Positions 1 through 64,000 of a DNA stretch of 64,000 bases are shown here, in pieces (the first letter of the stretch is position 1; each line of letters starts with the position of its first letter). The position numbers and the translations under genes are program-made. The notes under the pieces were generated by a model. It was not told the DNA's origin. It saw only the letters and a list, made by a program, of their open reading frames with translations, and ran no database searches. The stretch is taken from assembly GCA_002794785.1 (NCBI GenBank), contig NBBA01000008.1, positions 1,426,001 to 1,490,000 on the forward strand, read 5' to 3'. Source of the DNA: Coniferiporia sulphurascens. Taxonomy: Eukaryota > Basidiomycota > Agaricomycetes > Hymenochaetales > Hymenochaetaceae.

Positions 1-154
1 CCTATTTAGTAAAAGAGACAAAAGAAGGAGGGATACATATCGCTACAAACAAACCAAGTGGGTGAGGGCAGGTTAAGGTAAGAAGCTTAGAAAAGAGAAA
101 GGGATGGTGAGAGCACCAGCCAAGACGTTTCCATAGGAATTTGAAAGGCAGGCA

Positions 155-490
155 CTAATTGAGAGGAAAAGGGGGGAGTGTACCTGAGAGCTCCAAAAGG
201 GCTGGGTCTGAGTCCTGGGTTTGGGGTCCGAGCATACAACACATGTAATCCTGTAGGAGGTCCAAGTCCATATTTTCATTGGTTGGGTGGCCATCCAGGT
301 CCATCACGGCAAAGGTGAGCCGGATAGTGCCTGCGGTATGGTTGGAGAGGCAGTTGAGGTGCCCCATTAGTTTAAGCCAACAGTGCAAAACTGGGAGGCA
401 GTGTTTGTCAGCCCACTCTGAGTGGTGGACTGGGAGAGGGTCCCAAGGTGGCCATACATGTCATATCCACAGGTGGAATGTGCTGCAGCT
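155..490 (-). pseudogene. LINE ORF2 C-terminal region (A1)
   Basis: The frame ends in DPALLELSG followed by about seven residues and a stop, as in every LINE copy in the window. It is out of frame with the RNase H frame to its right, so at least one indel lies near 390-490. No catalytic function is known for this terminal region. Here it is identified by similarity to the other in-window copies only. Confidence 0.75.
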
Positions 491-492
491 GC

Positions 493-1437
493 CTAAGATG
501 TGGGTGGTCGACTGTGCGGGCCAGGGGGGTGGTTGTGCCACCTGCAGTGTGAGATCAGGCCATGCCTGCGCCGGTAGGCTGAGTCAAAACTCAGCCAGTA
601 TCCCCCGTAGGGACCGGCATGGCAGAGGACCTGCACTACTGCAGAGAGCTCGTGGTGTGGGTGGTCAACCGAATGCATGAGGAGCTTTTGGGGTCGGCAA
701 GATGGGATGCTGTGCACTGCCAGATATTTGTCAGCAGTGGAGGCGAGGGGGTGGGTGAGTGAGAGGGTCCACCGGTCCATAAGGGTGCAGATGGCGACTT
801 CTTTTAGTGCGGAGGTGGATGGCTTTAGGTCAGATGGAGGGAGCTCTGTTGCCAGTTTCACTTCTGTGTCAGCCCATTCATTGCTGGGGATGTCTGAGTG
901 ACTGGGGCACCATATGAAATGGACGGTGAGCTGGGGGTACGAGTCCAGCAGGGTCTCCACACCCACCTTCCAGATGTGAAGGAGGTGGGTGCTGGGGGCA
1001 GCAGCCCAGGTGCAGAAGAGGTGGAGGGCAGTCAGTGAATCGGACAGAAAAAAGATGTCCGATGCAATGTGCAGTTGAGCTGGGAGGCGGCATGCTACCC
1101 AGCCGGGAGCCATGGCAAGAGAGAACTCTTCGGCATCTGTGGCTGTGACACAGGTGGGGGACTCCAGTCGGCGTGACCAGAGTCGAGTATGGCCAAGCAT
1201 TGCGCAGATGGCCGAGCCCGACTTATTGTCCATGCAGGAGCCATCGGTGAATACTTGGACATGGGGAGTGGAATCAAGTTCACGTGCCGCTGTCACAAAT
1301 GACTTGCGGGTGTCAGCACTGACCAGGGTGGCGGGGGTGGTGAATCGGACACGACCCTGCATGAAGGCCAGAGGATCCATCCAGGGGGGATGCGTGTATG
1401 CAGGGACTTGTTGAACCCGAGGGGCTTGGACCTGCAA
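493..1437 (-). pseudogene. LINE RNase H domain plus C-terminal region (A1)
   Basis: A 314-codon frame. The RNase H signature is visible as VFTDGS (first catalytic Asp), TDAEEF (Glu), FLSDS (Asp) and IPSNEWAD (fourth acidic residue). It is followed by a conserved block containing YGGYWLSFDSAYRRRHG. RNase H in LINEs degrades the RNA strand during or after target-primed reverse transcription. The frame starts near QVQAPRVQQVPAYTHPPWMDPLAF, the usual joint between RT and RNase H in these elements. It is cut off from the RT by frameshifts, so this is a fragment. Confidence 0.85.
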
Positions 1438-1757
1438 AAAAAAGGGAAAAAGGTCTGTTAGCTACATTTTTAAATAATTTGCAGCCAATAGAGTGGGGGG
1501 TGCGCCATAGGTGCAGGGAATGGGTCATCTTTATATACTTGAAATAGAAAGAGAGAGGGGGAACAGAGCAAAGAAAATTAGTGGAATGGGGGGAGGCACC
1601 CTTGAAGATGCCTAGGATCCAGTGGCATGCCATATTTTGTACAGCCTGCAGTCAGTTTACCAGTGTTTTTTGGCAGTGGCCATGGAACCAAACTGGCACT
1701 CCCCAGGTGAGGACAGAGTGGACACAGGAGGTGTAGAGGTGGTGGAGGAGGAGGGCC
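1438..1757 (-). pseudogene. LINE RT-RNase H connection (A1), frameshifted
   Basis: A second frame (about 1480-1633) reads HWILGIFKGASPHSTNF followed by a WRTPHSIG block, the conserved connection after the RT thumb in all copies here. It is truncated at 1757 by the LTR-F insertion and resumes at 2316. Confidence 0.7.
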
Positions 1758-2315
1758 TGTTAAGCTCAATGGTTACATTGTGATCGACGTCAGGGCTTCC
1801 TGATCGTCGGAACTGATGGTACGGCAACGGGGCTTCCTAGATGTCATAAGTCGAAGATGATCGTCGATGGGGCTTCCTGATTGTCGATGTGGACACGGTA
1901 GGCTTCTGTAGCGAGTCGGGTTACGACGAAGCGACTAGTGGTCAAGTGGCATGCAGTAGACTGGTGGTAGCAGATAATGGGCTTGTATGAACAAAGAGCA
2001 CAAGCTTAGGGCTTGTGCGATCTACGTTACATGCTTATATGCTACTCTATGTGTTTACTACTGTAGCAGCCTGTGTAGGATAGTTTACCAGACTATGGAA
2101 GGTCATGGAAACCCAAGGAACGCCTTGGTAATACAAGTAGGGCTATCAGTAAGCAAAGCATGTCATGATGGTGCACTGAGGTGTCATCATGGCGTCTTAT
2201 TGCGCAAGGCGAATAAGGATGAGTAAGGTAGAGAAATGGGGGAGTTGCGCTGACTGATGATGACGAAAGTGAAGTGAGTCAGCGCAGTAAGAGAAAGTAA
2301 AGGAAATTTGTAACA
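1758..2315 (+). mobile_element. Solo LTR, family F, copy 1
   Basis: 558 bp beginning TGTTAAGCTC and ending TTGTAACA, the TG...CA termini of an LTR. It is flanked by a perfect 5 bp target-site duplication GGGCC (1753-1757 and 2316-2320). It interrupts the LINE reverse-transcriptase reading frame, so it arrived after the LINE. No internal retroelement sequence is attached, which makes it a solo LTR left by LTR-LTR recombination. Repeated GATCAGGAAGCCCC-like blocks lie in its first 150 bp. The orientation given is by the TGTTAAG end and is arbitrary. Confidence 0.9.
1987..2226 (+). other. Small ORF inside LTR-F (79 codons)
   Basis: ATG to TAA, 79 codons, starting MNKEHKLRA and ending KANKDE. 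Length and ends recur in the LTR-F copies at 61112-61351 and 47166-47405. Copies at 33615-33944 and 53710-53970 keep most of it with altered ends. The copy at 24996-25178 is frameshifted. No recognisable domain; rich in Cys, Tyr and His. Coding status is uncertain. Confidence 0.35.
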
Positions 2316-3510
2316 GGGCCAAGATGCCATGCTGAGTATTGCCCAGGATGTGGAGGGTGGTGAGTGTTGAGAGCCCCTTGGAGCACATGCGCTCAACATG
2401 GGGCTTGAAGGATAGTCCCGGGTCCCACCATATCCCCAACCACCAAAGTGGGATTGAGGGGTGGATCAGGGTGTTGGGGTCAACCTGTACCCCAGCGGTG
2501 TCCCAGCCATCATAGCCAGTGCCTTGCTGAGGGGGGTGAAAGTGGAGGCACTCCGTCTTGGCAGCTTCAATGTTGAGACTGATGGTGCTGAAGAGGGTGT
2601 CAAGTTGGTGGTAGGCGCAGGCGAGCACGCGGCAGTTGGATGCCACTGAAGGACCTACACAGATTAGTAGATGGTCATCAACATATGCCAGGGCGGTGGT
2701 GCCGGCTTGGTGAAAGCACCGGAGGACCACCCCTGCGAATATAATTGACAGGATGGGGGAGACTGGCGATCCCTGGGGGGTGCCAAAGTCGGGTTTGGGG
2801 GTGGTAGGGAGGGTGGTGCCATCGAAGGCGACAGCAACCTGCTGGTCCATCATGAAGGACAAGCACCAGTCGGCCATGTCTGGCATGCAACTGAGGTCCA
2901 ACAGTTGTCGGTGGAGGAGCTGGGGGTGCACCGAGTCGAAAAAACCCTGAATGTCGACTGCAAGGACCAAACAGATGAGGCCCTCCGAATGAGCATGCTC
3001 CGCAATCTGTAAAAGGTGTTGGGTGGTGTCATAGACTGAATGACCTTGATGCCCCCCATATTGATTAGGTGGCAACCAGTCCCACGTGTTAGCGAGAAAC
3101 TGGAGCCAGTTAGTGATTATCTTTTCGAGGAGTTTCCCTAAGGTCTCCTCAAGGGTGATGGGCCGGTACAAGCATGGTGAGAAGGGGTCCTTCTTGTTTG
3201 GCTTCCTGAGCATTACTACTTTTGCCACCTGCCAGCACTTGGGGTGGTGCCCCAAGCATAGGCAGTCATTGAAAAGTGTAAGTATCTTGTCAGGGTAGGT
3301 ATCAACCACCCATTTCAGGGGGTGGTAGCCTATTCCTGAGAGGCCTGGAGCCAACAAGTTGGATGTGTCAGCCAGTGCCCCTGTAAGCTCTGAAAGGAGT
3401 ATGGGCAGGGCAGCTGGTTGAGGTGGTGGTGGTGGGGTGGTGGCCACTGCCTGGGGTGGAGGGGGCATGAAGAAGGTTTCATGGAAGAGCTCACCTTTCT
3501 CATCATCCAT
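2316..3510 (-). pseudogene. LINE reverse transcriptase domain (A1)
   Basis: The largest frame of this copy covers the fingers/palm of a LINE reverse transcriptase: PNKKDPFSP and ITLEETLGKLLEKII (region 2), NQYGGHQGHS, VDIQGFFDSVHP (motif A), GTPQGSPVSPIL (motif B) and LAYVDDHLL (motif C with both catalytic Asp). It begins near MDDEKGELFHETFF. The catalytic core looks intact, but the frame is closed on its 3' side by the LTR-F insertion at 2315 and upstream by a stop at about 3528. Confidence 0.88.
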
Positions 3511-3528
3511 CTGGGTGAAGGAGCCGTC

Positions 3529-3876
3529 TCACCGTTTCAGCGAGGGGATGGGGGTAGGTTGGTTGATGAGGCCATGTTTGGCCCAGTTCCAGATGTTGGA
3601 GGCATCTGCTTCTGATGCCTGGTCGGCATAGAACTGCTGTTTGGCCGTCCAAATGCCCCTTTTAAAGGTGCGTCTAGCTGATGAACACTGGAGGGGGGTG
3701 GTGGCTGTTGTGATGGCGGATAGGAGGGTCTTGCAGTGGGGTAACCACCATGGGACTTCCATTTTCAATGGCTTGGAGAGGCAGGTGAATGGCTGGAGGG
3801 CAGTGACCATAGAGTTGATGACCGCCTTCGCTTTGATGTCCAGGGTGTGGGTGTCAAGCCCAAGAGATGGAAGGCT
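3529..3876 (-). pseudogene. LINE EN-RT linker (A1)
   Basis: The frame contains LDIKAKAVINSMVTALQPF, VPWWLPHCKTLL and NIWNWAKHG, the conserved linker between endonuclease and RT found in all copies. It is separated from the RT frame by one stop and interrupted on its right by chimera C1. The upstream half is at 7068-7697. Confidence 0.8.
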
Positions 3877-5085
3877 CATCCTTCTTGTCCTCTTACCACC
3901 ACCATCTCTGGTTTTCACTGGGGGTCATCTCAGGGTTCATCGCAGCAACCCATGCTCTGGTCTGGTATTCTACTGGGTTGACATGAGAGAAGGTTCCCAA
4001 CTGCACACCTTTTATAAAGGAGCACTGCTTGCTGGTCACTGAGGCATTGTAGCGGTGTCGTCTGATGGCGCGAAAGGGGTTCACACCCGCCAGGGGGTTC
4101 GCAACCCATTGTTAATGTTGCAGTGGGGGGGGATGGCTCAGTGAGTACCAAGATCCTCTCTCATGTCTGCTGTGCTCTCTTGGGGCATGGTGCTCGGCTG
4201 GTCCGCATCTCGGCGGTGCAAGGGGCGCATGCCTGCCAGTCAGGGGGGGACATGACATTAACGTCCCCACACCTGCGTGGGGGGGGGGGGGGGGGGGTAA
4301 CCCTCTGCCCTTCAGTGGTCGGCTTCGGTTGGGAGACCTCGGGTTCAGGGAAACTCAGATCTGACCTTCAGGTCAGGACTTAAAATCCTGGGGCCACATT
4401 GTCCTGGCAAGACAAACCATAAAAACTGCCACCCCAAACCCTGAAAGGGTCTCTGATGACGGCACTAGTTGCTATAAGGAGATAGGGGCTTCATAACACA
4501 TGGCATTGCGGTAAGAACCAGCCGACATGAAAGTGACAGGCCACCATGGGCCTCTTGGGGGGATAATGCTGGGGCTCACCTAGCACTCACAGGAAGTCCC
4601 TGGTAGCTGGCCCTCTCCCATCAAAGTGGGAAGGATGCTGGTACCCCTCGAGAGGTGGTTAGTCTGAGCAGACTCCCTGGCGGCTGTAACAAGCACTGGG
4701 GTCCAAGCAAGGGCAACACGTCATCTCCGGTATGCCGCAGATCCAGAAGCGGGCCTTGTGCCTGAGTATTCCCCTTCGGGGCTCTGAAGTGTGTGCCAGG
4801 GAACAGGAAACTCCAGGGGGGCCTAGGAAACCCCTCCACTATGGAGTGAGCTGTAGCAGTGGGGGATAGTTCCCTCCACTGGCTCCAGAGCACTAAATCT
4901 GGCATGGGTGTGCATAGGAGTAAGTCCTATTGCGTGCTTAAGTTGATTCCCAGAAACGAGCAGCACTCTACAGTGGAAAGTGGGGTAAGGGGGGGAATGT
5001 GTAGGGTAGGGGGGGCACCAATGGGTGGGGTAGTGCCTATGGTGCCACAACCCCCACTCGGAATGCCTCCCTAGTGCAGCATGCC

Positions 5086-6550
5086 TGTTAGGAATTGATG
5101 AATAAGCTTGCTTACAAGCTTAGACAACGACACCAGCAACTACCAATACAGGAAGGGACTCCCACAGAGACTATCCAGCGATCATTCAACATGGGGACGG
5201 AACTAACTAGAAAACCAGGACTTCTGGGGAACATTAGGCCAATCATGATGCTCAAGCGACCGCTAAAGACTCTTGACACATCAAGACTCTGCCACCGATG
5301 CCGGACCGCATACAATCAATCATGGGAAGCATTTAACACAGTAATAACCGAATGCTTTTACATGGCAGGGTACACGAACTGCCAGGTAACTACAGATCAC
5401 ACTGTAGACCCTATAGGCGACGGCACGGAGGTCAGGGTAACACACACAATACAAATGTACATCTTCGATGTACAAGAGTTCTTGCACAATGTCCATGTCC
5501 AGATGATAGTGAACCCGCACATACATGACAAAGAATGTGACCTATGAGTGGTTTCAGGATCCTTCCCATACAGGACGTTGCAGGATAATACATTCCTAGC
5601 TAATGCTCACCGATTACGTGCAAAGGTAATCACCCTCTTTGAGAATCTATCAGCAAAGGGATCGACAACCGCCAATCAACAGATCGGCAACATTAATCTT
5701 TACATGATAACACTATGGTTATCAAATGGATCACCCCCAGCACCACCTCCAGGATACACGCGACGTATTGCTAGGATAAACCACATTAATGAACCACCAG
5801 ATAACGTGATCGATGACAGGACACCAACTGAAAGGTACCCACCTATGGACCTTTAGCCGATATCGCATTACATGATTAAGCCACACTCGGCAGGAACCGA
5901 AGTGCTTACTGAAGCCAGCCACAAACTCTAAAAGGACAATTGTCCAAGTTGACAGGATAACATGGAGGAACCAGTACAGGAGGCCAATGAGACAAGTCAA
6001 CGACTTACCAATCATCAAGCTGTTAGGCAGCATCTCAACAAGAAGCCACTGGCACATAAGACTACAGGGTAGCATGCAGAACAGTGGGGCGATGCGCACA
6101 GCCTAAGCGTCATGGTGAAGTCATTATGACACCTATGACTTCACTATGAGCTCAGTGGAGCCTAGTGGAGCGCATGATGTGCAGTGGAGTTCAGTGGAGC
6201 ACCAACGGCCAATCGTAGATAGTTATTTCTCATATGATCCTCTAATGAGGTCATTTGCACTGGTACACAGCTCCAAGTCAGTGAAGCTTATGACAACACT
6301 GTGAGACGTCATAGCTCCAACTGCAGAGCCTTGTGGAGCGTCCGCTTTCAAGCGGAGCTTCTTCTTCATGTATATAAGGAGGGCCTAGACCAGCCTAGAC
6401 CCCCAGTTTAATTCACCTTCTCAATTCTCTCAGACTTCTCCTGAGTGAAGTACCAACATCTACCGACTTATTCTTGACTCAATCACATGCCTCATCTCTA
6501 TCTCGACTACTTGTTCCATCGGCTAACCACGGTTACCCTTGGTCCTAACA
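5086..6550 (+). mobile_element. Solo LTR, family G, copy 1 (1465 bp)
   Basis: Begins TGTTAGGAATTG and ends TTGGTCCTAACA, with 5 bp duplications ATGCC / ACGCC (one mismatch). The uninterrupted R1 of chimera C4 (around 51995-52025) supplies the empty site. A second copy lies at 57051-58496. A TATA-like TGTATATAAGGAGGG sits about 180 bp from the right end (near 6368-6382), followed by a pyrimidine-rich stretch, as expected of an LTR promoter. A repeated CAGTGGAG motif occupies about 6150-6200. It carries a long ORF (see next entry). Confidence 0.85.
5098..5856 (+). CDS. ORF inside LTR-G, interrupted by one TGA
   Basis: The frame opens with an ATG 12 bp inside the LTR (MNKLAYKLRQ). It runs about 149 codons to a TGA at 5545-5547, then stays open for another 102 codons (VSGSFPYRT to PPMDL). 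The copy at 57063-57728 has the same frame with the TGA at the same place and a further TGA at its PPPGYT position, where this copy has CGA. I recognise no domain; CHRC and FYMAGY are the only cysteine or aromatic clusters. It may be a coding region overlapping the LTR or simply an open frame. The shared TGA shows the two copies descend from an already interrupted source. Confidence 0.4.
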
Positions 6551-6677
6551 ACGCCCTTCCCAATCCAGCGCATCGTAGAGGACAGTGTGTTGGGTGTAAG
6601 TCCTACTGGTCAGGCTTCTATGTCATGAGGAAGGTGCACACATAGTGGGGCCCTGCAAGGGTGCTCTTTAATTCTGG

Positions 6678-7067
6678 CAAACCCAGGACTCAGACCCAGC
6701 CCTTTTGGAGCTATCAGGTACACTCCCTCCCTTTCCTCTCGATTAGCATCTGCCTTTTGAATTCCCCTGAATATGTCTCAGCTGGCGCTCTTGCCCTCCC
6801 TTTCCATTTCTAAGCTTCTTACTTTAACCTGCCCTTATCTGCTTGGTTGGTTTGTAGTGATATGTATCCTGTCTTCTCTCGTTTCCCTTACTAAATAGGG
6901 GCTCTTCACACTCTGGCTCCCTTCGGGGAGCAGAGCCCCCACCCAGTTTTGTGCAATGCGCAATGATGGGCGCTTCTGTTGTTATGTAGTTAGGCCCCCC
7001 CCTTCGGGGGGGGGCAGCTTGTAATTATGTAATACTGCAGGAATAATAATAATTTTAAAAAAAAAAG
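6678..7067 (+). repeat. LINE-A1 terminal segment of chimera C1
   Basis: Holds the last dozen or so ORF2 codons (CAGCCCTTTTGGAGC..., the ALLELSG end) and the 3' UTR. The 3' hairpin is at 6994-7015: eight C, a TTCG-type loop and eight G. After it come the terminal block GTAATTATGTAATACTGCAGG and an AATAATAATAATTTT/A tail. The hairpin and following block are constant in A1 and A2 copies and are the likely recognition site for the LINE RT. Confidence 0.8.
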
Positions 7068-7697
7068 AGAGATGGAAGGCTGCTTTGAGTAGAGGGAAGG
7101 CTATGTCAGTCCATTCCTCCTTGTCAGCTGGTAGCAGCTGGCAGGTCTTTAGGACAGGAGGGGGGGGCCAAAATGGCAGTGACCATCGCAAAATGGCATG
7201 GTCAGACAGTGGTGACAGGTCAGAGGTAGCTGAATCTAGAATAGAATCAGGGTTGACCACAGGTGGGGCCCAGATCATGTCAATGGGACACCAACAATGA
7301 TTGCCGTCAGGTTGTGAGTCAGAGTCAAGAAGGTGGGCAGGCACCAGGCCATGCCCATGGAAAAAGATGTCAAGGGGTTGTGCCCCCAAGTCATCTTGCC
7401 GTGTGGCTGAGAGTTCGGACCACATGTGGTGGCGACAGTTGAAGTCACCTGCCACAAGTAGAGTGGTGGCTAGCACTGAGGGGAGTGAGAATAAAAAGGA
7501 CTCACCTGGGTACTGAGGGGAGGTGTTCTCTCGATCCAGAGGGTGCATGCTGTAGTAGTTGCACACCCGGAGGGTGAGTTGGGATCATACCTCCACCATC
7601 AGTACATCGGTGCCATGAGACGCGGCTCTGAGAATCGACCATGAAGTAGGGGGGAGGGCCCTGGATACATACGTGACTACCCGAGGGCGAACCTCTG
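7068..7697 (-). pseudogene. LINE endonuclease domain (A1), 5' part of the first LINE
   Basis: The continuation of the LINE at 1-3876 after chimera C1. APE-type endonuclease motifs are visible: LLVAGDFNCRHH, PIDMIWAPP and PLSDHAILRW (the SDH active-site motif). The main frame starts near MCNYYSMHPL. The N-terminal piece (7567-7697, WHRCTDG/VTYVS region) is in another frame. It ends abruptly against a plus-strand A2 fragment, so the ORF1 end of this LINE is missing. Confidence 0.8.
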
Positions 7698-7699
7698 GT

Positions 7700-8074
7700 G
7701 GCCTGGACCTGGCTCTCTTGGAGCTTTCAGGTGCACTTCCCCCCTTTTCCTCTGACTAGTGCCTGCCCTTCTGACTCCCCCCCGTATGTCCCGGCCAGCG
7801 CTCTCGCCCTCCCTTTCCTATTCTAAGCTACCCCTTTTGCCTGCCTTCGTCTGTTTGGATTTGCCATAGCAAAATGTATTCCTCCCTCCTTCTCTTTCTC
7901 CTTTACTAATAGGGGCCCTATACACCTTGGCACCCTTCAGGGAGCAGGGCCCCTGCCCATTTTTGTGCATTGTGCGATGACAGGCACCTCTGTTGTTATG
8001 TAGTTAGGGCCCCCCCTTTGGGGGGGCAGCTTGTAATTATGTAATACTGCAGGAATAATTTAAAAATAAAAAAA
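7700..8074 (+). mobile_element. LINE-A2 3' terminal fragment
   Basis: Starts within the LALLELSG codons (CTGGCTCTCTTGGAGC) and carries the A2 3' UTR, the C-run/G-run hairpin near 8010-8032 and an A-rich tail ending near 8074. It is severely 5'-truncated. The two flanks are different LINE pieces (A1 endonuclease on the left, LINE-B RT on the right), and I see no target-site duplication. The junction has probably been rearranged. Confidence 0.75.
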
Positions 8075-8078
8075 AACC

Positions 8079-8911
8079 CTACTGACCACTCCCAAACCTG
8101 ACCTTGGCACCCCACAAGGCTCGCCAGTGTCACCCATCCTCTCAACAATCTTTGCAGGCATTGTGATGACATGCTTTCAACAGCATGGCTCACAACTGCT
8201 AGCATATGTCGATGATCACCTCATCACATGTGTAGGCACCTTGGTGACAGCTAACTGCCGCTCCCTAGCATGCACGCCTACCAACAACTCGACCTCCTCT
8301 TCTGCCAAATCGATCTCAACATCGAACTGGCAAAGACAGAGGCCCTCCACTTTCACCCACCCAGGCGATGAACCAGCTACCACTGCTGGGACACTGCTGG
8401 GATCCAAATCGACACTAACACTGTGGTCCGACCCACCAACCCCCTGCAATGGCTAGGGATATGGTGGGATGCTGGCCTCACCTTCTGACCTCATGTGGAG
8501 CGCATGCACTCCAAAGGCCTCTCAACATTGGCAGCCCTTCGGATTCTTGGCAACACTGAGAGGGGCCTCTCTGCCATCCACCTCTGATGTCTCTACACTG
8601 CCTGCATTCACACCATCCTTGCTTGGGGCACACCAGTGTGGTATCATGGAAGACGACAAAAAACCCTAGTCAACTGACTACAGGCTGTGCAGAACACTGC
8701 TTGCCATTGGATATTGGGCATCTACAAGGGCACGTCTCCCCATTCCACAAATTTTCTTTGCTCCACTCCCCCTTTCTTCACTTATTTCAAATACTTAAAG
8801 ACCACTCATGCCTTGCATCTATGGCGCACCCCCCACCACATAGGGCAGAAAAAGTTTAATCCTAATGCTAACACTCCCTTTTCCCTTTCATTGCAGGTCT
8901 GCATCCCATGA
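8079..8911 (+). pseudogene. LINE-B reverse transcriptase C-terminal half, broken
   Basis: Starts at PKPDLGTPQGSPVSPIL in the first frame (TPQGS motif B) and continues in other frames with LLAYVDDHLITC (motif C). The thumb and connection follow (AVQNTACHWILGIYKG, 8687-8911). At least three frameshifts or stops break it. The N-terminal half of the RT is absent. Confidence 0.75.
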
Positions 8912-8929
8912 GTTCAATGGATCCCAGCG

Positions 8930-9633
8930 TACACACACCCCCCCTGGACGGACCCCCTAGCCTTTGGTCGAGGGCGCATCGTCTTCTCAGTCCCCAGACA
9001 GCCGGTCTCCAAGGATATGCGCGACAATTACGTCGCACAAGCCAGGACCTGCTGCACCAATCTCTCCCTGCAAGTGTTTACTGATGGATCTCGCATCGGA
9101 AAATGCCTCAGGATCCGCCATCTGTGGCATGAGGGGGCCACTTTACATCAGCTCCCTCAAACTTGCCTCACCTACTTGCGCTACAGCAACAGATGCCGAA
9201 ACCTTCTCACTAGCATCTGCTCCTGGCTGGGCTGCATGCCGACTCCAACATCTGCTGCCAGACGTTCAAGAGATCTTTTTTCTCTCTGACTCTCTGACAG
9301 CCCTCAGCCTTTTTCGCACCTGGCCCTCAGCTTTGGGGGCCCAGCTCCTCCCCCTTTGGAAGGCGGGGGTCGAGACTCTTCTCAACTCTTTCCTGAATCT
9401 AACCGTTCATTTCCAATGGTGCCTGGGACACGAGGCAATCCCCGGGAATGAATGGGCAGACTCCAAGGCGAAGCTTGCCACAGAGCTTCCTCTGTCGACC
9501 CTAGCCCCCTCTATCTCCACACTGAAGGAAGTCGCAACTCGCACACTCAGTGAGCGATGGTCCCTCCAGGTGGCCCGCCCCCTCACCTCCACTGCAAACA
9601 AATATCTGGCAGTCACAGGCCCCCCAACACAAT
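8930..9633 (+). pseudogene. LINE-B RNase H domain
   Basis: QVFTDGSRIG lies in one frame (9017-9289). After a one-base shift, ASGSAICGM, ATDAETFSL, FFLSDSLTAL and IPGNEWAD are in the other (to 9635). All four acidic motifs of the RNase H fold can be found, but not in one frame. Confidence 0.8.
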
Positions 9634-9639
9634 GACCAT

Positions 9640-10178
9640 GAAGGATCCTCACTGTCTCGGTCGACCACCCCTGCTCTGAGCTCACTGCAGTGGTGCAGGT
9701 CCTCTGTCTTGCCGGTCCCTATGGGGGATACTGGTTGAGCTTCGGCTCAGCTTACCAGCGCAGACATGGCTTGATCTCCCACTGCAGGTGGCACAACCAT
9801 CCACCCTGGCCGGCACAGTCAACCTCCCATGTCCTAGGTGGCTGTGAAATGTTCCAGCCTTGGATACGATGTGTTTGGCCGAAAAGCGACCCCCTCCCTG
9901 TCCACCATACCAAATGGGTGGATGAAAACCACCTCCTGGTCTTAAGGCGCTGGCTATGCCTTACAGGCCACCTCAACTGGATGTCCAATCGCACAGCTGG
10001 GGCGATTCGCCTCGCCTTTGCGGCTATGGACTTGGATGGCCTCCCCACCGATAACAACCTCGACTTGGACACCCTCTGGGGCTATGTGTGCAGGTTGCTC
10101 GGATCCAGAACTCAGGATGCAGACCCAGCCCTTTTGGAGCTTGCAGGTATGCTCCCACCATTTCCCTCTGACTCTTGA
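9640..10178 (+). pseudogene. LINE-B ORF2 C-terminal region
   Basis: A 162-codon frame containing YGGYWLSFGSAYQRRHG, ISHCRWHNHPPWPAQST and the B-type ending DNNLDLDTLWGY...DADPALLELAG. The His/Cys-rich block HCRWHNHPPWP...GGC recurs in every copy and may bind metal or nucleic acid, but this is inference. Confidence 0.75.
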
Positions 10179-10378
10179 CTGCTGTTTGGATCCCCCATTG
10201 GTTTCTTCTATGGCACTTGCAGCCACTCCTTTCCTCTTCTAAGGGACTCTCTCTTTCTGATCTCATCTTAACTTGGTTTGGTTCACTGTAGTCACAATAT
10301 GTATGCCTCCTTCTCCCCCTCTTTATTTACCCTAATAGGGTGCATAAGTACACTAGGCCTCCCTCAGGAGGCACACGC

Positions 10379-10907
10379 TGTACCGTTGCCCACTCTGCTA
10401 GCCACCAATACTGTCCAGAGTGACGACCCAGCATGCCCGGAGGAGATAGGCACCGGAAAGGTCACCGGGCTTGGCAAGCATGAGGGTATGGACACATAGT
10501 GCGCAAAGGGACTGACACGTAGCACGATGGGTTAGCCGGGATGATAGCGAAAGGGGGGGATCTGATGGGAAGGTGTAGGCAAGATTAGCAACAGGAAGAG
10601 AGATTGTATTTAGTTCTGTCAGTAGGACAGGAGAAGGCAGCTTGGAAGGAGTCGGGGATTGAGTCCCACTTCTGTGATTTCTTGTTCAATCCTCTGCCCG
10701 TCGCGTTCATTGGAGCATTGCGCTCCGGGAGTACGTCACTTCGCGCTTGTTTGAGTCCGTATCTGCGTGAGCCATCGATCATATTGGTTGTTCCTCCCCC
10801 TCTCATCTGTCACCAGACGACTGATGCTTCGGTCTCGCCCGAGGGAGTATCAAGGGATCAATACTACAGCAGCTCGTTCTGTGACCTCCAGGTTTCGACC
10901 TCATACA
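10379..10907 (+). mobile_element. LTR-like insertion in LINE-B 3' UTR
   Basis: A 529 bp stretch with TG...CA ends (TGTACCGTTG ... CCTCATACA) that splits the LINE-B 3' UTR. The sister copy (about 11925-11960) shows the uninterrupted sequence. A 4 bp duplication ACGC / GCGC with one mismatch flanks it. No coding frame or other copy of it is visible in the window. A solo LTR is the simplest reading, but orientation is unknown. Confidence 0.45.
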
Positions 10908-10970
10908 GCGCCCTGCCCAGTTTCACTCGATGAGTGATGACAGGCGCCTCAGTAGTTAGGTAGTTTACAG

Positions 10971-10989
10971 GCGGCCCCTTCGGGGCCGC
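10971..10989 (+). other. LINE-B 3' hairpin
   Basis: A perfect 8 bp stem GCGGCCCC / GGGGCCGC around a TTC loop, about 40 bp before the poly(A) tail. A1 and A2 LINEs have a hairpin of different sequence but the same position and loop. The downstream block TTATGTAGCTCAGTAGGAAT is the B version of the A-family terminal block. It is a probable RT recognition element. Confidence 0.6.
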
Positions 10990-11047
10990 AGGTGTATTAT
11001 GTAGCTCAGTAGGAATAATAAATTTAAAAAAAAAAAAAAAAAAAAAC

Positions 11048-11173
11048 AAGAGCTGCTGACACTCCATCGCTTCCCGGTCCACAGGGAGTGCTTCGGCATA
11101 GAGTTCATCCATGAATGCCAAAAGGGACAAGGCATTGAGAAAGTGGTAGTCATTAACATACCATTCTCAGAAT
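11048..11173 (+). repeat. Left arm of inverted repeat
   Basis: Begins AAGAGCTGCTGACACTC directly after the LINE-B poly(A) tail and ends ACCATTCTCAGAAT. The reverse complement is at 11669-11800, with scattered mismatches and a few indels. Confidence 0.85.
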
Positions 11174-11668
11174 CAGGGGTCCATCAATCTGCCCACTACC
11201 ATAGCCACAATCTTATCATCCACCACCGACTTTGCCATCTGGTAGGACAGGGCTGCTCCCTGCCACTGGCAGAGTGTTCGGACATTTGGATCACCTGGCA
11301 TGAGTATTGGGCATTTGGTTGGCCCACCCATTCAACTCAGAGATTGCACAGTGATCTGACCCATCAATGTCATGGTTTTTGAGATATACTTGTTTTCCAA
11401 TGCTGAGGAGTGGTCTGAAGCGGTAGATAGGTATGAGAAACTGGAGTCAGAGTCGGAAAGTGGCGGGAGGTCAGAGAACTAAATATAGACCACCTGCGGT
11501 ACATACCATGTGAATCTAGTTAGGTGGACCATGGTACCATTAGCCAGACCTAGTTAGTTAAGCCAGAAGCAAATTGCCCATACTGGCGGTTATACTGTCA
11601 GTACCGATTAGCGACTCTGCTTTGGTGATAACCACTGGGAACTGTAGGCACACGATCACCATCAGCGC
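11174..11668. other. Spacer between inverted arms
   Basis: 495 bp of sequence with no similarity to any other part of the window, no long reading frame and no recognisable motif. It is the only unique DNA in a 24 kb stretch, so it may be a relic of the original, pre-transposon locus. Confidence 0.6.
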
Positions 11669-11800
11669 ATTCTGAGAATGGTATGTTAATGACTACCACT
11701 TTCTCAATGCTTGTTCCTTTTGGCACTTCCAAATGTGATGAACTCTATGCCGAGCCTCCATGCATGCTGACTTGGTGAAGTGATGAGTGTCAGCAGCTCT
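11669..11800 (-). repeat. Right arm of inverted repeat
   Basis: Reverse complement of 11048-11173 (ATTCTGAGAATGGTATG ... GAGTGTCAGCAGCTCT), directly followed by the poly(T) end of the minus-strand LINE-B. Together with the flanking LINE-B copies it forms one long palindrome. Confidence 0.85.
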
Positions 11801-12073
11801 TTTTTTTTTTTTTTTTTTTTTAAAATTTATTATTCCTACTGAGCTACACAATACACCTGCGGCCCCAAAGGGGCTGCCTGTAAACTACCTAACTACTGAG
11901 GCGCCCATCATCGCTCATCAAGTGAAACTGGGCGGGGTGTGTGCCTTCCGAAGGAGGCCTAGTGTACTTATGCACCCTATTAAGGATAAATAGAGAGAGA
12001 AAGAAAGAGGCATACATATCACAACTACAGGAAACCAAACCAAGTTAAGATGAGATCAGGAAGAGAGAGTCCC

Positions 12074-12647
12074 TTAGAAGAGGAAAGGAGTGGCTGCAAG
12101 TGCCATAGAAGAGACTGATGTGGAATCCAAAGGGCAGTCAAGAGTCAGAGGGAAATGGTGGGAGTGTACCTGAGAGCTCCAAAAGGGCCGGGTCCGCGTC
12201 CTGAGTCCTGGATCCGAGCAACCTGCGCATGTAGCCCAGAGGGTGTCCAAGTCCAGGTCATTGTCAGTTGGGAGTCCGTCCAGGTCCATGGCCGCAAAGG
12301 CAAGGTGAATTGCCCCAGCTGTATGGTTGGACATCCAGTTAAGGTGGCCTGTGAGATGCAACCAGCATCTTAAGACCAGGAGGTGGTTTTCATCTGCCCA
12401 TTCAGAGTGGTGGACAGGGAGGGGGTCGCTTCTCAGCCAGACTCATTGTATCCAAGGCTGGAATGTTTCGCAGCTGCCAAGGACATGGGAGGTTGACTGT
12501 GCCAGCCAGGGTGGGTGGTTGTGCCACCTGCAGTGGGAGATCAGGCCATGTCTGTGCTGGTAGGCTGAGTTGAAGCTCAGCCAGTAGCCCCCATAGGGAC
12601 CGCATGACAGAGGACCTGCACCACTGCAGTGAGCTCCGAGTGGGGTG
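12074..12647 (-). pseudogene. LINE-B ORF2 C-terminal region
   Basis: The frames give AGAIHLAFAAMDLDGLPTDN and the B-type ending, with one shift (DTLWATCAGCSDPG instead of the usual WGYMCRLLGS). The HCRWHNHP block is in a second frame around 12530. It is broken by LTR-F at 12648. Confidence 0.75.
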
Positions 12648-13145
12648 TGTTACAATTTTCCTTTCTTTTTATTGCGCTGACTCCTTCTTCATCATCTCAG
12701 TCAGCACACTCCCCATTTCTCTGCTTACTCATCCTTATTTCGCCTTGCACCATAAGACGCCATGATGACGCTTATTGCACCATCATGACGTGCTTGCTTA
12801 TGATCACCGTACTTGATTACAGGCATCTGAGTCCATGACCTTCCATAGTTGGTAAACACCTAACAAGTCGCTACAGTAACAAAACTTAGAGTAGCATATA
12901 AGCATGTACTTCAGTAGCAAGCCTAGCTTGTGTCTTGTTCTACAGCCATTCTGCTCCCCATCTACTGTGTGCCGCTGTGCCACTAGTCGCTCGTCGTACC
13001 CGACCCACTCAGAGCCTACTGCTCCACATCGTCGATCAGGGCCCCATCGACGATCACCTCGAATTACAACATCTAGAAGCCCCGTTGTACCATAGTCCCG
13101 CAACAGGAGCCCCGACGTCGATCACCACATACCGTGAGCTTAACA
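12648..13145 (-). mobile_element. Solo LTR, family F, copy 2 (internally deleted)
   Basis: 498 bp, TGTTACAATTTT ... GAGCTTAACA, with a perfect 5 bp duplication GGGTG on both sides (12643-12647, 13146-13150). It is about 60 bp shorter than the other copies and has lost the start of the small ORF. Confidence 0.9.
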
Positions 13146-13180
13146 GGGTGGATGACTGAGATAGTGATGAGTTTTCTTGG

Positions 13181-14080
13181 TCATCTAGTGGGGGGAGTGG
13201 TTACTGCCAAGTACTTGTTGGCAGTGGAGGCGAGAGGGCAGGCCAGTTGGAGGGACCAGCGCTTGCTGAAGGTGCGAGTTGCCACTTCCTTCAGTGCGGA
13301 GATAGAGGGAGCTAGGGTCGACAGAGGAAGCTCTGTAGCAAGCTTCGCCTCGGAGTCCGCCCATTCATTCCCAGGGATTGCCTCGTGTCCCAGGCACCAT
13401 TGGAAATGAATGGTTAGATTTGGGAAGGAGTTGAGAAGAGTCTTGACCCCCACCTTCCATAGGGGGAGGAGCTGGGCCCCCAATGCTGAGGGCCAAGTGC
13501 GAAAGAGGCCAAGGGCTGTCAGGGAGCCAGAGAGGAAATAAATCTCCTGGATGTCCAGCAGTAGGTGTTGGAGTCGGCGTGCAGCCCAGCCTGGAGCAGT
13601 TGCCAGCAAGAAGATCTTGGTGTCTGTTGCTGTGGTGCATGATGGAGAGGCCAGCCGAAGGGAGGTGATGTATAGTTCCCCCTTCATGCCGCAGATGGCT
13701 GATCCTGAGGCATTTCCGATGTGTGAGCCATCAGTGAACACCTGCAGGGAAGAGTCAATGCAGAGAGCCTGGGCTTGGGCAACATAGTGGTCGCGCATTT
13801 CCATGGAGACTGGCTGCCTGGGGGCTGAGAAGACGATTTGACCTTGACTGAAGGCAAGGGGGTCCGTCCAGGGGGGGTGTGTGTATGCTGGGATCTGTTG
13901 GACTCGGGGGACGTGGACCTGCAACGAAAGGGAGAAAGGAGTGTTAGCATTAGGATTGGACTTTTTCTGCCCTACACAGTGGGGGGTGTGCCAGAGGCGC
14001 AAGGCATGAGTGGTCTTTAAATATTTGAAATAAGCGAAAAAAGGGGGAGTGGAACAGAGGAAATGCACCCTTGTAGACAC
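13181..14080 (-). pseudogene. LINE-B RNase H domain with upstream connection
   Basis: An uninterrupted 299-codon frame: LKTTHALRLWHTPHCVG connection, then QVFTDGSHIGNASGSAICGM, ATDTKIFLLATAPGW, YFLSGSLTAL and HEAIPGNEWADSEAK. Two acidic motifs are altered: Glu in TDAEIF is Lys and Asp in LSDS is Gly. The encoded RNase H would be inactive even if expressed. Confidence 0.85.
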
Positions 14081-14089
14081 CCAATATCC

Positions 14090-15307
14090 AACAACAAGCA
14101 GTGTTCTGCACCGCCTGTAGTCGATTGACTAGGGTTTTTTGACGACATCCATGATACCACACTGGTGCACCCCATGCTAGGACGGTGTGCACACAGGCGG
14201 TATAGAGTCGCTGGAGGTGGATGGCAGACAGGCCCCTCTCTGTGTTACTGAGAATCCGAAGGGCTGCCAATGTTGAGAGGCCTTTGGAGCACATGCACTC
14301 CATGTGAGGTTTGAAGGTGAGGCCTGCATCCCACCAGATTTCCAGCCATCACAGAGGGTTGGTGGGGTGGATCAGAGTGTCGTTGTCGATTTGGATCCCA
14401 GCGGTGTCCCAGCAGTGGTAGCCGGTTCGTTGCCTGGGTGGGTGGAAGTGGAGGGCCTCTGTCTTTGCTGGTTTGATGTTGAGACTGATCTGGCAAAAGA
14501 GGAGGTCAAGTTGCTGGTATGCCTGTGCAAGGGATCTGCAGTTAGCCATTACTGAGGTGCCCATGCAGGTGATGAGGTGGTCATCGACATAAGCCAGCAG
14601 TTGCGAGTTGTGCTGTTGAAAGTGCCGTGCTACAATGCCTGCAAAGATAGTCGACAGGATGGGTGACACCGGTGATCCTTGTGGGGTGCCGAGGTCGGGT
14701 TTTGGTGCAGTCAGTAGAGTTGTGCCATCGAATGAGATGGCCACTTCTCTGTTTGTCATGAAGGAAAGACACCATGCCGCTATGTCCGGCAGGCATCCCA
14801 TCTCCAGTAGCTGGTGGTGGAGTCGTCCTGGGTGCACCGAGTCGAAGGAGCCCTGGATGTCCACTGCTAGAATGGAGCATACAAATCCCTTCGCATGGGC
14901 GCCCTCTACGGTCTGTAAAAGGTGCTGAGTGGCATCATAGACTGAGTGGCCCTGATGTCCCCCATACTGGTTTGGTGGCAACCAGTTCCTCGCATTTGCA
15001 AGGTACTGGAGCCAGTTAGCGATCATTTTTTCGAGTAACTTGCCCAAGGTTTCCTCAAGGGTGATGGGGTGATAGGAGTGGGGGGAGAAGGGATCCTTCT
15101 TGTTTGGCTTCTGGAGCATTACAACTTTTGCTGCCCGCCAGCAGGCTGGGTGGTGCCCCAGTCACAGACAGTCATTGAAAAGCGCAAGTACCTCATCAGG
15201 ATAGGCATCAACCACCCATTTCAGGGGGCGATACCCAATCCCTGAAGGGTCTGGGGCTGACAGGTTGGAGGTATTGGCCAGTACTCCTGTAAGCTCTGAG
15301 AAGAGTA
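14090..15307 (-). pseudogene. LINE-B reverse transcriptase
   Basis: The main frame (14349-15119) carries PNKKDPFSPHSYHPITLEE, NQYGGHQGHSVYD, VDIQGSFDSVHP (motif A), GTPQGSPVSPILST (B) and LLAYVDDHLITC (C). The thumb and connection continue in the frame at 13950-14303. The N-terminal part runs to about 15307, where the A2 LINE is inserted. The catalytic Asp pair is intact. Confidence 0.85.
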
Positions 15308-15321
15308 GCAGTGGAGCAGCT

Positions 15322-16539
15322 TTTTTTATTTATTTATTTATTTATTATTCCTGCAGTATTACATAATTACAGGCTGCCCCCCCCCCCAAAGGGGGGGCCC
15401 TAACTACATAACAACAGAGGCACCCATCATTGCGCAATGCACAAAACTGGGCAGGGGCCCTGCTCCCTGAAGGGAGCCATGGTGTGAAGGGCCCCTATTA
15501 GTGAAGAAAGAAGAAGAAAGAGGGAGGAATACATATCACTACAGCAAAGCCAAATGGACAAATGTAGGCAAAGGGGGTAGCTTAGAATAGGAAAGGGAGG
15601 GTGAGAGCACCAGCCAGGACATGTGTGGGGGAGTCCGAAGGGCAGGCATTAAGCAGAGGGAAAGGGGGGAAGCATACCTGAGAGCTCCAAAAGGGCTGGG
15701 TCCGGGTCCTGGGAACAGGGTCCAAGCATACTACTCATGTAGTCCCAGAGGAGGTCCAAGTCCATATCTTCGTCAGTGGGGTGTCCCTCCAGCTCCATCA
15801 TGGCAAAAGCCAGGTGGATGGTGGATGAGGTGCAGTCAGAGAGGCAGTTCAAGTGCCCCATCAGCTTTAGCCATCGGCACAGAACCTGGAGACAGTTTTT
15901 GTTGGCCCACTCGGTGTGGTGGGTTGGAAGTGAGTCATGGGGGGGCCAGACCTTGTGGATCCAGGGGCAGAATGTATGACACCTGCCCAGTACATGGGTG
16001 GTCGACTGGGCCAGCCAGGGAGGGTGGTTGTGCCACCTGCAGTGCGAAATCAGGCCATGCCTGTGCCGGTAGGCTGAGTCAAAGCTCAGCCAGTAACCCC
16101 TGTAGGGACCAGCATGGCAGAGGACCTGAGCGACTGCAGAAAGTTCGTGGCAGGAGTGGTCAACCGACTGCGTTAGCAGTTTGGGGGGTCACTGTGACAG
16201 GATGCTGTTGACAGCTAGGTACTTATCAGCTGTCGAGGCAAGTGGGCAGGCAAGTGAGAGGGACCAGTGTTCCATCATTGAGTTAATGGCAGCCTCTTTC
16301 AGTGCGGAGGTGGAGGGTGTGAGGGAGGATGGGGGTAGGTTCATGGCGAACTTTGCCTCACAGTTGGCCCATTCATTGCCTGGTATGTTGGAGTGGCCCA
16401 GGCACCAGACAAAATGTACAGAAAGATCCAGGTGTGAGTCCAATAGGGTCTGGACCTCCGCCTTCCATTGGTGGAGGAGGTGTGTGCCTGGAGCTGGTGC
16501 CCATGTGCGGATCAGGTGGAGTGCCATCAGCGAATCCGA
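15322..16539 (-). mobile_element. LINE subfamily A2, 5'-truncated insertion in LINE-B
   Basis: 1.22 kb, from T-rich tail (TTTATTTATTTATTTATT) through the A-type hairpin and C-terminal region to mid RNase H. A 14 bp duplication, AGCAGTGGAGCAGC / AGCAGGGGAGCAGC, is present at 15308-15321 and 16540-16553. The LINE-B linker frame continues past it, so the insertion is certain and younger than the LINE-B. Confidence 0.9.
15649..16527 (-). pseudogene. LINE-A2 RNase H C-terminus and ORF2 end
   Basis: HSNIPGNEWANCEAKFA and the following block (16189-16527), then the ORF2 end with A2-type MELEGHPTDEDMDLDLLWDYMSSMLG (15649-15861). The fourth RNase H acidic residue is lost (WAN for WAD). Stops near 15870-16190 separate the two frames. 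Confidence 0.75.
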
Positions 16540-16553
16540 AGCAGGGGAGCAGC

Positions 16554-17858
16554 TGGAGTAGGGGGAGGCAGGGGGCCAAGGCCTGCAGCCAGGAGTGGGG
16601 GGGGCAGTGGGAAGAAGGTGGATCTAAACAGCTCACCTTTCTCTTCATTGGTCTGGGTGAAGGTGCCATCTGCATGCTTAAGTGAGGGGACTTGGGTAGG
16701 TCAGATGCCGAGGCCACGCTTGGCCCACGACCAGATGTTAGAGGGGTCGGCCTCTGATGCCTGTTCTGAGTAGTAAGTCCGCTTCACAGCATGTATCCCT
16801 CTTTTGAAGGAGTGTCTTGCTGCAGCCTTTGCGGTGGGTGTTGGGGCACTGTGAATCGAATTCAGTAAGTCTCGGCAGTTGGACGACCACCAGGGGACTG
16901 CTGTTTTCAATGGAGACCAGATTGTGGTGAAGGGTTGTAGTGTGTCTGTCATAGCTTTGAGGACTGCACTTGCTTTAAGATCTAGGGAGTTAGCATCCAC
17001 CACTGGGAGGGCGAATGCGACTGTGAGGGCTGGGAAAGCAGCCTCTATCCAACTGTCCTTATCCTCATTGCAGAGTTTTCAAGTTGTTAGTGTAGGCCAG
17101 GGTAGTGTTGTTGGTATTGACCATCGCAAAATGTGATGGTCGGAGAGTGGCGATTGGGTGTTAATAAAGGAATCCATGATGGACTTCGGGTTTATTGCTG
17201 GTGGGGCCCATACCATGTCGATTGGACACCTTCATCGCCCTGGGAGGGGCCAAGTGTCGCAGTCGGGCAGGTGGGCCAGTTCATGGCCATTTTCCCTGAA
17301 GAAGTCATCCAGAGGTTGGGCCCTGCGATTTTCTTCTTGGGTTGAGTCAAGGTCAGACCACGAGTGATGGCGACAGTTGAAGTCACCAGCCACCATGAGG
17401 GTTGATGCGAGAGCTGGAGGTAGAGAAAAAAGGAATGTCTCACCTGGGTGTCCCAGTCTGGCTTCCACCCAATCAGGGGGCAACATACCATAGTAGTTGC
17501 ACACCCTCACCAGGAGGTTGCCATGGATCTCCACAGTCAAGACATCGGTTCTGCTGGAGGCGGGGCCAACTACTGACCATGAAGACTGGGGGAGGGACCT
17601 TGAGACGTATGTGACCACCCTTGGTTGGGTGGCAGGTGGGAGGACTGGAATGAAGCCAGGGATTGTTGGTACATTGAAGACTGGATCCCTGTCTGGGTTG
17701 GTGAGGGAGGGTTGCAGGCCGATTTGATACCACAGCAGCTCCTGGATTAGGATCAGGTGAGGCAGGGGGGGTTCGTTAGTGAGAGAGGGGATTAGTGAAT
17801 GTATTGCTGCAAGTGAGCGGGCAGCGTTCCACTGGAGCACATGGATTTGTGCACTCAT
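16554..17858 (-). pseudogene. LINE-B endonuclease and EN-RT linker
   Basis: The ORF2 start is at 17858: MSAQIHVLQWNAARSLAAIHS. Its ATG overlaps the ORF1 stop as ATGA. Endonuclease motifs: LIQELLWYQIG (Glu motif, usually QEPPW), MVAGDFNCRHHSW and, in other frames toward 17090-17230, the DM-W and SDH blocks. The linker (16701-17003) reads LDLKASAVLKAMTDTLQPF and NIWSWAKRGLG. A frameshift near 17232 ends the first frame. Confidence 0.8.
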
Positions 17859-18183
17859 TGTTCCTCCTCCATGAAGATGTTGGTGTCCTCTTCTTGCTGG
17901 AGTGCAGAGTCGATAGCGCAGAAGTGCTTCTTCTTCGGGCAGGTCGGGAGGGTGGCGGGGTGGTCGCCCTGGCAGTTTGCACAGTGGCAGGGGTGGGGGC
18001 AGGCATCTCCTTTGATTGTGTCAGCTGCGCAGTAGGTGCATGACTTACGGTGATTGGCTGTCAAGTGCAGTCCGGCACATTTGGCACAACGGGCCTGGGC
18101 TTGGCACCCCTTCTTTCTGTGACCTAGTCCCTGGCAGCGCTCACACTGAGTGAGGCCCGGGCAGACTGGCGGAACTGAGAGGC
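17855..18183 (-). pseudogene. LINE-B ORF1 C-terminus with CCHC knuckles
   Basis: CQGLGHRKKGCQAQARCAKC, HRKSCTYC and HPCHCANC form a run of zinc-knuckle-like Cys/His motifs ending FMEEEQ and a stop at 17855-17857. ORF1 proteins of this class bind the LINE RNA. It is truncated at its left (N-terminal) side by the neighbouring A2 LINE. Confidence 0.8.
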
Positions 18184-18499
18184 TTTTTTTTTATTTTTAA
18201 ATTTATTATTCCTGCAGTATTACATAATTACAAGCTGCCCCCCAAAGGGGGGGCCCTAACTACATAACAATGGAGGCACCTGTCATCGTGCATTGCACGA
18301 AACTGGGTGGGGGCTCTGCTCCCCAGAGGATGCCAAGGTGTGAAGGGCCCCTATTAGTACACGAAAAGGAAAGAGGGAGGAATACATCTCACTACGGCCA
18401 AGCCAAATGGACAACATCAGGCAAAAGGGGGTAGCTTAGAATTGGAAAGGGAGGGCGAGAGCGCCGGCTGGGACATACACAGGAGAGTCCAAAAGGCAG

Positions 18500-18990
18500 T
18501 CATAGATCAGAGGAAAAGGGAGGAAGTGCACCTGAGAGCTCCAAGAGAGCTGGGTCTAGGTCCTGGGAATGGGGTCCAAGCATATGACTCATGTAGTCCT
18601 GGAGGAGGTCCAAGTCCATATCTTTGTCAGTCAGGTGTCCCTCCAGTTTCATCGCGGCAGAGGTGCGGTCAGAGAGGCAATTCAAGTGCCCCATCAGCTT
18701 GAGCCATTGGCGCAGAACCTGGAGATGGTTTTCATCAGCCCACTCAGTATGGTGGGTCGGAAGTGGGTCACAGGGGGGCCAGACCTTGCGGATCCAGTGT
18801 TGGAATGAACAGCACCCACCCAAAATGTGGGCAGTCGACTGGGCTGGCCAGGGGGGGTGGTTGTGCCATCTGCAGTGCGAAATCAGGCCGTGCCTGCGCC
18901 GGTAGGCTGAGTCGAAGCTCAGCCAGTAGCCCCTGTAGGGACCGGCATGGCATAGGACCTGGGCGACTGCGGAAAGCTCCCGGTGGGGGT
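18500..18990 (-). pseudogene. LINE-A2 ORF2 C-terminal region
   Basis: MGGCCSFQHWIRKVWPPCDPLPTHH, then the A2-type ending KLEGHLTDKDMDLDLLQDYM, then LELSGALPPF and the stop. The YGGYWLSF and HCRWHNHP block lies in a different frame just to the right (18850-18990). Confidence 0.75.
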
Positions 18991-19015
18991 GGTCGACCGA
19001 TTGTGTGAGTAGCTT

Positions 19016-19708
19016 TCAAGGGTGGTGGGAAGGGATACTGTTGATGGCAAGGTACTTGTCAGCTGTCGAGGCTAGGGGGCGGGCAAGTGAGAGGGACCAG
19101 TGCTCCATTAGGGTGTTAATGGTGGCCTCTTTCAATGCAGAGGTGGAGGGTGCGAGTGAAGACGGGGGCAGGTTCGTTGTGAACTTCGCCTCCCAGTCTG
19201 CCCATTTGTTACCGGGGATGTCCGAGTGACCCAGGCACCACACAAAGTGGATGGAGAGATCCAGATATGAGTCCAGAAGGGTCTGGACCCTGGCCTTCCA
19301 TTGGTGAAGGAGGTGGGCGCCTGGAACTGGCACCCATGTGTGGATAAGGTGGAGTGCCATCAGTGAATCTGACAGAAAGAAGATGTCAGATGCAACAGGC
19401 AGGTGATCCCAGAGGTGGTGTACAGCCCAGCTCGGTGCAGAGGTGAGTGAGAAAATCTCTGTGTCTGTTGCTGTGGCACAGGTGGGGGAGGCAAGCCGGC
19501 GGGAGTTGAGGCAGGTGAGGCCCCTCATGGCCCAGACGGCTGATCCGGAGTTAGTACCCATGTGCGAGCCATCAGTGAACACCTGGGGGTGGGGGAGGGT
19601 GCTCAGGGAGTGAGCAGCAGCCACAAATTCCTTGCGGGTGTCCTCGCTAACCAGAGTGATAGGAGTGGCGAACGAGACTCTTCCATTTGTAAATGCCAGA
19701 GGATCCAT
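19016..19708 (-). pseudogene. LINE-A2 RNase H domain
   Basis: A 230-codon frame from MDPLAFTNGRVSFATPITLV. VFTDGSHMGTNSGSAVWAM, ATDTEIFSLTSAPSW, FFLSDSLMALH and HSDIPGNKWADWEAK give all four acidic positions. It looks structurally complete but ends out of frame with the C-terminal region. Confidence 0.85.
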
Positions 19709-19859
19709 CTGAGGGGGATGAGTGTATGCAGGGACCGGTTGAACCTGTGGGACCTGGACCTGCAGAGAAGTGGAAAAGGGACAGTTAGTTACAGTTTTAT
19801 AGTAGCATTTTCTACTGACAGAGTGCAGGGTGTGCCAGAGGCACAGAGAGTGGAGAGTC

Positions 19860-21290
19860 TTAGCATATTCGAAATAATAAGAGAGGGGGGGAAGGGAACA
19901 AAGAAAATTTGTGGAGAAGGGGGAGGCGCCTTTGTATACGCCAAGAATCCATCTGCATGCCGTGTTTTTGCACAGCCTGCAGGTGGCTTACTAATGTTTT
20001 TTGGCACTGGCCATGATACCACACCGGCGTGCCCCATGTAAGGACAGAGCAGACACAGGTGGTGTATAGACAATGGAGGAGAAGGGCCAAGATTCCGCAT
20101 TCGGTGTTGCCAAGAATGCGGAGGGCGGCAAGGGTGGAGAGGCCTTTGGAATGCATACATTTGACATGGGCCTTGAAGGTGAGGGCGGGGTCCCACCATA
20201 TCCCTAGCCAGCGGAGTGGGATGGATGGTTGGATAAGCATGGTGGGGGCGACCCACACCCTGGCAGTGTCCCAGTCTGTATAGGAGGCCGAGTGTCATCT
20301 GGGTGGGTGAAAGTGGAGGCACTCCGTTTTGGCAGCTTCAATGTTGAGACCGATGGCACTGAAGTGGGCATTAAGTTGGTGGTAGGCGTTGGACAGTTGC
20401 TGGCAGTTGGATGCCATGCTGGGTCCGATGCACACAAGGAGGTGGTCGTTGACATATGCAAGGGCAGTGGTGCAGGTTTGGTGAAATTTCTGGAGGACCA
20501 CACCCACGAATATAGTTGAGAGGATTGGTGAGACAGGCGACCCTTGGGGGGTGCCGAGGTTGGGTTTCTGGGCAGTTGGGAGAGTAGTGCCATCGAAGGC
20601 GATGGCGACCTGCCGGTCCATCATGAAGGACAAACACCAGTCCGCCATGTTGGGTGGGCACTGGAGGTCCAACAGTTGCCGGTGGAGGAGTTGTGGGTGT
20701 ACCGAGTTGAAGAAGCCCTGTATGTCGACCGCTAGGACTGAGCATACATGGCCCTCGGCATGGGTGTGTTCCGCAATCTGTAAAAGGTGCTGGGCAGCGT
20801 CATAGACCGAATGGCCTTGGCGCCCCCTGTATTGGTTGGGTGGCAGCCAGTCCCTCGTGTTAGCAAGGAACTGGAGCCAGTTAGCGATGATCTTTTCGAG
20901 GAGTTTCCCTAGGGTCTCCTCGAGGGTAATGGGCCGATATGATCATGGTGAGAAGGGGTCCTTCTTGTTTGGCTTCTGGAGCATCACCACTTTTGCCACC
21001 CGCCAGCACTTGGGGTGGTGCCCCATGCACAGGCAGTTGTTGAAAAAGGTGAGGATCTCATCGGGGTAGGCGTCTACCACCCATTTGAGGGGGCAATAGC
21101 CGATTCCTGAGAGGCCCGGAGCTGACAAGTTGGAGGTGTTGGACAGTGCCCCTGTAAGCTCCAAGAGGAGTATGGGTGGGGCAGCAGGTTGGGGGGGTGG
21201 CGGCAGAGTGTCAGCTGCTTGTTGGGGTGGAGGGGGTGGAAAGAAAGTAGTGTGGAAGAGCTCACCTTTCTTGTTGTCCAATTGGGTGAA
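19860..21290 (-). pseudogene. LINE-A2 reverse transcriptase
   Basis: Spread over three frames: N-terminal part with LQKPNKKDPFSP (20943 onward), palm (20295-20672: WCLSFMMDRQVAIAFDGTTLP, GTPQGSPVSPILST) and thumb/connection (19860-20258). Motif C reads AYVNDHLL instead of YVDD (about 20448-20459). A catalytic Asp has become Asn through GAC to AAC at a former CpG, so this RT is dead. Confidence 0.82.
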
Positions 21291-21299
21291 GGAGCTGTC

Positions 21300-22487
21300 A
21301 TGCTTCTTGAGCAAGGGGATTGGGGTGGGTTGGTTGCCTAGGCCATGCTTGGCCCAGTTCCAGATGTTGGAGGTGTCGGCTTGGTCGGCTTGGTCGGCAT
21401 AGAACTGCCGCTTGGCCGCCCGAACACCACGTTTAAATGTGTGGCAGGCTGCTGAATGCTGAAGGGGGGTGGTGGCTGTCGAGATCGCCTGAAGGAGCAT
21501 CTTACAGGTCAGAGTCCACCAGGGGACCTCGGATTTTGACAGTTTGGTGAGTCGGGTGAAGGGTATGAGGGCAGCAATCATAGAGTCGACCACTGCCTGT
21601 GCTTTGACATCCAGGGTGGGGGTGCTGTCCACCAGAAGGTGAAAGGCAGTTTCAAGTAATGGAAAGGCGATCTTGGACCATTCTTCCCTGTCGGCTGGTA
21701 GTAACTGGCAGGTTTTCATGACTGGGGGTGGAGGCCAAAAAGGCAAGGACTAGTGCAGTATGGCGTGGTCAGACAGTGGGGAGGTGGTTGAGGTGCCCAA
21801 GTCTATTACTGAATCGGGGTTTATCAAGGGGGGGGTCCAAATCATGTCAATGGGGCACTGTCGACGATTGTCAATGGGCCACAAGTCAGAATCCGGGAGG
21901 TGTGCTGGCGCTAGGCCGTGCTCTCGGAAGAAGTCATCAAGGGATTATGCCCTCAAGTCCTCCTGCCATGCAGCTAGGAGTTCAGACCACAAGTGGTGGT
22001 GACAGTTGAAGTCGCCTGCCACGAGTAGAGTGGTGGCTAGGTCCGGTGGGATTGTAAAAAGAAACAACTCACTGGGGTAAAGGGGGGTGGTGGTAGTGTG
22101 GTCTGGGGCGTGCATGCCGTAGTAGCTGCATAATCGGATCGTCAGGTGGGAGCGGATTTCTATGGTGAGGATGTTGGTACTGGTGGAGGCGGTGCCGAGG
22201 ACTGACCAGGCAGTGGGGGGGATGGCGTGGGATACATATGTGACAACCCTCGGCCGAGTGGCCAGGGGAAGAACAGCTGTGTACCCTGGGAGGGATGGTA
22301 CATTGAGTACCAGAGAGCCGGCAGGGTCAGTGAGGGAGGGCTGGAGGCTGATTTGGTACCAGGGTGGTTCCTGGATCAAAATGACGGTGGGTGGGGATGG
22401 GTCAGTGGTAAGGATCAGAATGAGGGAATGGACCATGGCTAGAGAGTGGGCGGCATTCCACTGGAGAATAGAGATGTCTCTATTCAT
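21300..22487 (-). pseudogene. LINE-A2 endonuclease and linker
   Basis: ORF2 starts at 22487 (MNRDISILQWNAAHSLAMVHS), overlapping the ORF1 stop as ATGA. QEPPWYQISLQPSLTDPAG, LLVAGDFNCHHHLWSE and, after a frameshift near 21945, the linker PVMKTCQLLPADREEWSK and LDVKAQAVVDSMIAAL. APE fold residues Glu (QEPPW) and Asp/Asn (GDFN) are kept. Confidence 0.82.
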
Positions 22488-24085
22488 TGGTCCTCCATAT
22501 GTTCATCTTCAGGCCCTTCAATGGCCTCCACGATCTGGTGGTAGCGCCGTTTCTTGGGACATTGAGGGATGGTGGCGGGGTGGTCGCCTTTGTAGTTTGT
22601 GCAGTAGTGAGGGTGAGGGCAGTGGTCGCCCTCAATGGCTTCGGTGGCACAGAATGCACACAACTTATGGTGGTTATGGGTTAGATGACCTCCTCCGCAG
22701 TCGGCACAGCATGGCTGGGTGCGGCAGCCCTTCGTCCCGTGGCCTAGGCCCTGGCAGTGCTCACATTGCGTGAGACTGGGGCAATAGGGAGGGACAGAGA
22801 GGGAGAGGGCAGAGCCAAACAACCATACACACAGGCGCTTGAGCAGCTGCATGCAGATTGATCCATCGGGGTTGGAGAAGGAGAACGCCATGGGGCACTT
22901 CTGAAGGGTCGGGAGGTGGTCCTTGGTGGCTGCGAAGTGGGGGTTGACCACAAAGTCGAGGAGATGGAGCGCCGGATTGTTCCGGATTTCGGCCATGAGG
23001 GCCTTCGGGGAGATGGTGTGGCTGTTCTGGCCGGCCCCATATTGGTTAGGTGGCAGCCAGTCTCTCGTATTCACAAGGAACTGGAGCTGGTTAGTGATGA
23101 TCTTTTTGAGGAACTGGAGCCAGTTAGTGATGATCTTTTTGAGGAGTTTCCCTAAGGTCTCCTCGAGGGTAATGGGCCAATAAGAACACGGCAAGAAGGG
23201 GTCCTTCTTGTTTGGCTTCCTGAGCATCACCACTTTTGCTGCCCGCCAGCACCTGGGGTGGTGCCCCATGCGCAGACAGTCATTGAAAAGGGTGAGGATC
23301 TCATTGGGGTAGGTGTCTACTACCCATTTGAGAGGGTGGTATCCGATCCCTGAGAGGCCTGGAGCTGACAAGTTGGAGGTGTTGGACAGTGCCCCTGTAA
23401 GCTCCGAGAGGAGTATGGGCGGGGCAGCAGGTTGGGGGGGTGGTGGCGGAGTGTCGGCCGCTTGTTGGGGTGGAGGTAGTGGAAAGAAAGTAGTGCAGAA
23501 GAGCTCACCTTTCTCATCATCCAATTGGGTGAAGGAGCTGTCACACTTCTTGAGCAAGGGGATTGGGGTGGGTTGGTTGCCTAGGCCATGCTTGGCCCAG
23601 TTCCAGATGTTGGAGGTGTCAGCTTGGTCGGCTTGGTCGGCATAGAACTGCCGCTTGGCCACCCGAACACCGCATTTAAATGTGTGGTGGGCTGCTGAAT
23701 GCTGAAGGGGGGTGGTGGCCATCGAGATCGCCTGGAGGAGCGTCTTACAGGTCGGAGTCCACCAGGGGACCTCAGATTTTGATGGCTTGGCAAGTCGGGT
23801 GAAGGGTATGAGGGCGGCTATCATAGAGTCGACTACTGCCTGTGCTTTAACATCCAGGGTGAGGGTGCTGTCTGCCGAGAGGTGAAAGGCGGTTTCGAGT
23901 AATGGAAAGGCGATCTCGGACCATTCTTCCCTGTCTGCTGGGAGTAACCGGCAGGTTTTCATGACTGGAAGTGGGGACCAAAAAAGCAGGGACCAGCGCA
24001 GCATGGCATAGTCAGACAGTGGGGAGGCGGTTGAGGTGCCTGAATCTATTACTGAGTCGGGGTTTATCAAGGGCAGTGTGCTCAT
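22484..24085 (-). CDS. Fused frame: LINE RT N-half joined to ORF1 CCHC C-half
   Basis: A 533-codon open frame formed across the junction at about 23037/23038. The first about 350 residues are the end of a LINE endonuclease, the linker and the RT N-terminus (to DWLPPNQYG). The rest is the C-half of a LINE ORF1 with CEHCQGLGHGTKGC and further Cys/His knuckles, ending HMEDQ. A 35-36 bp tandem duplication (KKIITNWLQFL / KKIITNQLQFL, about 23083-23152) lies in the RT part. This domain order is the reverse of a normal LINE. It is probably an accident of nested insertion, but the frame is fully open. Confidence 0.6.
   Translation of the reverse strand: MSTLPLINPDSVIDSGTSTASPLSDYAMLRWSLLFWSPLPVMKTCRLLPADREEWSEIAFPLLETAFHLSADSTLTLDVKAQAVVDSMIAALIPFTRLAKPSKSEVPWWTPTCKTLLQAISMATTPLQHSAAHHTFKCGVRVAKRQFYADQADQADTSNIWNWAKHGLGNQPTPIPLLKKCDSSFTQLDDEKGELFCTTFFPLPPPQQAADTPPPPPQPAAPPILLSELTGALSNTSNLSAPGLSGIGYHPLKWVVDTYPNEILTLFNDCLRMGHHPRCWRAAKVVMLRKPNKKDPFLPCSYWPITLEETLGKLLKKIITNWLQFLKKIITNQLQFLVNTRDWLPPNQYGAGQNSHTISPKALMAEIRNNPALHLLDFVVNPHFAATKDHLPTLQKCPMAFSFSNPDGSICMQLLKRLCVWLFGSALSLSVPPYCPSLTQCEHCQGLGHGTKGCRTQPCCADCGGGHLTHNHHKLCAFCATEAIEGDHCPHPHYCTNYKGDHPATIPQCPKKRRYHQIVEAIEGPEDEHMEDQ
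23038..24080 (-). mobile_element. LINE-A2 internal fragment (EN end to RT start)
   Basis: Holds DSVIDSGTSTASPLSDYAMLRW (the SDH motif altered to SDY), the linker and the beginning of RT up to NQYG. The left side abuts the 5' end of the A2 LINE; the right side is cut by chimera C2. The missing parts of the same copy were not found in the correct order nearby. Confidence 0.75.
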
Positions 24086-24848
24086 TGGGCCTGCATTGTA
24101 TGTGGGCTCGGCGGGGGGGACACAACATTAACGTCCTCACAGGGGGGGGGAAACCCCCTGCCTTGCAGTGGGCGACTTTGGTCAGGAGACCTTGGTTCGG
24201 GGCAACTCGGATCACACCTTTGGGTGCTGAGCTCTGTCCTCCTGGGCACCTCGGAGCCTGCATTGTCCCTAGCATGACAAATCAAAAACTGCTCTGCCAA
24301 GTCCTGGCAGGGTCTCTGATGATGGCATTTATTGCTAAAAGGAGATAGGCGGCTCGTAACACGTGTCTATTGTGGGTTATAACCACCCGAGCCCGGCAGG
24401 GTGCAGGGCAGCATGGGCCAGCTGGGTTGTTTCGTCTCCAAGTCTGGTGGTTAGTATGGCAGACTCCTCAGGCCGGCTCTGCCACTGGGGTCAAGCTATG
24501 TGAGGCAGAGATCCTGGTATGATCATGGATCCAGAAGCGGGGGTGCCGGGCTGACTGGGCATTTGTCACTCATGACTGGTGCCTCTGAGTATTCTGGGCT
24601 GTAATGGCCTGTTTCTGAAGCACATGCCAGGGAATGGGAAACGGCCATCATGGAGTGTGAGTCAGCATTCTGGCTTGCTTTTTTTATTTTTTTATTTTTA
24701 AATTTATTATTCCTACTGAGCTGTGTAATACACTTGCAGCCCCGAAGGGGCCACCTGTAAACTACCTAACTACTGAGGCACCCGTCATCACTCATCGAGC
24801 GAAACTGGGCGGGGTGCGTGCCTCCTGAGGGAGGCCTAGTGAGCTTAC

Positions 24849-25408
24849 TGTTACAATTTTCCTTTACTTTCCCTTACTGCGCTGACTCACTTCATCTTCG
24901 TCATCATCAGTCAGCGCACCTCCCCTATTTCTCTGCCTTACTCATCCTTATTCACCTCGTGCCATAAGACGCCATGATGACGCCTTAGTGCACTATCATG
25001 ACGTGCTTTGCTTACTGATAGCCCTACTTGTATTACCAAGGCGTTTCCTTGGGTTTCCATGACCTTCCATAGTCTGGTAAACTACCCTACACAGGCTGCT
25101 ACAGTAGTAAACACATAGAGTAGCATATAAGCATGTAACTTCAGTAGCACGAGCCCTAAGCTTGTGCTCTTTGTTCATACAAGCCCATTATCTGCTACCA
25201 CCAGTCTACTGTGTGCCACTTGGCCATTAGTCGCTTCGTCGTAACCCGACTCGCTCCAAGAAGCCTACCGCATCCACATCGCCGATCAGGAAGCCCCGCC
25301 GACGATCACCCTCGACTTACGACATCTAGGAAGCCCCGTTGCCGTACCATCAGTTTCGATGATCAAGAAGATCTGACGTCGATCACCGTGTAACCATTGA
25401 GCTTAACA
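24849..25408 (-). mobile_element. Solo LTR, family F, copy 3
   Basis: 560 bp, TGTTACAATTTTCC ... TTGAGCTTAACA, in the LINE-B 3' UTR. Flanks CTTAC / CTTAT form a 5 bp duplication with one mismatch. The small ORF (24996-25178, minus) is frameshifted after about 40 codons. Confidence 0.85.
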
Positions 25409-25465
25409 CTTATGTACCTATTACAGGAAAAGGAGAAAGAGAGGGAGGCATACATATCATGACTA

Positions 25466-26100
25466 CTAAAAGCCATACCAGGCGAAAGCGAGGTCAGGAA
25501 GAAAGAGTCCCTTAGAAGAGGAAAGGAGCGGCTGCAAGTGCCATAGAAGAAACTGATGTGGAATCCGAAGGCAGTCAAGAGTCAGAGGGAAATGATGGAG
25601 CGTACCTGAGAGCTCCAAGAGGGCTGGGTCCATGTCCTGAGTCCTGGATCCGAGCAACCTGCGCATGTAGCCCCTGAGGGTGTCCAAGTCCAGGTTGTTG
25701 TTGGTGGGAAGTCCATCCAGGTCCATGGCCACAAAGGCGAGGTGGATCGCCCCAGCTGTGCGGTTGGTCATTCGGTTGAGGTGGCCTGTCAGGCGTAACC
25801 AGCGCCTTAGGACCAGGAGGTGGTTTTTGTCCACCCACTCGGTGTGGTGGACTGGGAGGGGGTCGCTCATTGGCCAAACACGTCGTATCCAGGGCAGGAA
25901 GGTTTCACAGCTGCCTAGGACATGGGAGGTTGACTGCACTGGCCAGGGTGGGTGGTTGTGCCACCTGCAGTGGGAGATCAGGCCGTGTCTGTGCCGGTAG
26001 GCTGAGTCAAAGCTCAACCAGTATCCCCCATAGGGACTGGTGTGACAGAGGACCTGCACCACTGCAGTGAGCTCAGAGCAGGGGTGGTCAGTTGAGACGG
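25466..26100 (-). pseudogene. LINE-B ORF2 C-terminal region
   Basis: A 198-codon frame with YGGYWLSFDSAYRHRHG, SHCRWHNHPPWPVQST, HVLGSCETFLPW and the B-type ending NNNLDLDTLRGYMRRLLGS. The last residues shift to HHFPLTLDC where other copies have PPFPSDS. Confidence 0.78.
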
Positions 26101-26274
26101 TGAGGATCTTCCATGGTCAACGGGTTGGGGGGCCTGTAACTGCCAGGTATTTGTCGGCTGTAGAGGCTAGGGGCTAGGCCAGCTGGAGGGACCAGCGCTC
26201 ACTAAGAGTGCGAGTCACCACTTCCTTCAGAGTGGAGATAGAGGGGGCAAGGGTCGATGGGGGAAGCTTGGTGG

Positions 26275-27036
26275 CTAGCTTTGCCTCAGAGTCTGCCCAT
26301 TCATTACCTGGGATGGCCTCGTGTCCCGGCACCACCGGAAATGAATGGTCAGATTCAGGAAGGAGTCAAGAAGGGTCTCAACCCCCACCTTCCAAAGAGG
26401 GAGGAGTTGTGCCCCCAAGGATGAGGGCCATGTGCGGAAGAGGCCTAACGCTGTCAGAGAGTCAGAGAGGAAATAAATCTCCTGTACGTCCGGCAGTAGA
26501 TGTTGGAGTCGTTGTGCAGCCCAGCCTGGGGCTGTCGCCAGTGAGAAAATCTCGGCATCGGTTGCTGTTGTGCATGTGGGAGAGGCGAGCCTTAAGGAGG
26601 TGACATAATGGTCTCCTTTCATGCCACAGATGGTGGAGCCCGAGGTGTTACCGATGCGAGAACCATCTGTGAACACCTGCAGGGAGGAGTCAGTGCAGAG
26701 CGCCTGGGCTTGGGCGATGTAGTGCTCATGCATTTCCGCCGAAACTGGCTGTCTGGGGGCTGAGAAGACAATTTGGCCTTGACCAAAGGCAAGGGGGTCT
26801 GTCCAGGGGGGGTGTGTGTACGCTGGGATCCATTGGACTCGGGGGACACGGACCTGCAGCGAAAGTGAATAAGGGGTGTTAGCATTAGGATTAAACTTTT
26901 TTTGCCCTACACAGTGGGGAGTGTGCCATAAGTGCAAGGCATGAGTGGTTTTTAAATATTTGAAGTAAGTGAAAAAAGGGGGAGTGGAACAAAGGAAATT
27001 TGTAGAATAGGGAGACACACCCTTGTAGACGCCCAA
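26275..27036 (-). pseudogene. LINE-B RNase H domain
   Basis: A 253-codon frame from MGVYKGVSPYSTNF through the connection into RNase H: VFTDGSRIGNTSGSTICGM, ATDAEIFSLATAPGW, YFLSDSLTALG. A one-base deletion after HFRWCRD breaks the frame just before the HEDIPGNEWAD motif. Confidence 0.82.
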
Positions 27037-27072
27037 GATCCAACGGCATGCAGTGTTTTGTACTGCCTGTAG

Positions 27073-28166
27073 TCAGTTGATTAGGGTTTTTTGTCGATGT
27101 CCATGGTACCATACTGGTGCGCCCCATGCTAGGACCGTGCGCACACAGGTGGTGTAGAGTCGGTGGAGGTGGATGGCTGAGAGGCCCCTCTCGGTGTTGC
27201 CGAGAATGCGAAGAGCCGCCAGAGTTGATAGCCCCTTAGAGTGCATGCACTTGACATGGGGTTTGAAGGTGAGGCCTGTGTCCCACCAGATCCCCAGCCA
27301 GTGCAGGGGATTGGTGGGGCGGACCAGGGTGTCAGCATCGATTTGTATCCCTGCAGTGTCCCAGCGGTGGTAGCCGGTTCGTCGCCTGGGCAGATGGAAG
27401 TGTAGGGCCTCCGTCTTTGCCGGCTTGATGTTGAGACTGATTTGGCGAAAGAGGAGGTTGAGTTGTTGGTATGCAGATGCTAGGGATCGGCAGTTAGATG
27501 TTACCGAGGTGCCTACACACACGATGAGGTGATCATCGATGTAAGCCAGTAATTGTGAGCCACGCTGCTGAAAGTGCCGCATAACAATACCTGCGAAAAT
27601 CGTCGATAGGATGGGTGACACTGGAGAGCCTTGTGGAGTGCCGAGGTCGGGTTTTGGTGCTGTCAGTAGGGTTGTGCCATCGAATGAGACAGCTACTTCC
27701 CTGTTTGTCATGAAGGAGAGACACCATGATGCCATATCTGGTGGGCATCCCATCTCCAATAGCTGGTGGTGGAGTCGTACTGGGTGCACCAAGTCGAAAA
27801 AGCCCTGAATGTCCACCGCAAGGATGGAGCAGACTAGGCCCTTTGTGTGGGCGCCTTCGACAATCTGTAAAAGGTGCTGGGCGGTGTCATAGACAGAGTG
27901 TCCCTGATCCCCCCATATTGGTTTGGTGGCAGCCAGTCTCGCTGATTAGCGAGGTACTGGAGCTGGTTAGCGATCATCTTTTCGAGTAACTTGCCCAAGG
28001 TCTCCTCGAGTGTGATAGGGTGATAGGAGCAGGGGGAGAATGGATCCTTCTTGTTCGGCTTCTGGAGCATCACAACTTTTGCTGTCCGCCAGCAGGCCAG
28101 GTGGTGACCCAGTTGCAGGCAGTCGTTGAAAAGCACAAGTACCTCATTGGGATAGGCATCGACCAC
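27073..28166 (-). pseudogene. LINE-B reverse transcriptase
   Basis: Two frames: 27834-28166 (LQKPNKKDPFSPCSYHPITLEE, LGKLLEKMIANQLQYL, NQYGG) and 27073-27816 (VDIQGFFDLVHP, GTPQGSPVSPILSTIF, LLAYIDDHLIVC, WGAPVWYHG). Motif C YIDD keeps both Asp. Motif A reads FFDLVHP where other copies have FFDSVHP. The frames are separated by one shift near 27820-27900. Confidence 0.85.
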
Positions 28167-28259
28167 CCATTTCAGGGGGTGATACCCGATCTCTGAGGGG
28201 CCAGGGCCGACAAGTTGGAGGTATTGGCCAGTGCGCCTGTAAGCTCAGAGAAGAGTAGT

Positions 28260-28722
28260 GGCAGCACAGCTGGGGTAGGGGGAGGCAGGGGGCCGAGGCC
28301 ACTGCCAGGAGTGGGGGGGGTGGAGGAAAGAATGTTGATCTAAAAAGCTCACCTTTCTCTTTGTCGGTCTGGGTGAAGGTGCCGCTCGTTCGTTTAAGTG
28401 AGGGGACTCGGGTTGGTCAGACGCCAAGGCCGCACTTGGCCCATGCCCAGATGTTAGAGGGGTCGGCCTCTGACGCCTGTTCCGAGTAGTAAGTCCGCTT
28501 TGCGGCACGCACTCCTCGTTTGAAAGAGTGTCTTGCTGCAGCTTTGGCGGTGGGTGTTTGGGCACTGTGAATCGCGTTCAGTAGGTCCCAGCAGTTGGAT
28601 GACCACCATGGGACTGCTGATTTCGATGGAGACCTGATTGTGGTGAAAGGTTGTAGTGCATCTGTCATAGCTTTGAGGATGGCACCGGCTTTGAGATCGA
28701 GGGAGTCGGTGTCCCCCACTGG
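28260..28722 (-). pseudogene. LINE-B EN-RT linker
   Basis: SLDLKAGAILKAMTDALQPF, VPWWSSNCWDLLNAI and NIWAWAKCGLG. It is interrupted at 28722 by the A1 LINE and continues upstream at 29456. Confidence 0.75.
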
Positions 28723-29455
28723 ATGGCCTAATCTCGCACTGTCGGTGGCACAACCACCCACCCTGGCCCGCACAGTCGACCGCCCACATCCTTGGCGGCT
28801 GCAGCACCTTCCATTCGTGGATAAGACATGTATGGCCACCTCGCGACCCTCTTCCAGTCCACCACTCTGAGTGGGCTGACAAACACCACCTCCCGGTCTT
28901 GCGCCACTGGCTTAAGCTAACAGGGCACCTAAACCGCCTCTCCGGCCATGCCACAGGCGCCATCAGGCTCTCATTTGCCGTGATGGACCTAGATGGACAC
29001 CCCACTGATGAAGACATGGACCTGGACCTCCTACGGGAATACATGTGTCGTATGCTCAGACCCAGAACCCAGGACTCGGACCTGGCCTTCTTGGAGCTAT
29101 CAGGTATGACTCCCCCTTTTCCTTCCGCTTGAAGCCTGCCTTTTGAATTCCTCTGAATACATCTCGGCCAGCGCCCTCGCCATCCCCTTTCCACTTCTAA
29201 GCTTCTTACTTTGCCTGCCCTCATCTGTTTGGCTAGTTCGTAGTGATATGTATTCCTCCTTCTTTCTTTCCTTAGAACCCAATAGGGGCTCTTCACACTT
29301 TGGCACCCCTCAGGGAGCAGAGCCCCCACCCAGTTTTGTGCGATGCACAATGACAGGTGCCTCCGTTGTTATGTAGTTAGGGCCCCCCCTTTGGGGGGGC
29401 AGCTTGTAATTATGTAATACTGCAGGAATAATTTTAAAAAAATAAATTAAAAAAA
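28723..29455 (+). mobile_element. LINE-A1, 5'-truncated insertion in LINE-B
   Basis: 0.73 kb, opposite in orientation to its host. It begins at the HG-LISHCRWHNHPP codons and runs to the A-type hairpin and tail. A 15 bp duplication with one mismatch, ending GTCCCCCACTGG, lies at 28708-28722 and 29456-29470. The ORF2 end (28899-29132) reads MDLDGHPTDEDMDLDLLREY...LELSGMTPPF. It is among the least degraded 3' ends in the window. Confidence 0.9.
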
Positions 29456-30322
29456 GGCGTCCCCCACTGGGAGGGCGAAATGCGGCTGTGAGGGCTGGGA
29501 ATGCAGCTTCGGTCCACCTGTCTTTGTCCTTGTTGCCGAGTCTCCAAGTCGTTGGTGTGGGTCGCAGTATTGAAGTTGGTATGGACCACTGCAAGATGTG
29601 GTGGTCCGAGAGTGGTGATTGTGTGTTTTCGAAGGAGTCCATAATGGACTCTGGGTTGATTGATGGTGGGGCCCATACCATGTCGATTGGGCAGCATCGG
29701 CGCCCTGGGAGGGGCTGGTGTCACAGTCAGGTGGGTGGGCTGGTTCGTGGCCGTTTTCCCTGAAGAAGTCATCTAGTGGTTGCGCTCTGTGGTTTTCTTC
29801 CTGGGTAGAGTCGAGTTTGGACCACAAGTGGTGGCGACGGTTGAAGTCGCCAGCCACTGTGAGGGTGGAGACGAGGGCCAAGGGGAGAGAGAAAAGGAAC
29901 ATCTCACCTGGGTACCCCAGTCTGGCTTCTGCCTGATCAGGGGGCAGCATACCATAGTAGTTGCACGCCCTGACCCGGAGGTTGCCTTGGATCTCCACTG
30001 TCATGATGTCGGTTCCACTGGAGGCAGGGCCGATGACTGACCATGAAGACTGGGGGAGGGATCTTGAGACGTAAGTGACCACCCTAGGTCAGGTGGCGGG
30101 CAGGAGTACTGGTACAAAACCGGGGATTGTCGGTATGTTGAATACTGGGTCCCTGTCTTGGTTAGTGAGTGAGGGCTGTAGCCTGATTTGATACCATGGC
30201 GGCTCCTGGATCAGAATCAGGTGAGGGGGGGATGGTTCATTAGTGAGGATAGGGATTAGGGAATGAATCGCCACGAGTGTGCAGGCAGCGTTCCACTGGA
30301 GTACATGGATTTGTGCACTCAT
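29456..30322 (-). pseudogene. LINE-B endonuclease
   Basis: The ORF2 start at 30322 (MSAQIHVLQWNAACTLVAIHS) overlaps the ORF1 stop as ATGA. LIQEPPWYQIRLQ, then after a stop near 30085, VTYVSRSLPQSSWSV, VAGDFNRRHHLW and a frameshift after PPDCDTSP. The DMVWAPPSINP and PLSDHHILQW motifs are in the frame at 29310-29681. All APE motifs are detectable but the frame is broken three times. Confidence 0.82.
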
Positions 30323-32065
30323 AGATCTTCCTCCATGAAGGCATCGGTGTCCTCTTCGACCTGGTTGGCGGATTCGATGGCACAGAAGCACTTCTTCTTC
30401 GGGCAGGTGGGAAGGGTGGCGGGGTGGTCGCCTGGCAGTTAGCACAGTGGCGGGGATGGGGGCAGGCATCTCCTTTGACTGTGTCATTAGCACAATATGT
30501 GCATGACTTACGATGATTGGCCGTCAAGTGCTGTCCGGCACATTCAGCGCAACAGGCCTGGGCTTGGCAGCCCTTCTTTCTGTGACCAAGTCCTTGGCAG
30601 TGCTCACACTGGGTGAGGCCGGGCCGAACTGGGGGGACCAAAAGGTGGAGGGAGGATCTGAACAGGTAAACTTGGTTCCTCTTGAGGAGGTGAGTGCGGG
30701 TTTGACCGTCTGGGTTGATGAAGGTGAATGATACCAGGCAAGTCTTCAGCAAGGGAAGCTTCTCCAGTAACATTGCAAAGTGTGGTGCCACCACAAAGTC
30801 GAGGTGGCGGAGGGACGGGTTTTGTCGGACTTCTTCGAGGAATGCCGCTTCGGTGATTGGGTGGGGGTTCTGTCCAAAGAAGGTGTCCATGCATGGCACC
30901 ATGGAGATGCGTAACATCGATCTGGGGCAAACTCTGGAAGGGGTTAGCTGGAATTGGTCCGAAATGGGCCGGTCTGCCGTCGGGCTAGGCAGTTATCATG
31001 CATGTACTTCGTGAATGCATCCACATGGTGATCAATGATTGCCAATGTGGTGGGGGTGGAGGAGGCTGGCCTTTCTGCAAAAGTGGTCACCAGGTTGCCC
31101 TTCGCATTGAACTTTGAGGACAACACGGTGACCGCATCAGCAGTAGGTAGGGCCTGGAAGAAGCCCTGGGCCATTTCGGTGAGAGAGGCACCTGACTTAT
31201 GCATAGCGGCAGGTGCGATGAGGTCCCACAGTGTTAGTACCAAGGTGGGTTCCTTGGCATACATTTTGGGAGGGGGTGGTGGTTGCCGGACTTTCTTCGC
31301 CTTCTTTGTTGGGGCCGTCTGGGCTGCCGGGGGCTGGGGGAGGTTAGCTGCGATGGCTGCTAATTGTGTGTATGTCATTGGTGCTCCTGCCGGCACAACT
31401 TTCGCTGTGGCTTCCAGCTGAGCTGGTGTGATGGTTGTGGCAACCGGTGCCACGGTGGTGGGAGCGGGGGTGGTTCCTCCCACATTGGTGGGAGTCTGCT
31501 GGGGGGCCTGTTGGGGCCGTGGGGCAGGGCGAGAGGCCAAGGAGGAGACTTGATGGGTGAGGTTCCCGACGTCCACCGAGAGATGTTTGACAATGTCTGC
31601 CAGCGCCGTGATCTGTGAGTCGGGAGGGGTAGGTTGGACTTGAGCCTGTGGTTTGTTCCTGGTGTTGAAGGCGAACGGGGCTTTGAAGGCTGTGGAGAAG
31701 GGTGCGCCGAGGGAGATTCGCGCCCCCATTGTGGACTGGGCATATACCTGTTCTGCCGAGTGGGTGGTTATGTGGTCGGGATCATCCTGTTCTTGTGTCC
31801 AGTATGCTGTTGACAGGGCTTCATGGCTGAGGGCTGTTAACCTCCCCAGGAATGCTGCTGTCGCTTGTACGACCAATGTGGAACTGGCGGCCTCTTCTAT
31901 CTTGGCCTTGAGGGTTTCGAGGGCTCTCTCGACATTTGGTGCAAAGTCGGTCAGAGCTCTGACGAACTCCGAGGTGACTGGCCGGTTGCGAGGGGTCTCG
32001 GGGGAGAGGACATCAGCGCTGTGCTTGCCCGTCAATGGAGGGGGTGTGTGCAGTTCGTCCCGCAT
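30319..32065 (-). pseudogene. LINE-B ORF1 (RNA-binding, CCHC)
   Basis: The best-preserved ORF1 in the window. The N-terminal frame (30944-32065, 374 codons) starts MRDELHTPPPLTGKH, has an Ala-rich helical stretch, a Gln/Pro/Thr-rich middle and KKAKKVRQPPPPPK. After one frameshift (about 30930) the C-terminal frame gives AFLEEVRQNPSLRHLDFVV, CEHCQGLGHRKKGC (CX2CX4HX4C), CCAEC and CTYC knuckles and the end at 30319. It presumably coats LINE RNA. Total about 580 residues. Confidence 0.85.
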
Positions 32066-32403
32066 CTGGTCGTCTTGTGCCTGCCCCGATGTGTTCTGGG
32101 CTCAAGTGACTTCGAGGGTGGTCTGTGATCCTCGCTGCGGCCACTGGTTGAGGTCGCCTAGAGGGATTTCGCCCTGGAGGGCGTCATAGTTGGGGGGGGT
32201 GAGACATGCCAGTGGGGACAGCGAGCAGCTCCTGGGGGCGGTGGGCGATTGGCGATGACCAGGGTTGATCACTCCAGTTGCAGTAGAAATAGAAGTAGTG
32301 AGGCCTGTGGGTCGTAGGGGATGACCACTGAACTGATCCGCCATGGGGGAGTTTGAGCTGCCCATGCTAGGGAGATGGTGGTGGTAAGAGGTCAAGAAGG
32401 GAT
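32066..32403 (-). promoter_or_regulatory. LINE-B 5' leader and probable internal promoter
   Basis: 338 bp between the 5' end of the element and the ORF1 ATG. The terminal about 30 bp (CTTCTTGACCTCTTACCACC on the minus strand) nearly match the first bases of R1 at 3879, 34956 and 50820. A shared 5' terminus in a LINE and in a noncoding repeat suggests a promoter or transcript-start element. Confidence 0.5.
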
Positions 32404-32797
32404 GAGCATTCCGGCTTGCTGAAGTGGTGTGTTGCGGGCCGTAGCACTGTGTGAGAGTTGCATACAGTGGCCGAGAGGACTAAATCCTCTGTTGGTGTGC
32501 ATCAGGGTAATTCCACCTGTGTCACTTAAGTTGATTCCCAGAAGCGCAGTGGCGCTCTCCAGGACCTCTATGGTTGGGGAAGGAATGTGTAGGGTAGGGG
32601 GGTCATTCCATATGGGTGTAGTAGTGCCTACGGCGCCGCAACCTGTACCTGGGGTGGCCTCCTGGTGTGGCACGCCTTACCCTAGTGTGTCACATGTCCA
32701 TAAGTCGGAGAGGACAGCAGGAGCAGTTTTGCCTGCTGCATATCCTGAGGAAGGTGCACGTGTTGTTTGAGTCCTGCAAGGGCGCTCTTAATTCTGG
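32404..32797 (+). repeat. R1 (type b), 3' part within chimera C2
   Basis: Continuation of 24079-24679 after the LINE-B insertion. Contains TTAAGTTGATTCCCAGAAGC and GGAATGTGTAGGGTAGGGGG, shared with the other R1 copies, and ends GCGCTCTTAATTCTGG at the LINE junction. Confidence 0.8.
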
Positions 32798-33612
32798 ACA
32801 GCGACAGACACCGAAATCTTTTCTTTGGCAACTGCCCCAGGCTGGGCCGCAAGACACCTCCACCACCTGCTGCTGAATGTCCAGGAGATCTTCTTCCTCT
32901 CAGACTCTCTGATGGCACTAGGCCTATTCCGCACCTGGCCCTCCACTTTGGGGGCCCAGCTCCTCCCCCTTTGGAAGGCGGGGGTTGAGACCCTTCTCGA
33001 CTCGTTTCCAAACCTGACCATTCATTTCCGATGGTGCCCGGCCATGAGGACATCCCTGGGAACGAATGGGCCGACTCCGAGGCGAAGTTAGCAACCGAGC
33101 TTCCCCCCTCCACCCTTGCCCCCTCTATCTCCACTCTGAAGGAAGTCGCAACTCGCACACTCAGCGAGCACTGGTCCCTTCAGCTGGCCCGCCCCCTGGC
33201 CTCCACAGCTGACAAGTATTTGGCAGTGAATGGGCCCCCCACTCGATGACCGAGAAAGCTAATTACCATCTCAGTCAACCACCCCCGCTCAGAGCTCACT
33301 GCAGTGGTGCAGGTCCTCTGTCATGCCAGTACCTACAGGGGCTACTGGCTGAGCTTCGACTCAGCCTACTGGCACAGGCATGGCCTGATCTCCCATTGCA
33401 GGTGGCACAACCATCCACCCTGGCCAGCACAGTCAACCTCCCATGTCCTCGGCGGATGCGAAACATTCCAGCCATGGATATGATGTGTTTGGCCCAGAAG
33501 CGACCCCCTCCCTGTCCACCACACCGAATGGGCGGATGAAAACCACCTACTGGTACTAAGGTGCTGGCTACACCTCACAGGCCACCTCAACCGGATGTCC
33601 AACTGCACAGCC
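32798..33612 (+). pseudogene. LINE-B RNase H and C-terminal region in chimera C2
   Basis: Begins mid-domain (TDTEIF...), with APGWAARHLHHLL, FFLSDSLMALG, HEDIPGNEWADSEAK in two frames and the YRGYWLSFDSAYWHRHG block. The first RNase H motif (FTDGS) is absent because the LINE part starts after it, so it was never functional after insertion. It is broken at 33612 by LTR-F. Confidence 0.8.
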
Positions 33613-34175
33613 TGTTATAAATTTCCCTTATGTTTCCTCTTACTGTGCTGACTCATTTCCTCTTCATCATCACCAGTCAGCGCAACTCCCCCATTTCTCT
33701 TCCTTAACTCATTCCTATTTGCCTTACAACATAAGATGCCATGATGACGCCATATTGCACCATCATGATGTGCTTTGCTTACTGATACCTTCACCTGTAT
33801 TACCAAGGCATTCCTTGGGTTTCCATGACCTTCCATAGCCATGTAAACAACCTTATACATGACCCTACAGTAGCAAACACATAGAGTAGCATATAAGCAT
33901 GTAATGTGGATCGCACAAGCCCTAAGCTTGTGCTCTTTGTTCATACAAGCCCATTATATGCACCTCAGTGCCCTCTGTGTGCTCTACCTCATCATCTGGC
34001 ACTTCATTGTAACCCGACTCCTCTGAGACCCCATCACATCTCTTCTCGACAATCAGGAAGCCCCATTGTCGATCACCTTCGACTTATGACATCTAGGAAG
34101 CCCCATTGCCATATTACCCGCTCCGACGATCAGGAAGCCCTGATGTCGATCACTGTGTAACTGTTGAGCTTAACA
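33613..34175 (-). mobile_element. Solo LTR, family F, copy 4
   Basis: 563 bp, TGTTATAAATTTCC ... TTGAGCTTAACA, flanked by CAGCC / CAGCT (5 bp, one mismatch). The LINE-B reading (NCTAG / AGAIRLAFAAMDL) resumes directly after it. The small LTR ORF is open on the minus strand at 33615-33944. Confidence 0.88.
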
Positions 34176-34696
34176 CAGCTGGGGCAATTCGCCTCGCCTT
34201 TGCAGCCATGGACTTGAACGGACTCCCAACTGATAACGACTTGGACTTGGACACCTTCTGGGGCTACATGTGCAGGTTGCTCGGATCCAGGACTCAGGAC
34301 GCAGACCCTGCTCTTTTGGAGCTCTCAGGTACACTCCCACCATTTCCCTCTGACTCTTGACTGCCCTTTGGATTCCACATTGGTCTCTTCTATGGCACTT
34401 GCAGCCGCTCCTTTCCTCTTCTAAGGGACTCTCTCTTCCTGATCTCATCTTAACTTGGTCTGGTTTCCTGTAGTTGTGATATGTATGCCTCTTTCTTTCT
34501 CTCTCTATTTATCCTTAATAGGGTGCATAAGTACACTAGGCCTCCTTTGGGAGGCACGCACCCCACCCAGTTTCACTTGATGAGCAATGATGGGTGCCTC
34601 AGTAGTTAGGTAGTTTACAGGCCACCCCTTTGGGGCTGCAGGTGTATTGTGTAGCTCAGTAGGAATAATAAATAAATAAATAAATAAGTAAAAAAG
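34176..34696 (+). pseudogene. LINE-B ORF2 end and 3' UTR of chimera C2
   Basis: AIRLAFAAMDLNGLPTDNDLDLDTFWGYMC...LELSGTLPPFPSDS and stop, then the B 3' UTR with hairpin and tail AATAAATAAATAAATAAATA. Confidence 0.78.
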
Positions 34697-34952
34697 ACAT
34701 ATGTGAGGGCAGTGGTGCTAGTTTGGTGAAATTTCCGGAGGACCACACCCACAAATATGGTCGAGAGGATCAGGAAACTGGCGACCCTTGGGGGGTGCCG
34801 AGGTTGGGTTTCTGGGCAGTTGGGAGGGTGGTGCCATCAAATGCAATGGTGACCTGCCAGTCCGTCATGAAGGACAGGCACCAGTCCACCATGTCAGATG
34901 GGCACTGGAGATCCAACAGTTGTTGGTGGAGGAGTTGTGGATAGACTGAGTC
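34697..34952 (-). pseudogene. LINE-A2 RT fragment
   Basis: 256 bp of RT palm on the minus strand: DSVYPQLLHQQLLDLQCPSDM, WCLSFMTDWQVTIAFDG and GTPQGSPVS. It is pinned between the tail of chimera C2 and the start of chimera C3. The rest of its element is not adjacent. Confidence 0.75.
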
Positions 34953-35337
34953 CATCCTTCTTGTCCTCTTACCACCACCATCTCTGGTTTTTACTGGGGG
35001 TTGTCTGGGGGTACGTCACAGCTACCCGACCTTGTCTGGACTCTCTGGGACTGGGCATCGTACAAGAGAAGGTTCCAACTCACCCTGGTGCGCCGGGGAT
35101 GTTCGTCGGTTGCCGTAACACAGTGGGAAACAGGTGCAGAGCTTGCCGATTGGCTTGGCAACCTATCGAAAACTTTGCCTCTGGTTGAATGACTTGGTGA
35201 GGATGATTTCTTCTGGCATCTGTGCTGCTCTCTCGGGGTGGCGTGCTCGTTGGGCTCGCATTGTATGTGGGCTCGGCGGGGGGGGGGGGGACACGACGTT
35301 AACGTCCTCACAGGGGGGGGGAAACCCCCTGCCTACA

Positions 35338-36555
35338 CCTCCTACAGATTGCAGAGCACGTGCCCATGCTGAGGGCCGCATATGTTCGGTCTTAGTGGTC
35401 GACATACCAGGCTTATTCGACTCGGTACACCCACAACTCCTTCACCAGCAACTATTGGACCTCTGCTGCCCACCTGACATGGCGGACTGGTGTCTGTCCT
35501 TTATGACGGATCGGCAGGTAGCCATTGCCTTTGATGGCACCACCCTTCCAACTGCCCAGAAACCCAACCTCGGCACCCCCCAAGGGTCGCCAGTGTCCCC
35601 AATCCTCTCGACCATTTTCATGGGTGTGGTCCTCCAGAAATTCCACCAAACCGGTACCACCACCCTTGTGTACATCAATGACCACCTCCTTGTGTGCATC
35701 GGACCCAGTGTGGCATCCAACTGCCAGCAATTGTCCAACACCTACCACCAACTCAATGCCCACTTTGGTGCCATCGGTCTCAACATCGAAGCCACCAAAA
35801 CGGAGTGCCAACACTTCCACCCACCTCAACGCCACTCAGCTGCCTACACCGACTGGGACACAGCAGGGGTCTGGGTCGCCCCCACCATGCTAATTCGACC
35901 CTCTATCCCGCTTCGCTGGCTGGGAATATGGTGGGACCCCGCCCTCACTTTCAAGGCTCATGTAGAGCGCATGCGCTCCAAGGGCCTCTCCATGCTTGCC
36001 ACCCTCCGCATTCTCAGTAACACGGAACGCGGAATCTCGGCCCTCCTCCTCATTCGACTGTACGCCGCCTGTGTCTGCTCTGTTCTCACATGGGGCGCCC
36101 TGGTTTGGTACCATGGCTGGCGCCAAAAAACACTAGTGAGCTGCCTACAGGCTGTGCAAAACACGGCATGTAGATGGATTCTGGGCGTCTACAAAGGCAC
36201 CTCCCCCTTCTCCACAAATTTTCTTTGTTCCCTTCCCCCTCTTTCTTACTATTTCGAATATGCTAAGACTCTCCATTCTCTTCGCCTCTGGTGTACCCCG
36301 CACTCTGTCAGTAGAAAACAATATTATAAATCTGTAACTAACTGTCCCTTTTCCACTTCTCTGCAGGCCCAGGTCCCTCGGGTACAACCAGTCCCTGCAT
36401 ACACTCATCCCCCATGGACAGATCCTCTGGCATTTACGAATGGTCAAGTCTTGTTTGCCACTCCTATCACCCTGGTCAGTGAAGACACCCACAAGGAATT
36501 TGTCGGCACTGCAACGCTCCCTGAGCACCCTCCCCCACCTCCAGGTTTTCACTGA
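35338..36555 (+). pseudogene. LINE-A2 reverse transcriptase to connection
   Basis: One continuous frame of about 400 codons: VVDIPGLFDSVHPQLL (motif A), WCLSFMTDRQVAIAFDGTTLP, GTPQGSPVSPILSTIF (B), VYINDHLLVC (C), WGALVWYHGW, AVQNTACRWILGVYKG and the connection up to FTNGQVLFATPITLV. Motif C is YIND at 35671-35682 in place of YVDD/YIDD. The first Asp is lost by GAT to AAT at a CpG. A frameshift near 36500 separates it from RNase H. Confidence 0.85.
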
Positions 36556-37641
36556 TGGCTCCCACATCAGTTCTAAGTCTGGGTCAGCAGTCTGCGCCAT
36601 GGAAGGCCTTACCCGCCTCAAGTCTCACCAGCTAGCCTCCCCCACCTGTGCCACAGCTACAGACACAGAAATCTTCTCTCTCACCTCTGCACCAAGCTGG
36701 GCTGCACACCACCTCTGGGAGCTCCTGCCTGTCGCATCTGACATCTTCTTTTTGTCGGATTTGCTGACAGCACTCCACCTGATCCATACATGGGCGCCAG
36801 TCCCAGGCGCACATCTCCTCCACCAATGGAAGGCAGGGGTCCAGACTCTCTTGGACTCATACCCGGATCTTTCCGTTCACTTTGTCTGGTGTCTGGGTCA
36901 CTCCAACATCCCAGAGAATGAATGGGCTGACCGCAAGGCGAAGTTCACAACGAATCTCCCCCCATCTCCCCTCACACCCTCCACCTCTGCACTGAAAGAG
37001 GCCGCTGTCAACACCCTCATGGAGCGATGGACCCTCTCTCTCACCCGCCCCCTTGCCTCGACAGCCGACAAATACTTAGCTGTCAGTGGCATCCCTTCTT
37101 GCCATCCCCAAAAGCTCATGACGCAGTCGGTCAACCACCCCCGCCAGGAGCTCTTCACAGTCGCCCAGGTTCTATGCCATGCCGGTCCCTATGGGGGTTA
37201 CTGGCTGAGCTTTGACTCAGCCTACCGACACAGGCATGGCCTGATCTCGCACTGCCGATGGCATAACCACCCCCCCTGGCCAGCCCAGTCGACCGCCCAC
37301 ATCTTGGGCGGTTATTGCACTTTCTGACCATGGATCCGCAAGGTCTGGCCCCCCCGTCACCCACTTCCGACCCACCATGCCAAGTGGGCCGATGAAAACC
37401 GCCTCCAGGTTCTGCGCTGTTGGCTCAAGCTGACAGGGCACCTCAACTGCTTTTCCGACCGCACTGCTGCCGCCATCCGCCTGGCCTTCGCCGTGATGGA
37501 GCTGGAGGGGCACCTGACCAACGAAGATATGGACCTGGACCTCCTCTGGGAATACATGAGTCATATGCTTGGACCCCACACCCAGGACCCGGACCCAGCT
37601 CTCTTGGAGCTTTCAGGTGTGCTTCCTCCCTTTTCCTCTGA
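36440..37641 (+). pseudogene. LINE-A2 RNase H and C-terminal region
   Basis: A 295-codon frame with VFTDGSHISSKSGSAVCAM, ATDTEIFSLTSAPSW, FFLSDLLTALH and HSNIPENEWADRKAK, then YGGYWLSFDSAYRHRHG, ISHCRWHNHPPWPAQST. A stop follows GGYCTF at 37325-37327. The A2 ending (MELEGHLTNEDMDLDLLWEYM) is in a second frame to 37641. Confidence 0.82.
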
Positions 37642-37973
37642 TCTATGACTGCCTTTCGGACTCTCCCGCGCATGTCCCGGCTGGCACTCTCGCCCTCCCT
37701 TTCCAATTCTAAGCTACCCCCTTTTGCCTGATGTCGTCCGTTTGGCTTGGCTGTAGTGACACGTATTCCTCCCTCTTTCTGTGTACTTACTAATAGGGGC
37801 CCTTCCCACTCTGGCTCCCTCTGGGGAGCAGGGCCCCGCCCAGTTTCATGCATTGCGCAATGATGGGCGCCTCCATTGTTATGTAGTTATGGCCCCCCCT
37901 CCGGGGGGCAGCTTGTAATTATGTAATACTGCAGGAGTAATAAAAAAATAAAAAATAAAAAAACCCCCTGCCT

Positions 37974-38859
37974 TGCAGCGGGCGACTTCGGTCGGGAGAT
38001 CTCAGTTCAGGGCAACTCGGATCACGCCTTCAGGTGCTGAGCACTGCCCTCCTGGGTACCTCAGGGCCCGTGTTGTCCCTGGCATGACAAATCAAAAACT
38101 GCCCCCCCAAATTCCCGAAAGGGTCTCTGATGATGGTACTCCATGCTAAAAGGAGATAGGGGGCTCATAACACATGGCGTGGCAGTAAGAACCACCTGAC
38201 GCTGAAAGGCGACAGGGCACCATGGGCCTCTTGGGTGGGTTGGACCCCCTTGAGGTGGTTAGTATCCCCTACTCCCTGGGAGGCTTTGCCACCGGGGTCG
38301 GGTATGCGAGACGGAGATCCTGGTATGATCATGGATCCAGAAGCGGGGCTGGGGGCTGACTGGGCACTTGTCCCATGACCTTGGTTCCTGAGTATTCCGG
38401 CTGTAATGGCTGTTTCTGAAGCATGTGCCAGGGCACGGGAAAGGGCCTGCATGGAGTGTGCGTCGGCATCCCGGTGTGCTGAAGTGTAGTGCCTCGGGCC
38501 ATAGCACTGTGGGAGAGTTCCCCTCAGTGGCTCCAGAGGACTAAATCCTCCATCAGTTCATGTGGGGGTAATTCCCACTACGGGCTTAAGTTGATTCCCA
38601 GAAGCACAGTGGTACTCTACAGGACCTCTATGGTCAGGGAGGGAATGTGTAGGGTAGGGGGGTCATTCCATATGGGTGGAGTAGTGCCTACAGCACCGCG
38701 ACCTTCACCTGGGTGGCCTCCTGGTGCGGCACACCCTACCCTAGTGCTCCAATATAGCGCCCATATGTTGTAGAGGACAGCAGGAGCAGTTTCAGTTGCT
38801 GCATATCCCGAGGAGGCACACATGTTGTTTGAGTCCTGCAAGGGTGCTCTTAATTCTGG
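37974..38859 (+). repeat. R1 (type b), 3' part within chimera C3
   Basis: Resumes at TGCAGCGGGCGACTTCGG after the A2 insertion. Ends GGGTGCTCTTAATTCTGG. Its closest relative by eye is the R1 in C2 (24180-24679 and 32404-32797), which defines type b. Confidence 0.8.
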
Positions 38860-40612
38860 TCTAAGTCTGAAGTCCCCTGGTGGACCCCAACATGCAAGTC
38901 GCTCCTACAGGCAATCTCGACAGCCACCACCCCCCTTCAGCAATCAGCAGCCCGCTGTGCCTTCAAACACGGCATCCGAGTGGCCAAGCGGCAGTTCTAT
39001 GCTGACCAAGCCGGACAAGCTGACGCCTCCAACATCTGGAGCTGGGCCAAGCACAGCCTCGGCAACCGACCTACCCCAATCCCCTCACTCAAAAAGCATG
39101 ACGGCACCTTCACCCAATTGGACAATGAGAAAGGTGAGCTTTTCCGCACTACTTTCTTTCTGCCCCCTCCACCCTACCAAGCGGCCGACACCCCGCTGCC
39201 TCCCCCCAACCCACTGCCCACCCATACTCCTCTTGGAGCTTACAGGGGCACTGTCCAACACCTCCAACTTGTCGGCTCCGGGCCTCTCAGGGATCAGCTA
39301 CCGCCCTCTCAAATGGGTGGTAGATGCCTACCCCGATGAGATCCTCACCCTTTTCAATTACTGTCTGTGCATGGGGCACCACCCCAAGTGCTAGCGGGCA
39401 GCAAAAGTGGTGATGCTCCAGAAGCTGAACAAGAAGGACCCCTTCTCTCTGAGATCATACTGGCCCATCACCCTCGAGGAGACCCTAGGGAAACTCCTCA
39501 AAAAGATTATAGCTAACCAGCTCCAATTCCTTGCTAACACGAGGGATTGGCTGCCACCCAACCAATACGGGGGGCGCCAAGGACATTCTGTCTATGACGC
39601 CACCCAGCACCTCCTACAGATTGCAGAGCACGCCCATGCTGAGGGCCGGGTATGTTTGGTCCTTGCAGTCGACATACAGGGTTTCTTCAACTCGGTTCAT
39701 CTGCAACTCTTCCACCAGCAACTCCTGGACCTCCAGTGCCCACCCAATATGGTGGACTGGTGTCTGTCCTTCATGACAGACTGACAGGTCGCCATTGCCT
39801 TCGATGGCACCACCCTCCCAACTGCCCAGAAACCTGACCTCGGCACCCCTCAAAGGTCGCCAGTTTCCCCAATCCTCTCGACTATATTTGTGGGCATGGT
39901 CCTCCAGAAATTTCACCAAACCGGCACCACTGCTCTCGCATATGTCGATGACCACCTCCTTGTGTGCATCGGACCCAGCGTGGCATCCAACTGCCAACAA
40001 CTGTCTAATGCCTACCACCAACTCAATGCTCACTTTGGCACAATCAGTCTCAACATCGAAGCCACCAAAATGGAGTGCCTCCACTTTCACCCACCCCAAT
40101 GACGATCAGCTGCCTACACGGACTGGGACACCACTGGGGTTTGGGTTGCCCCCCCCCCCCCCACACTCATCCGACCCTCCATCCCGCTCCACTGGCTAGG
40201 GATATGGTGGGACCCTGCCCTCACCTTTAAGGCCCACATGGAATGTATGCGCTCCAAGGGCCTCTCCACACTAGCCACCCTCTGCATTCTTGGCAACACT
40301 GAACATGGAATCTTGGCCCTTCTCCTCCATTGTCTATACACCGCCTGTGTCTGCTCTGTCCTTATGTGGGGTGCGCCAGTGTGGTATCATGGCCAGTGCC
40401 AAAAAACATTAGTAAGCCGCCTGCAGGCTGTGCAAAACACGGCATGCAGATGGATTCTTGATGTCCACAAAGGCGCCTCCCCATTTTCCACAAATTTTCT
40501 TTGCTCCCTTCCCCCCTTTCTTATTATTTTGAATATGCTAAGACTCTCCATTCTCTGTGCCTCTGGCACACCCTGCACTCTGTCGGTAGAAAATGATATT
40601 ATAAAAACGTAA
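38860..40612 (+). pseudogene. LINE-A2 linker and reverse transcriptase in chimera C3
   Basis: LSKSEVPWWTPT, then frames 38980-39394 (KRQFYADQAGQADASNIWSW), 39407-39784 (LEETLGKLLKKII, NQYGGRQGHSVYD, VDIQGFFNSVH), 39890-40102 (LAYVDDHLLVC) and 40238-40612 (WGAPVWYHGQ, AVQNTACRWILDVHKG). Several stops and shifts. Motif A has FFN for FFD, losing a catalytic Asp. Confidence 0.8.
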
Positions 40613-40639
40613 CTAACCGTCCCTTTTCCACTTCTCTGC

Positions 40640-41528
40640 AGGTCCAGGTCCCTCAGGTTCAACTGGTCCCTGCATACACTCATCCCCCATGGACGGATCC
40701 TCTGGCATTTATGACTGGAAGAGTCTTGTTTGCCACTCCTATCACTCCGGTCAGCAAGGACACCCGCAACGAATTTGTGGCTGCCATACGCTCCCTGAGC
40801 ACCCTCCCCCACCTCCAGGTTTTCACTGATGGCTTGCGCATGGGTTTAAAGTCTGGATCAGCCATCTGCGCCATGAGGGGCCTTACTCGCCTCAAGTCTC
40901 GCCGGCTGGCCTCCCCCACCCACGCAACAGCCATGGATGCGGAGATTTTCTCACTCACCTCTGCACCAAGCTGGGCTGTACACCACCTCCAGGATCACCT
41001 GCCTGTTGCATCTGACATCTTCTTTCTGTCAGATTCACTGATGGCACTCCACCTGATCTGCACATGGGCACCAGCCCCAGGCGCCCACCTCCTCCACCAA
41101 TGGAAGGCAGGGGTCCAGACTCTATTGGACTCATACCTGGATCTCTCCATCCATTTTGTTTGGTGCCCAGGTCACTCTGACATCCCCAGGAATGAATGGG
41201 CAGACCACGAGGCAAAGTTCGCAATGGACCTACCCCCGTCCTCCCTCACACCCTCCACCTCTGCACTGAAAGAGGCTGCCATCAACACACTTATGGAACA
41301 TTGGTCCCTCTCACTTGCCCGCACACTCGCTTCGACAGCCGACAAATACCTAGCTGTCAACAGTATCCCCTCTCGCCATCCCCGAAAGCTTATCATGCAG
41401 TCGGTCGACCACCTCTGCCGGAAGCTCTCCACAGTCGCCCAGGTCCTATGTCGTGCCGGTCCCTACGGGGGCTACTGGCTGAGCTTTGACTCAGCCTACC
41501 GGCACAGGCACAGCCTGATCTCACACTT
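40640..41528 (+). pseudogene. LINE-A2 RNase H in chimera C3
   Basis: The frame at 40711-41528: VFTDGLRMGLKSGSAICAM (FTDGL for FTDGS), AMDAEIFSLTSAPSW, FFLSDSLMALH, HSDIPRNEWADHEAK, YGGYWLSFDSAYRHRHSLISH. It is cut by the tail of the next LINE. Confidence 0.82.
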
Positions 41529-41848
41529 TTTTTAAAAAATTATTATTATTCCTGCAGTATTACATAATTACAAGCTGCCCCCCCAAAGGGGGGGCCCTAA
41601 CTACATAACAACGGAGGCGCCCATCATTGCGCATCATGCAAAACTGGGCAGGGACTCTGCTCCCTGAGGGGTGCCGACATGTGAAGAGCCCCTATTTAGT
41701 AAGAAAACTGCGAGAGAGAGGGAGGGATACATATCGCTACGAACAGACCACGCAGATGAGGGCAGGTTAACGTAAGAAGCTTAGAAGTGGAAAGGGAGGG
41801 CGAGAGTGCCGGCCGAGATGTATCATGTGGGGATCCGAAAGGCAGGCT

Positions 41849-43110
41849 TTACTCGAGCAGGAAGGGAGGGAGCATACCTGATAGCTCCAAAAGGGCTGGG
41901 TCCGAGTCCTGAGTTCGGGGTCCAAGCATACGACACATGTAATCCCATAGGAGGTCCAAGTCCATATCCTCATCAGTTGGGTGCCTATCGAGGTCCATCG
42001 CAGCAAAGGACAGCCGGATGGCGCCTGTGGCGCGGTCGGAAAGTCGGTTGAGATGCCCCATCAGCTTTAGCCAGTGGCGCAGAACCGGGAGGCAGTTTTT
42101 GTCAGCCCATTCTGAGTGGTGGACTGGGAGAGGGTCCCGAGGTGGCCACATGTGCCGTATCCATGAGTGGAAGGTACTGCAGCCGCTGAGGATGTGGGCG
42201 GTCAACTGTGCAGGCCAGGGAGGGTGGTTGTGCCACCTACAATGCGAGATCAGGCCATGCCTGTGTCGGTAGGCTGAGTCAAAGCTCAGCCAGTAACCCC
42301 TGTAGGGACCGGCGTGGCAGAAGACCTGAGCAACTGCGGATAGCTCGTTGTGTGGGTGGTCGACTGAGTGCATTAGGAGCTTTCGAGGTCGGCGTGTGGG
42401 TAGGCCATGGACTGCCAGGTATTTATCAGCGGTCGAGGCGAGGGGGTGGGCTAATGAAAGCATCCATCACTCCATGAGGGTGCGGACAGCTACTTCTTTT
42501 AGTGTGGAGGTGGAAGGTTTGAGGTCGGATGGAGGGAGCTCAGTCACCAGTTTTGCTTCTGTGTCAGCCCATTCATTTCCAGGGATGTCCAAGTGTCCGG
42601 GGCACCATATGAAATGGATGGTGAGCTGGGGGTACGAGTCCAGCAGAGTCTCCACACCCACTTTCCAAATGTGGAGGAGGTGGGTGCCAGGGGCGGTGGC
42701 CCAGGTGCGGAAAAGGTGGAGGGCGGTCAGCAAATCGGACAAAAAGAAGATGTCCGATGCGACACGCAGTTGTGCTGGGAGGCGGCATGCTACCCAGTCC
42801 GGGGCCGTGGTGAGGGAAAATTCCTCGGCGTCCGTGGCTGTGGTGCAGGTAGGGGACTCCAGTTGGCGAGACCGAAGTTGGGTGTGGCTAAGCATGGCAC
42901 AGATGGCTGAGCCCGACTTATTGTCGATGCAGGAGCTGTTGGTGAATACCTGTATGTGGGGGGTAAGGCCTAGTTGGCGTGCAGCAGAGATGAATGACTT
43001 TCAGGTGTTGGTGCTAACTGGGGTAATGGGGGTGGTGAAACAAACGCGGCCCTGTGTGAAGGCCAGGGGATCTGTCCATGGGGGGTGCATGTATGCTGGG
43101 ACCTGTTGAA
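41849..43110 (-). pseudogene. LINE-A1 RNase H and C-terminal region
   Basis: RNase H end and middle (42467-42895: LESPTCTTATDAEEFSL, FFLSDLLTALH, HLDIPGNEWADTEAK) followed by 41849-42463 (YRGYWLSFDSAYRHRHG, HCRWHNHPPWPAQLT, DLDRHPTDEDMDLDLLWDYMC, LELSGMLPPF). The N-terminal RNase H motif lies in another frame near 42930, where the FTDGS codons are altered (VFTNSS). Confidence 0.8.
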
Positions 43111-43269
43111 CCCGAGGGGCTTGGACCTGCAATGAAAGGGAAAAAGGTCTATCAGCTAGGTTTTTAAATAATTTTCATCCAATAGAGTGGGGGTGCACCA
43201 TAGGTGAAGGGATGGGTAGTCTTTATATATTCGAAATAGAAAGAGAGAGGGGGGACAGAGCAAAGAAAA

Positions 43270-44640
43270 TTAGTGGAATAGGGGGAGGTGCCTTTGAAGA
43301 CACCTAGAATCCATCAGCAGGCCATGTTTTGCATGGCCTGTAGGCGGTTTACCAGAGTTTTTTGGTGGCAGCCATGGTACCAGACTGGCGCCCCCCATGA
43401 AAGGACGGAGTGAACGCAGGAGGTGTACAGGCGGCAGAGGAGGAGGGCCGAGATGCTGTGTTGTGTGTTGCCTAAAATGCGGAGTGCTGTGAGGGTGGAG
43501 AGTCCCTTGGAGCACATTCGCTCAACATGGGGCTTGAAGGAGAGGCCTGGGTCCCACCATATCCCCAACCACTGGAGGGGGATTGAGGGGCGGATCAGGG
43601 TGTTAGGGTCGACCTAGACACTGGCAGTGTCCCAGCCATCATAGCCAGTGCATCGCTGAGGGGGGTGAAAGTGGAGGCATTCTGTCTTGGCAGCTTCGAT
43701 GTTGAGACTGATGGTGCCAAAGAGGGTGTCGAGTTGTTGGTATGCACAGGTGAGTGCGCAGCAGTTGGATGCCACGGAGGGACCTATACATATAAGTAAG
43801 TGGTCATCAACATATGCCAGGGCAGTGGTGCTAGCTTGGTGAAAGTGCCAGAGGACCACCCCTGCGAAAATTGTTGATAGGATGGGGGAGACTGGCGATC
43901 CCTGGGGGGTGCCAAAGTCGGGTTTGGGAGCAGTGGGGAGGGTGGTGCTGTCAAAGGAGACAGCGACCTGCCGGTCCATCATGAAGGATAGACACCAGTT
44001 GGCCATGTCTGGTGCGCAACTGAGATCCAGCAATTGTTGGTGGAGGAGGTGGGGGTGTACTGAGTTGAAGAAGCCCTGAATGTCGACCACTAGGACCAAA
44101 CAGATGAGGCCCTCTGAGTGGGCACGTTCCACAATCTGTAAGAGGTATTGGGCGGTGTCGTAGACCGAATGGCCTTGGCGCCCCCCATACTGGTTAGGTG
44201 ACAGCCAGTCCCACGTGTTAGCAAGGAACTGGAGCCAGTTAGCTATGATTTTTTCCAGGAGTTTCCCTAAGGTCTCCTTGAGGGTAATGGGCTGGTATGA
44301 TCACGGAGAAAAGGGGTCCTTCTTGTTCGGTTTTCTGAGCATTATGACTTTTGCTGCCCGCCAGCACTCCGGGTGATGCCCCAAGCACAGACAGTCATTG
44401 AAAAGCGTAAGTATCTCATCAGGGTAGGCGTCCACCACCCATTTCAGGGGGCAGTAACCTATTCCCAAGAGGCCCAGAGCCAACAAGTTGGATGTATCGG
44501 CCAGTGCCCCCATAAGCTCCGATAGGAGTATGGGTGGGGCAGCTGGTTGAGTTGGAGGTAGCGGGGTGTGGGTCGCTGCCTGGGGTGGAGGGGGCATGAA
44601 GAAAGTTTCTCAGAAGAGCTCACCTTTCTCAATGTCTGTC
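43270..44640 (-). pseudogene. LINE-A1 reverse transcriptase
   Basis: Palm at 43614-44132: VVDIQGFFNSVHPHLL (motif A with FFN), WCLSFMMDRQVAVSFDSTTLP, GTPQGSPVSPILSTIF, LAYVDDHLLICIG. N-terminal part 44301-44597 (LRKPNKKDPFSP) and thumb 43314-43568. Motif A has Asn where other copies have Asp. Confidence 0.82.
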
Positions 44641-45527
44641 TGGGTGAAGGAACTGTCTCGTCGTTTGAGTGAGGGGATAGGGGTAGGTCGGTTGCCTAGG
44701 CCTCGCTTGGCCCAGCTCCAGATGTTGGAGGTGTCCGCTTCTGCTGCCTGGTCGGCATAGAACTGCCATTTGGCTGTCCTAACGCCCCTTTTGAAGGCAT
44801 GTCTGGCTGATGAATGCTGAAGGGGGGTGGTGGCCATCGTAATGGCGGACAGAAGGGTCTTGCAGTGGGGTGACCACCATGGGACTTCCGTTTTTGATGG
44901 TTTTGAGAGGTGGGTGAATGGCTGGAGTGCGGCGACCATGGAGTCGATGACCTCCTTTGCTTTGATGTCCAAGGCATGGGTGTCGAGCCCTGAGAGTCGA
45001 AAGGCTTCTTCAAGTAGGGGGAAGGCGATATCGGTCCATTCCTCCTTGTCAGCTGGTAGCAGCCGGCGTGTCTTTAGGACGGAGGGGGGGGGCCGAGACG
45101 GCAGGGACCAATGCAGGATGGCATGGTCGGACAGTGGTGAGGGGTCGGAGGTAGCCGAATCTAGAATAAAGTCAGGGTTGACCGCAGGTGGGGCCCAGAT
45201 CATGTCAATGGGGCACCAACGACGATTGCCATCAGGCCGTGAGTCAGAGTCAGGTAGATGGGCAGGCGCCAGGCCATGCCCATGGAAAAAGTCATTGAGG
45301 GGTTGCGCCCCCAAGTCATCCTGCCGTGTGGCTGAGAGTTCGGACCACGTGTGTGGTGGCTAGCACCGAGGGGAGTGAGAAAAGGGAGGACTCACCTGGG
45401 TACCGAGGGGAGGCGTGCTTGCGGTCCGGGGGGTGCATGCCATAGTAGTTGCATACCCGGAGGGTGAGTTGGGATCGTACCTCCACCATCAGTATGTCAG
45501 TGCCATGTGATGCAGCGCCGAGGATCG
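44610..45527 (-). pseudogene. LINE-A1 endonuclease C-half and linker
   Basis: A 234-codon frame (44610-45314) with PIDMIWAPPAVNPD, DPSPLSDHAILHW (SDH), LPADKEEWTDIAFPLL, LDIKAKEVIDSMVAALQPF and NIWSWAKRGLG. The upstream piece 45316-45527 reads LRVCNYYGMHPPDRK and then FSLPSVLATTHVV, where the deletion removed the GDFN region. Confidence 0.82.
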
Positions 45528-46662
45528 ACAGGCTGTTGAACGTTGAAGGGGGGTGGTGGCCATCGAGATTGCTTGGAGGAGCGACTTGCAGGTTAGAGTC
45601 CACCAGGGGACCTCGGATTTTGACAGCTTGGTGAGTCGGGTGAAGGGTGTGAGGGCGGCAATCATAGAGTCGACCACTGCCTGTGCTTTAACATCCAGGG
45701 TGAGGGTGCTGTCTGTCAGAAGTTGAAAGGCAGTTTTGAGTAATGGAAAGGCAATGTTGGACCATTCTTCCCTGTCTGCCGGGAGTAGCCGGTGGGTTTT
45801 AATGACTGAGGGTGGAGGCCGAAAAGGCAAAGACCAGTGCAGGATGGTGTGGTTGGACAATGGAGAGGTGGTTGAGGTGCCCAAGTCTATAATTGTGTTG
45901 GGGTTTATCGCGGGGGGGGACCAAATCATGTCAATGGGGCACCATCGACGATTGTCAACAGGCTGCAAGTCAGAATCCGGAAGGTGGGCTGGTGCAAGGC
46001 CGTGCTCGCAGAAGAAGTCATCAAGGGGTTGGGCCCTCAAGTCCTCTTGCTGAGCAGTGAGGAGTTCGGACCATGAGTGGTGGCGATGGTTGAAGTCGCC
46101 TGCCACCAGTAGAGTGGAGGCTAGAGCCAGTGGGATTGTGAAGAGAAACAACTCACCGGGTAGAGGGGGGTGGCATTGGTGCAGTCTGGTGCATGCATGC
46201 CATAGTAGTTGCACAAGTGGATCATCAGGTGGGAGCAGATTTCAATGGTGAGGACGTTGGTACTGGAGGAGGTGGCCCCGAGGACGGACCATGTGGTCGA
46301 GGGGATGGTGCGGGATACATAAGTGACGACCCTCGGCCGAGAGGCTGGGGGAAGAACAGCTGTGTAGCCTGGGAGTGATGGTACATTGAGGACCGGTGTG
46401 CTGGCCGGGTTAGTGAGGGAGGGCTGGAGGCCGATTTGATACCAGGGTGGTTCCTGGATTAAAATGATGGTGGGTGGGGATGGGTCAGTGGTAAGGATTG
46501 GGATAAGGGAATGGACTGCAGCTAGAGAGTGGGTGGCATTCCACTGAAGAATAGAGATGTCTCTATTCATGAGTCCTCCATTGTTTCATCTTTGGGTCTT
46601 TCCATGGTGGCCTTGATCTGGCGGTAACGCCGTTTCTTGGGGCACTGAGGGTAGGTAGCAGG
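45528..46662 (-). mobile_element. LINE-A2 fragment: ORF1 end, endonuclease, linker
   Basis: Starts on the right in the CCHC tail of ORF1 (46571-46662). ORF2 begins at 46570 (MNRDISILQWNATHSLAAVHS), its ATG overlapping the ORF1 stop as ATGA. QEPPWYQIGLQPSL, LLVAGDFNHRHHSW, PIDMIWSPPAINPN, PLSNHTILHW (SDH changed to SNH) and LDVKAQAVVDSMIAAL follow in two frames. It ends at 45528 in TTPLQRST against the A1 LINE. The right end is interrupted by LTR-H. Confidence 0.82.
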
Positions 46663-47071
46663 TGTCATGAATCCCCTCATTTTTCCGATCATTTTCCATA
46701 TTTTTACTTATTTTTCCTGACATTATTCATCAACTTACTGCATTAGGATTCCTGACATACATGCTCAGGATCAGTGATCACATGGTAGTTAGTAATCAGT
46801 CACCTGATGGACGCTTATAGGTACTATATAGTTGCACAGCCACATTTCTGTTTGCTCTATATAAACCCCTCCTTTTCGCTGTAGCAAGGTTTCCCACTTT
46901 TGACCTCTTGTGGATTCCTTGCAGGCGAGTGTAGTAGACAATTGTTAGTTACTGAATATTGACTTGTGGATTCCTTGCAGTTGCAAGTGCTCTATTGGTG
47001 GTTCGAAGTTTTGCAGGTCTTGAGCTTATATTGATTACTTGATCTCATCATTCGCACAGCGAGTTGTGACA
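46663..47071 (+). mobile_element. Solo LTR, family H
   Basis: 409 bp, TGTCATGAATCCCC ... GAGTTGTGACA, with a perfect 5 bp duplication GCAGG (46658-46662 and 47072-47076). A TATA box CTCTATATAAACCCC lies at 46855-46869, indicating plus orientation. CTTGTGGATTCCTTGCAG occurs twice about 57 bp apart (near 46908 and 46964), downstream of the TATA box. No other copy or internal region in the window. Confidence 0.88.
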
Positions 47072-47076
47072 GCAGG

Positions 47077-47636
47077 TGTTACATTTTTCTTTACTTTTCC
47101 CTTACTGTGCTGACTCATTTCCTCTTCGTCATCATCAGTCAGCACACCTCCCCCATTTCTCTTCATTACTCATCCTTATTTGCATTACACCATAAGACGC
47201 CATGATGATGCCATATCGCACCATCATGATGTGATTTGCTTACTGATTGCCATACTTGTATTACCAAGACCTTCCTTGGGTTTCCATGACCTTCCATAGC
47301 CATGTAAATGACCTTACACAAGACACCACAGTAGCAAACACATAGAGTAGCATATAAGCATGTAACGTAGATTGCACAAGCCCTAAGCTTGTGCTCTTTG
47401 TTCATACAAGCCCATTATATGCGCCTCACAGTCTACTGTGTGCTCTACCTAGTCATCAGCCACTTCGTCTTAACCAGACTCTACTAGGAAGATACTGCAT
47501 ACCCTAGCGACAATCAGGAAGCCCCATTGTCAATCAACCTTGTTAAAGGCATCAGGAAGCACTGTAGCCGCCTACCCAGTTTCTCGACGATCAGGAAGCC
47601 CCGACATCAATCACTGTGTAACCGTTGAGCTTAACA
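47077..47636 (-). mobile_element. Solo LTR, family F, copy 5, at a rearrangement point
   Basis: 560 bp, TGTTACATTTTTC ... TTGAGCTTAACA. The left neighbour (through LTR-H) is minus-strand A2 ORF1; the right neighbour is plus-strand A2 ORF2 (CCACCCCTGCC). Flanking 5-mers GCAGG and CCACC do not match. It keeps the complete 79-codon small ORF (47166-47405). Confidence 0.85.
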
Positions 47637-47650
47637 CCACCCCTGCCAGG

Positions 47651-49435
47651 TCAGCATCTATAAAGGTGCCTCCCCATTTTCCACAAATTTCCTTTGTTCC
47701 CTTCCCCCTCTCTCCTATTATTTTGAATATGCAAAGACCCTTCACTCTCTGCACCTCTGGCGCACCCCGCACTCCGTCAGTAGAAAACGTTACTATAAAA
47801 CCATAGCTAACCGCCCCTTCTCCACTTCTCTGCAGGTCCGGGTCCCCTGGGTTCAACCGGTTCCTGCATACACTCATCCCCCATGGATGGATCCTCAGGC
47901 ATTTACGAACAGCCGAGTATTGTTTGCCTCTCCTATCACTCCAGTTAGCAAAGACACCTGTGAACAATTTGTGGAAGCTGCATGCTCCCTGAGCACCCTC
48001 CCCCACCTCCAGGTCTTCACCAATGGCTCCCACATGGGGACAAGGTCTGGTTCCACTGTCTGCACCATGATAGGCCTCACCCACCTAAAATCGCGCCGAC
48101 TCGCCTCCCCCACATGTGCCACAGCAATGGACGCAGAGATTTTCTCCCTCACATCCACGCCCATGTGGGCTGCACACCACCTCCAGGAGCTACTGCCTGT
48201 TGCATCTGACATCTTCTTTTTGTCAGATTCACTGATGGCACTCCACCTTATCCACACATGGGCACCAGTCCCAGGCACCCATCTCCTTCATCAATGGAAG
48301 GCTGGGGTCCAGACTCTCTTGGACTTGTACCCAGATCTTTCCGTACATTTCATCTGGTGCCCGGGTCACTCCGACATTCCAGGGAATGAATGGGCCAACC
48401 ACGAGGCCAAGTTTGCGACAAATCTCCCCTCGTCCTCCCTCGCCCCCTCTACCTCCACTCTGAAGGAAGCCGCCATCAAAACCCTAATGGAATGGTGGTC
48501 TCTTTCTCTCGCCCGCCCTCTGGCCTCGACAGCCAACAAGTACTTGGCTGTCAATGGTGTCCCCTCCTGCAGACCACGGAAGCTACTCAACCAGTCAGTC
48601 GACCATCCCTGCCATGAGCTCTCGGCAGTCGCCCAGGTCCTCTGTCGTGCTGGTCCCTATGGGGGCTACTGGCTGAGCTTTCAACTCAGTCTACCAGCAC
48701 AGACACGGCCTGATCTCGCATTGCAGGTGGCACAACCACCCCCCCTGGCCAGCCCAATCCACCACCCATGTCCTGGGTGGGTGTCATACTTTCCAACCAT
48801 GGATCCGAAAGGTCTGGCCCCCCTGTGACCCACTTCCGACCCACCACACCAAGTGGGCTGATGAAAACCATCTCCAGGTTCTGTGCCACTGGCTGAAACT
48901 GACTGGGCACTTGAACCACCTATCCAACCGCACCTCCGCCACCATCTGCTTGGCTTTCGCTGCGATGGACCTAGAGGGGCACCCCACCAATGAAGATATG
49001 GACTTGGACCTCCTTAGGGGATACATGAGTCATATGCTTGGACCCCGACCCCAGGACCCAGACCCGGCTCTCTTGGAGCTTTCAGGTGCACTTCCCCCCT
49101 TTTCCTCTACTCAGTGACCGCCTTTCGGACTCCCCCACGTACGTCTTGGCCAGTGCTCTCACCCTCCCTTTCCAATTCTAAGCTACCCCTATTACCTGCC
49201 CTCACCTGCTTGGTTCTGTCATAGCGATATGTACTCCTCTCTCCTTCTCCTCTGCTTTCTTTTCTAATAGGGGCCCTTCCCACCTTGGCACCCTTCGGGG
49301 AGCAGGGTCCCCGCCCAGTTTCATGTGTTGTGTGATGATGGGCGCCTCCATTGTTATGTAGTTAGGGCCCCCCCTTCGGGTGGGCAGCTTGTAATTATGT
49401 AATACTGCGGGAATAATAATAATAATAATAAAAAA
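47651..49435 (+). mobile_element. LINE-A2, 5'-truncated insertion in another A2
   Basis: 1.8 kb from the connection (VYKGASPFSTNF codons) to the tail AATAATAATAATAATA. A 14 bp duplication CCACCCCTGCC(A/G)GG is present at 47637-47650 and 49436-49449. The host, an A2 C-terminal region (HPCRELSAV codons), continues from 49436. Confidence 0.88.
47860..49117 (+). pseudogene. LINE-A2 RNase H and ORF2 end
   Basis: A 313-codon frame 47887-48828: VFTNGSHMGTRSGSTVCTM (Asp to Asn in FTDGS), AMDAEIFSLTSTPMW, FFLSDSLMALH, HSDIPGNEWANHEAK (WAD to WAN). A frameshift follows YGGYWLSF. The A2 ending DLEGHPTNEDMDLDLLRGYM is at 48911-49117. Two acidic residues are lost. Confidence 0.82.
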
Positions 49436-50254
49436 CCACCCCTGCCGGGAGCTTTCTGCAGTCATGCAGGTCCTATGCCATGCTGGTCCCTATGGGGGCT
49501 ACTGGCTGAGCTTCGACTCAGCCTACCGGCACAGGCACGGCCTGATTTCGCACTGCCGGTGGCACAACCACCCCCCCTGGCCGGCCCAGTCAACTGCCCA
49601 TGTATTAGGTGGGTGTCACACATTCCATCCCTGGATTTGCAAGGTCTGGCCCCCCCATGACCCACTTCCGACCCACCATACCGAGTGGGCTGACAAAAAC
49701 CATCTTCAGGTTCTGCGCTGCTGGCTTAAGCTGATGGGGCACATGAACCGCCTCTCCAACCGCACCTCTGCTTTGCCATGATGGAGCTGGAGGGACACCC
49801 AACCAACAAAGATATGGACTTGGACCTCCTCCAGGACTACATGAGTCATATGCTTGGACCCCATTCCCAGGACCCAGACCTGGCTCTCTTGGAGCTCTCA
49901 GGTGCACTTCCTCCCTTTTCCACTGGTTGATGACTGCCTTTCAGACTCTCCCATGTATGTCCTGGCCAGTGCTCTTGCCCTCCCTTTCCAATTCTAAGCT
50001 ACCCCCTTTTTGCCTGATGTTGTCTGTTTGGCTTGGCCGTAGTGATATGTACTCCTCCCTCTTTCTCTTCGCTTACTAATAGGAGCCCTTCACACCTTGG
50101 CACCCTTTGGGGAGCAGGGCCCCCACCCAGTTTTGTGCATTGTGCGATGACGGGCGCCTCTGTTGTTATGTAGTTAGGGCCCCCCTTCGGGGGGGGCAGC
50201 TTGTAATTATGTAATACTGCAGAATAAAAAATTAAAAATTAAAAAAATTAAAAA
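49436..50254 (+). mobile_element. LINE-A2 3' segment, host of the previous insertion
   Basis: Runs from HPCRELSAVMQVLCHAGPYGGYW through SHCRWHNHPPWPAQST and, after a deletion near 49770, MELEGHPTNKDMDLDLLQDYM to the A-type hairpin (about 50180-50200) and tail. Its upstream part is lost at the LTR-F junction (47636). Confidence 0.8.
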
Positions 50255-50441
50255 TCAGGGGTGGTGGCCCACATGTGGAAAAGGTGAAGAGCAGTCAGCG
50301 AATTGGACAAAAAGAAGACGTCCAATGCGACATGCAGTTGCGCCGGGAGGCGGTGTGCAACCCAGCCTGGGGCCGTGGCAAGGGAGAACTCCTCGGTGTC
50401 CATGGCGGTGGTGCAGGTGGGGGACTCCAGTTGGTGAGACT
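50255..50441 (-). pseudogene. LINE RNase H fragment (A1-like)
   Basis: SHQLESPTCTTAMDTEEFSLATAPGW, AQLHVALDVFFLSNSLTALHLF on the minus strand. 187 bp, bounded by an A2 tail on the left and an unrelated coding-like stretch on the right. Confidence 0.7.
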
Positions 50442-50817
50442 GGAGGCCCCGGTCATCAGAGTCTCGGACACCGAGTTCACTCATGCGTTTGAGCACGTCA
50501 GCCGCCCCCCCTCCGCAGGGTCCAACATCCTGGAAGAAGTCCAAGGACATGAAATGGATGATATCCTTGAGAACCCACACACCCCATTGCCACTGCTCAC
50601 CAATAAATGGTTGTCTGAAAACCTTTCACCACACACCCCCCAGCCCTGCCCTCAAGCCCAGTATGAGCAGCACACGTCGAGTTTCATGTACTCCCTCTCC
50701 CGTGCACTGGAGGACTTTGACCGGAAGACCCACCACACCAGTGCCACAGAGACCGATCGGGCAGCTGGCCAGTTTGTGTGCGACCTCCTCTGGAACGTCC
50801 AACAGACCATCACCAGC
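50442..50817 (+). pseudogene. Unrecognised coding-like stretch, possibly LINE ORF1 N-terminus
   Basis: An open plus-strand frame of about 125 codons: RVSDTEFTHAFEHVSR, MDDILENPHTPLPLLTNKWL, YSLSRALEDFDRKTHHTSATE, QFVCDLLWNVQQTITS. Acidic and amphipathic, without a known motif, and without another copy in the window. It ends where R1 of chimera C4 begins. An A-type ORF1 N-terminus is possible, since none of the A copies retains one. This is a guess from context. Confidence 0.4.
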
Positions 50818-52135
50818 ATCCTTCTTGTCCTCTTACCACCACCATCTCACCTTCACCCTGGGGTCATCTCTGGTCAGTTGCAGCAACCTGTGTCTTGCTC
50901 TGGTATACTACTGGGGCAACATGAGAGAAGGCTCTCTGACTGCCCACCCTTATAGGGAGGGCAGCTGGCTGGTTGCCGAGGCACTGTAATGGCGTCATTG
51001 GATGGCGGGAAATGGGCGCTTGCGTTTGCTGGCTGGCATGAGGACCTGTTGTTAATGTCCTCTTGGGGGGGGAGACTTGGTGAGGATGATCCTCTCTCAT
51101 GTCTGCGCTGACCTTCTCGAGGATGGCATGCTTGCTGGTCCGCCTTTGGGCGGCACAAGGGGCGTACACCTGCCAGTTAGGGGGGGGACACGACGTTAAC
51201 GTCCCCACACCCACATGGGGGGGGGTAACCCTCTGCCCTTCAGCGGTCGGCTTCGGTCAGGAGACCTCGGGTTCGGGGAAACTTGGATCTGACCTTCGGG
51301 TCAGGACTTAAAATCCTGGGGCTGTGTTGTCCCTGGCATGACAAACCATAAAAACTGCTGCCCCAAACCCCAAAAGGGTCTCTGATGATGTCACTAGTTG
51401 ATATAAGGAGATAGGGGCTTCTTAACACATGGCGTTGTGGTAAGAACCAGCCGACACGAAAGCGACAGGCCACCATGGGCCTCTTGGGGGAATAACGCTG
51501 GGGCTCACCTAGCATTCGCGGGAAGTCCCTGGTAGCTGGCCTTCTCCCATAGAAGTGGGAAGGACACTGGTACCCCTCAAGAGGTGGTTAGTCTGAGCAG
51601 ACTCCCAGCGGCTGTAACAAGCACCGGGGTCCAAGCGAGGGCGACACGTCAACTCTGGTACATTATGGATCCAGAAGCAGGCCTTGTGCCTGAGTATTCA
51701 CCTTTGGGGCTCTGAAGCGTGTGCTGGGGAACAGGAAACTTGCGGGGGCCTAGGAAACCCCCCCATTATGGAGCAAGCTGTAGCGGTGGGGGATAGTTCC
51801 CTCCACTGGCTCCAGAGCACTAAATCTGGCATGGGTGCATGTAGGAGTAAGTCCTATTGCATGCTTAAGTTGATTCCCAGAAACTAGCGGCACTCTACAG
51901 TGGAAAGCGGGGTAAGGAGGGGAATGTGTAGGGTAGGGGGGGCACCCAATGGGTGGGGTGGTGCCTACAGTGCCGCAACCCCCACCCAGAATGTCTCCCT
52001 GGCGTGGCACGCCCTTCCCAATCCAGCACGCCATAGAGGACAGCGTGTCGGGTATAAGTCCTACCAGTCAGGCATCTATGTCATGAGGAAGGTGCACACA
52101 TAGTGGGGTCCCGCAAGGGCGCCCTTTAATTCTGG
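50818..52135 (+). repeat. R1 (type a), reference copy without insertions
   Basis: The best copy for defining R1. Contains the palindrome GACGTTAACGTC (about 51191-51202), a G run at about 51218-51225 and small unshared ORFs only. Around 51995-52025 it shows the empty site for LTR-G (GGCACGCCCTTCCCAATCC). Confidence 0.8.
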
Positions 52136-52335
52136 GCATCCCCCATGGATGGACCCCCTGGCTTTTACCAATGGCCATGTCCACTTCACCACCACCCCAA
52201 CCCCGGTTAGCATCAACACCCACAAACAGTTTGTGAGGGCCACACACAAGCTTAGCTCCACCCCCCATGTCCAAGTCTTCATGGACAGCTCCCACATTAT
52301 TAAAAAAAAACAAAAGAAAATAGAAAGTCAAAGAT

Positions 52336-52385
<50 letters not shown>

Positions 52386-53651
52386 GTCTCATCTAGAAAT
52401 ACATCAGTTACGCTGATCCACCCCCTCCACCCTGCCCTCATCGTCTACCACAACGGTGTAGATGCACATCCAGCCATCTGTGCCATGCTCGGCCCCACCC
52501 ACCTCCAGTCTTGCCACTGGAGTCCCCCACCTGCGCCACCGCCATGGACACTGAGGAGTTCTCCCTCGCCACGGCCCCAGGCTGGGTTGTGTGCCACCTC
52601 CTGGCGCAACTGCATGTCACATCAGACATCTTCTTTTTGTCCAATTCGCTGACCGCTCTTCACCTTTTCCGCACGTGGGCCACCGCCCCTGGTGCCCACC
52701 TCCTTCACATCTGGAAAGCGGGTGTGGAGACTCTGCTGGACTTGTACCCCCAGCTCACCGTTCATTTCATATGGTGCCCCAGCCACTCGGACATCCCTGG
52801 CAATGAATGGGCTGACACGGAAGCGAAACTAGCGACTGAGCTCCCTCCATCTGATCTAAAGCCCTCCACCTCCATGCTAAAAGAAGTCGCCGTCTGCACC
52901 CTCATGGACCAGTGGACGCTCTCACTCACACACCCATTTGCCTCAACCACCAACAAATACTTGGCGGTACATGGCCTCCCTTCTCAGCAACCTCGAAAGC
53001 TACTCATGCATTTGGTCGACCACCCATGCAGCGAGCTCTCCACAGTTGCTCAGGTCCTCTGTCATGCCGGTCCCTACGGGGATACTGGTTGAGTTTTGAC
53101 TCAGCCTATTGGTGCAGGCATGGCCTGATTTCGCATTGCCGGTGGCACACCCACCCCCCCTGGCCTGCACAGTTGACCACCCACATTCTAGGCGGCTGCA
53201 GCACTTTCCATCCATGGATACGATGTGTATGGCCACCTCGGGACCTGCTCCCCATCCACCATTCAGAGTGGGCTGACGAACACCACCTCCTAGTTTTGTG
53301 CCATTGGCTTAAGCTGACAGGGCACCTAAACTGCCTCTCTGACTGCACTGCAGGCGCCATCAGGCTATCTTTTGCTGGGATGGACTTAGACAGCCACCCT
53401 ACCAACAAGGACATGGACTTGGACCTCCTATGGGACTACATGTGTCGTATGCTCGGACCACGAACCCAGGACTCAGACCCAGCCCTTTTGGAGCTATCAG
53501 GTATGCTCCCTCCCTTTCCTTCTGATTAGTGCCCGTCTTTTGAATTCCTTCAGATATGTCTCGGCCAGCGCTCTCACCCCCCCTTTCTCAATTCTAAGCT
53601 TCTTACTTTGCCTGCCTTTGCCCGCTTGGTTAGTTTGTAGCAATATGTATT
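52136..53651 (+). pseudogene. LINE-A1 RNase H, C-terminal region and partial 3' UTR in chimera C4
   Basis: MDPLAFTNGHVHFTTT, VFMDSSHI (FTDGS degraded), insertion, then AICAMLGPTHL, AMDTEEFSLATAPGW, FFLSNSLTALH, HSDIPGNEWADTEAK (52511-53092). After a frameshift: YWLSFDSAYWCRHG, DSHPTNKDMDLDLLWDYMC and LELSGMLPPFPSD (to 53529). Confidence 0.8.
52298..52470. repeat. Composite insertion with long poly(A) and an LTR-K-like segment
   Basis: Interrupts RNase H after DSSHI. It consists of A-rich sequence, an uninterrupted run of about 46 A (about 52337-52382) and then GAAATACATCAGTTACGCTG ... CTACCACAAC (52396-52454), which recurs at 62729-62799. About 18 bp of LINE sequence is missing at the site. 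Its nature is uncertain: a processed transcript end or an LTR fragment. Confidence 0.5.
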
Positions 53652-54198
53652 TGTTACAATTTTCCTTTACTTTACCTTATTGCGCTGACTCACTTCCTCT
53701 TCATCATCATCAGTCAGTGCAACTCCCCCATTTCTCATCCTTATTCACCTTACACCATAAGATGCCATGATGACGCCATATCGCACCATCATGATGTGCT
53801 TTGCTTACTGATACCTCAATGTGTATTACCAAGACCTTCCTTGGGTTTCCATGACCTTCCATAGCCATGTAAACAACCCTACGCACGACCCTACAGTAGC
53901 AAACACATAGAGTAGCATATAAGCATGTAACATAGATTGCACAAGCCCTAAGCTTGTGCTCTTTGTTCATACAAGCCCATTATCTGCTACCACCAGTCTA
54001 CTGTGTGCCTACTGGCCACCAACCGCTTTGTCGCAACCCGACTCCACTAAGAAGCCTACCATGTATACATCGTCGATCAGGAAGCCCCATCGATGATCAT
54101 CTCCGACTTACGACATCTAGGAAGCCCCATTGCCATACTACCAGCCCGACGATCAGGAAGCCCCGATATCGATCATCACGTAACCATTGAGCTTAACA
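53652..54198 (-). mobile_element. LTR family F, copy 6, left of the chromovirus
   Basis: 547 bp, TGTTACAATTTTCC ... TTGAGCTTAACA. Left flank is LINE-A1 3' UTR (AATATGTATT); right flank is the chromovirus leader (CTAGCACAAGC). No target-site duplication. The copy on the other side of the chromovirus (60892-61440) is in the opposite orientation, so the two are not a normal LTR pair. Confidence 0.82.
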
Positions 54199-54301
54199 CT
54201 AGCACAAGCTTTCCCAATTTTTTTGCTGATGTATCAAACGTCCAAGCACCAACCCTCTGCCCAACCTGTCGAAACTTGCTATCCCGCAGCCCGTCTACCC
54301 C

Positions 54302-55513
54302 CTTGTCGGAGGAACCTGGGACCACGACCTCAAGTGCTTTAGGAAAAAGCAGACCAACTTGAATGACTATGACTACTACTTGTGGTTAGAAAATACAAAC
54401 AGAGATTTTCAGTGGTTCAAAGCCAACGATGCTGATGACGCGCACATCACATTCATGCAAAACGTACCCAACTACTGTCTACTATTCCCAAAGACCCAGA
54501 CACCACCACCCCAGATGTCGAACACTCCAGCACCCAAAGAGATTAACCTCGCTCATCCCAACACCTTTGATGGGGACCGCAAGTACGCATGCTGTTTCTT
54601 ATCCAGCTGCGAAGCATACCTCCATATCAACTGTCACATCTACACCTCTGATGAGTTGAAGATCAACTTTGTCCTCTCCTATATGCAGACAGGGACTGCA
54701 GGAGACTGGGCCATCAACCATGAAACGCTCACATCCACCTTCGCCAAAGACCCAAGCGGCAAGGCCCTCACCACCCTCATCGGTTACAGCATGTGGGGTG
54801 ACTTCAAATGCGACTTTCGCAACACCTTCATCACCACTGATGATGTCGCCGAGGCCTCCCAGGAGATTATGATGCTCCAACAAATGGGATCGGCTGACAA
54901 CTACAATAGTTGCTTCCAGTCTCTCGTAACCCGAGCCGGCATGTCAGGGGACAACAACCTCATCCCCATCTACGAGAAAGGCCTCAAACATGGCCTTCTG
55001 GCACGCATCCTATCAAATGCCAAACAACCCACCACCATTGAGGAATGGTACCGCAAGGCCTCCAAGCAGGACGCCATCTATCAGCGACTCAAGGCCCTCC
55101 GTGGCCCGGGACAAGCTCCCATTAAACAAGAAAATCGTTTCCACAACCTCGGGAACAACCAACAGCGACACCCATACCAGCCTAACCAGCGTAGTATGCA
55201 GGTTACTGCTACCAACTGCCCACCATGCCTTTCAGAGGAGGAATGTGCCAAGTGCATGCATGAAGGATGTTGTCTTGCCTGCAGAGAGAAAGGTCACAAT
55301 GCTCGTGACTGTACCAAATACCAGCAGGGGCCCAGCCAACAACGCATGGTCCATACCATCGATAACATGTTTCCGATTATCGAGACACCCGAGCCCTCTC
55401 CGGAGAACGCGACTCCCGAGCACATCGCTGCAAGCATCCGTAATCTGCTCAGTCACTTCGACGAGACCAAGAAAGACGAGATTTTTGACATCCTGGACAA
55501 GCAGGGTTTTTAA
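54302..55513 (+). pseudogene. gag: Chromovirus Gag
   Basis: The frame is open from a stop at 54227 and contains GGTWDHDLKCFRKKQTNLNDYDYYLWL before the capsid-like region. INLAHPNTFDGDRKYACCFL and YMQTGTAGDWAINHE are typical of fungal Ty3/Gypsy Gag. The zinc knuckle CLACREKGHNARDC (CX2CX4HX4C) is near 55276-55317. The protein ends at TAA 55511-55513. No ATG precedes the conserved N-terminal part, so the start is lost or the 5' end is truncated. Confidence 0.82.
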
Positions 55514-55551
55514 AGAGGAAGCTTAGATGGACGTTAAGTCTTCCTGTTACC

Positions 55552-56067
55552 ATGTCTCCAATTGTAAAATCCAATCCTTCACTCCCTGCAATGAAGATTC
55601 CCATTTCTATAATTGTCTATGACAAAACCATCCCTACCAATGCACTCATCAATTCTGGCACTGAAGGCCAGTTTATCGATGTGAAATTTGTTATCAAGCA
55701 TTACATACCGACGCGAACGCTTGCCCACCCCATTACCATTCTGAATGCGGACGGATCCACCAACGAGCATGGAACCATCACCAAATACACATGGCGATTG
55801 GCTCGCATCGAAGGGAAATCACTCCCTTTAAAGTTACTTGTAACTTCTCTAGGCAAGGAAGACGTCATCCTTGGCCTACCATGGTTAAAGAACCATAACC
55901 CGGTTATTGATTGGCATAAAGGCACCCTCGCTATGCAAAAGTCACCACTGCTACCTCGCTTGCTCAGGAACAGGTTAAAGAAACAAAACCTGTGGAACAA
56001 ATGGTTCCCCCTGAATATCACCGGTACCTCGACATCTTCTGCAAAAAATCTGTGGAACAATTCCTGA
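55552..56067 (+). pseudogene. pro: Chromovirus aspartic protease, active-site mutant
   Basis: A retropepsin-like region: PTNALINSGTEGQFIDVKF, where the catalytic D(S/T)G is NSG (codon 55651-55653, GAT to AAT at a former CpG), then VILGLPWLKNHNPVIDW, a standard Ty3/Gypsy motif. The catalytic Asp is gone, so it could not mature a polyprotein. The frame then drifts off about 55940-55990, where a frameshift leads into the RT frame. Confidence 0.82.
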
Positions 56068-57050
56068 TCTCCAGACCATATGACCACGCTATCGATCTCA
56101 AACCTGACTTCATACCATGTGACTGTAAAGTCTACCCACTGGCACCTAAAGAACTGGCAGCACTCAACAAATTCCTAGATGAAAATCTACGCAAAGGATA
56201 TGTCCGTCCATCTAAATCACCCATGGCACCTCCTTTCTTCTTTGTCAGGAAGAAGGACACTAGCCTTCACGGATGCCAAGATTATCGAGCCCTCAATGAA
56301 GGAACCATTAAGAACGCATACCCGTTACCCCTGATTAGCAATCTAATGAACAAACTCAAAGGAGCCAAATACTTTACGAAACTTGACCTCCGCTCTGGCT
56401 ATAATAACATCAGGATAAAAGATGGCGATCAATGGAAAGCCGCTTTTAAAACTCCTCATGGATTATTTGAACCAACCATCATGTTTTTCGGACTATGCAA
56501 TTCACCCGCCACCTTCCAAGCATTCATGGATGATACCTTCCGTTTTGCAATTCTTGAAGACAGGACCATGATCTACATGGATGATGTACTCATCCCAGCC
56601 AACTCAATGGAAGAACTTTACCAATGCACTTGCCGAGTTCTAGATATTTGCGCCGCAAATGATCTTTACTGCAAACTGGAGAAATGCCTATTTGGTGTAC
56701 AACATGTTGAATTTCTGGGGATGATCATCACCCCGGATAACATTCACATGGACCCAATCAAACTGGCAGGCATTGCCGACTGGCCCACCCCACGAATGGT
56801 TAAACAGCTTCAGAGCTTTATGGGATTCTGCAACTACTACAGACGCTTCATCCCCAGCTTCTCAGATATTGTATATCTGCTTAATGAGCTCACCCGCACC
56901 AACAAACAGTGGAAATGGACACCAGAAAGGGATCAAGCGTTTATGAAACTCAAAACACTGTTTCTTGACAAACCAGCACTACTTGTACCTGATCCCACCA
57001 AGCCGTTCATTCTAGAAACAGATGCATCCAAAGTCGCCTCCGGTGCCGTC
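55992..57050 (+). pseudogene. pol: Chromovirus reverse transcriptase
   Basis: [15 protein letters not shown] leads into [42 protein letters not shown] (motif A), [17 protein letters not shown] and MIYMDDVLI (YMDD at 56574-56585, intact), HVEFLGMII and the [13 protein letters not shown] tether. It ends at [12 protein letters not shown], the start of RNase H, where LTR-G is inserted. The RT core is uninterrupted over 353 codons. Confidence 0.88.
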
Positions 57051-58496
57051 TGTTAGGAATTGATGAATAAGCTTGCTTACAAGCTTAGACAACAATACCA
57101 GCGACTACCAATACAGGAAGGGACTCCCACGGAGACTATCCAGCGATCATTCAACATGGGGATGGAACTAACTAGAAAACCAGGACTTCTTGGGAACATC
57201 AGGCCAATCACGATGCTCAAGCGACCGCTAAAGACTCTTGACACATCAAGACTCTGCCACCGATGCCGGACCGCATACAATCAATCATGGGAAGCATTTA
57301 ACATGGTAATAACCAAATGCTTTTACATGGCAGGGTACATGAACTGCCAGGTAACTACAGATCACCCTGTAGACCCTATAGGTGACAGCATGGAGGTCAG
57401 GGTAACACACACAATACAAATGTACATCTTCGATGTACAAGAGTTCTTGCACAACATCCATGTCCAGACAATAGTGAACCTGCACATACATGACAAGGAA
57501 TGTGACCTATGAGTGGTCTCAGGATCCTTCCCATACAAGATGTTGCAGGATAACACATTCCTAGCTAATGCTCACCGATTACATGCAAAGGTAATCACCC
57601 TCTTCGAGAATCTATCAGCAAAGGGATCGATGACTGCTGATCAACAGATTGGCAATGTTAATCTTTACATGATAACACTATGGTTATCAAATGGATCACC
57701 CCCGGTGCCACCTCCAGGATACACGTGACGTATCGCTAGGATAAACCACATTAACAAACCGCCAGACAATGTGATCAACGACAGGACACCAACTGAAAGG
57801 TACCCGCCTATGGACCTTTAGCCAATATCGCATTACACGATTAAGCCACACTCGGCAGGAACCAAAGTGCTTACCGAAGCCAGCCACAAACTCTAAAAAG
57901 ACAATTGTCCAAGTCGACAGGATAACATGGAGGAACCAGTACAGGAGGCCAATGAGACAAGTCAATGACTTACCAATCATCAAGCTGTTAGGCAGCATCT
58001 CAACAAGAAGCCACTGGCACATAAGACTACAGGGTAGCATGCAGAACAGTGGGGCGACATGCACAGCCTAAGCGTCATGGTGAAGTCATTATGACACCTA
58101 TGACTTCACTATGAGCTCAGTGGAGCCTAGTGGAGCTCAGTGGAGCACCAACGGCCAATCGTAGATAGTTATTTCTCATATGATCCTCTAATGAGGTCAT
58201 TTGCACTGGTACACAGCTCCAAGTCAGTGGAGCTTATGACGACACTGTGAGGCATCATAGCTCCAACTGCAGAGCCTTGTGGAGCATCCGCTTTCAAGCA
58301 GAGCTTCTTCTTCATGTATATAAGGAGGGCCTAGACCAGCCTAGACCCCCAGTTTAATTCACCTTCTCAATTCTCTCAGACTTCTCCTGAGCGAAGTACC
58401 AACATCTACCGACTTATTCTTGACTCAATCACATGCCTCAACTCTATCTCGACTACTTGTTCCATCGGCTAACCACAGTTACCCTTGGTCCTAACA
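57051..58496 (+). mobile_element. Solo LTR, family G, copy 2 (1446 bp)
   Basis: TGTTAGGAATTG ... TTGGTCCTAACA inside the chromovirus pol. Duplications CCGTC / CCATC (one mismatch). Removal of the LTR and one duplication restores the host frame. It differs from copy 1 by scattered transitions and a 19 bp deletion in the CAGTGGAG repeat region (about 58130). TATA-like TGTATATAAGGAGG near 58315-58328. Confidence 0.9.
57063..57728 (+). CDS. ORF inside LTR-G copy 2, with two TGA codons
   Basis: Same frame as at 5098-5856: about 149 codons to TGA (57510-57512), then open to a second TGA at 57726-57728 (CGA in copy 1). Most differences from copy 1 are C/T or G/A transitions and many change the amino acid (for example GTEL to GMEL), so the copies have not been under protein-level selection since they separated. 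Confidence 0.35.
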
Positions 58497-58501
58497 CCAT
58501 C

Positions 58502-58969
58502 CTTGATCAAGCAAATTCCAACGGTGACCTACAACCATGTGGATACATCTCGGAGACATTCGGACCGGCCCAACAGCACTATGAAGTCTACGATAGAGAG
58601 CTTCTAGGCATAATTCGTGGCCTAGAAGCATGGCGCCATTACCTACTCGGCAACCCACATACCACCACGATCTGGTGTGACCACAAGAACCTGTTGTACT
58701 TCCGAGTGGAGCGCCGTCTAACCCCGAGACAATTGCAATGGAATCAGTTCCTCTCCCAGTTCAATTGCATAATCACCCACCACCCGGGAAAGTCCATCCC
58801 AGGCACCGACACTCTATCTAGACGCCCTGATCATGGCGAAGAACCACTAGAAGAACATATTATGCTACCAGAAACACTGTTCATCGGGACAATCAATGTC
58901 GATCTCCAGAATCGCATTCAAGATGCTCAGGAAAGCGACTTGTTTGCCAAAACAATCCATGATGCATGA
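58502..58969 (+). pseudogene. pol: Chromovirus RNase H
   Basis: In frame with the RT when LTR-G is discounted. LDQANSNGDLQPCGYIS, AQQHYEVYDRELLGIIRGLEAWRHYL (Glu motif), IWCDHKNLLYF (Asp), IPGTDTLSRRPDHG (last Asp). It ends at a TGA at 58967-58969; the same frame continues as integrase. Confidence 0.85.
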
Positions 58970-59908
58970 GCACTAAAAATCCCATCTCTGTTCCGGTTCT
59001 CTCTCGACGACTGGACCACTGATTCCGGTTTACTCCGATACCAGAAATGAGTGTACGTACCAGACAATGTGGAAATCAAATGCGAAATCTTGCAGATGTT
59101 TCATGACCTCCCATCTTTTGGCCACCCAGGGGTATTCAAAACCTCTCAATTAGTGCAACAACACTACTGGTGGCCTGGTCTAACTGTTTTTGTGGGGAAC
59201 TACGTCAAAGGATGCGCAGCGTGTCAACAGATGAAAATCAACACGCATCCGACCAAGCCGCCAATGCTCCCGATACCCGCAGACGCCTCTATGCTCCCAT
59301 TTCAATCGGTATCAATGGACTTTATTACCGACCTACCAGCATCTAATGGATACAACTCCATAATGGTAGTTGTTGACCATGATGCTTCCAAGGGGATTGT
59401 TCTTATTCCCTGCCATAAGACCATTGACGCACTCAGAACAGCGAAGTGTTACCACGACAATGTTTATCAGCATTTCGGACTCCCCAAACACATTATCTCG
59501 GATAGGGGACCCCAATTTGCATCACAGGTTTTCCAGACGCTGTGCAAGCGCCTTGGAATTAAATCTAAACTGTCAACGGCATACCACCCTCAAACGGACG
59601 GGCAAACAGAATGTGCCAATCAAGAGGTCGAGGCTTATCTGTGCATTTATTGTGGCACAACACCTCACTCTTGGGCTGACTCACTTACAGACCTGGAATT
59701 CTCACACAATATCCAGACCCATTCAGTCACCAAAACCTCCCCATTCACCATCATGCTTGGGTACAACCCTATACCCATCCCTTCGGTGATAGAAGATACC
59801 GATCTGCCATCTCTCTCACAGCGCCTATGCCTTCTCTCATCAATCAGGAAAGAAGCACTCGCTGCTCACGACTTAGCCCATGCCCATATGGCACGATTTG
59901 GGGCATGA
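58970..59908 (+). pseudogene. pol: Chromovirus integrase, interrupted by TGA codons
   Basis: Frame ALKIPSLFRFSLDDW, TGA at 59048-59050, then HHCC zinc domain (FHDLPSFGHPGVFKTSQ ... CAACQ). Catalytic core: VSMDFITDLPASNGYNS (Asp), IISDRGPQFASQVF (Asp), DGQTECANQEVEAYL (Glu). It ends at TGA 59906-59908, after which GFKPFKLGNKIWLEATN continues the GPY/F-type region. All three stops are TGA, consistent with former CGA (Arg). Confidence 0.87.
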
Positions 59909-60349
59909 GGCTTCAAACCATTCAAACTTGGCAACAAAATTTGGTTAGAAGCCACCAATTTGCATTTCCCCAATTGCTCCCGCAAATTGTCACCTAAACG
60001 GGAGGGACCATTTCCCATAGTTCAGGTACTATCACCCCTGAATTATCACCTAAAGCTGCCAGAGGCATGGCACATCCACCCTGTTTTCCACACCTTGCTT
60101 CTTTCGGCCTACTCAGAGACCGAAGCGCACAGACCTCCATTCAGTCAACCACCACCTGACCTGATAGAAGATCAGCAGGAATATGAAATTGAGGCCATTA
60201 TCTCCCACAAGGGTGCCGGGAACAGATGGCGTTTCCTCGTCAAGTGGACCGGCTACCCCTCTTCCAAAAATCAATGGCTGGCAGAAAAAGATCTTTCACA
60301 TGCTTCTGACATCCTAGACACATATAAAACCCTCAAAAAAATCACCTAA
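59909..60349 (+). pseudogene. pol: Chromovirus integrase C-terminus with chromodomain
   Basis: KLSPKREGPFPIVQVL (GPY/F-like), AWHIHPVFHTLLLSAY, then YEIEAIISHKG and RWRFLVKWTGYPSSKNQWL, a canonical chromodomain, ending KTLKKIT and TAA. In chromoviruses this domain directs integration to heterochromatin, which fits the nested-repeat setting. It is in the same frame as the integrase core. Confidence 0.88.
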
Positions 60350-60891
60350 CTTTCTTCATCCACTCCACCCCTCATATGATCACCGCCCACATCACCCACC
60401 ACAACCACCTCTGGTACCTTGCCATTGTCATCCCCAGAGGAATCATTGTCCTCATCTACACCATCAACCTTGTCACTTGCCCCTGACCTATGCCACCCAT
60501 CTCCCGCCTCCATTTCCCGACAATTGCCAACTGCCGCCCAATATCCCCTCTACTTCCTCTCCAACAAACCCAGCCCCAGATCCACTGACACGAGTTTTTA
60601 GACTGCCCCAGAGTTCCGACCAGGCAAGATGTCCTTGCGCAACTCCAACGCACATTCCCCGCCGACTTCCCCACCGCCTCACACGTCTCCCATGTCGAGA
60701 TCAACCCACTTGTACAGGTCTATGACATCCAACCATTCGAAGTACCCCCAGCTGATCTCCTCCTAACACTCACTGACATCCACACCTGAGCAGTTTGCAA
60801 CCATGAACTCCTCCAACAACAATGAGACCAACTCGGAATACTGACACCGACACCAGCACACTACTCGGAGGTGCTACCCCCTGTTAAGCTC
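60350..60891 (+). other. Region 3' of the chromodomain with an unrecognised coding-like stretch
   Basis: About 60605-60890 reads in one frame as RQDVLAQLQRTFPADFP, HVSHVEINPLVQVYDI, PPADLLLTLTDIHT, TGA, AVCNHELLQQQ, TGA, DQLGILTPTPAHYSEV and on into the LTR. Composition looks protein-like and both stops are TGA. I do not recognise it. It may be a third ORF of the element or captured sequence. 60350-60604 is C-rich with no clear feature. Confidence 0.35.
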
Positions 60892-61440
60892 AATGGTTAC
60901 GTGATGATTGACGTTGGGGCTTCCTGATCGTCGGGGCTGGTAGTATGGCAATGGGGCTTCCTAGATGTCATAAGTCGAATGTGATCAGTGATGGGGCTTC
61001 CTGATCGGCGATGTGGCACGGTAGGCTTCTTAGGAGAGTCGGGTTACAACAAAGTGCCAGATGGGGGAACAGGCCACACAGAGGGCACTGAGGCACAGAT
61101 AATGGGCTTGTATGAACAAAGAGCATAAGCTTAGGGCTTGTGCAATCTACATTACATGCTTATATGCTACTCTATGTGTTTACTACTGTAGTGGCCTGTG
61201 TAGGGTAGTTTACCAGACTACGGAAGGTCATGGAAACCCAAGGAATGCCTTGGTAATACAGATAGGACTATCAGTGAGCAAAGCATGTCATGATGGTGTG
61301 ATAAGGCGTCATCATGGTGTCTTATGGTGTAAGGTGAATAAGGATGAGTAAGGGAGAGAAATGGGGGAGGTGCGCTGACTGATGGATGATGAAGAGCAAG
61401 TGAGTCAGCACATAAGGGAAAGTAAAGGAAAATTGTAACA
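60892..61440 (+). mobile_element. LTR family F, copy 7, right of the chromovirus
   Basis: 549 bp, TGTTAAGCTC ... AATTGTAACA. Flanks CCCCC / TTGCC, no duplication. Orientation opposite to copy 6. Retains the complete 79-codon small ORF (61112-61351). Confidence 0.85.
61112..61351 (+). other. Small ORF inside LTR-F (79 codons)
   Basis: MNKEHKLRACAIYITCLYAT ... VNKDE, same length as the ORF at 1987-2226. Differences are mostly transitions. No domain recognised. Confidence 0.35.
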
Positions 61441-61994
61441 TTGCCTCCCATTTAGGATCGACAAGTCACTGAATTGTCAAAAATAAAATAAAAAAGAAGA
61501 GAAGAGATTTGAGTCACGAAAAAAAAAGGAGAAAATCCAGGTGTATCCAGAAGCCAGCCTAGCAGGTCTTTAAGTGTAATGCTGGGTTCACCACAGAGTT
61601 TGTTACTGCACTCTTTGGTACCTAATCCTAGTCCTTCACCAAAATTAATGGTATAATGTCAAATGATGGTGAAGAAGTGGAAAATAGATGCAAAGGGAAT
61701 CCCTGACCCAGATTGTGAGTCATAGGCACCTATAGTGGCCAAATGAAGGCCAATAAACAATAAGGAGAAGGCAAACTGCCAATAAGGATGATAACAGGCA
61801 GAGAAGTGGGCATAAAAAAAAAGAAGAGGAAACACACTGATGGGCCTTTTAAGGTCATACCCAGGAGTAGTAGTTTAGGGTCGTTTCGGACACACACTAG
61901 TTTTCTGTCATTGCGGACTAGAGTCTCCTAGTTGGAGAGATTGTTGTTGTTAGACCCCATATCGATATTGTCGAGGTTGATTCCTGCTGCGATG
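61441..61994. other. A-rich stretch without recognised features
   Basis: Begins TTGCCTCCCATTTAGGATCG. Contains several A runs and no long ORF or similarity to other parts of the window. It is presumably either the pre-insertion locus or the 3' side of the element that encodes the minus-strand ORF next to it. Confidence 0.5.
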
Positions 61995-62540
61995 TCATCC
62001 ATGTAGGATTAGGAGGACACGGGCCCTGAGGTCAGAGAGGCGAACCGTGTGCCTACCGTCTTGCGATGGAGTGGGTGCGGGTGGAACGTTCTCGTCCGGA
62101 GTGGATGTCGAGGCGAGGGGGGGTGGCGATGCTGACTGTTGTCCGTGCTGCGGGCAGTTACCAGGTGGGTGACCGGGTGTGGCCGTTTTGCACCATGGGC
62201 AGACGTACTGTACGCAGTAAGTGGTGAGGTGTGCCGGTGACAGGCATGCGGAGCAGTGTGTATGCAAGGATGACAAGGACAATGACTGAGAGGGAGGTTG
62301 AACCAGTATAGGGCATGGCTCGGTTTGGGTGGCGGAGTTGCGATGAGTGACCACAGGGGTGGGTGGTGCTGTTGGAACTAGGGGAGGTCGACGAGCTGGG
62401 CGGTAGAGGTGAGCTTGAGGGTGGAGAGGAATGAGTACCATATGAATGTCCTCCTCCTCAAGCGTCTTGTAGTCCGTGTTGCACAGAAGTCGGAGGTCGT
62501 CAACCAGATTACCCAAGCGAGACTCAAGCATTTCCGTCAA
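61995..62540 (-). CDS. Hypothetical protein with zinc-knuckle pair
   Basis: A 181-codon minus-strand frame. The first ATG is codon 4 (MLESRLGNLVDDLRLL), and the frame stays open upstream as LAWHAQELTE, so the real start may be further up. A helical acidic N-terminus is followed by a Pro/Thr/Ser-rich middle. Then CSACLSPAHLTTYC (exact CX2CX4HX4C) and CPWCKTATPGHPPGNC (CX2CX6HX4C), and a Pro-rich tail. Two knuckles after a helical region suggest a Gag or ORF1 fragment of another retroelement, but no pol is adjacent. A host nucleic-acid-binding protein is less likely. The frame has no internal stop. Confidence 0.5.
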   Translation of the reverse strand: MTEMLESRLGNLVDDLRLLCNTDYKTLEEEDIHMVLIPLHPQAHLYRPARRPPLVPTAPPTPVVTHRNSATQTEPCPILVQPPSQSLSLSSLHTHCSACLSPAHLTTYCVQYVCPWCKTATPGHPPGNCPQHGQQSASPPPLASTSTPDENVPPAPTPSQDGRHTVRLSDLRARVLLILHG

Positions 62541-62570
62541 TTCTTGAGCATGCCATGCCAGACTATTAAA

Positions 62571-62815
62571 TAAATATAACTAATGATATAAATAAAGGAT
62601 GGTCATATGAACAACCATCTTACTAAGTGAATGATAACGCAATGATAATGCCATACAATAGGAGCTATGATAGTTATAGTATACATAGCTCACAGTAGAT
62701 GTATATAAGGAGAGCTGGTCTCTACCATGAAATACATCGGTTTACGCTGATAACCCACCTTAGCCTCACTTTCACCACTGCACCTCATCATCTACCACAA
62801 CATGCATAGATTTTA
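62571..62815 (+). mobile_element. Possible LTR-K fragment with TATA box
   Basis: An AT-rich stretch with GATGTATATAAGGAGAGCTGG (TATA near 62700-62710), then GAAATACATCGGTTTACGCTG ... CTACCACAAC (62729-62799), which recurs at 52396-52454. It abuts a LINE-B 3' UTR that lacks its last roughly 130 bp, so it is probably one edge of an insertion. Start and end are not defined by a duplication. Confidence 0.4.
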
Positions 62816-64000
62816 AGAGCCTCCAAGGAGGCCTAGTGTACTTATGCGCCCTATTAAGGCAAAATTAAGAGAGAGAGGAGAGAGGGAGGCATACATATTG
62901 TGATTACAGAGAACCAGAACAAGTCAAAATGAGGTCAGGAAAAGAGTGTCCCTCAGAAGTGGAAAGGAGTGGCTGCAATTGCCATAGAAGAAACCAATGG
63001 GGAATCCGAATGGCAGTCACAAGTCAGAGGGAAATGGGGGGAGCGTACCTGAGAGCTCCAAAAGGGCCGGGTCCGCGTCCTGAGTCCTGGGTCCAAGCAA
63101 CCTGCGCACATAGCCCTGGAGGGTGTCCAAGTTGAGATTGTTGTCAGTAGGAAGGTCGTCCAAGTCCATGGCCGCAAAGGCGAGGCGAATCGCTCCAGCT
63201 GTGCATTTGGACATCTGGTTGAGGTGGCCTGTAAGGCGTAGCCAATGCCTTAAGACCAGAAGGTGGTTTTCATCTGCCCATTTGGTGTGGTGGACAGGGA
63301 GGGGGTCGCTCTTGGGCCAGACACGGTGTACCCAGGGCTGGAAGGTTTCGCATCCGCCTAGGATATGGGAGGTTGACTGTGCTGGCCAGGGTGGGTGGTT
63401 GTGCCACCTGCAGTGGGAGATCAGGCCATGTCTGTGCTGGTAGGCTGAGTCGAAGCTCAGCCAGTAGCCCCCATAGGGACCGGCATGACAGAGGACCTGC
63501 GCCACCACAGTGAGTTCCGAGCGAGGGTGGTCAACCAAGATTGTGATGAGCTTTCTTGGTCGTCGTGTGGGGGGCCCAGTTACTGCCAAGTACTTGTCGG
63601 CAGTGGAGGCCAGGGGGCGGGCCAGCTGAAGGGACCAATGCTCGTTGAGTGTGCGAGTCGCCATTTCCTTCAGAGCGGAGATAGAGGGAGTGAGGGAAGA
63701 TGGGGGAAGCTCGGTTGCTAGCTTCGCCTCAGAGTCTGCCCATTCATTTCCAGGGATGTCCTCGTGCCCTGGGCACCATCGGAAATGAATGGTTAGATTT
63801 GGAAAGGAGTCAAGGAGGGTCTTGACCCCTGCCTTCCAGAGGGGGAGGAGCTGGGCCCCCGAAGCAGAGGGCCAAGTGCAGAAAAGGCCAAGTGCCATCA
63901 GGGAGTCCGAGAGGAAGAAGATCTCCTGGACATCTGGCAGTAGGTGGTGGAGTCGTCTTGCAGCCCAGCCCAGGGCAGTTGCCAATGAGAAAATTTCAGC
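62816..64000 (-). mobile_element. LINE subfamily B, 3' part (runs off the window)
   Basis: Starts inside the B 3' UTR (CCTCCAAGGAGGCCTAGTG); hairpin and tail are missing. It continues through an intact ORF2 C-terminal region and RNase H to the window edge. Confidence 0.85.
63017..64000 (-). CDS. LINE-B ORF2 C-terminal part, open frame
   Basis: Open from the window edge (AEIFSLATALGWAARR) to the stop after PPFPSDL, about 327 codons. Contains FFLSDSLMALG, HEDIPGNEWADSEAK, YGGYWLSFDSAYQHRHG, SHCRWHNHPPWPAQST, GGCETFQPW and the B ending NNLNLDTLQGYVRRLLG. It is the only LINE copy in the window in which RNase H and the C-terminal region are in one unbroken frame. The copy may be young; the upstream part is outside the window. 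Confidence 0.82.
   Translation of the reverse strand, partial: AEIFSLATALGWAARRLHHLLPDVQEIFFLSDSLMALGLFCTWPSASGAQLLPLWKAGVKTLLDSFPNLTIHFRWCPGHEDIPGNEWADSEAKLATELPPSSLTPSISALKEMATRTLNEHWSLQLARPLASTADKYLAVTGPPTRRPRKLITILVDHPRSELTVVAQVLCHAGPYGGYWLSFDSAYQHRHGLISHCRWHNHPPWPAQSTSHILGGCETFQPWVHRVWPKSDPLPVHHTKWADENHLLVLRHWLRLTGHLNQMSKCTAGAIRLAFAAMDLDDLPTDNNLNLDTLQGYVRRLLGPRTQDADPALLELSGTLPPFPSDL

Follow-up and report, generated by a model that had tools for sequence, protein, structure and literature searches.

SINEs, like R1, the element described here, are non-coding parasites of LINEs, and they have reverse transcription begin on them by imitating the 3' end of the LINE. Chimeras in which a LINE is joined to another RNA are already published for Magnaporthe, as MINE (WEIRD::MGL) (PMC2104539), and for mammalian LINE-1 (PMC13174262). 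MINE, from the rice-blast fungus, is the closest relative of the R1::LINE chimeras, a likeness of structure taken from published descriptions. In the accessible parts of its description, MINE resembles R1::LINE in having a full-length non-coding RNA of ~1.1 kb as its 5' part, a 5'-truncated, equally oriented LINE as its 3' part, many LINE positions with hot spots, target-site duplications (TSDs), no solo copy found and a base preference at the joint; some of the chimeras are transcribed (PMC2104539). Similarly, the available text on U6::L1 and other mammalian LINE-1 chimeras describes a full-length small RNA with a full-length or truncated LINE and TSDs (PMC13174262, PMC4476161), and that on the Drosophila SIDEs and R2/R1 hybrid SIDEs describes non-autonomous elements built from the 5' end of one LINE and a LINE 3' end (PMC3414825). 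The first-pass annotation had held that a basidiomycete counterpart using three LINE subfamilies would be new. The general phenomenon is published, as the available parts of these reports make clear (PMC2104539, PMC13174262), but no R1-type chimera from a basidiomycete was found in the literature searched, which comprised titles and the beginnings of abstracts and included few subscription papers.

The window is the whole 64-kb stretch of DNA that was analysed. It contains exactly four occurrences of TTAATTCTGG, all on the + strand and ending at 6677, 32797, 38859 and 52135 (0.08 expected from shuffles vs 4 observed), and a sense LINE begins at the very next base in 4/4 copies. The positions of the four joints relative to the LINE domains were calculated from the RT and RNase H matches in the LINE ORFs, where Pfam RVT_1 and RNase_H were identified and a solved-structure search confirmed the RT. 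We take the LINE clade to be Tad1-like. The features are as follows.

3863..3876, + strand: left TSD of chimera 1, AGAGATGGAAGGCT, with an exact 14/14 copy at 7068-7081
3877..5085, + strand: R1 5' portion of chimera 1, opening with the LINE-like leader CATCCTTCTTG (0 mismatches in the leader); 83% identical to R1 query 1-1196
5086..6550, no strand assigned: later insert splitting the R1 of chimera 1; by self-BLAST 94% identical to 57050-58504, a piece of an LTR retrotransposon
6551..6677, + strand: R1 3' portion of chimera 1, terminus TTTAATTCTGG; 89% identical to R1 query 1192-1318
6678..7067, + strand: LINE A1 3' part of chimera 1, by BLAST to LINE references, 3' end and A/T-rich tail seen; joint after 6677, ~376 nt from the LINE 3' end, near the ORF2 end
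7068..7081, + strand: right TSD of chimera 1, 14/14 match to 3863-3876
32372..32404, - strand: LINE 5' leader, differing from the R1 leader by one mismatch and one inserted base
32438..32797, + strand: R1' 3' portion of chimera 2, terminus CTTAATTCTGG, no R1' 5' part visible alongside
32798..33611, + strand: LINE B part of chimera 2, followed by an LTR-like repeat (~33612-34175) and LINE B again to ~34696; joint after 32797, ~1.3 kb from the LINE 3' end, inside RNase H
34953..35333, + strand: R1' 5' portion of chimera 3, conserved leader included (0 mismatches)
35335..37961, + strand: 5'-truncated LINE A2 nested in the R1' of chimera 3, with its own 13-bp TSD AAACCCCCTGCCT
37962..38859, + strand: R1' 3' portion of chimera 3, terminus TTAATTCTGG
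38860..41527, + strand: LINE A2 part of chimera 3; joint after 38859, ~3.35 kb from the LINE 3' end, upstream of RT
50817..52135, + strand: full-length R1 of chimera 4, 1319 nt, terminus TTTAATTCTGG
52136..53651, + strand: LINE A1 part of chimera 4, cut by an LTR retrotransposon at 53652; joint after 52135, ~1.55 kb from the LINE 3' end, between RT and RNase H

The shared R1 3' end at four positions, the four different joint points in subfamilies A1, A2 and B, and the start of copy 1 at 3877 (its TSD ends at 3876) all agree with the first-pass annotation. The copies ending at 32797 and 38859 belong to a second lineage, R1', so that the 3' end is common to one R1 family and not to a single R1. 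TSDs were searched for around copies 3 and 4 and none was recognised; copy 2 has no visible 5' end and no demonstrable TSD. Insertions are densely nested in the window.

Across the genome, the search for R1-family 3' ends took no account of the downstream flank, and 143 flanks were read. The end searches yielded 58 places, then 66, then 19 further ones, with 0, 0 and 1 in the reversed-pattern controls; the first R1 search, in which 40/293 candidates were scored, gives a lower bound. As in MINE, the 3' part is a sense LINE with variable 5' truncation: a sense-strand LINE was found within the first 150-160 bases of 139/143 flanks (R1 59/59, R1' 62/65, third set 18/19). On closer look, the flanks of L082, L102 and L138, outside these 139, are also LINE, and L096 remains without LINE assignment. 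For 141/143 flanks an unjoined relative exists whose match begins <=6 nt from the joint. The joints fall into 94 clusters, 63 of them single, or 86 by a simpler rule, and extend, over subfamilies A1, A2 and B, from the LINE 5' leader (L102, only 6 nt from the LINE 5' end) to <200 nt short of the LINE 3' end. Homologous positions in different LINE subfamilies are joined to different R1 lineages, and several junction groups have one joint in common, so the independent events are fewer than the joints. The genome thus contains well over a hundred R1::LINE hybrids, in which the R1 end is nearly always the same bases. Tabulating the base after R1, as had been proposed, gives a constant end and a LINE position that varies over 86-94 groups, and in none of the 143 flanks does R1 run on into one constant sequence.

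The recognisable TSDs enclose R1 plus LINE, not R1 alone, and are direct repeats of 10-20 bp around the whole chimera, as in MINE. They are exact in window copy 1 (14/14) and in L009 (15/15). Of ten loci that combine a full-length R1 with a LINE 3' end, six have a recognised TSD, namely L020, L022, L025 and, by eye only and with transitions, L013, L015 and L016; none was recognised after the LINE end in L011, L014, L019 and L028. An exact repeat search (>=9 bp) gave a match in only 2/13 loci, L025 and L028, the latter off the LINE end. TSDs between R1 and LINE, which the first-pass annotation had named as a refutation, did not appear: those found lie outside the pair. L026 comprises only the last ~65 nt of R1 and has an exact 15-bp TSD. 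As this chimera is 5'-truncated within R1, R1 was copied after the LINE.

With regard to R1 itself, 13 full-length copies have both ends in common, which corresponds to the full-length RNA copy forming the 5' part of MINE-type chimeras. Two full-length R1' copies also have both ends, one with a changed leader, and are 62-66% identical to the 13 R1 copies. The terminus exhibits a conserved hairpin followed by a short tail ...UUAAU(NN)UGG, with UGG in nearly all copies. The hairpin is present in 15/15 copies of R1 and R1', one of its pairs being G-C in one lineage and A-U in the other, and is not the predicted fold in 1/3 third-lineage copies (L156). No tail lies between R1 and LINE, and no homology of the R1 middle to the LINE was found in the comparisons made. 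Rfam returned no family at gathering score (19/20 long loci in the last run), the sole weak match to R1, Ysr224 at 23.5 bits vs a gathering score of 70, being treated as chance, and ARAGORN found no tRNA. A telomerase RNA was considered and discarded: TAACCCT occurs in one R1 and by eye is not conserved in R1'. L009, L016 and L034 have one joint in common and different flanks, which indicates that at least one chimera was recopied as a unit.

Judged by sequence, the 5' leader of R1 is the LINE's own leader. It is identical to the leader of full-length LINEs at 25/29 positions (chance 2e-9) and nearly identical to the second LINE leader at 32404 of the window. The LINE leader is short, with the start codon directly after it. 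R1 was rejected as the LINE's own 5' UTR, since the LINE leader abuts the start codon and there is no constant R1-LINE joint. An exact scan of viral contigs gave no match to the leader, which may be promoter-like. At the mismatch limits used, the genome holds 252 leaders of the R1 type, 288 of the LINE type and 928 LINE 3' ends of the A type; the joining of RNAs by a LINE, commonly regarded as accidental, can give rise to a large diversified family. The common leader and the conservation of the acceptor end suggest that R1 has been selected to be joined.

On the LINE side, the joint motif is roughly C-Y-G/A^C and was repeated in the second set. In unjoined LINE relatives (86 representatives), the frequencies are 0.78 for C at -3, 0.90 for Y at -2, 0.73 for G/A at -1 and 0.61 for C at +1, and CYR reaches 0.51 at the joint but does not exceed 0.19 at the remaining offsets between -30 and +30. 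C is the first base after R1 in 47/61 and 48/65 cases; in the third set C at +1 fails (T 7, A 7, C 3, G 2 of 19). An untemplated origin of this C was dismissed, as it matches the unjoined relatives in 42/47 cases. Plain 5'-truncated LINEs without R1 (n=8) do not differ significantly (on approximate counts, P is 0.27 for the motif and 0.07 for C as first base), so the motif may not be joint-specific. These eight were left from 17 rows after removal of 5 chimeras, 1 duplicate and 3 rows judged by eye not to begin a LINE (window 45561, window minus 48686 and L010). Pairing of the R1 UGG with the LINE CYR is not claimed, since G exceeds A at -1.

Read from the DNA, the hybrids thus combine a constant R1 end, many LINE positions, the same orientation, enclosing TSDs, a common leader, a joint motif and several lineages. 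This strongly suggests a discrete, non-polyadenylated R1 RNA of ~1.2-1.33 kb, and R1 would be a free transcript with that 3' end. R1 is probably a family of non-coding, LINE-dependent RNA elements of this length, and we lean towards a template jump model in which R1 RNA enters the genome mainly as second template during LINE copying. The LINE RT would copy the LINE RNA by target-primed reverse transcription, leave it preferentially just before a C-Y-G/A triplet, resume at the R1 RNA 3' end and copy up to the R1 leader. The R1::LINE cDNA would be inserted with one TSD, and some chimeras, which carry the R1 leader and a LINE 3' end, would have been retrotransposed again as units. It is quite conceivable, and we propose it tentatively, that R1 is an obligate template-jump or join-dependent LINE satellite with a LINE leader, a dedicated 3' acceptor end and no RT start signal, which multiplies as second template, gains a fresh LINE 3' end each time and is supplied with new RNA by the chimeras, these being likely R1 sources.

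The jump of the LINE RT to a discrete R1 RNA, as read in the first-pass annotation, accounts for the fixed end and the variable LINE positions, but ligation before reverse transcription predicts the same DNA. An endonuclease would cut the LINE RNA at C-Y-G^C, and an RNA ligase would join the 3' fragment to the R1 3' end before normal retrotransposition, a course that is possible but less probable than the jump. In its favour, certain bases are preferred both before and after the joint. The motif is similar to the Ire1 sites of XBP1, CCG^CAG and CUG^CAG, and the ends could be sealed by a fungal tRNA ligase. Nevertheless, Ire1 sites have G at +3 and no G enrichment occurs there; Ire1-like cutting is a lead only. 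No untemplated bases were recognised at the joint, and the available text of one study states that template jumping by R2 RT in vitro requires such additions and that human LINE-1 assay chimeras come from pre-ligation (PMC8857657); with a sequence-specific joint, cleavage plus ligation fits at least as well. Against it, the R1 end is ...UGG in nearly all copies, unlike the LINE-side motif, the L102 joint so near the LINE 5' end would be odd for a random fragment, and the published MINE motif differs. We favour RT template jumping. Splicing in trans, proposed for some L1 chimeras in the accessible text of PMC13174262, or in cis would fit a fixed donor end with variable acceptors; it is very improbable, as the LINE just upstream of the joint reads C-Y-G/A, not AG.

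A host housekeeping ncRNA origin has been suggested for WEIRD in the available text (PMC2104539), and R1 might likewise be a single host gene, often captured passively and without element-like life. The longest sense ORF, of 59-111 aa in 12/13 R1 copies and 209 in one, the structured 3' end and the roughly equal mutual distances of the copies would suit such a gene. It is nevertheless unlikely: R1 and LINE have a leader in common, the diverged lineages are only 62-76% identical yet conserve their ends, and 97 shared non-CpG variants vs 107 singletons argue for several sources. No copy outside a LINE fusion occurs among the 143 flanks (L096 excepted), although a source gene could still exist. 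Separate insertions of R1 into LINEs or of LINEs into R1, or recombination, might be expected in so dense an insertion nest; they are largely refuted by the enclosing TSDs and deserve hardly any credence, given also the sense orientation and R1 end retained in nearly every copy and the 5' truncation of the LINE exactly at the joint.

We call R1 a LINE-dependent non-coding element of the MINE kind, which would enter as acceptor RNA. If true, an obligate template-jump element would add a route of LINE parasitism to those taken by SINEs, by processed pseudogenes and by elements with internal deletions; R1 differs from SINEs in having no tail of its own and borrowing a varying length of LINE. The ~90 separable joints are a large natural data set for weighing template jump against RNA ligation, and the WEIRD RNA may merit the same reading as R1. 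In contrast to the mammalian LINE-1 chimeras, which, in the text available, contain host RNAs with genes of their own (PMC13174262, PMC4476161), R1 is an element-like family with a LINE leader, and whereas each Drosophila SIDE family is described there with one fixed structure (PMC3414825), R1 keeps making new joints. Compared with the accessible description of MINE (PMC2104539), R1::LINE comes from a basidiomycete and involves three LINE subfamilies and several lineages of R1; one of its chimeras sits at three sites, and its 143 joints form 86-94 groups, vs 33 bipartite and one tripartite MINE. Its joint motif is C-Y-G/A^C instead of GCC*A/U, and R1 bears a LINE 5' leader, of which that text makes no mention for WEIRD.

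The genome (39.35 Mb, 31 contigs) was searched with the last 28–29 bases of R1, and the downstream sequence was ignored. R1 3' ends were found at 58 places and those of R1', the second lineage of this non-coding sequence, at 66. A shorter pattern matched 85 places, of which 19 were new; most of these had diverged in sequence (TTAATGTTGG, TTAATCGTGG and TTAATCTTGG, for example). Reversed-pattern controls for R1, R1' and the shorter pattern gave 0, 0 and 1 matches, respectively. In the window, TTAATTCTGG occurs at four places, each at the position reported in the first-pass annotation (6677, 32797, 38859 and 52135).

We examined 143 flanks, comprising the 58 R1 ends, the window end at 6677, 65 R1' ends and the 19 ends of the third set. 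Within the first 150–160 bases, a sense-strand LINE reference was matched in 139 flanks (59/59 for R1, 62/65 for R1' and 18/19 for the third set), and in 141 an unjoined relative showed a match beginning at most 6 bases from the joint. The joints of L082, just within the first LINE ORF, and of L102 (R1'), 6 bases from the LINE 5' end, lie beyond the LINE references used, and about 20 nt of the L138 joint are identical to that of its sister copies. L096 is the one flank lacking a LINE assignment. L102 has R1' ahead of the LINE leader and is possibly a LINE headed by R1' whose own 5' end is almost complete (160 bases read). The joints fall into 94 clusters, of which 63 hold a single joint, or into 86 under a simpler rule; the distinct sites are fewer, because clusters can divide one LINE site among diverged copies. 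Joints lie a median of 602 nt (R1) and 933 nt (R1') from the LINE 3' end. No solo R1 (L096 left aside) and no constant continuation after the R1 end were seen among the 143 flanks. The earlier proposal of one fixed R1 end joined to many LINE positions is thus borne out genome-wide.

R1 and LINE enter the genome as one insertion, not two. The LINE 3' end was located in 10 of the 13 loci with full-length R1, and in six of these a target-site duplication (TSD) around R1 plus LINE was recognisable, confirmed by script for L020, L022 and L025 and by eye, allowing transitions, for L013, L015 and L016; none was recognisable at the other four (L011, L014, L019 and L028). An exact search for repeats of at least 9 bp in the 13 loci gave matches only in L025 and L028, the latter away from the LINE end. 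Exact TSDs also enclose window copy 1 (14 bp), L009 (15 bp) and L026 (15 bp). In L026, R1 is limited to its last ~65 nt: the reverse transcriptase (RT) stopped early in R1, and R1 was hence copied after the LINE. A C precedes ATCC in all 13 full-length R1 copies and lies outside the TSD wherever the other TSD copy was readable. The refuting case set out in the first-pass annotation, independent insertion boundaries with TSDs between R1 and the LINE, was not seen: the recognised TSDs enclose the R1 and LINE pair.

Nested in the window are LINEs that carry RT and RNase H domains, along with LTR elements. One of the latter cuts off chimera 4:

53652–61440: LTR retrotransposon (RT match above the Pfam cut-off, gag matches just below)
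53652–54198 and about 60880–61440: its LTRs

The sequences on either side are unlike one duplicated target, so recombination may have removed the 3' end of the chimera 4 LINE. Inserted in this LINE part there is also an A-rich stretch that includes a long run of A (about 52306–52382). By a KOG1/raptor protein, 96% identical to that of Coniferiporia weirii and 87% to that of Phellopilus nigrolimitatus, the host is a basidiomycete closely allied to Coniferiporia; a LINE RT from the window shows 61–80% identity to the C. weirii sequences among its first 27 matches.

R1 exhibits neither a long ORF nor an Rfam match above threshold. Across the lineages, its first ~29 bases hardly vary, and they are identical at 25 of 29 positions to the leader that full-length LINEs (L010, L016, L017, L018, L023 and L025) carry ahead of their first start codon; the minus-strand LINE at window position 32404 has a nearly identical leader. 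By its sequence, the R1 leader is the LINE's own. With up to two mismatches, the genome contains 252 R1-type and 288 LINE-type leaders. At the 3' end, 15/15 R1 and R1' copies and 2/3 third-lineage copies (the exception being L156) are predicted to form a hairpin, whose CCC-GCAA-GGG core varies locally, and a short tail comes after it. One outer pair of the hairpin is G-C in R1 and A-U in R1', with G-U intermediates in other copies. UGG terminates nearly all R1-family ends, and TAG is found in 2 of 66 R1' ends.

At non-CpG sites, 13 R1 copies depart from their majority in 0 of 377 letters over the first 31 nt and in 1 of 351 over the last 31; the figure for the middle is 415 of 13162 (3.2%). 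As inserted copies should decay evenly, most of the variation in the middle probably came from different source RNAs, in agreement with 97 shared versus 107 single non-CpG variants; since 25 of 1228 overlapping windows along R1 vary as little as the 5' end, this argument is suggestive only. Changes in R1 copies L011–L028 are concentrated at CpG: in the middle of R1, 25% of CpG-site letters are changed, compared with 3.2% of the others. Most of them are C>T or G>A, such as CpG methylation or a RIP-like process would leave.

The uncopied LINE bases at the joint were deduced by comparison with unjoined relatives. In the first set (n=61), C is present at −3 in 51, C/T at −2 in 58, G/A at −1 in 51 and C at +1 in 47. 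The R1' set, which has two window ends in common with the first, exhibits C at −3 in 46/64 (T in 16), C/T at −2 in 61/64, G/A at −1 in 50/64 and C at +1 in 48/65. The third set shows C at −3 in 17/18, a pyrimidine at −2 in 18/18 and G/A at −1 in 11/18, without the +1 preference (C in 3/19). Across 86 representatives, the CYR frequency is 0.51 at the joint and at most 0.19 at all other offsets from −30 to +30. The terminal G of R1 coincides with a LINE G in about half of the joints. In the first set, no untemplated bases were recognised at the 61 joints, and the +1 base is that of the majority of LINE relatives in 52, seven of the nine mismatches being transitions. Of eight plain 5'-truncated LINEs with TSDs, one or two carry the motif, a sample too small to separate them from R1 joints.

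Judging from the copies themselves, R1 has been joined to the LINE de novo, as evidenced by the many joints, and finished chimeras have been copied again, as evidenced by L009, L016 and L034, which have a common joint and a common R1 deletion with different 5' flanks. In the third lineage, a group of six copies and a group of four each have a single joint, which may reflect such copying too. On the 16 contigs above 0.9 Mb, the 124 R1/R1' ends form one block per contig, spanning in total 2.5 of 31.5 Mb; these blocks look like centromeres, and the window falls inside one. The ends are more widely scattered on smaller contigs. The LINE part often has an opposite-orientation LINE a few hundred bases or less beyond it (L010, L023, L024, L027, L030 and others), reflecting either nested insertion or an orientation preference.

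The anatomy of the chimeras fits a template jump, in which the LINE RT would leave the LINE RNA and resume on a separate R1 RNA at its 3' end; such a jump has been proposed for MINE, the WEIRD::MGL chimera of Magnaporthe (PMC2104539). Ligation of R1 to the LINE RNA before reverse transcription would fit the DNA equally well, and chimeras in human LINE-1 assays are said to arise in this way (PMC8857657). We place the jump ahead by a modest margin, for two reasons: one joint extends to the 5' end of the LINE, and MINE has the same overall design despite a different joint motif. This kind of chimera is already known, from MINE in an ascomycete (PMC2104539) and from U6::L1 in mammals (PMC13174262). 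As far as our literature search reaches, the R1::LINE chimeras are new in their basidiomycete host and their scale, in the LINE leader that the partner RNA carries, in the several diverged partner lineages and in the joint motif.
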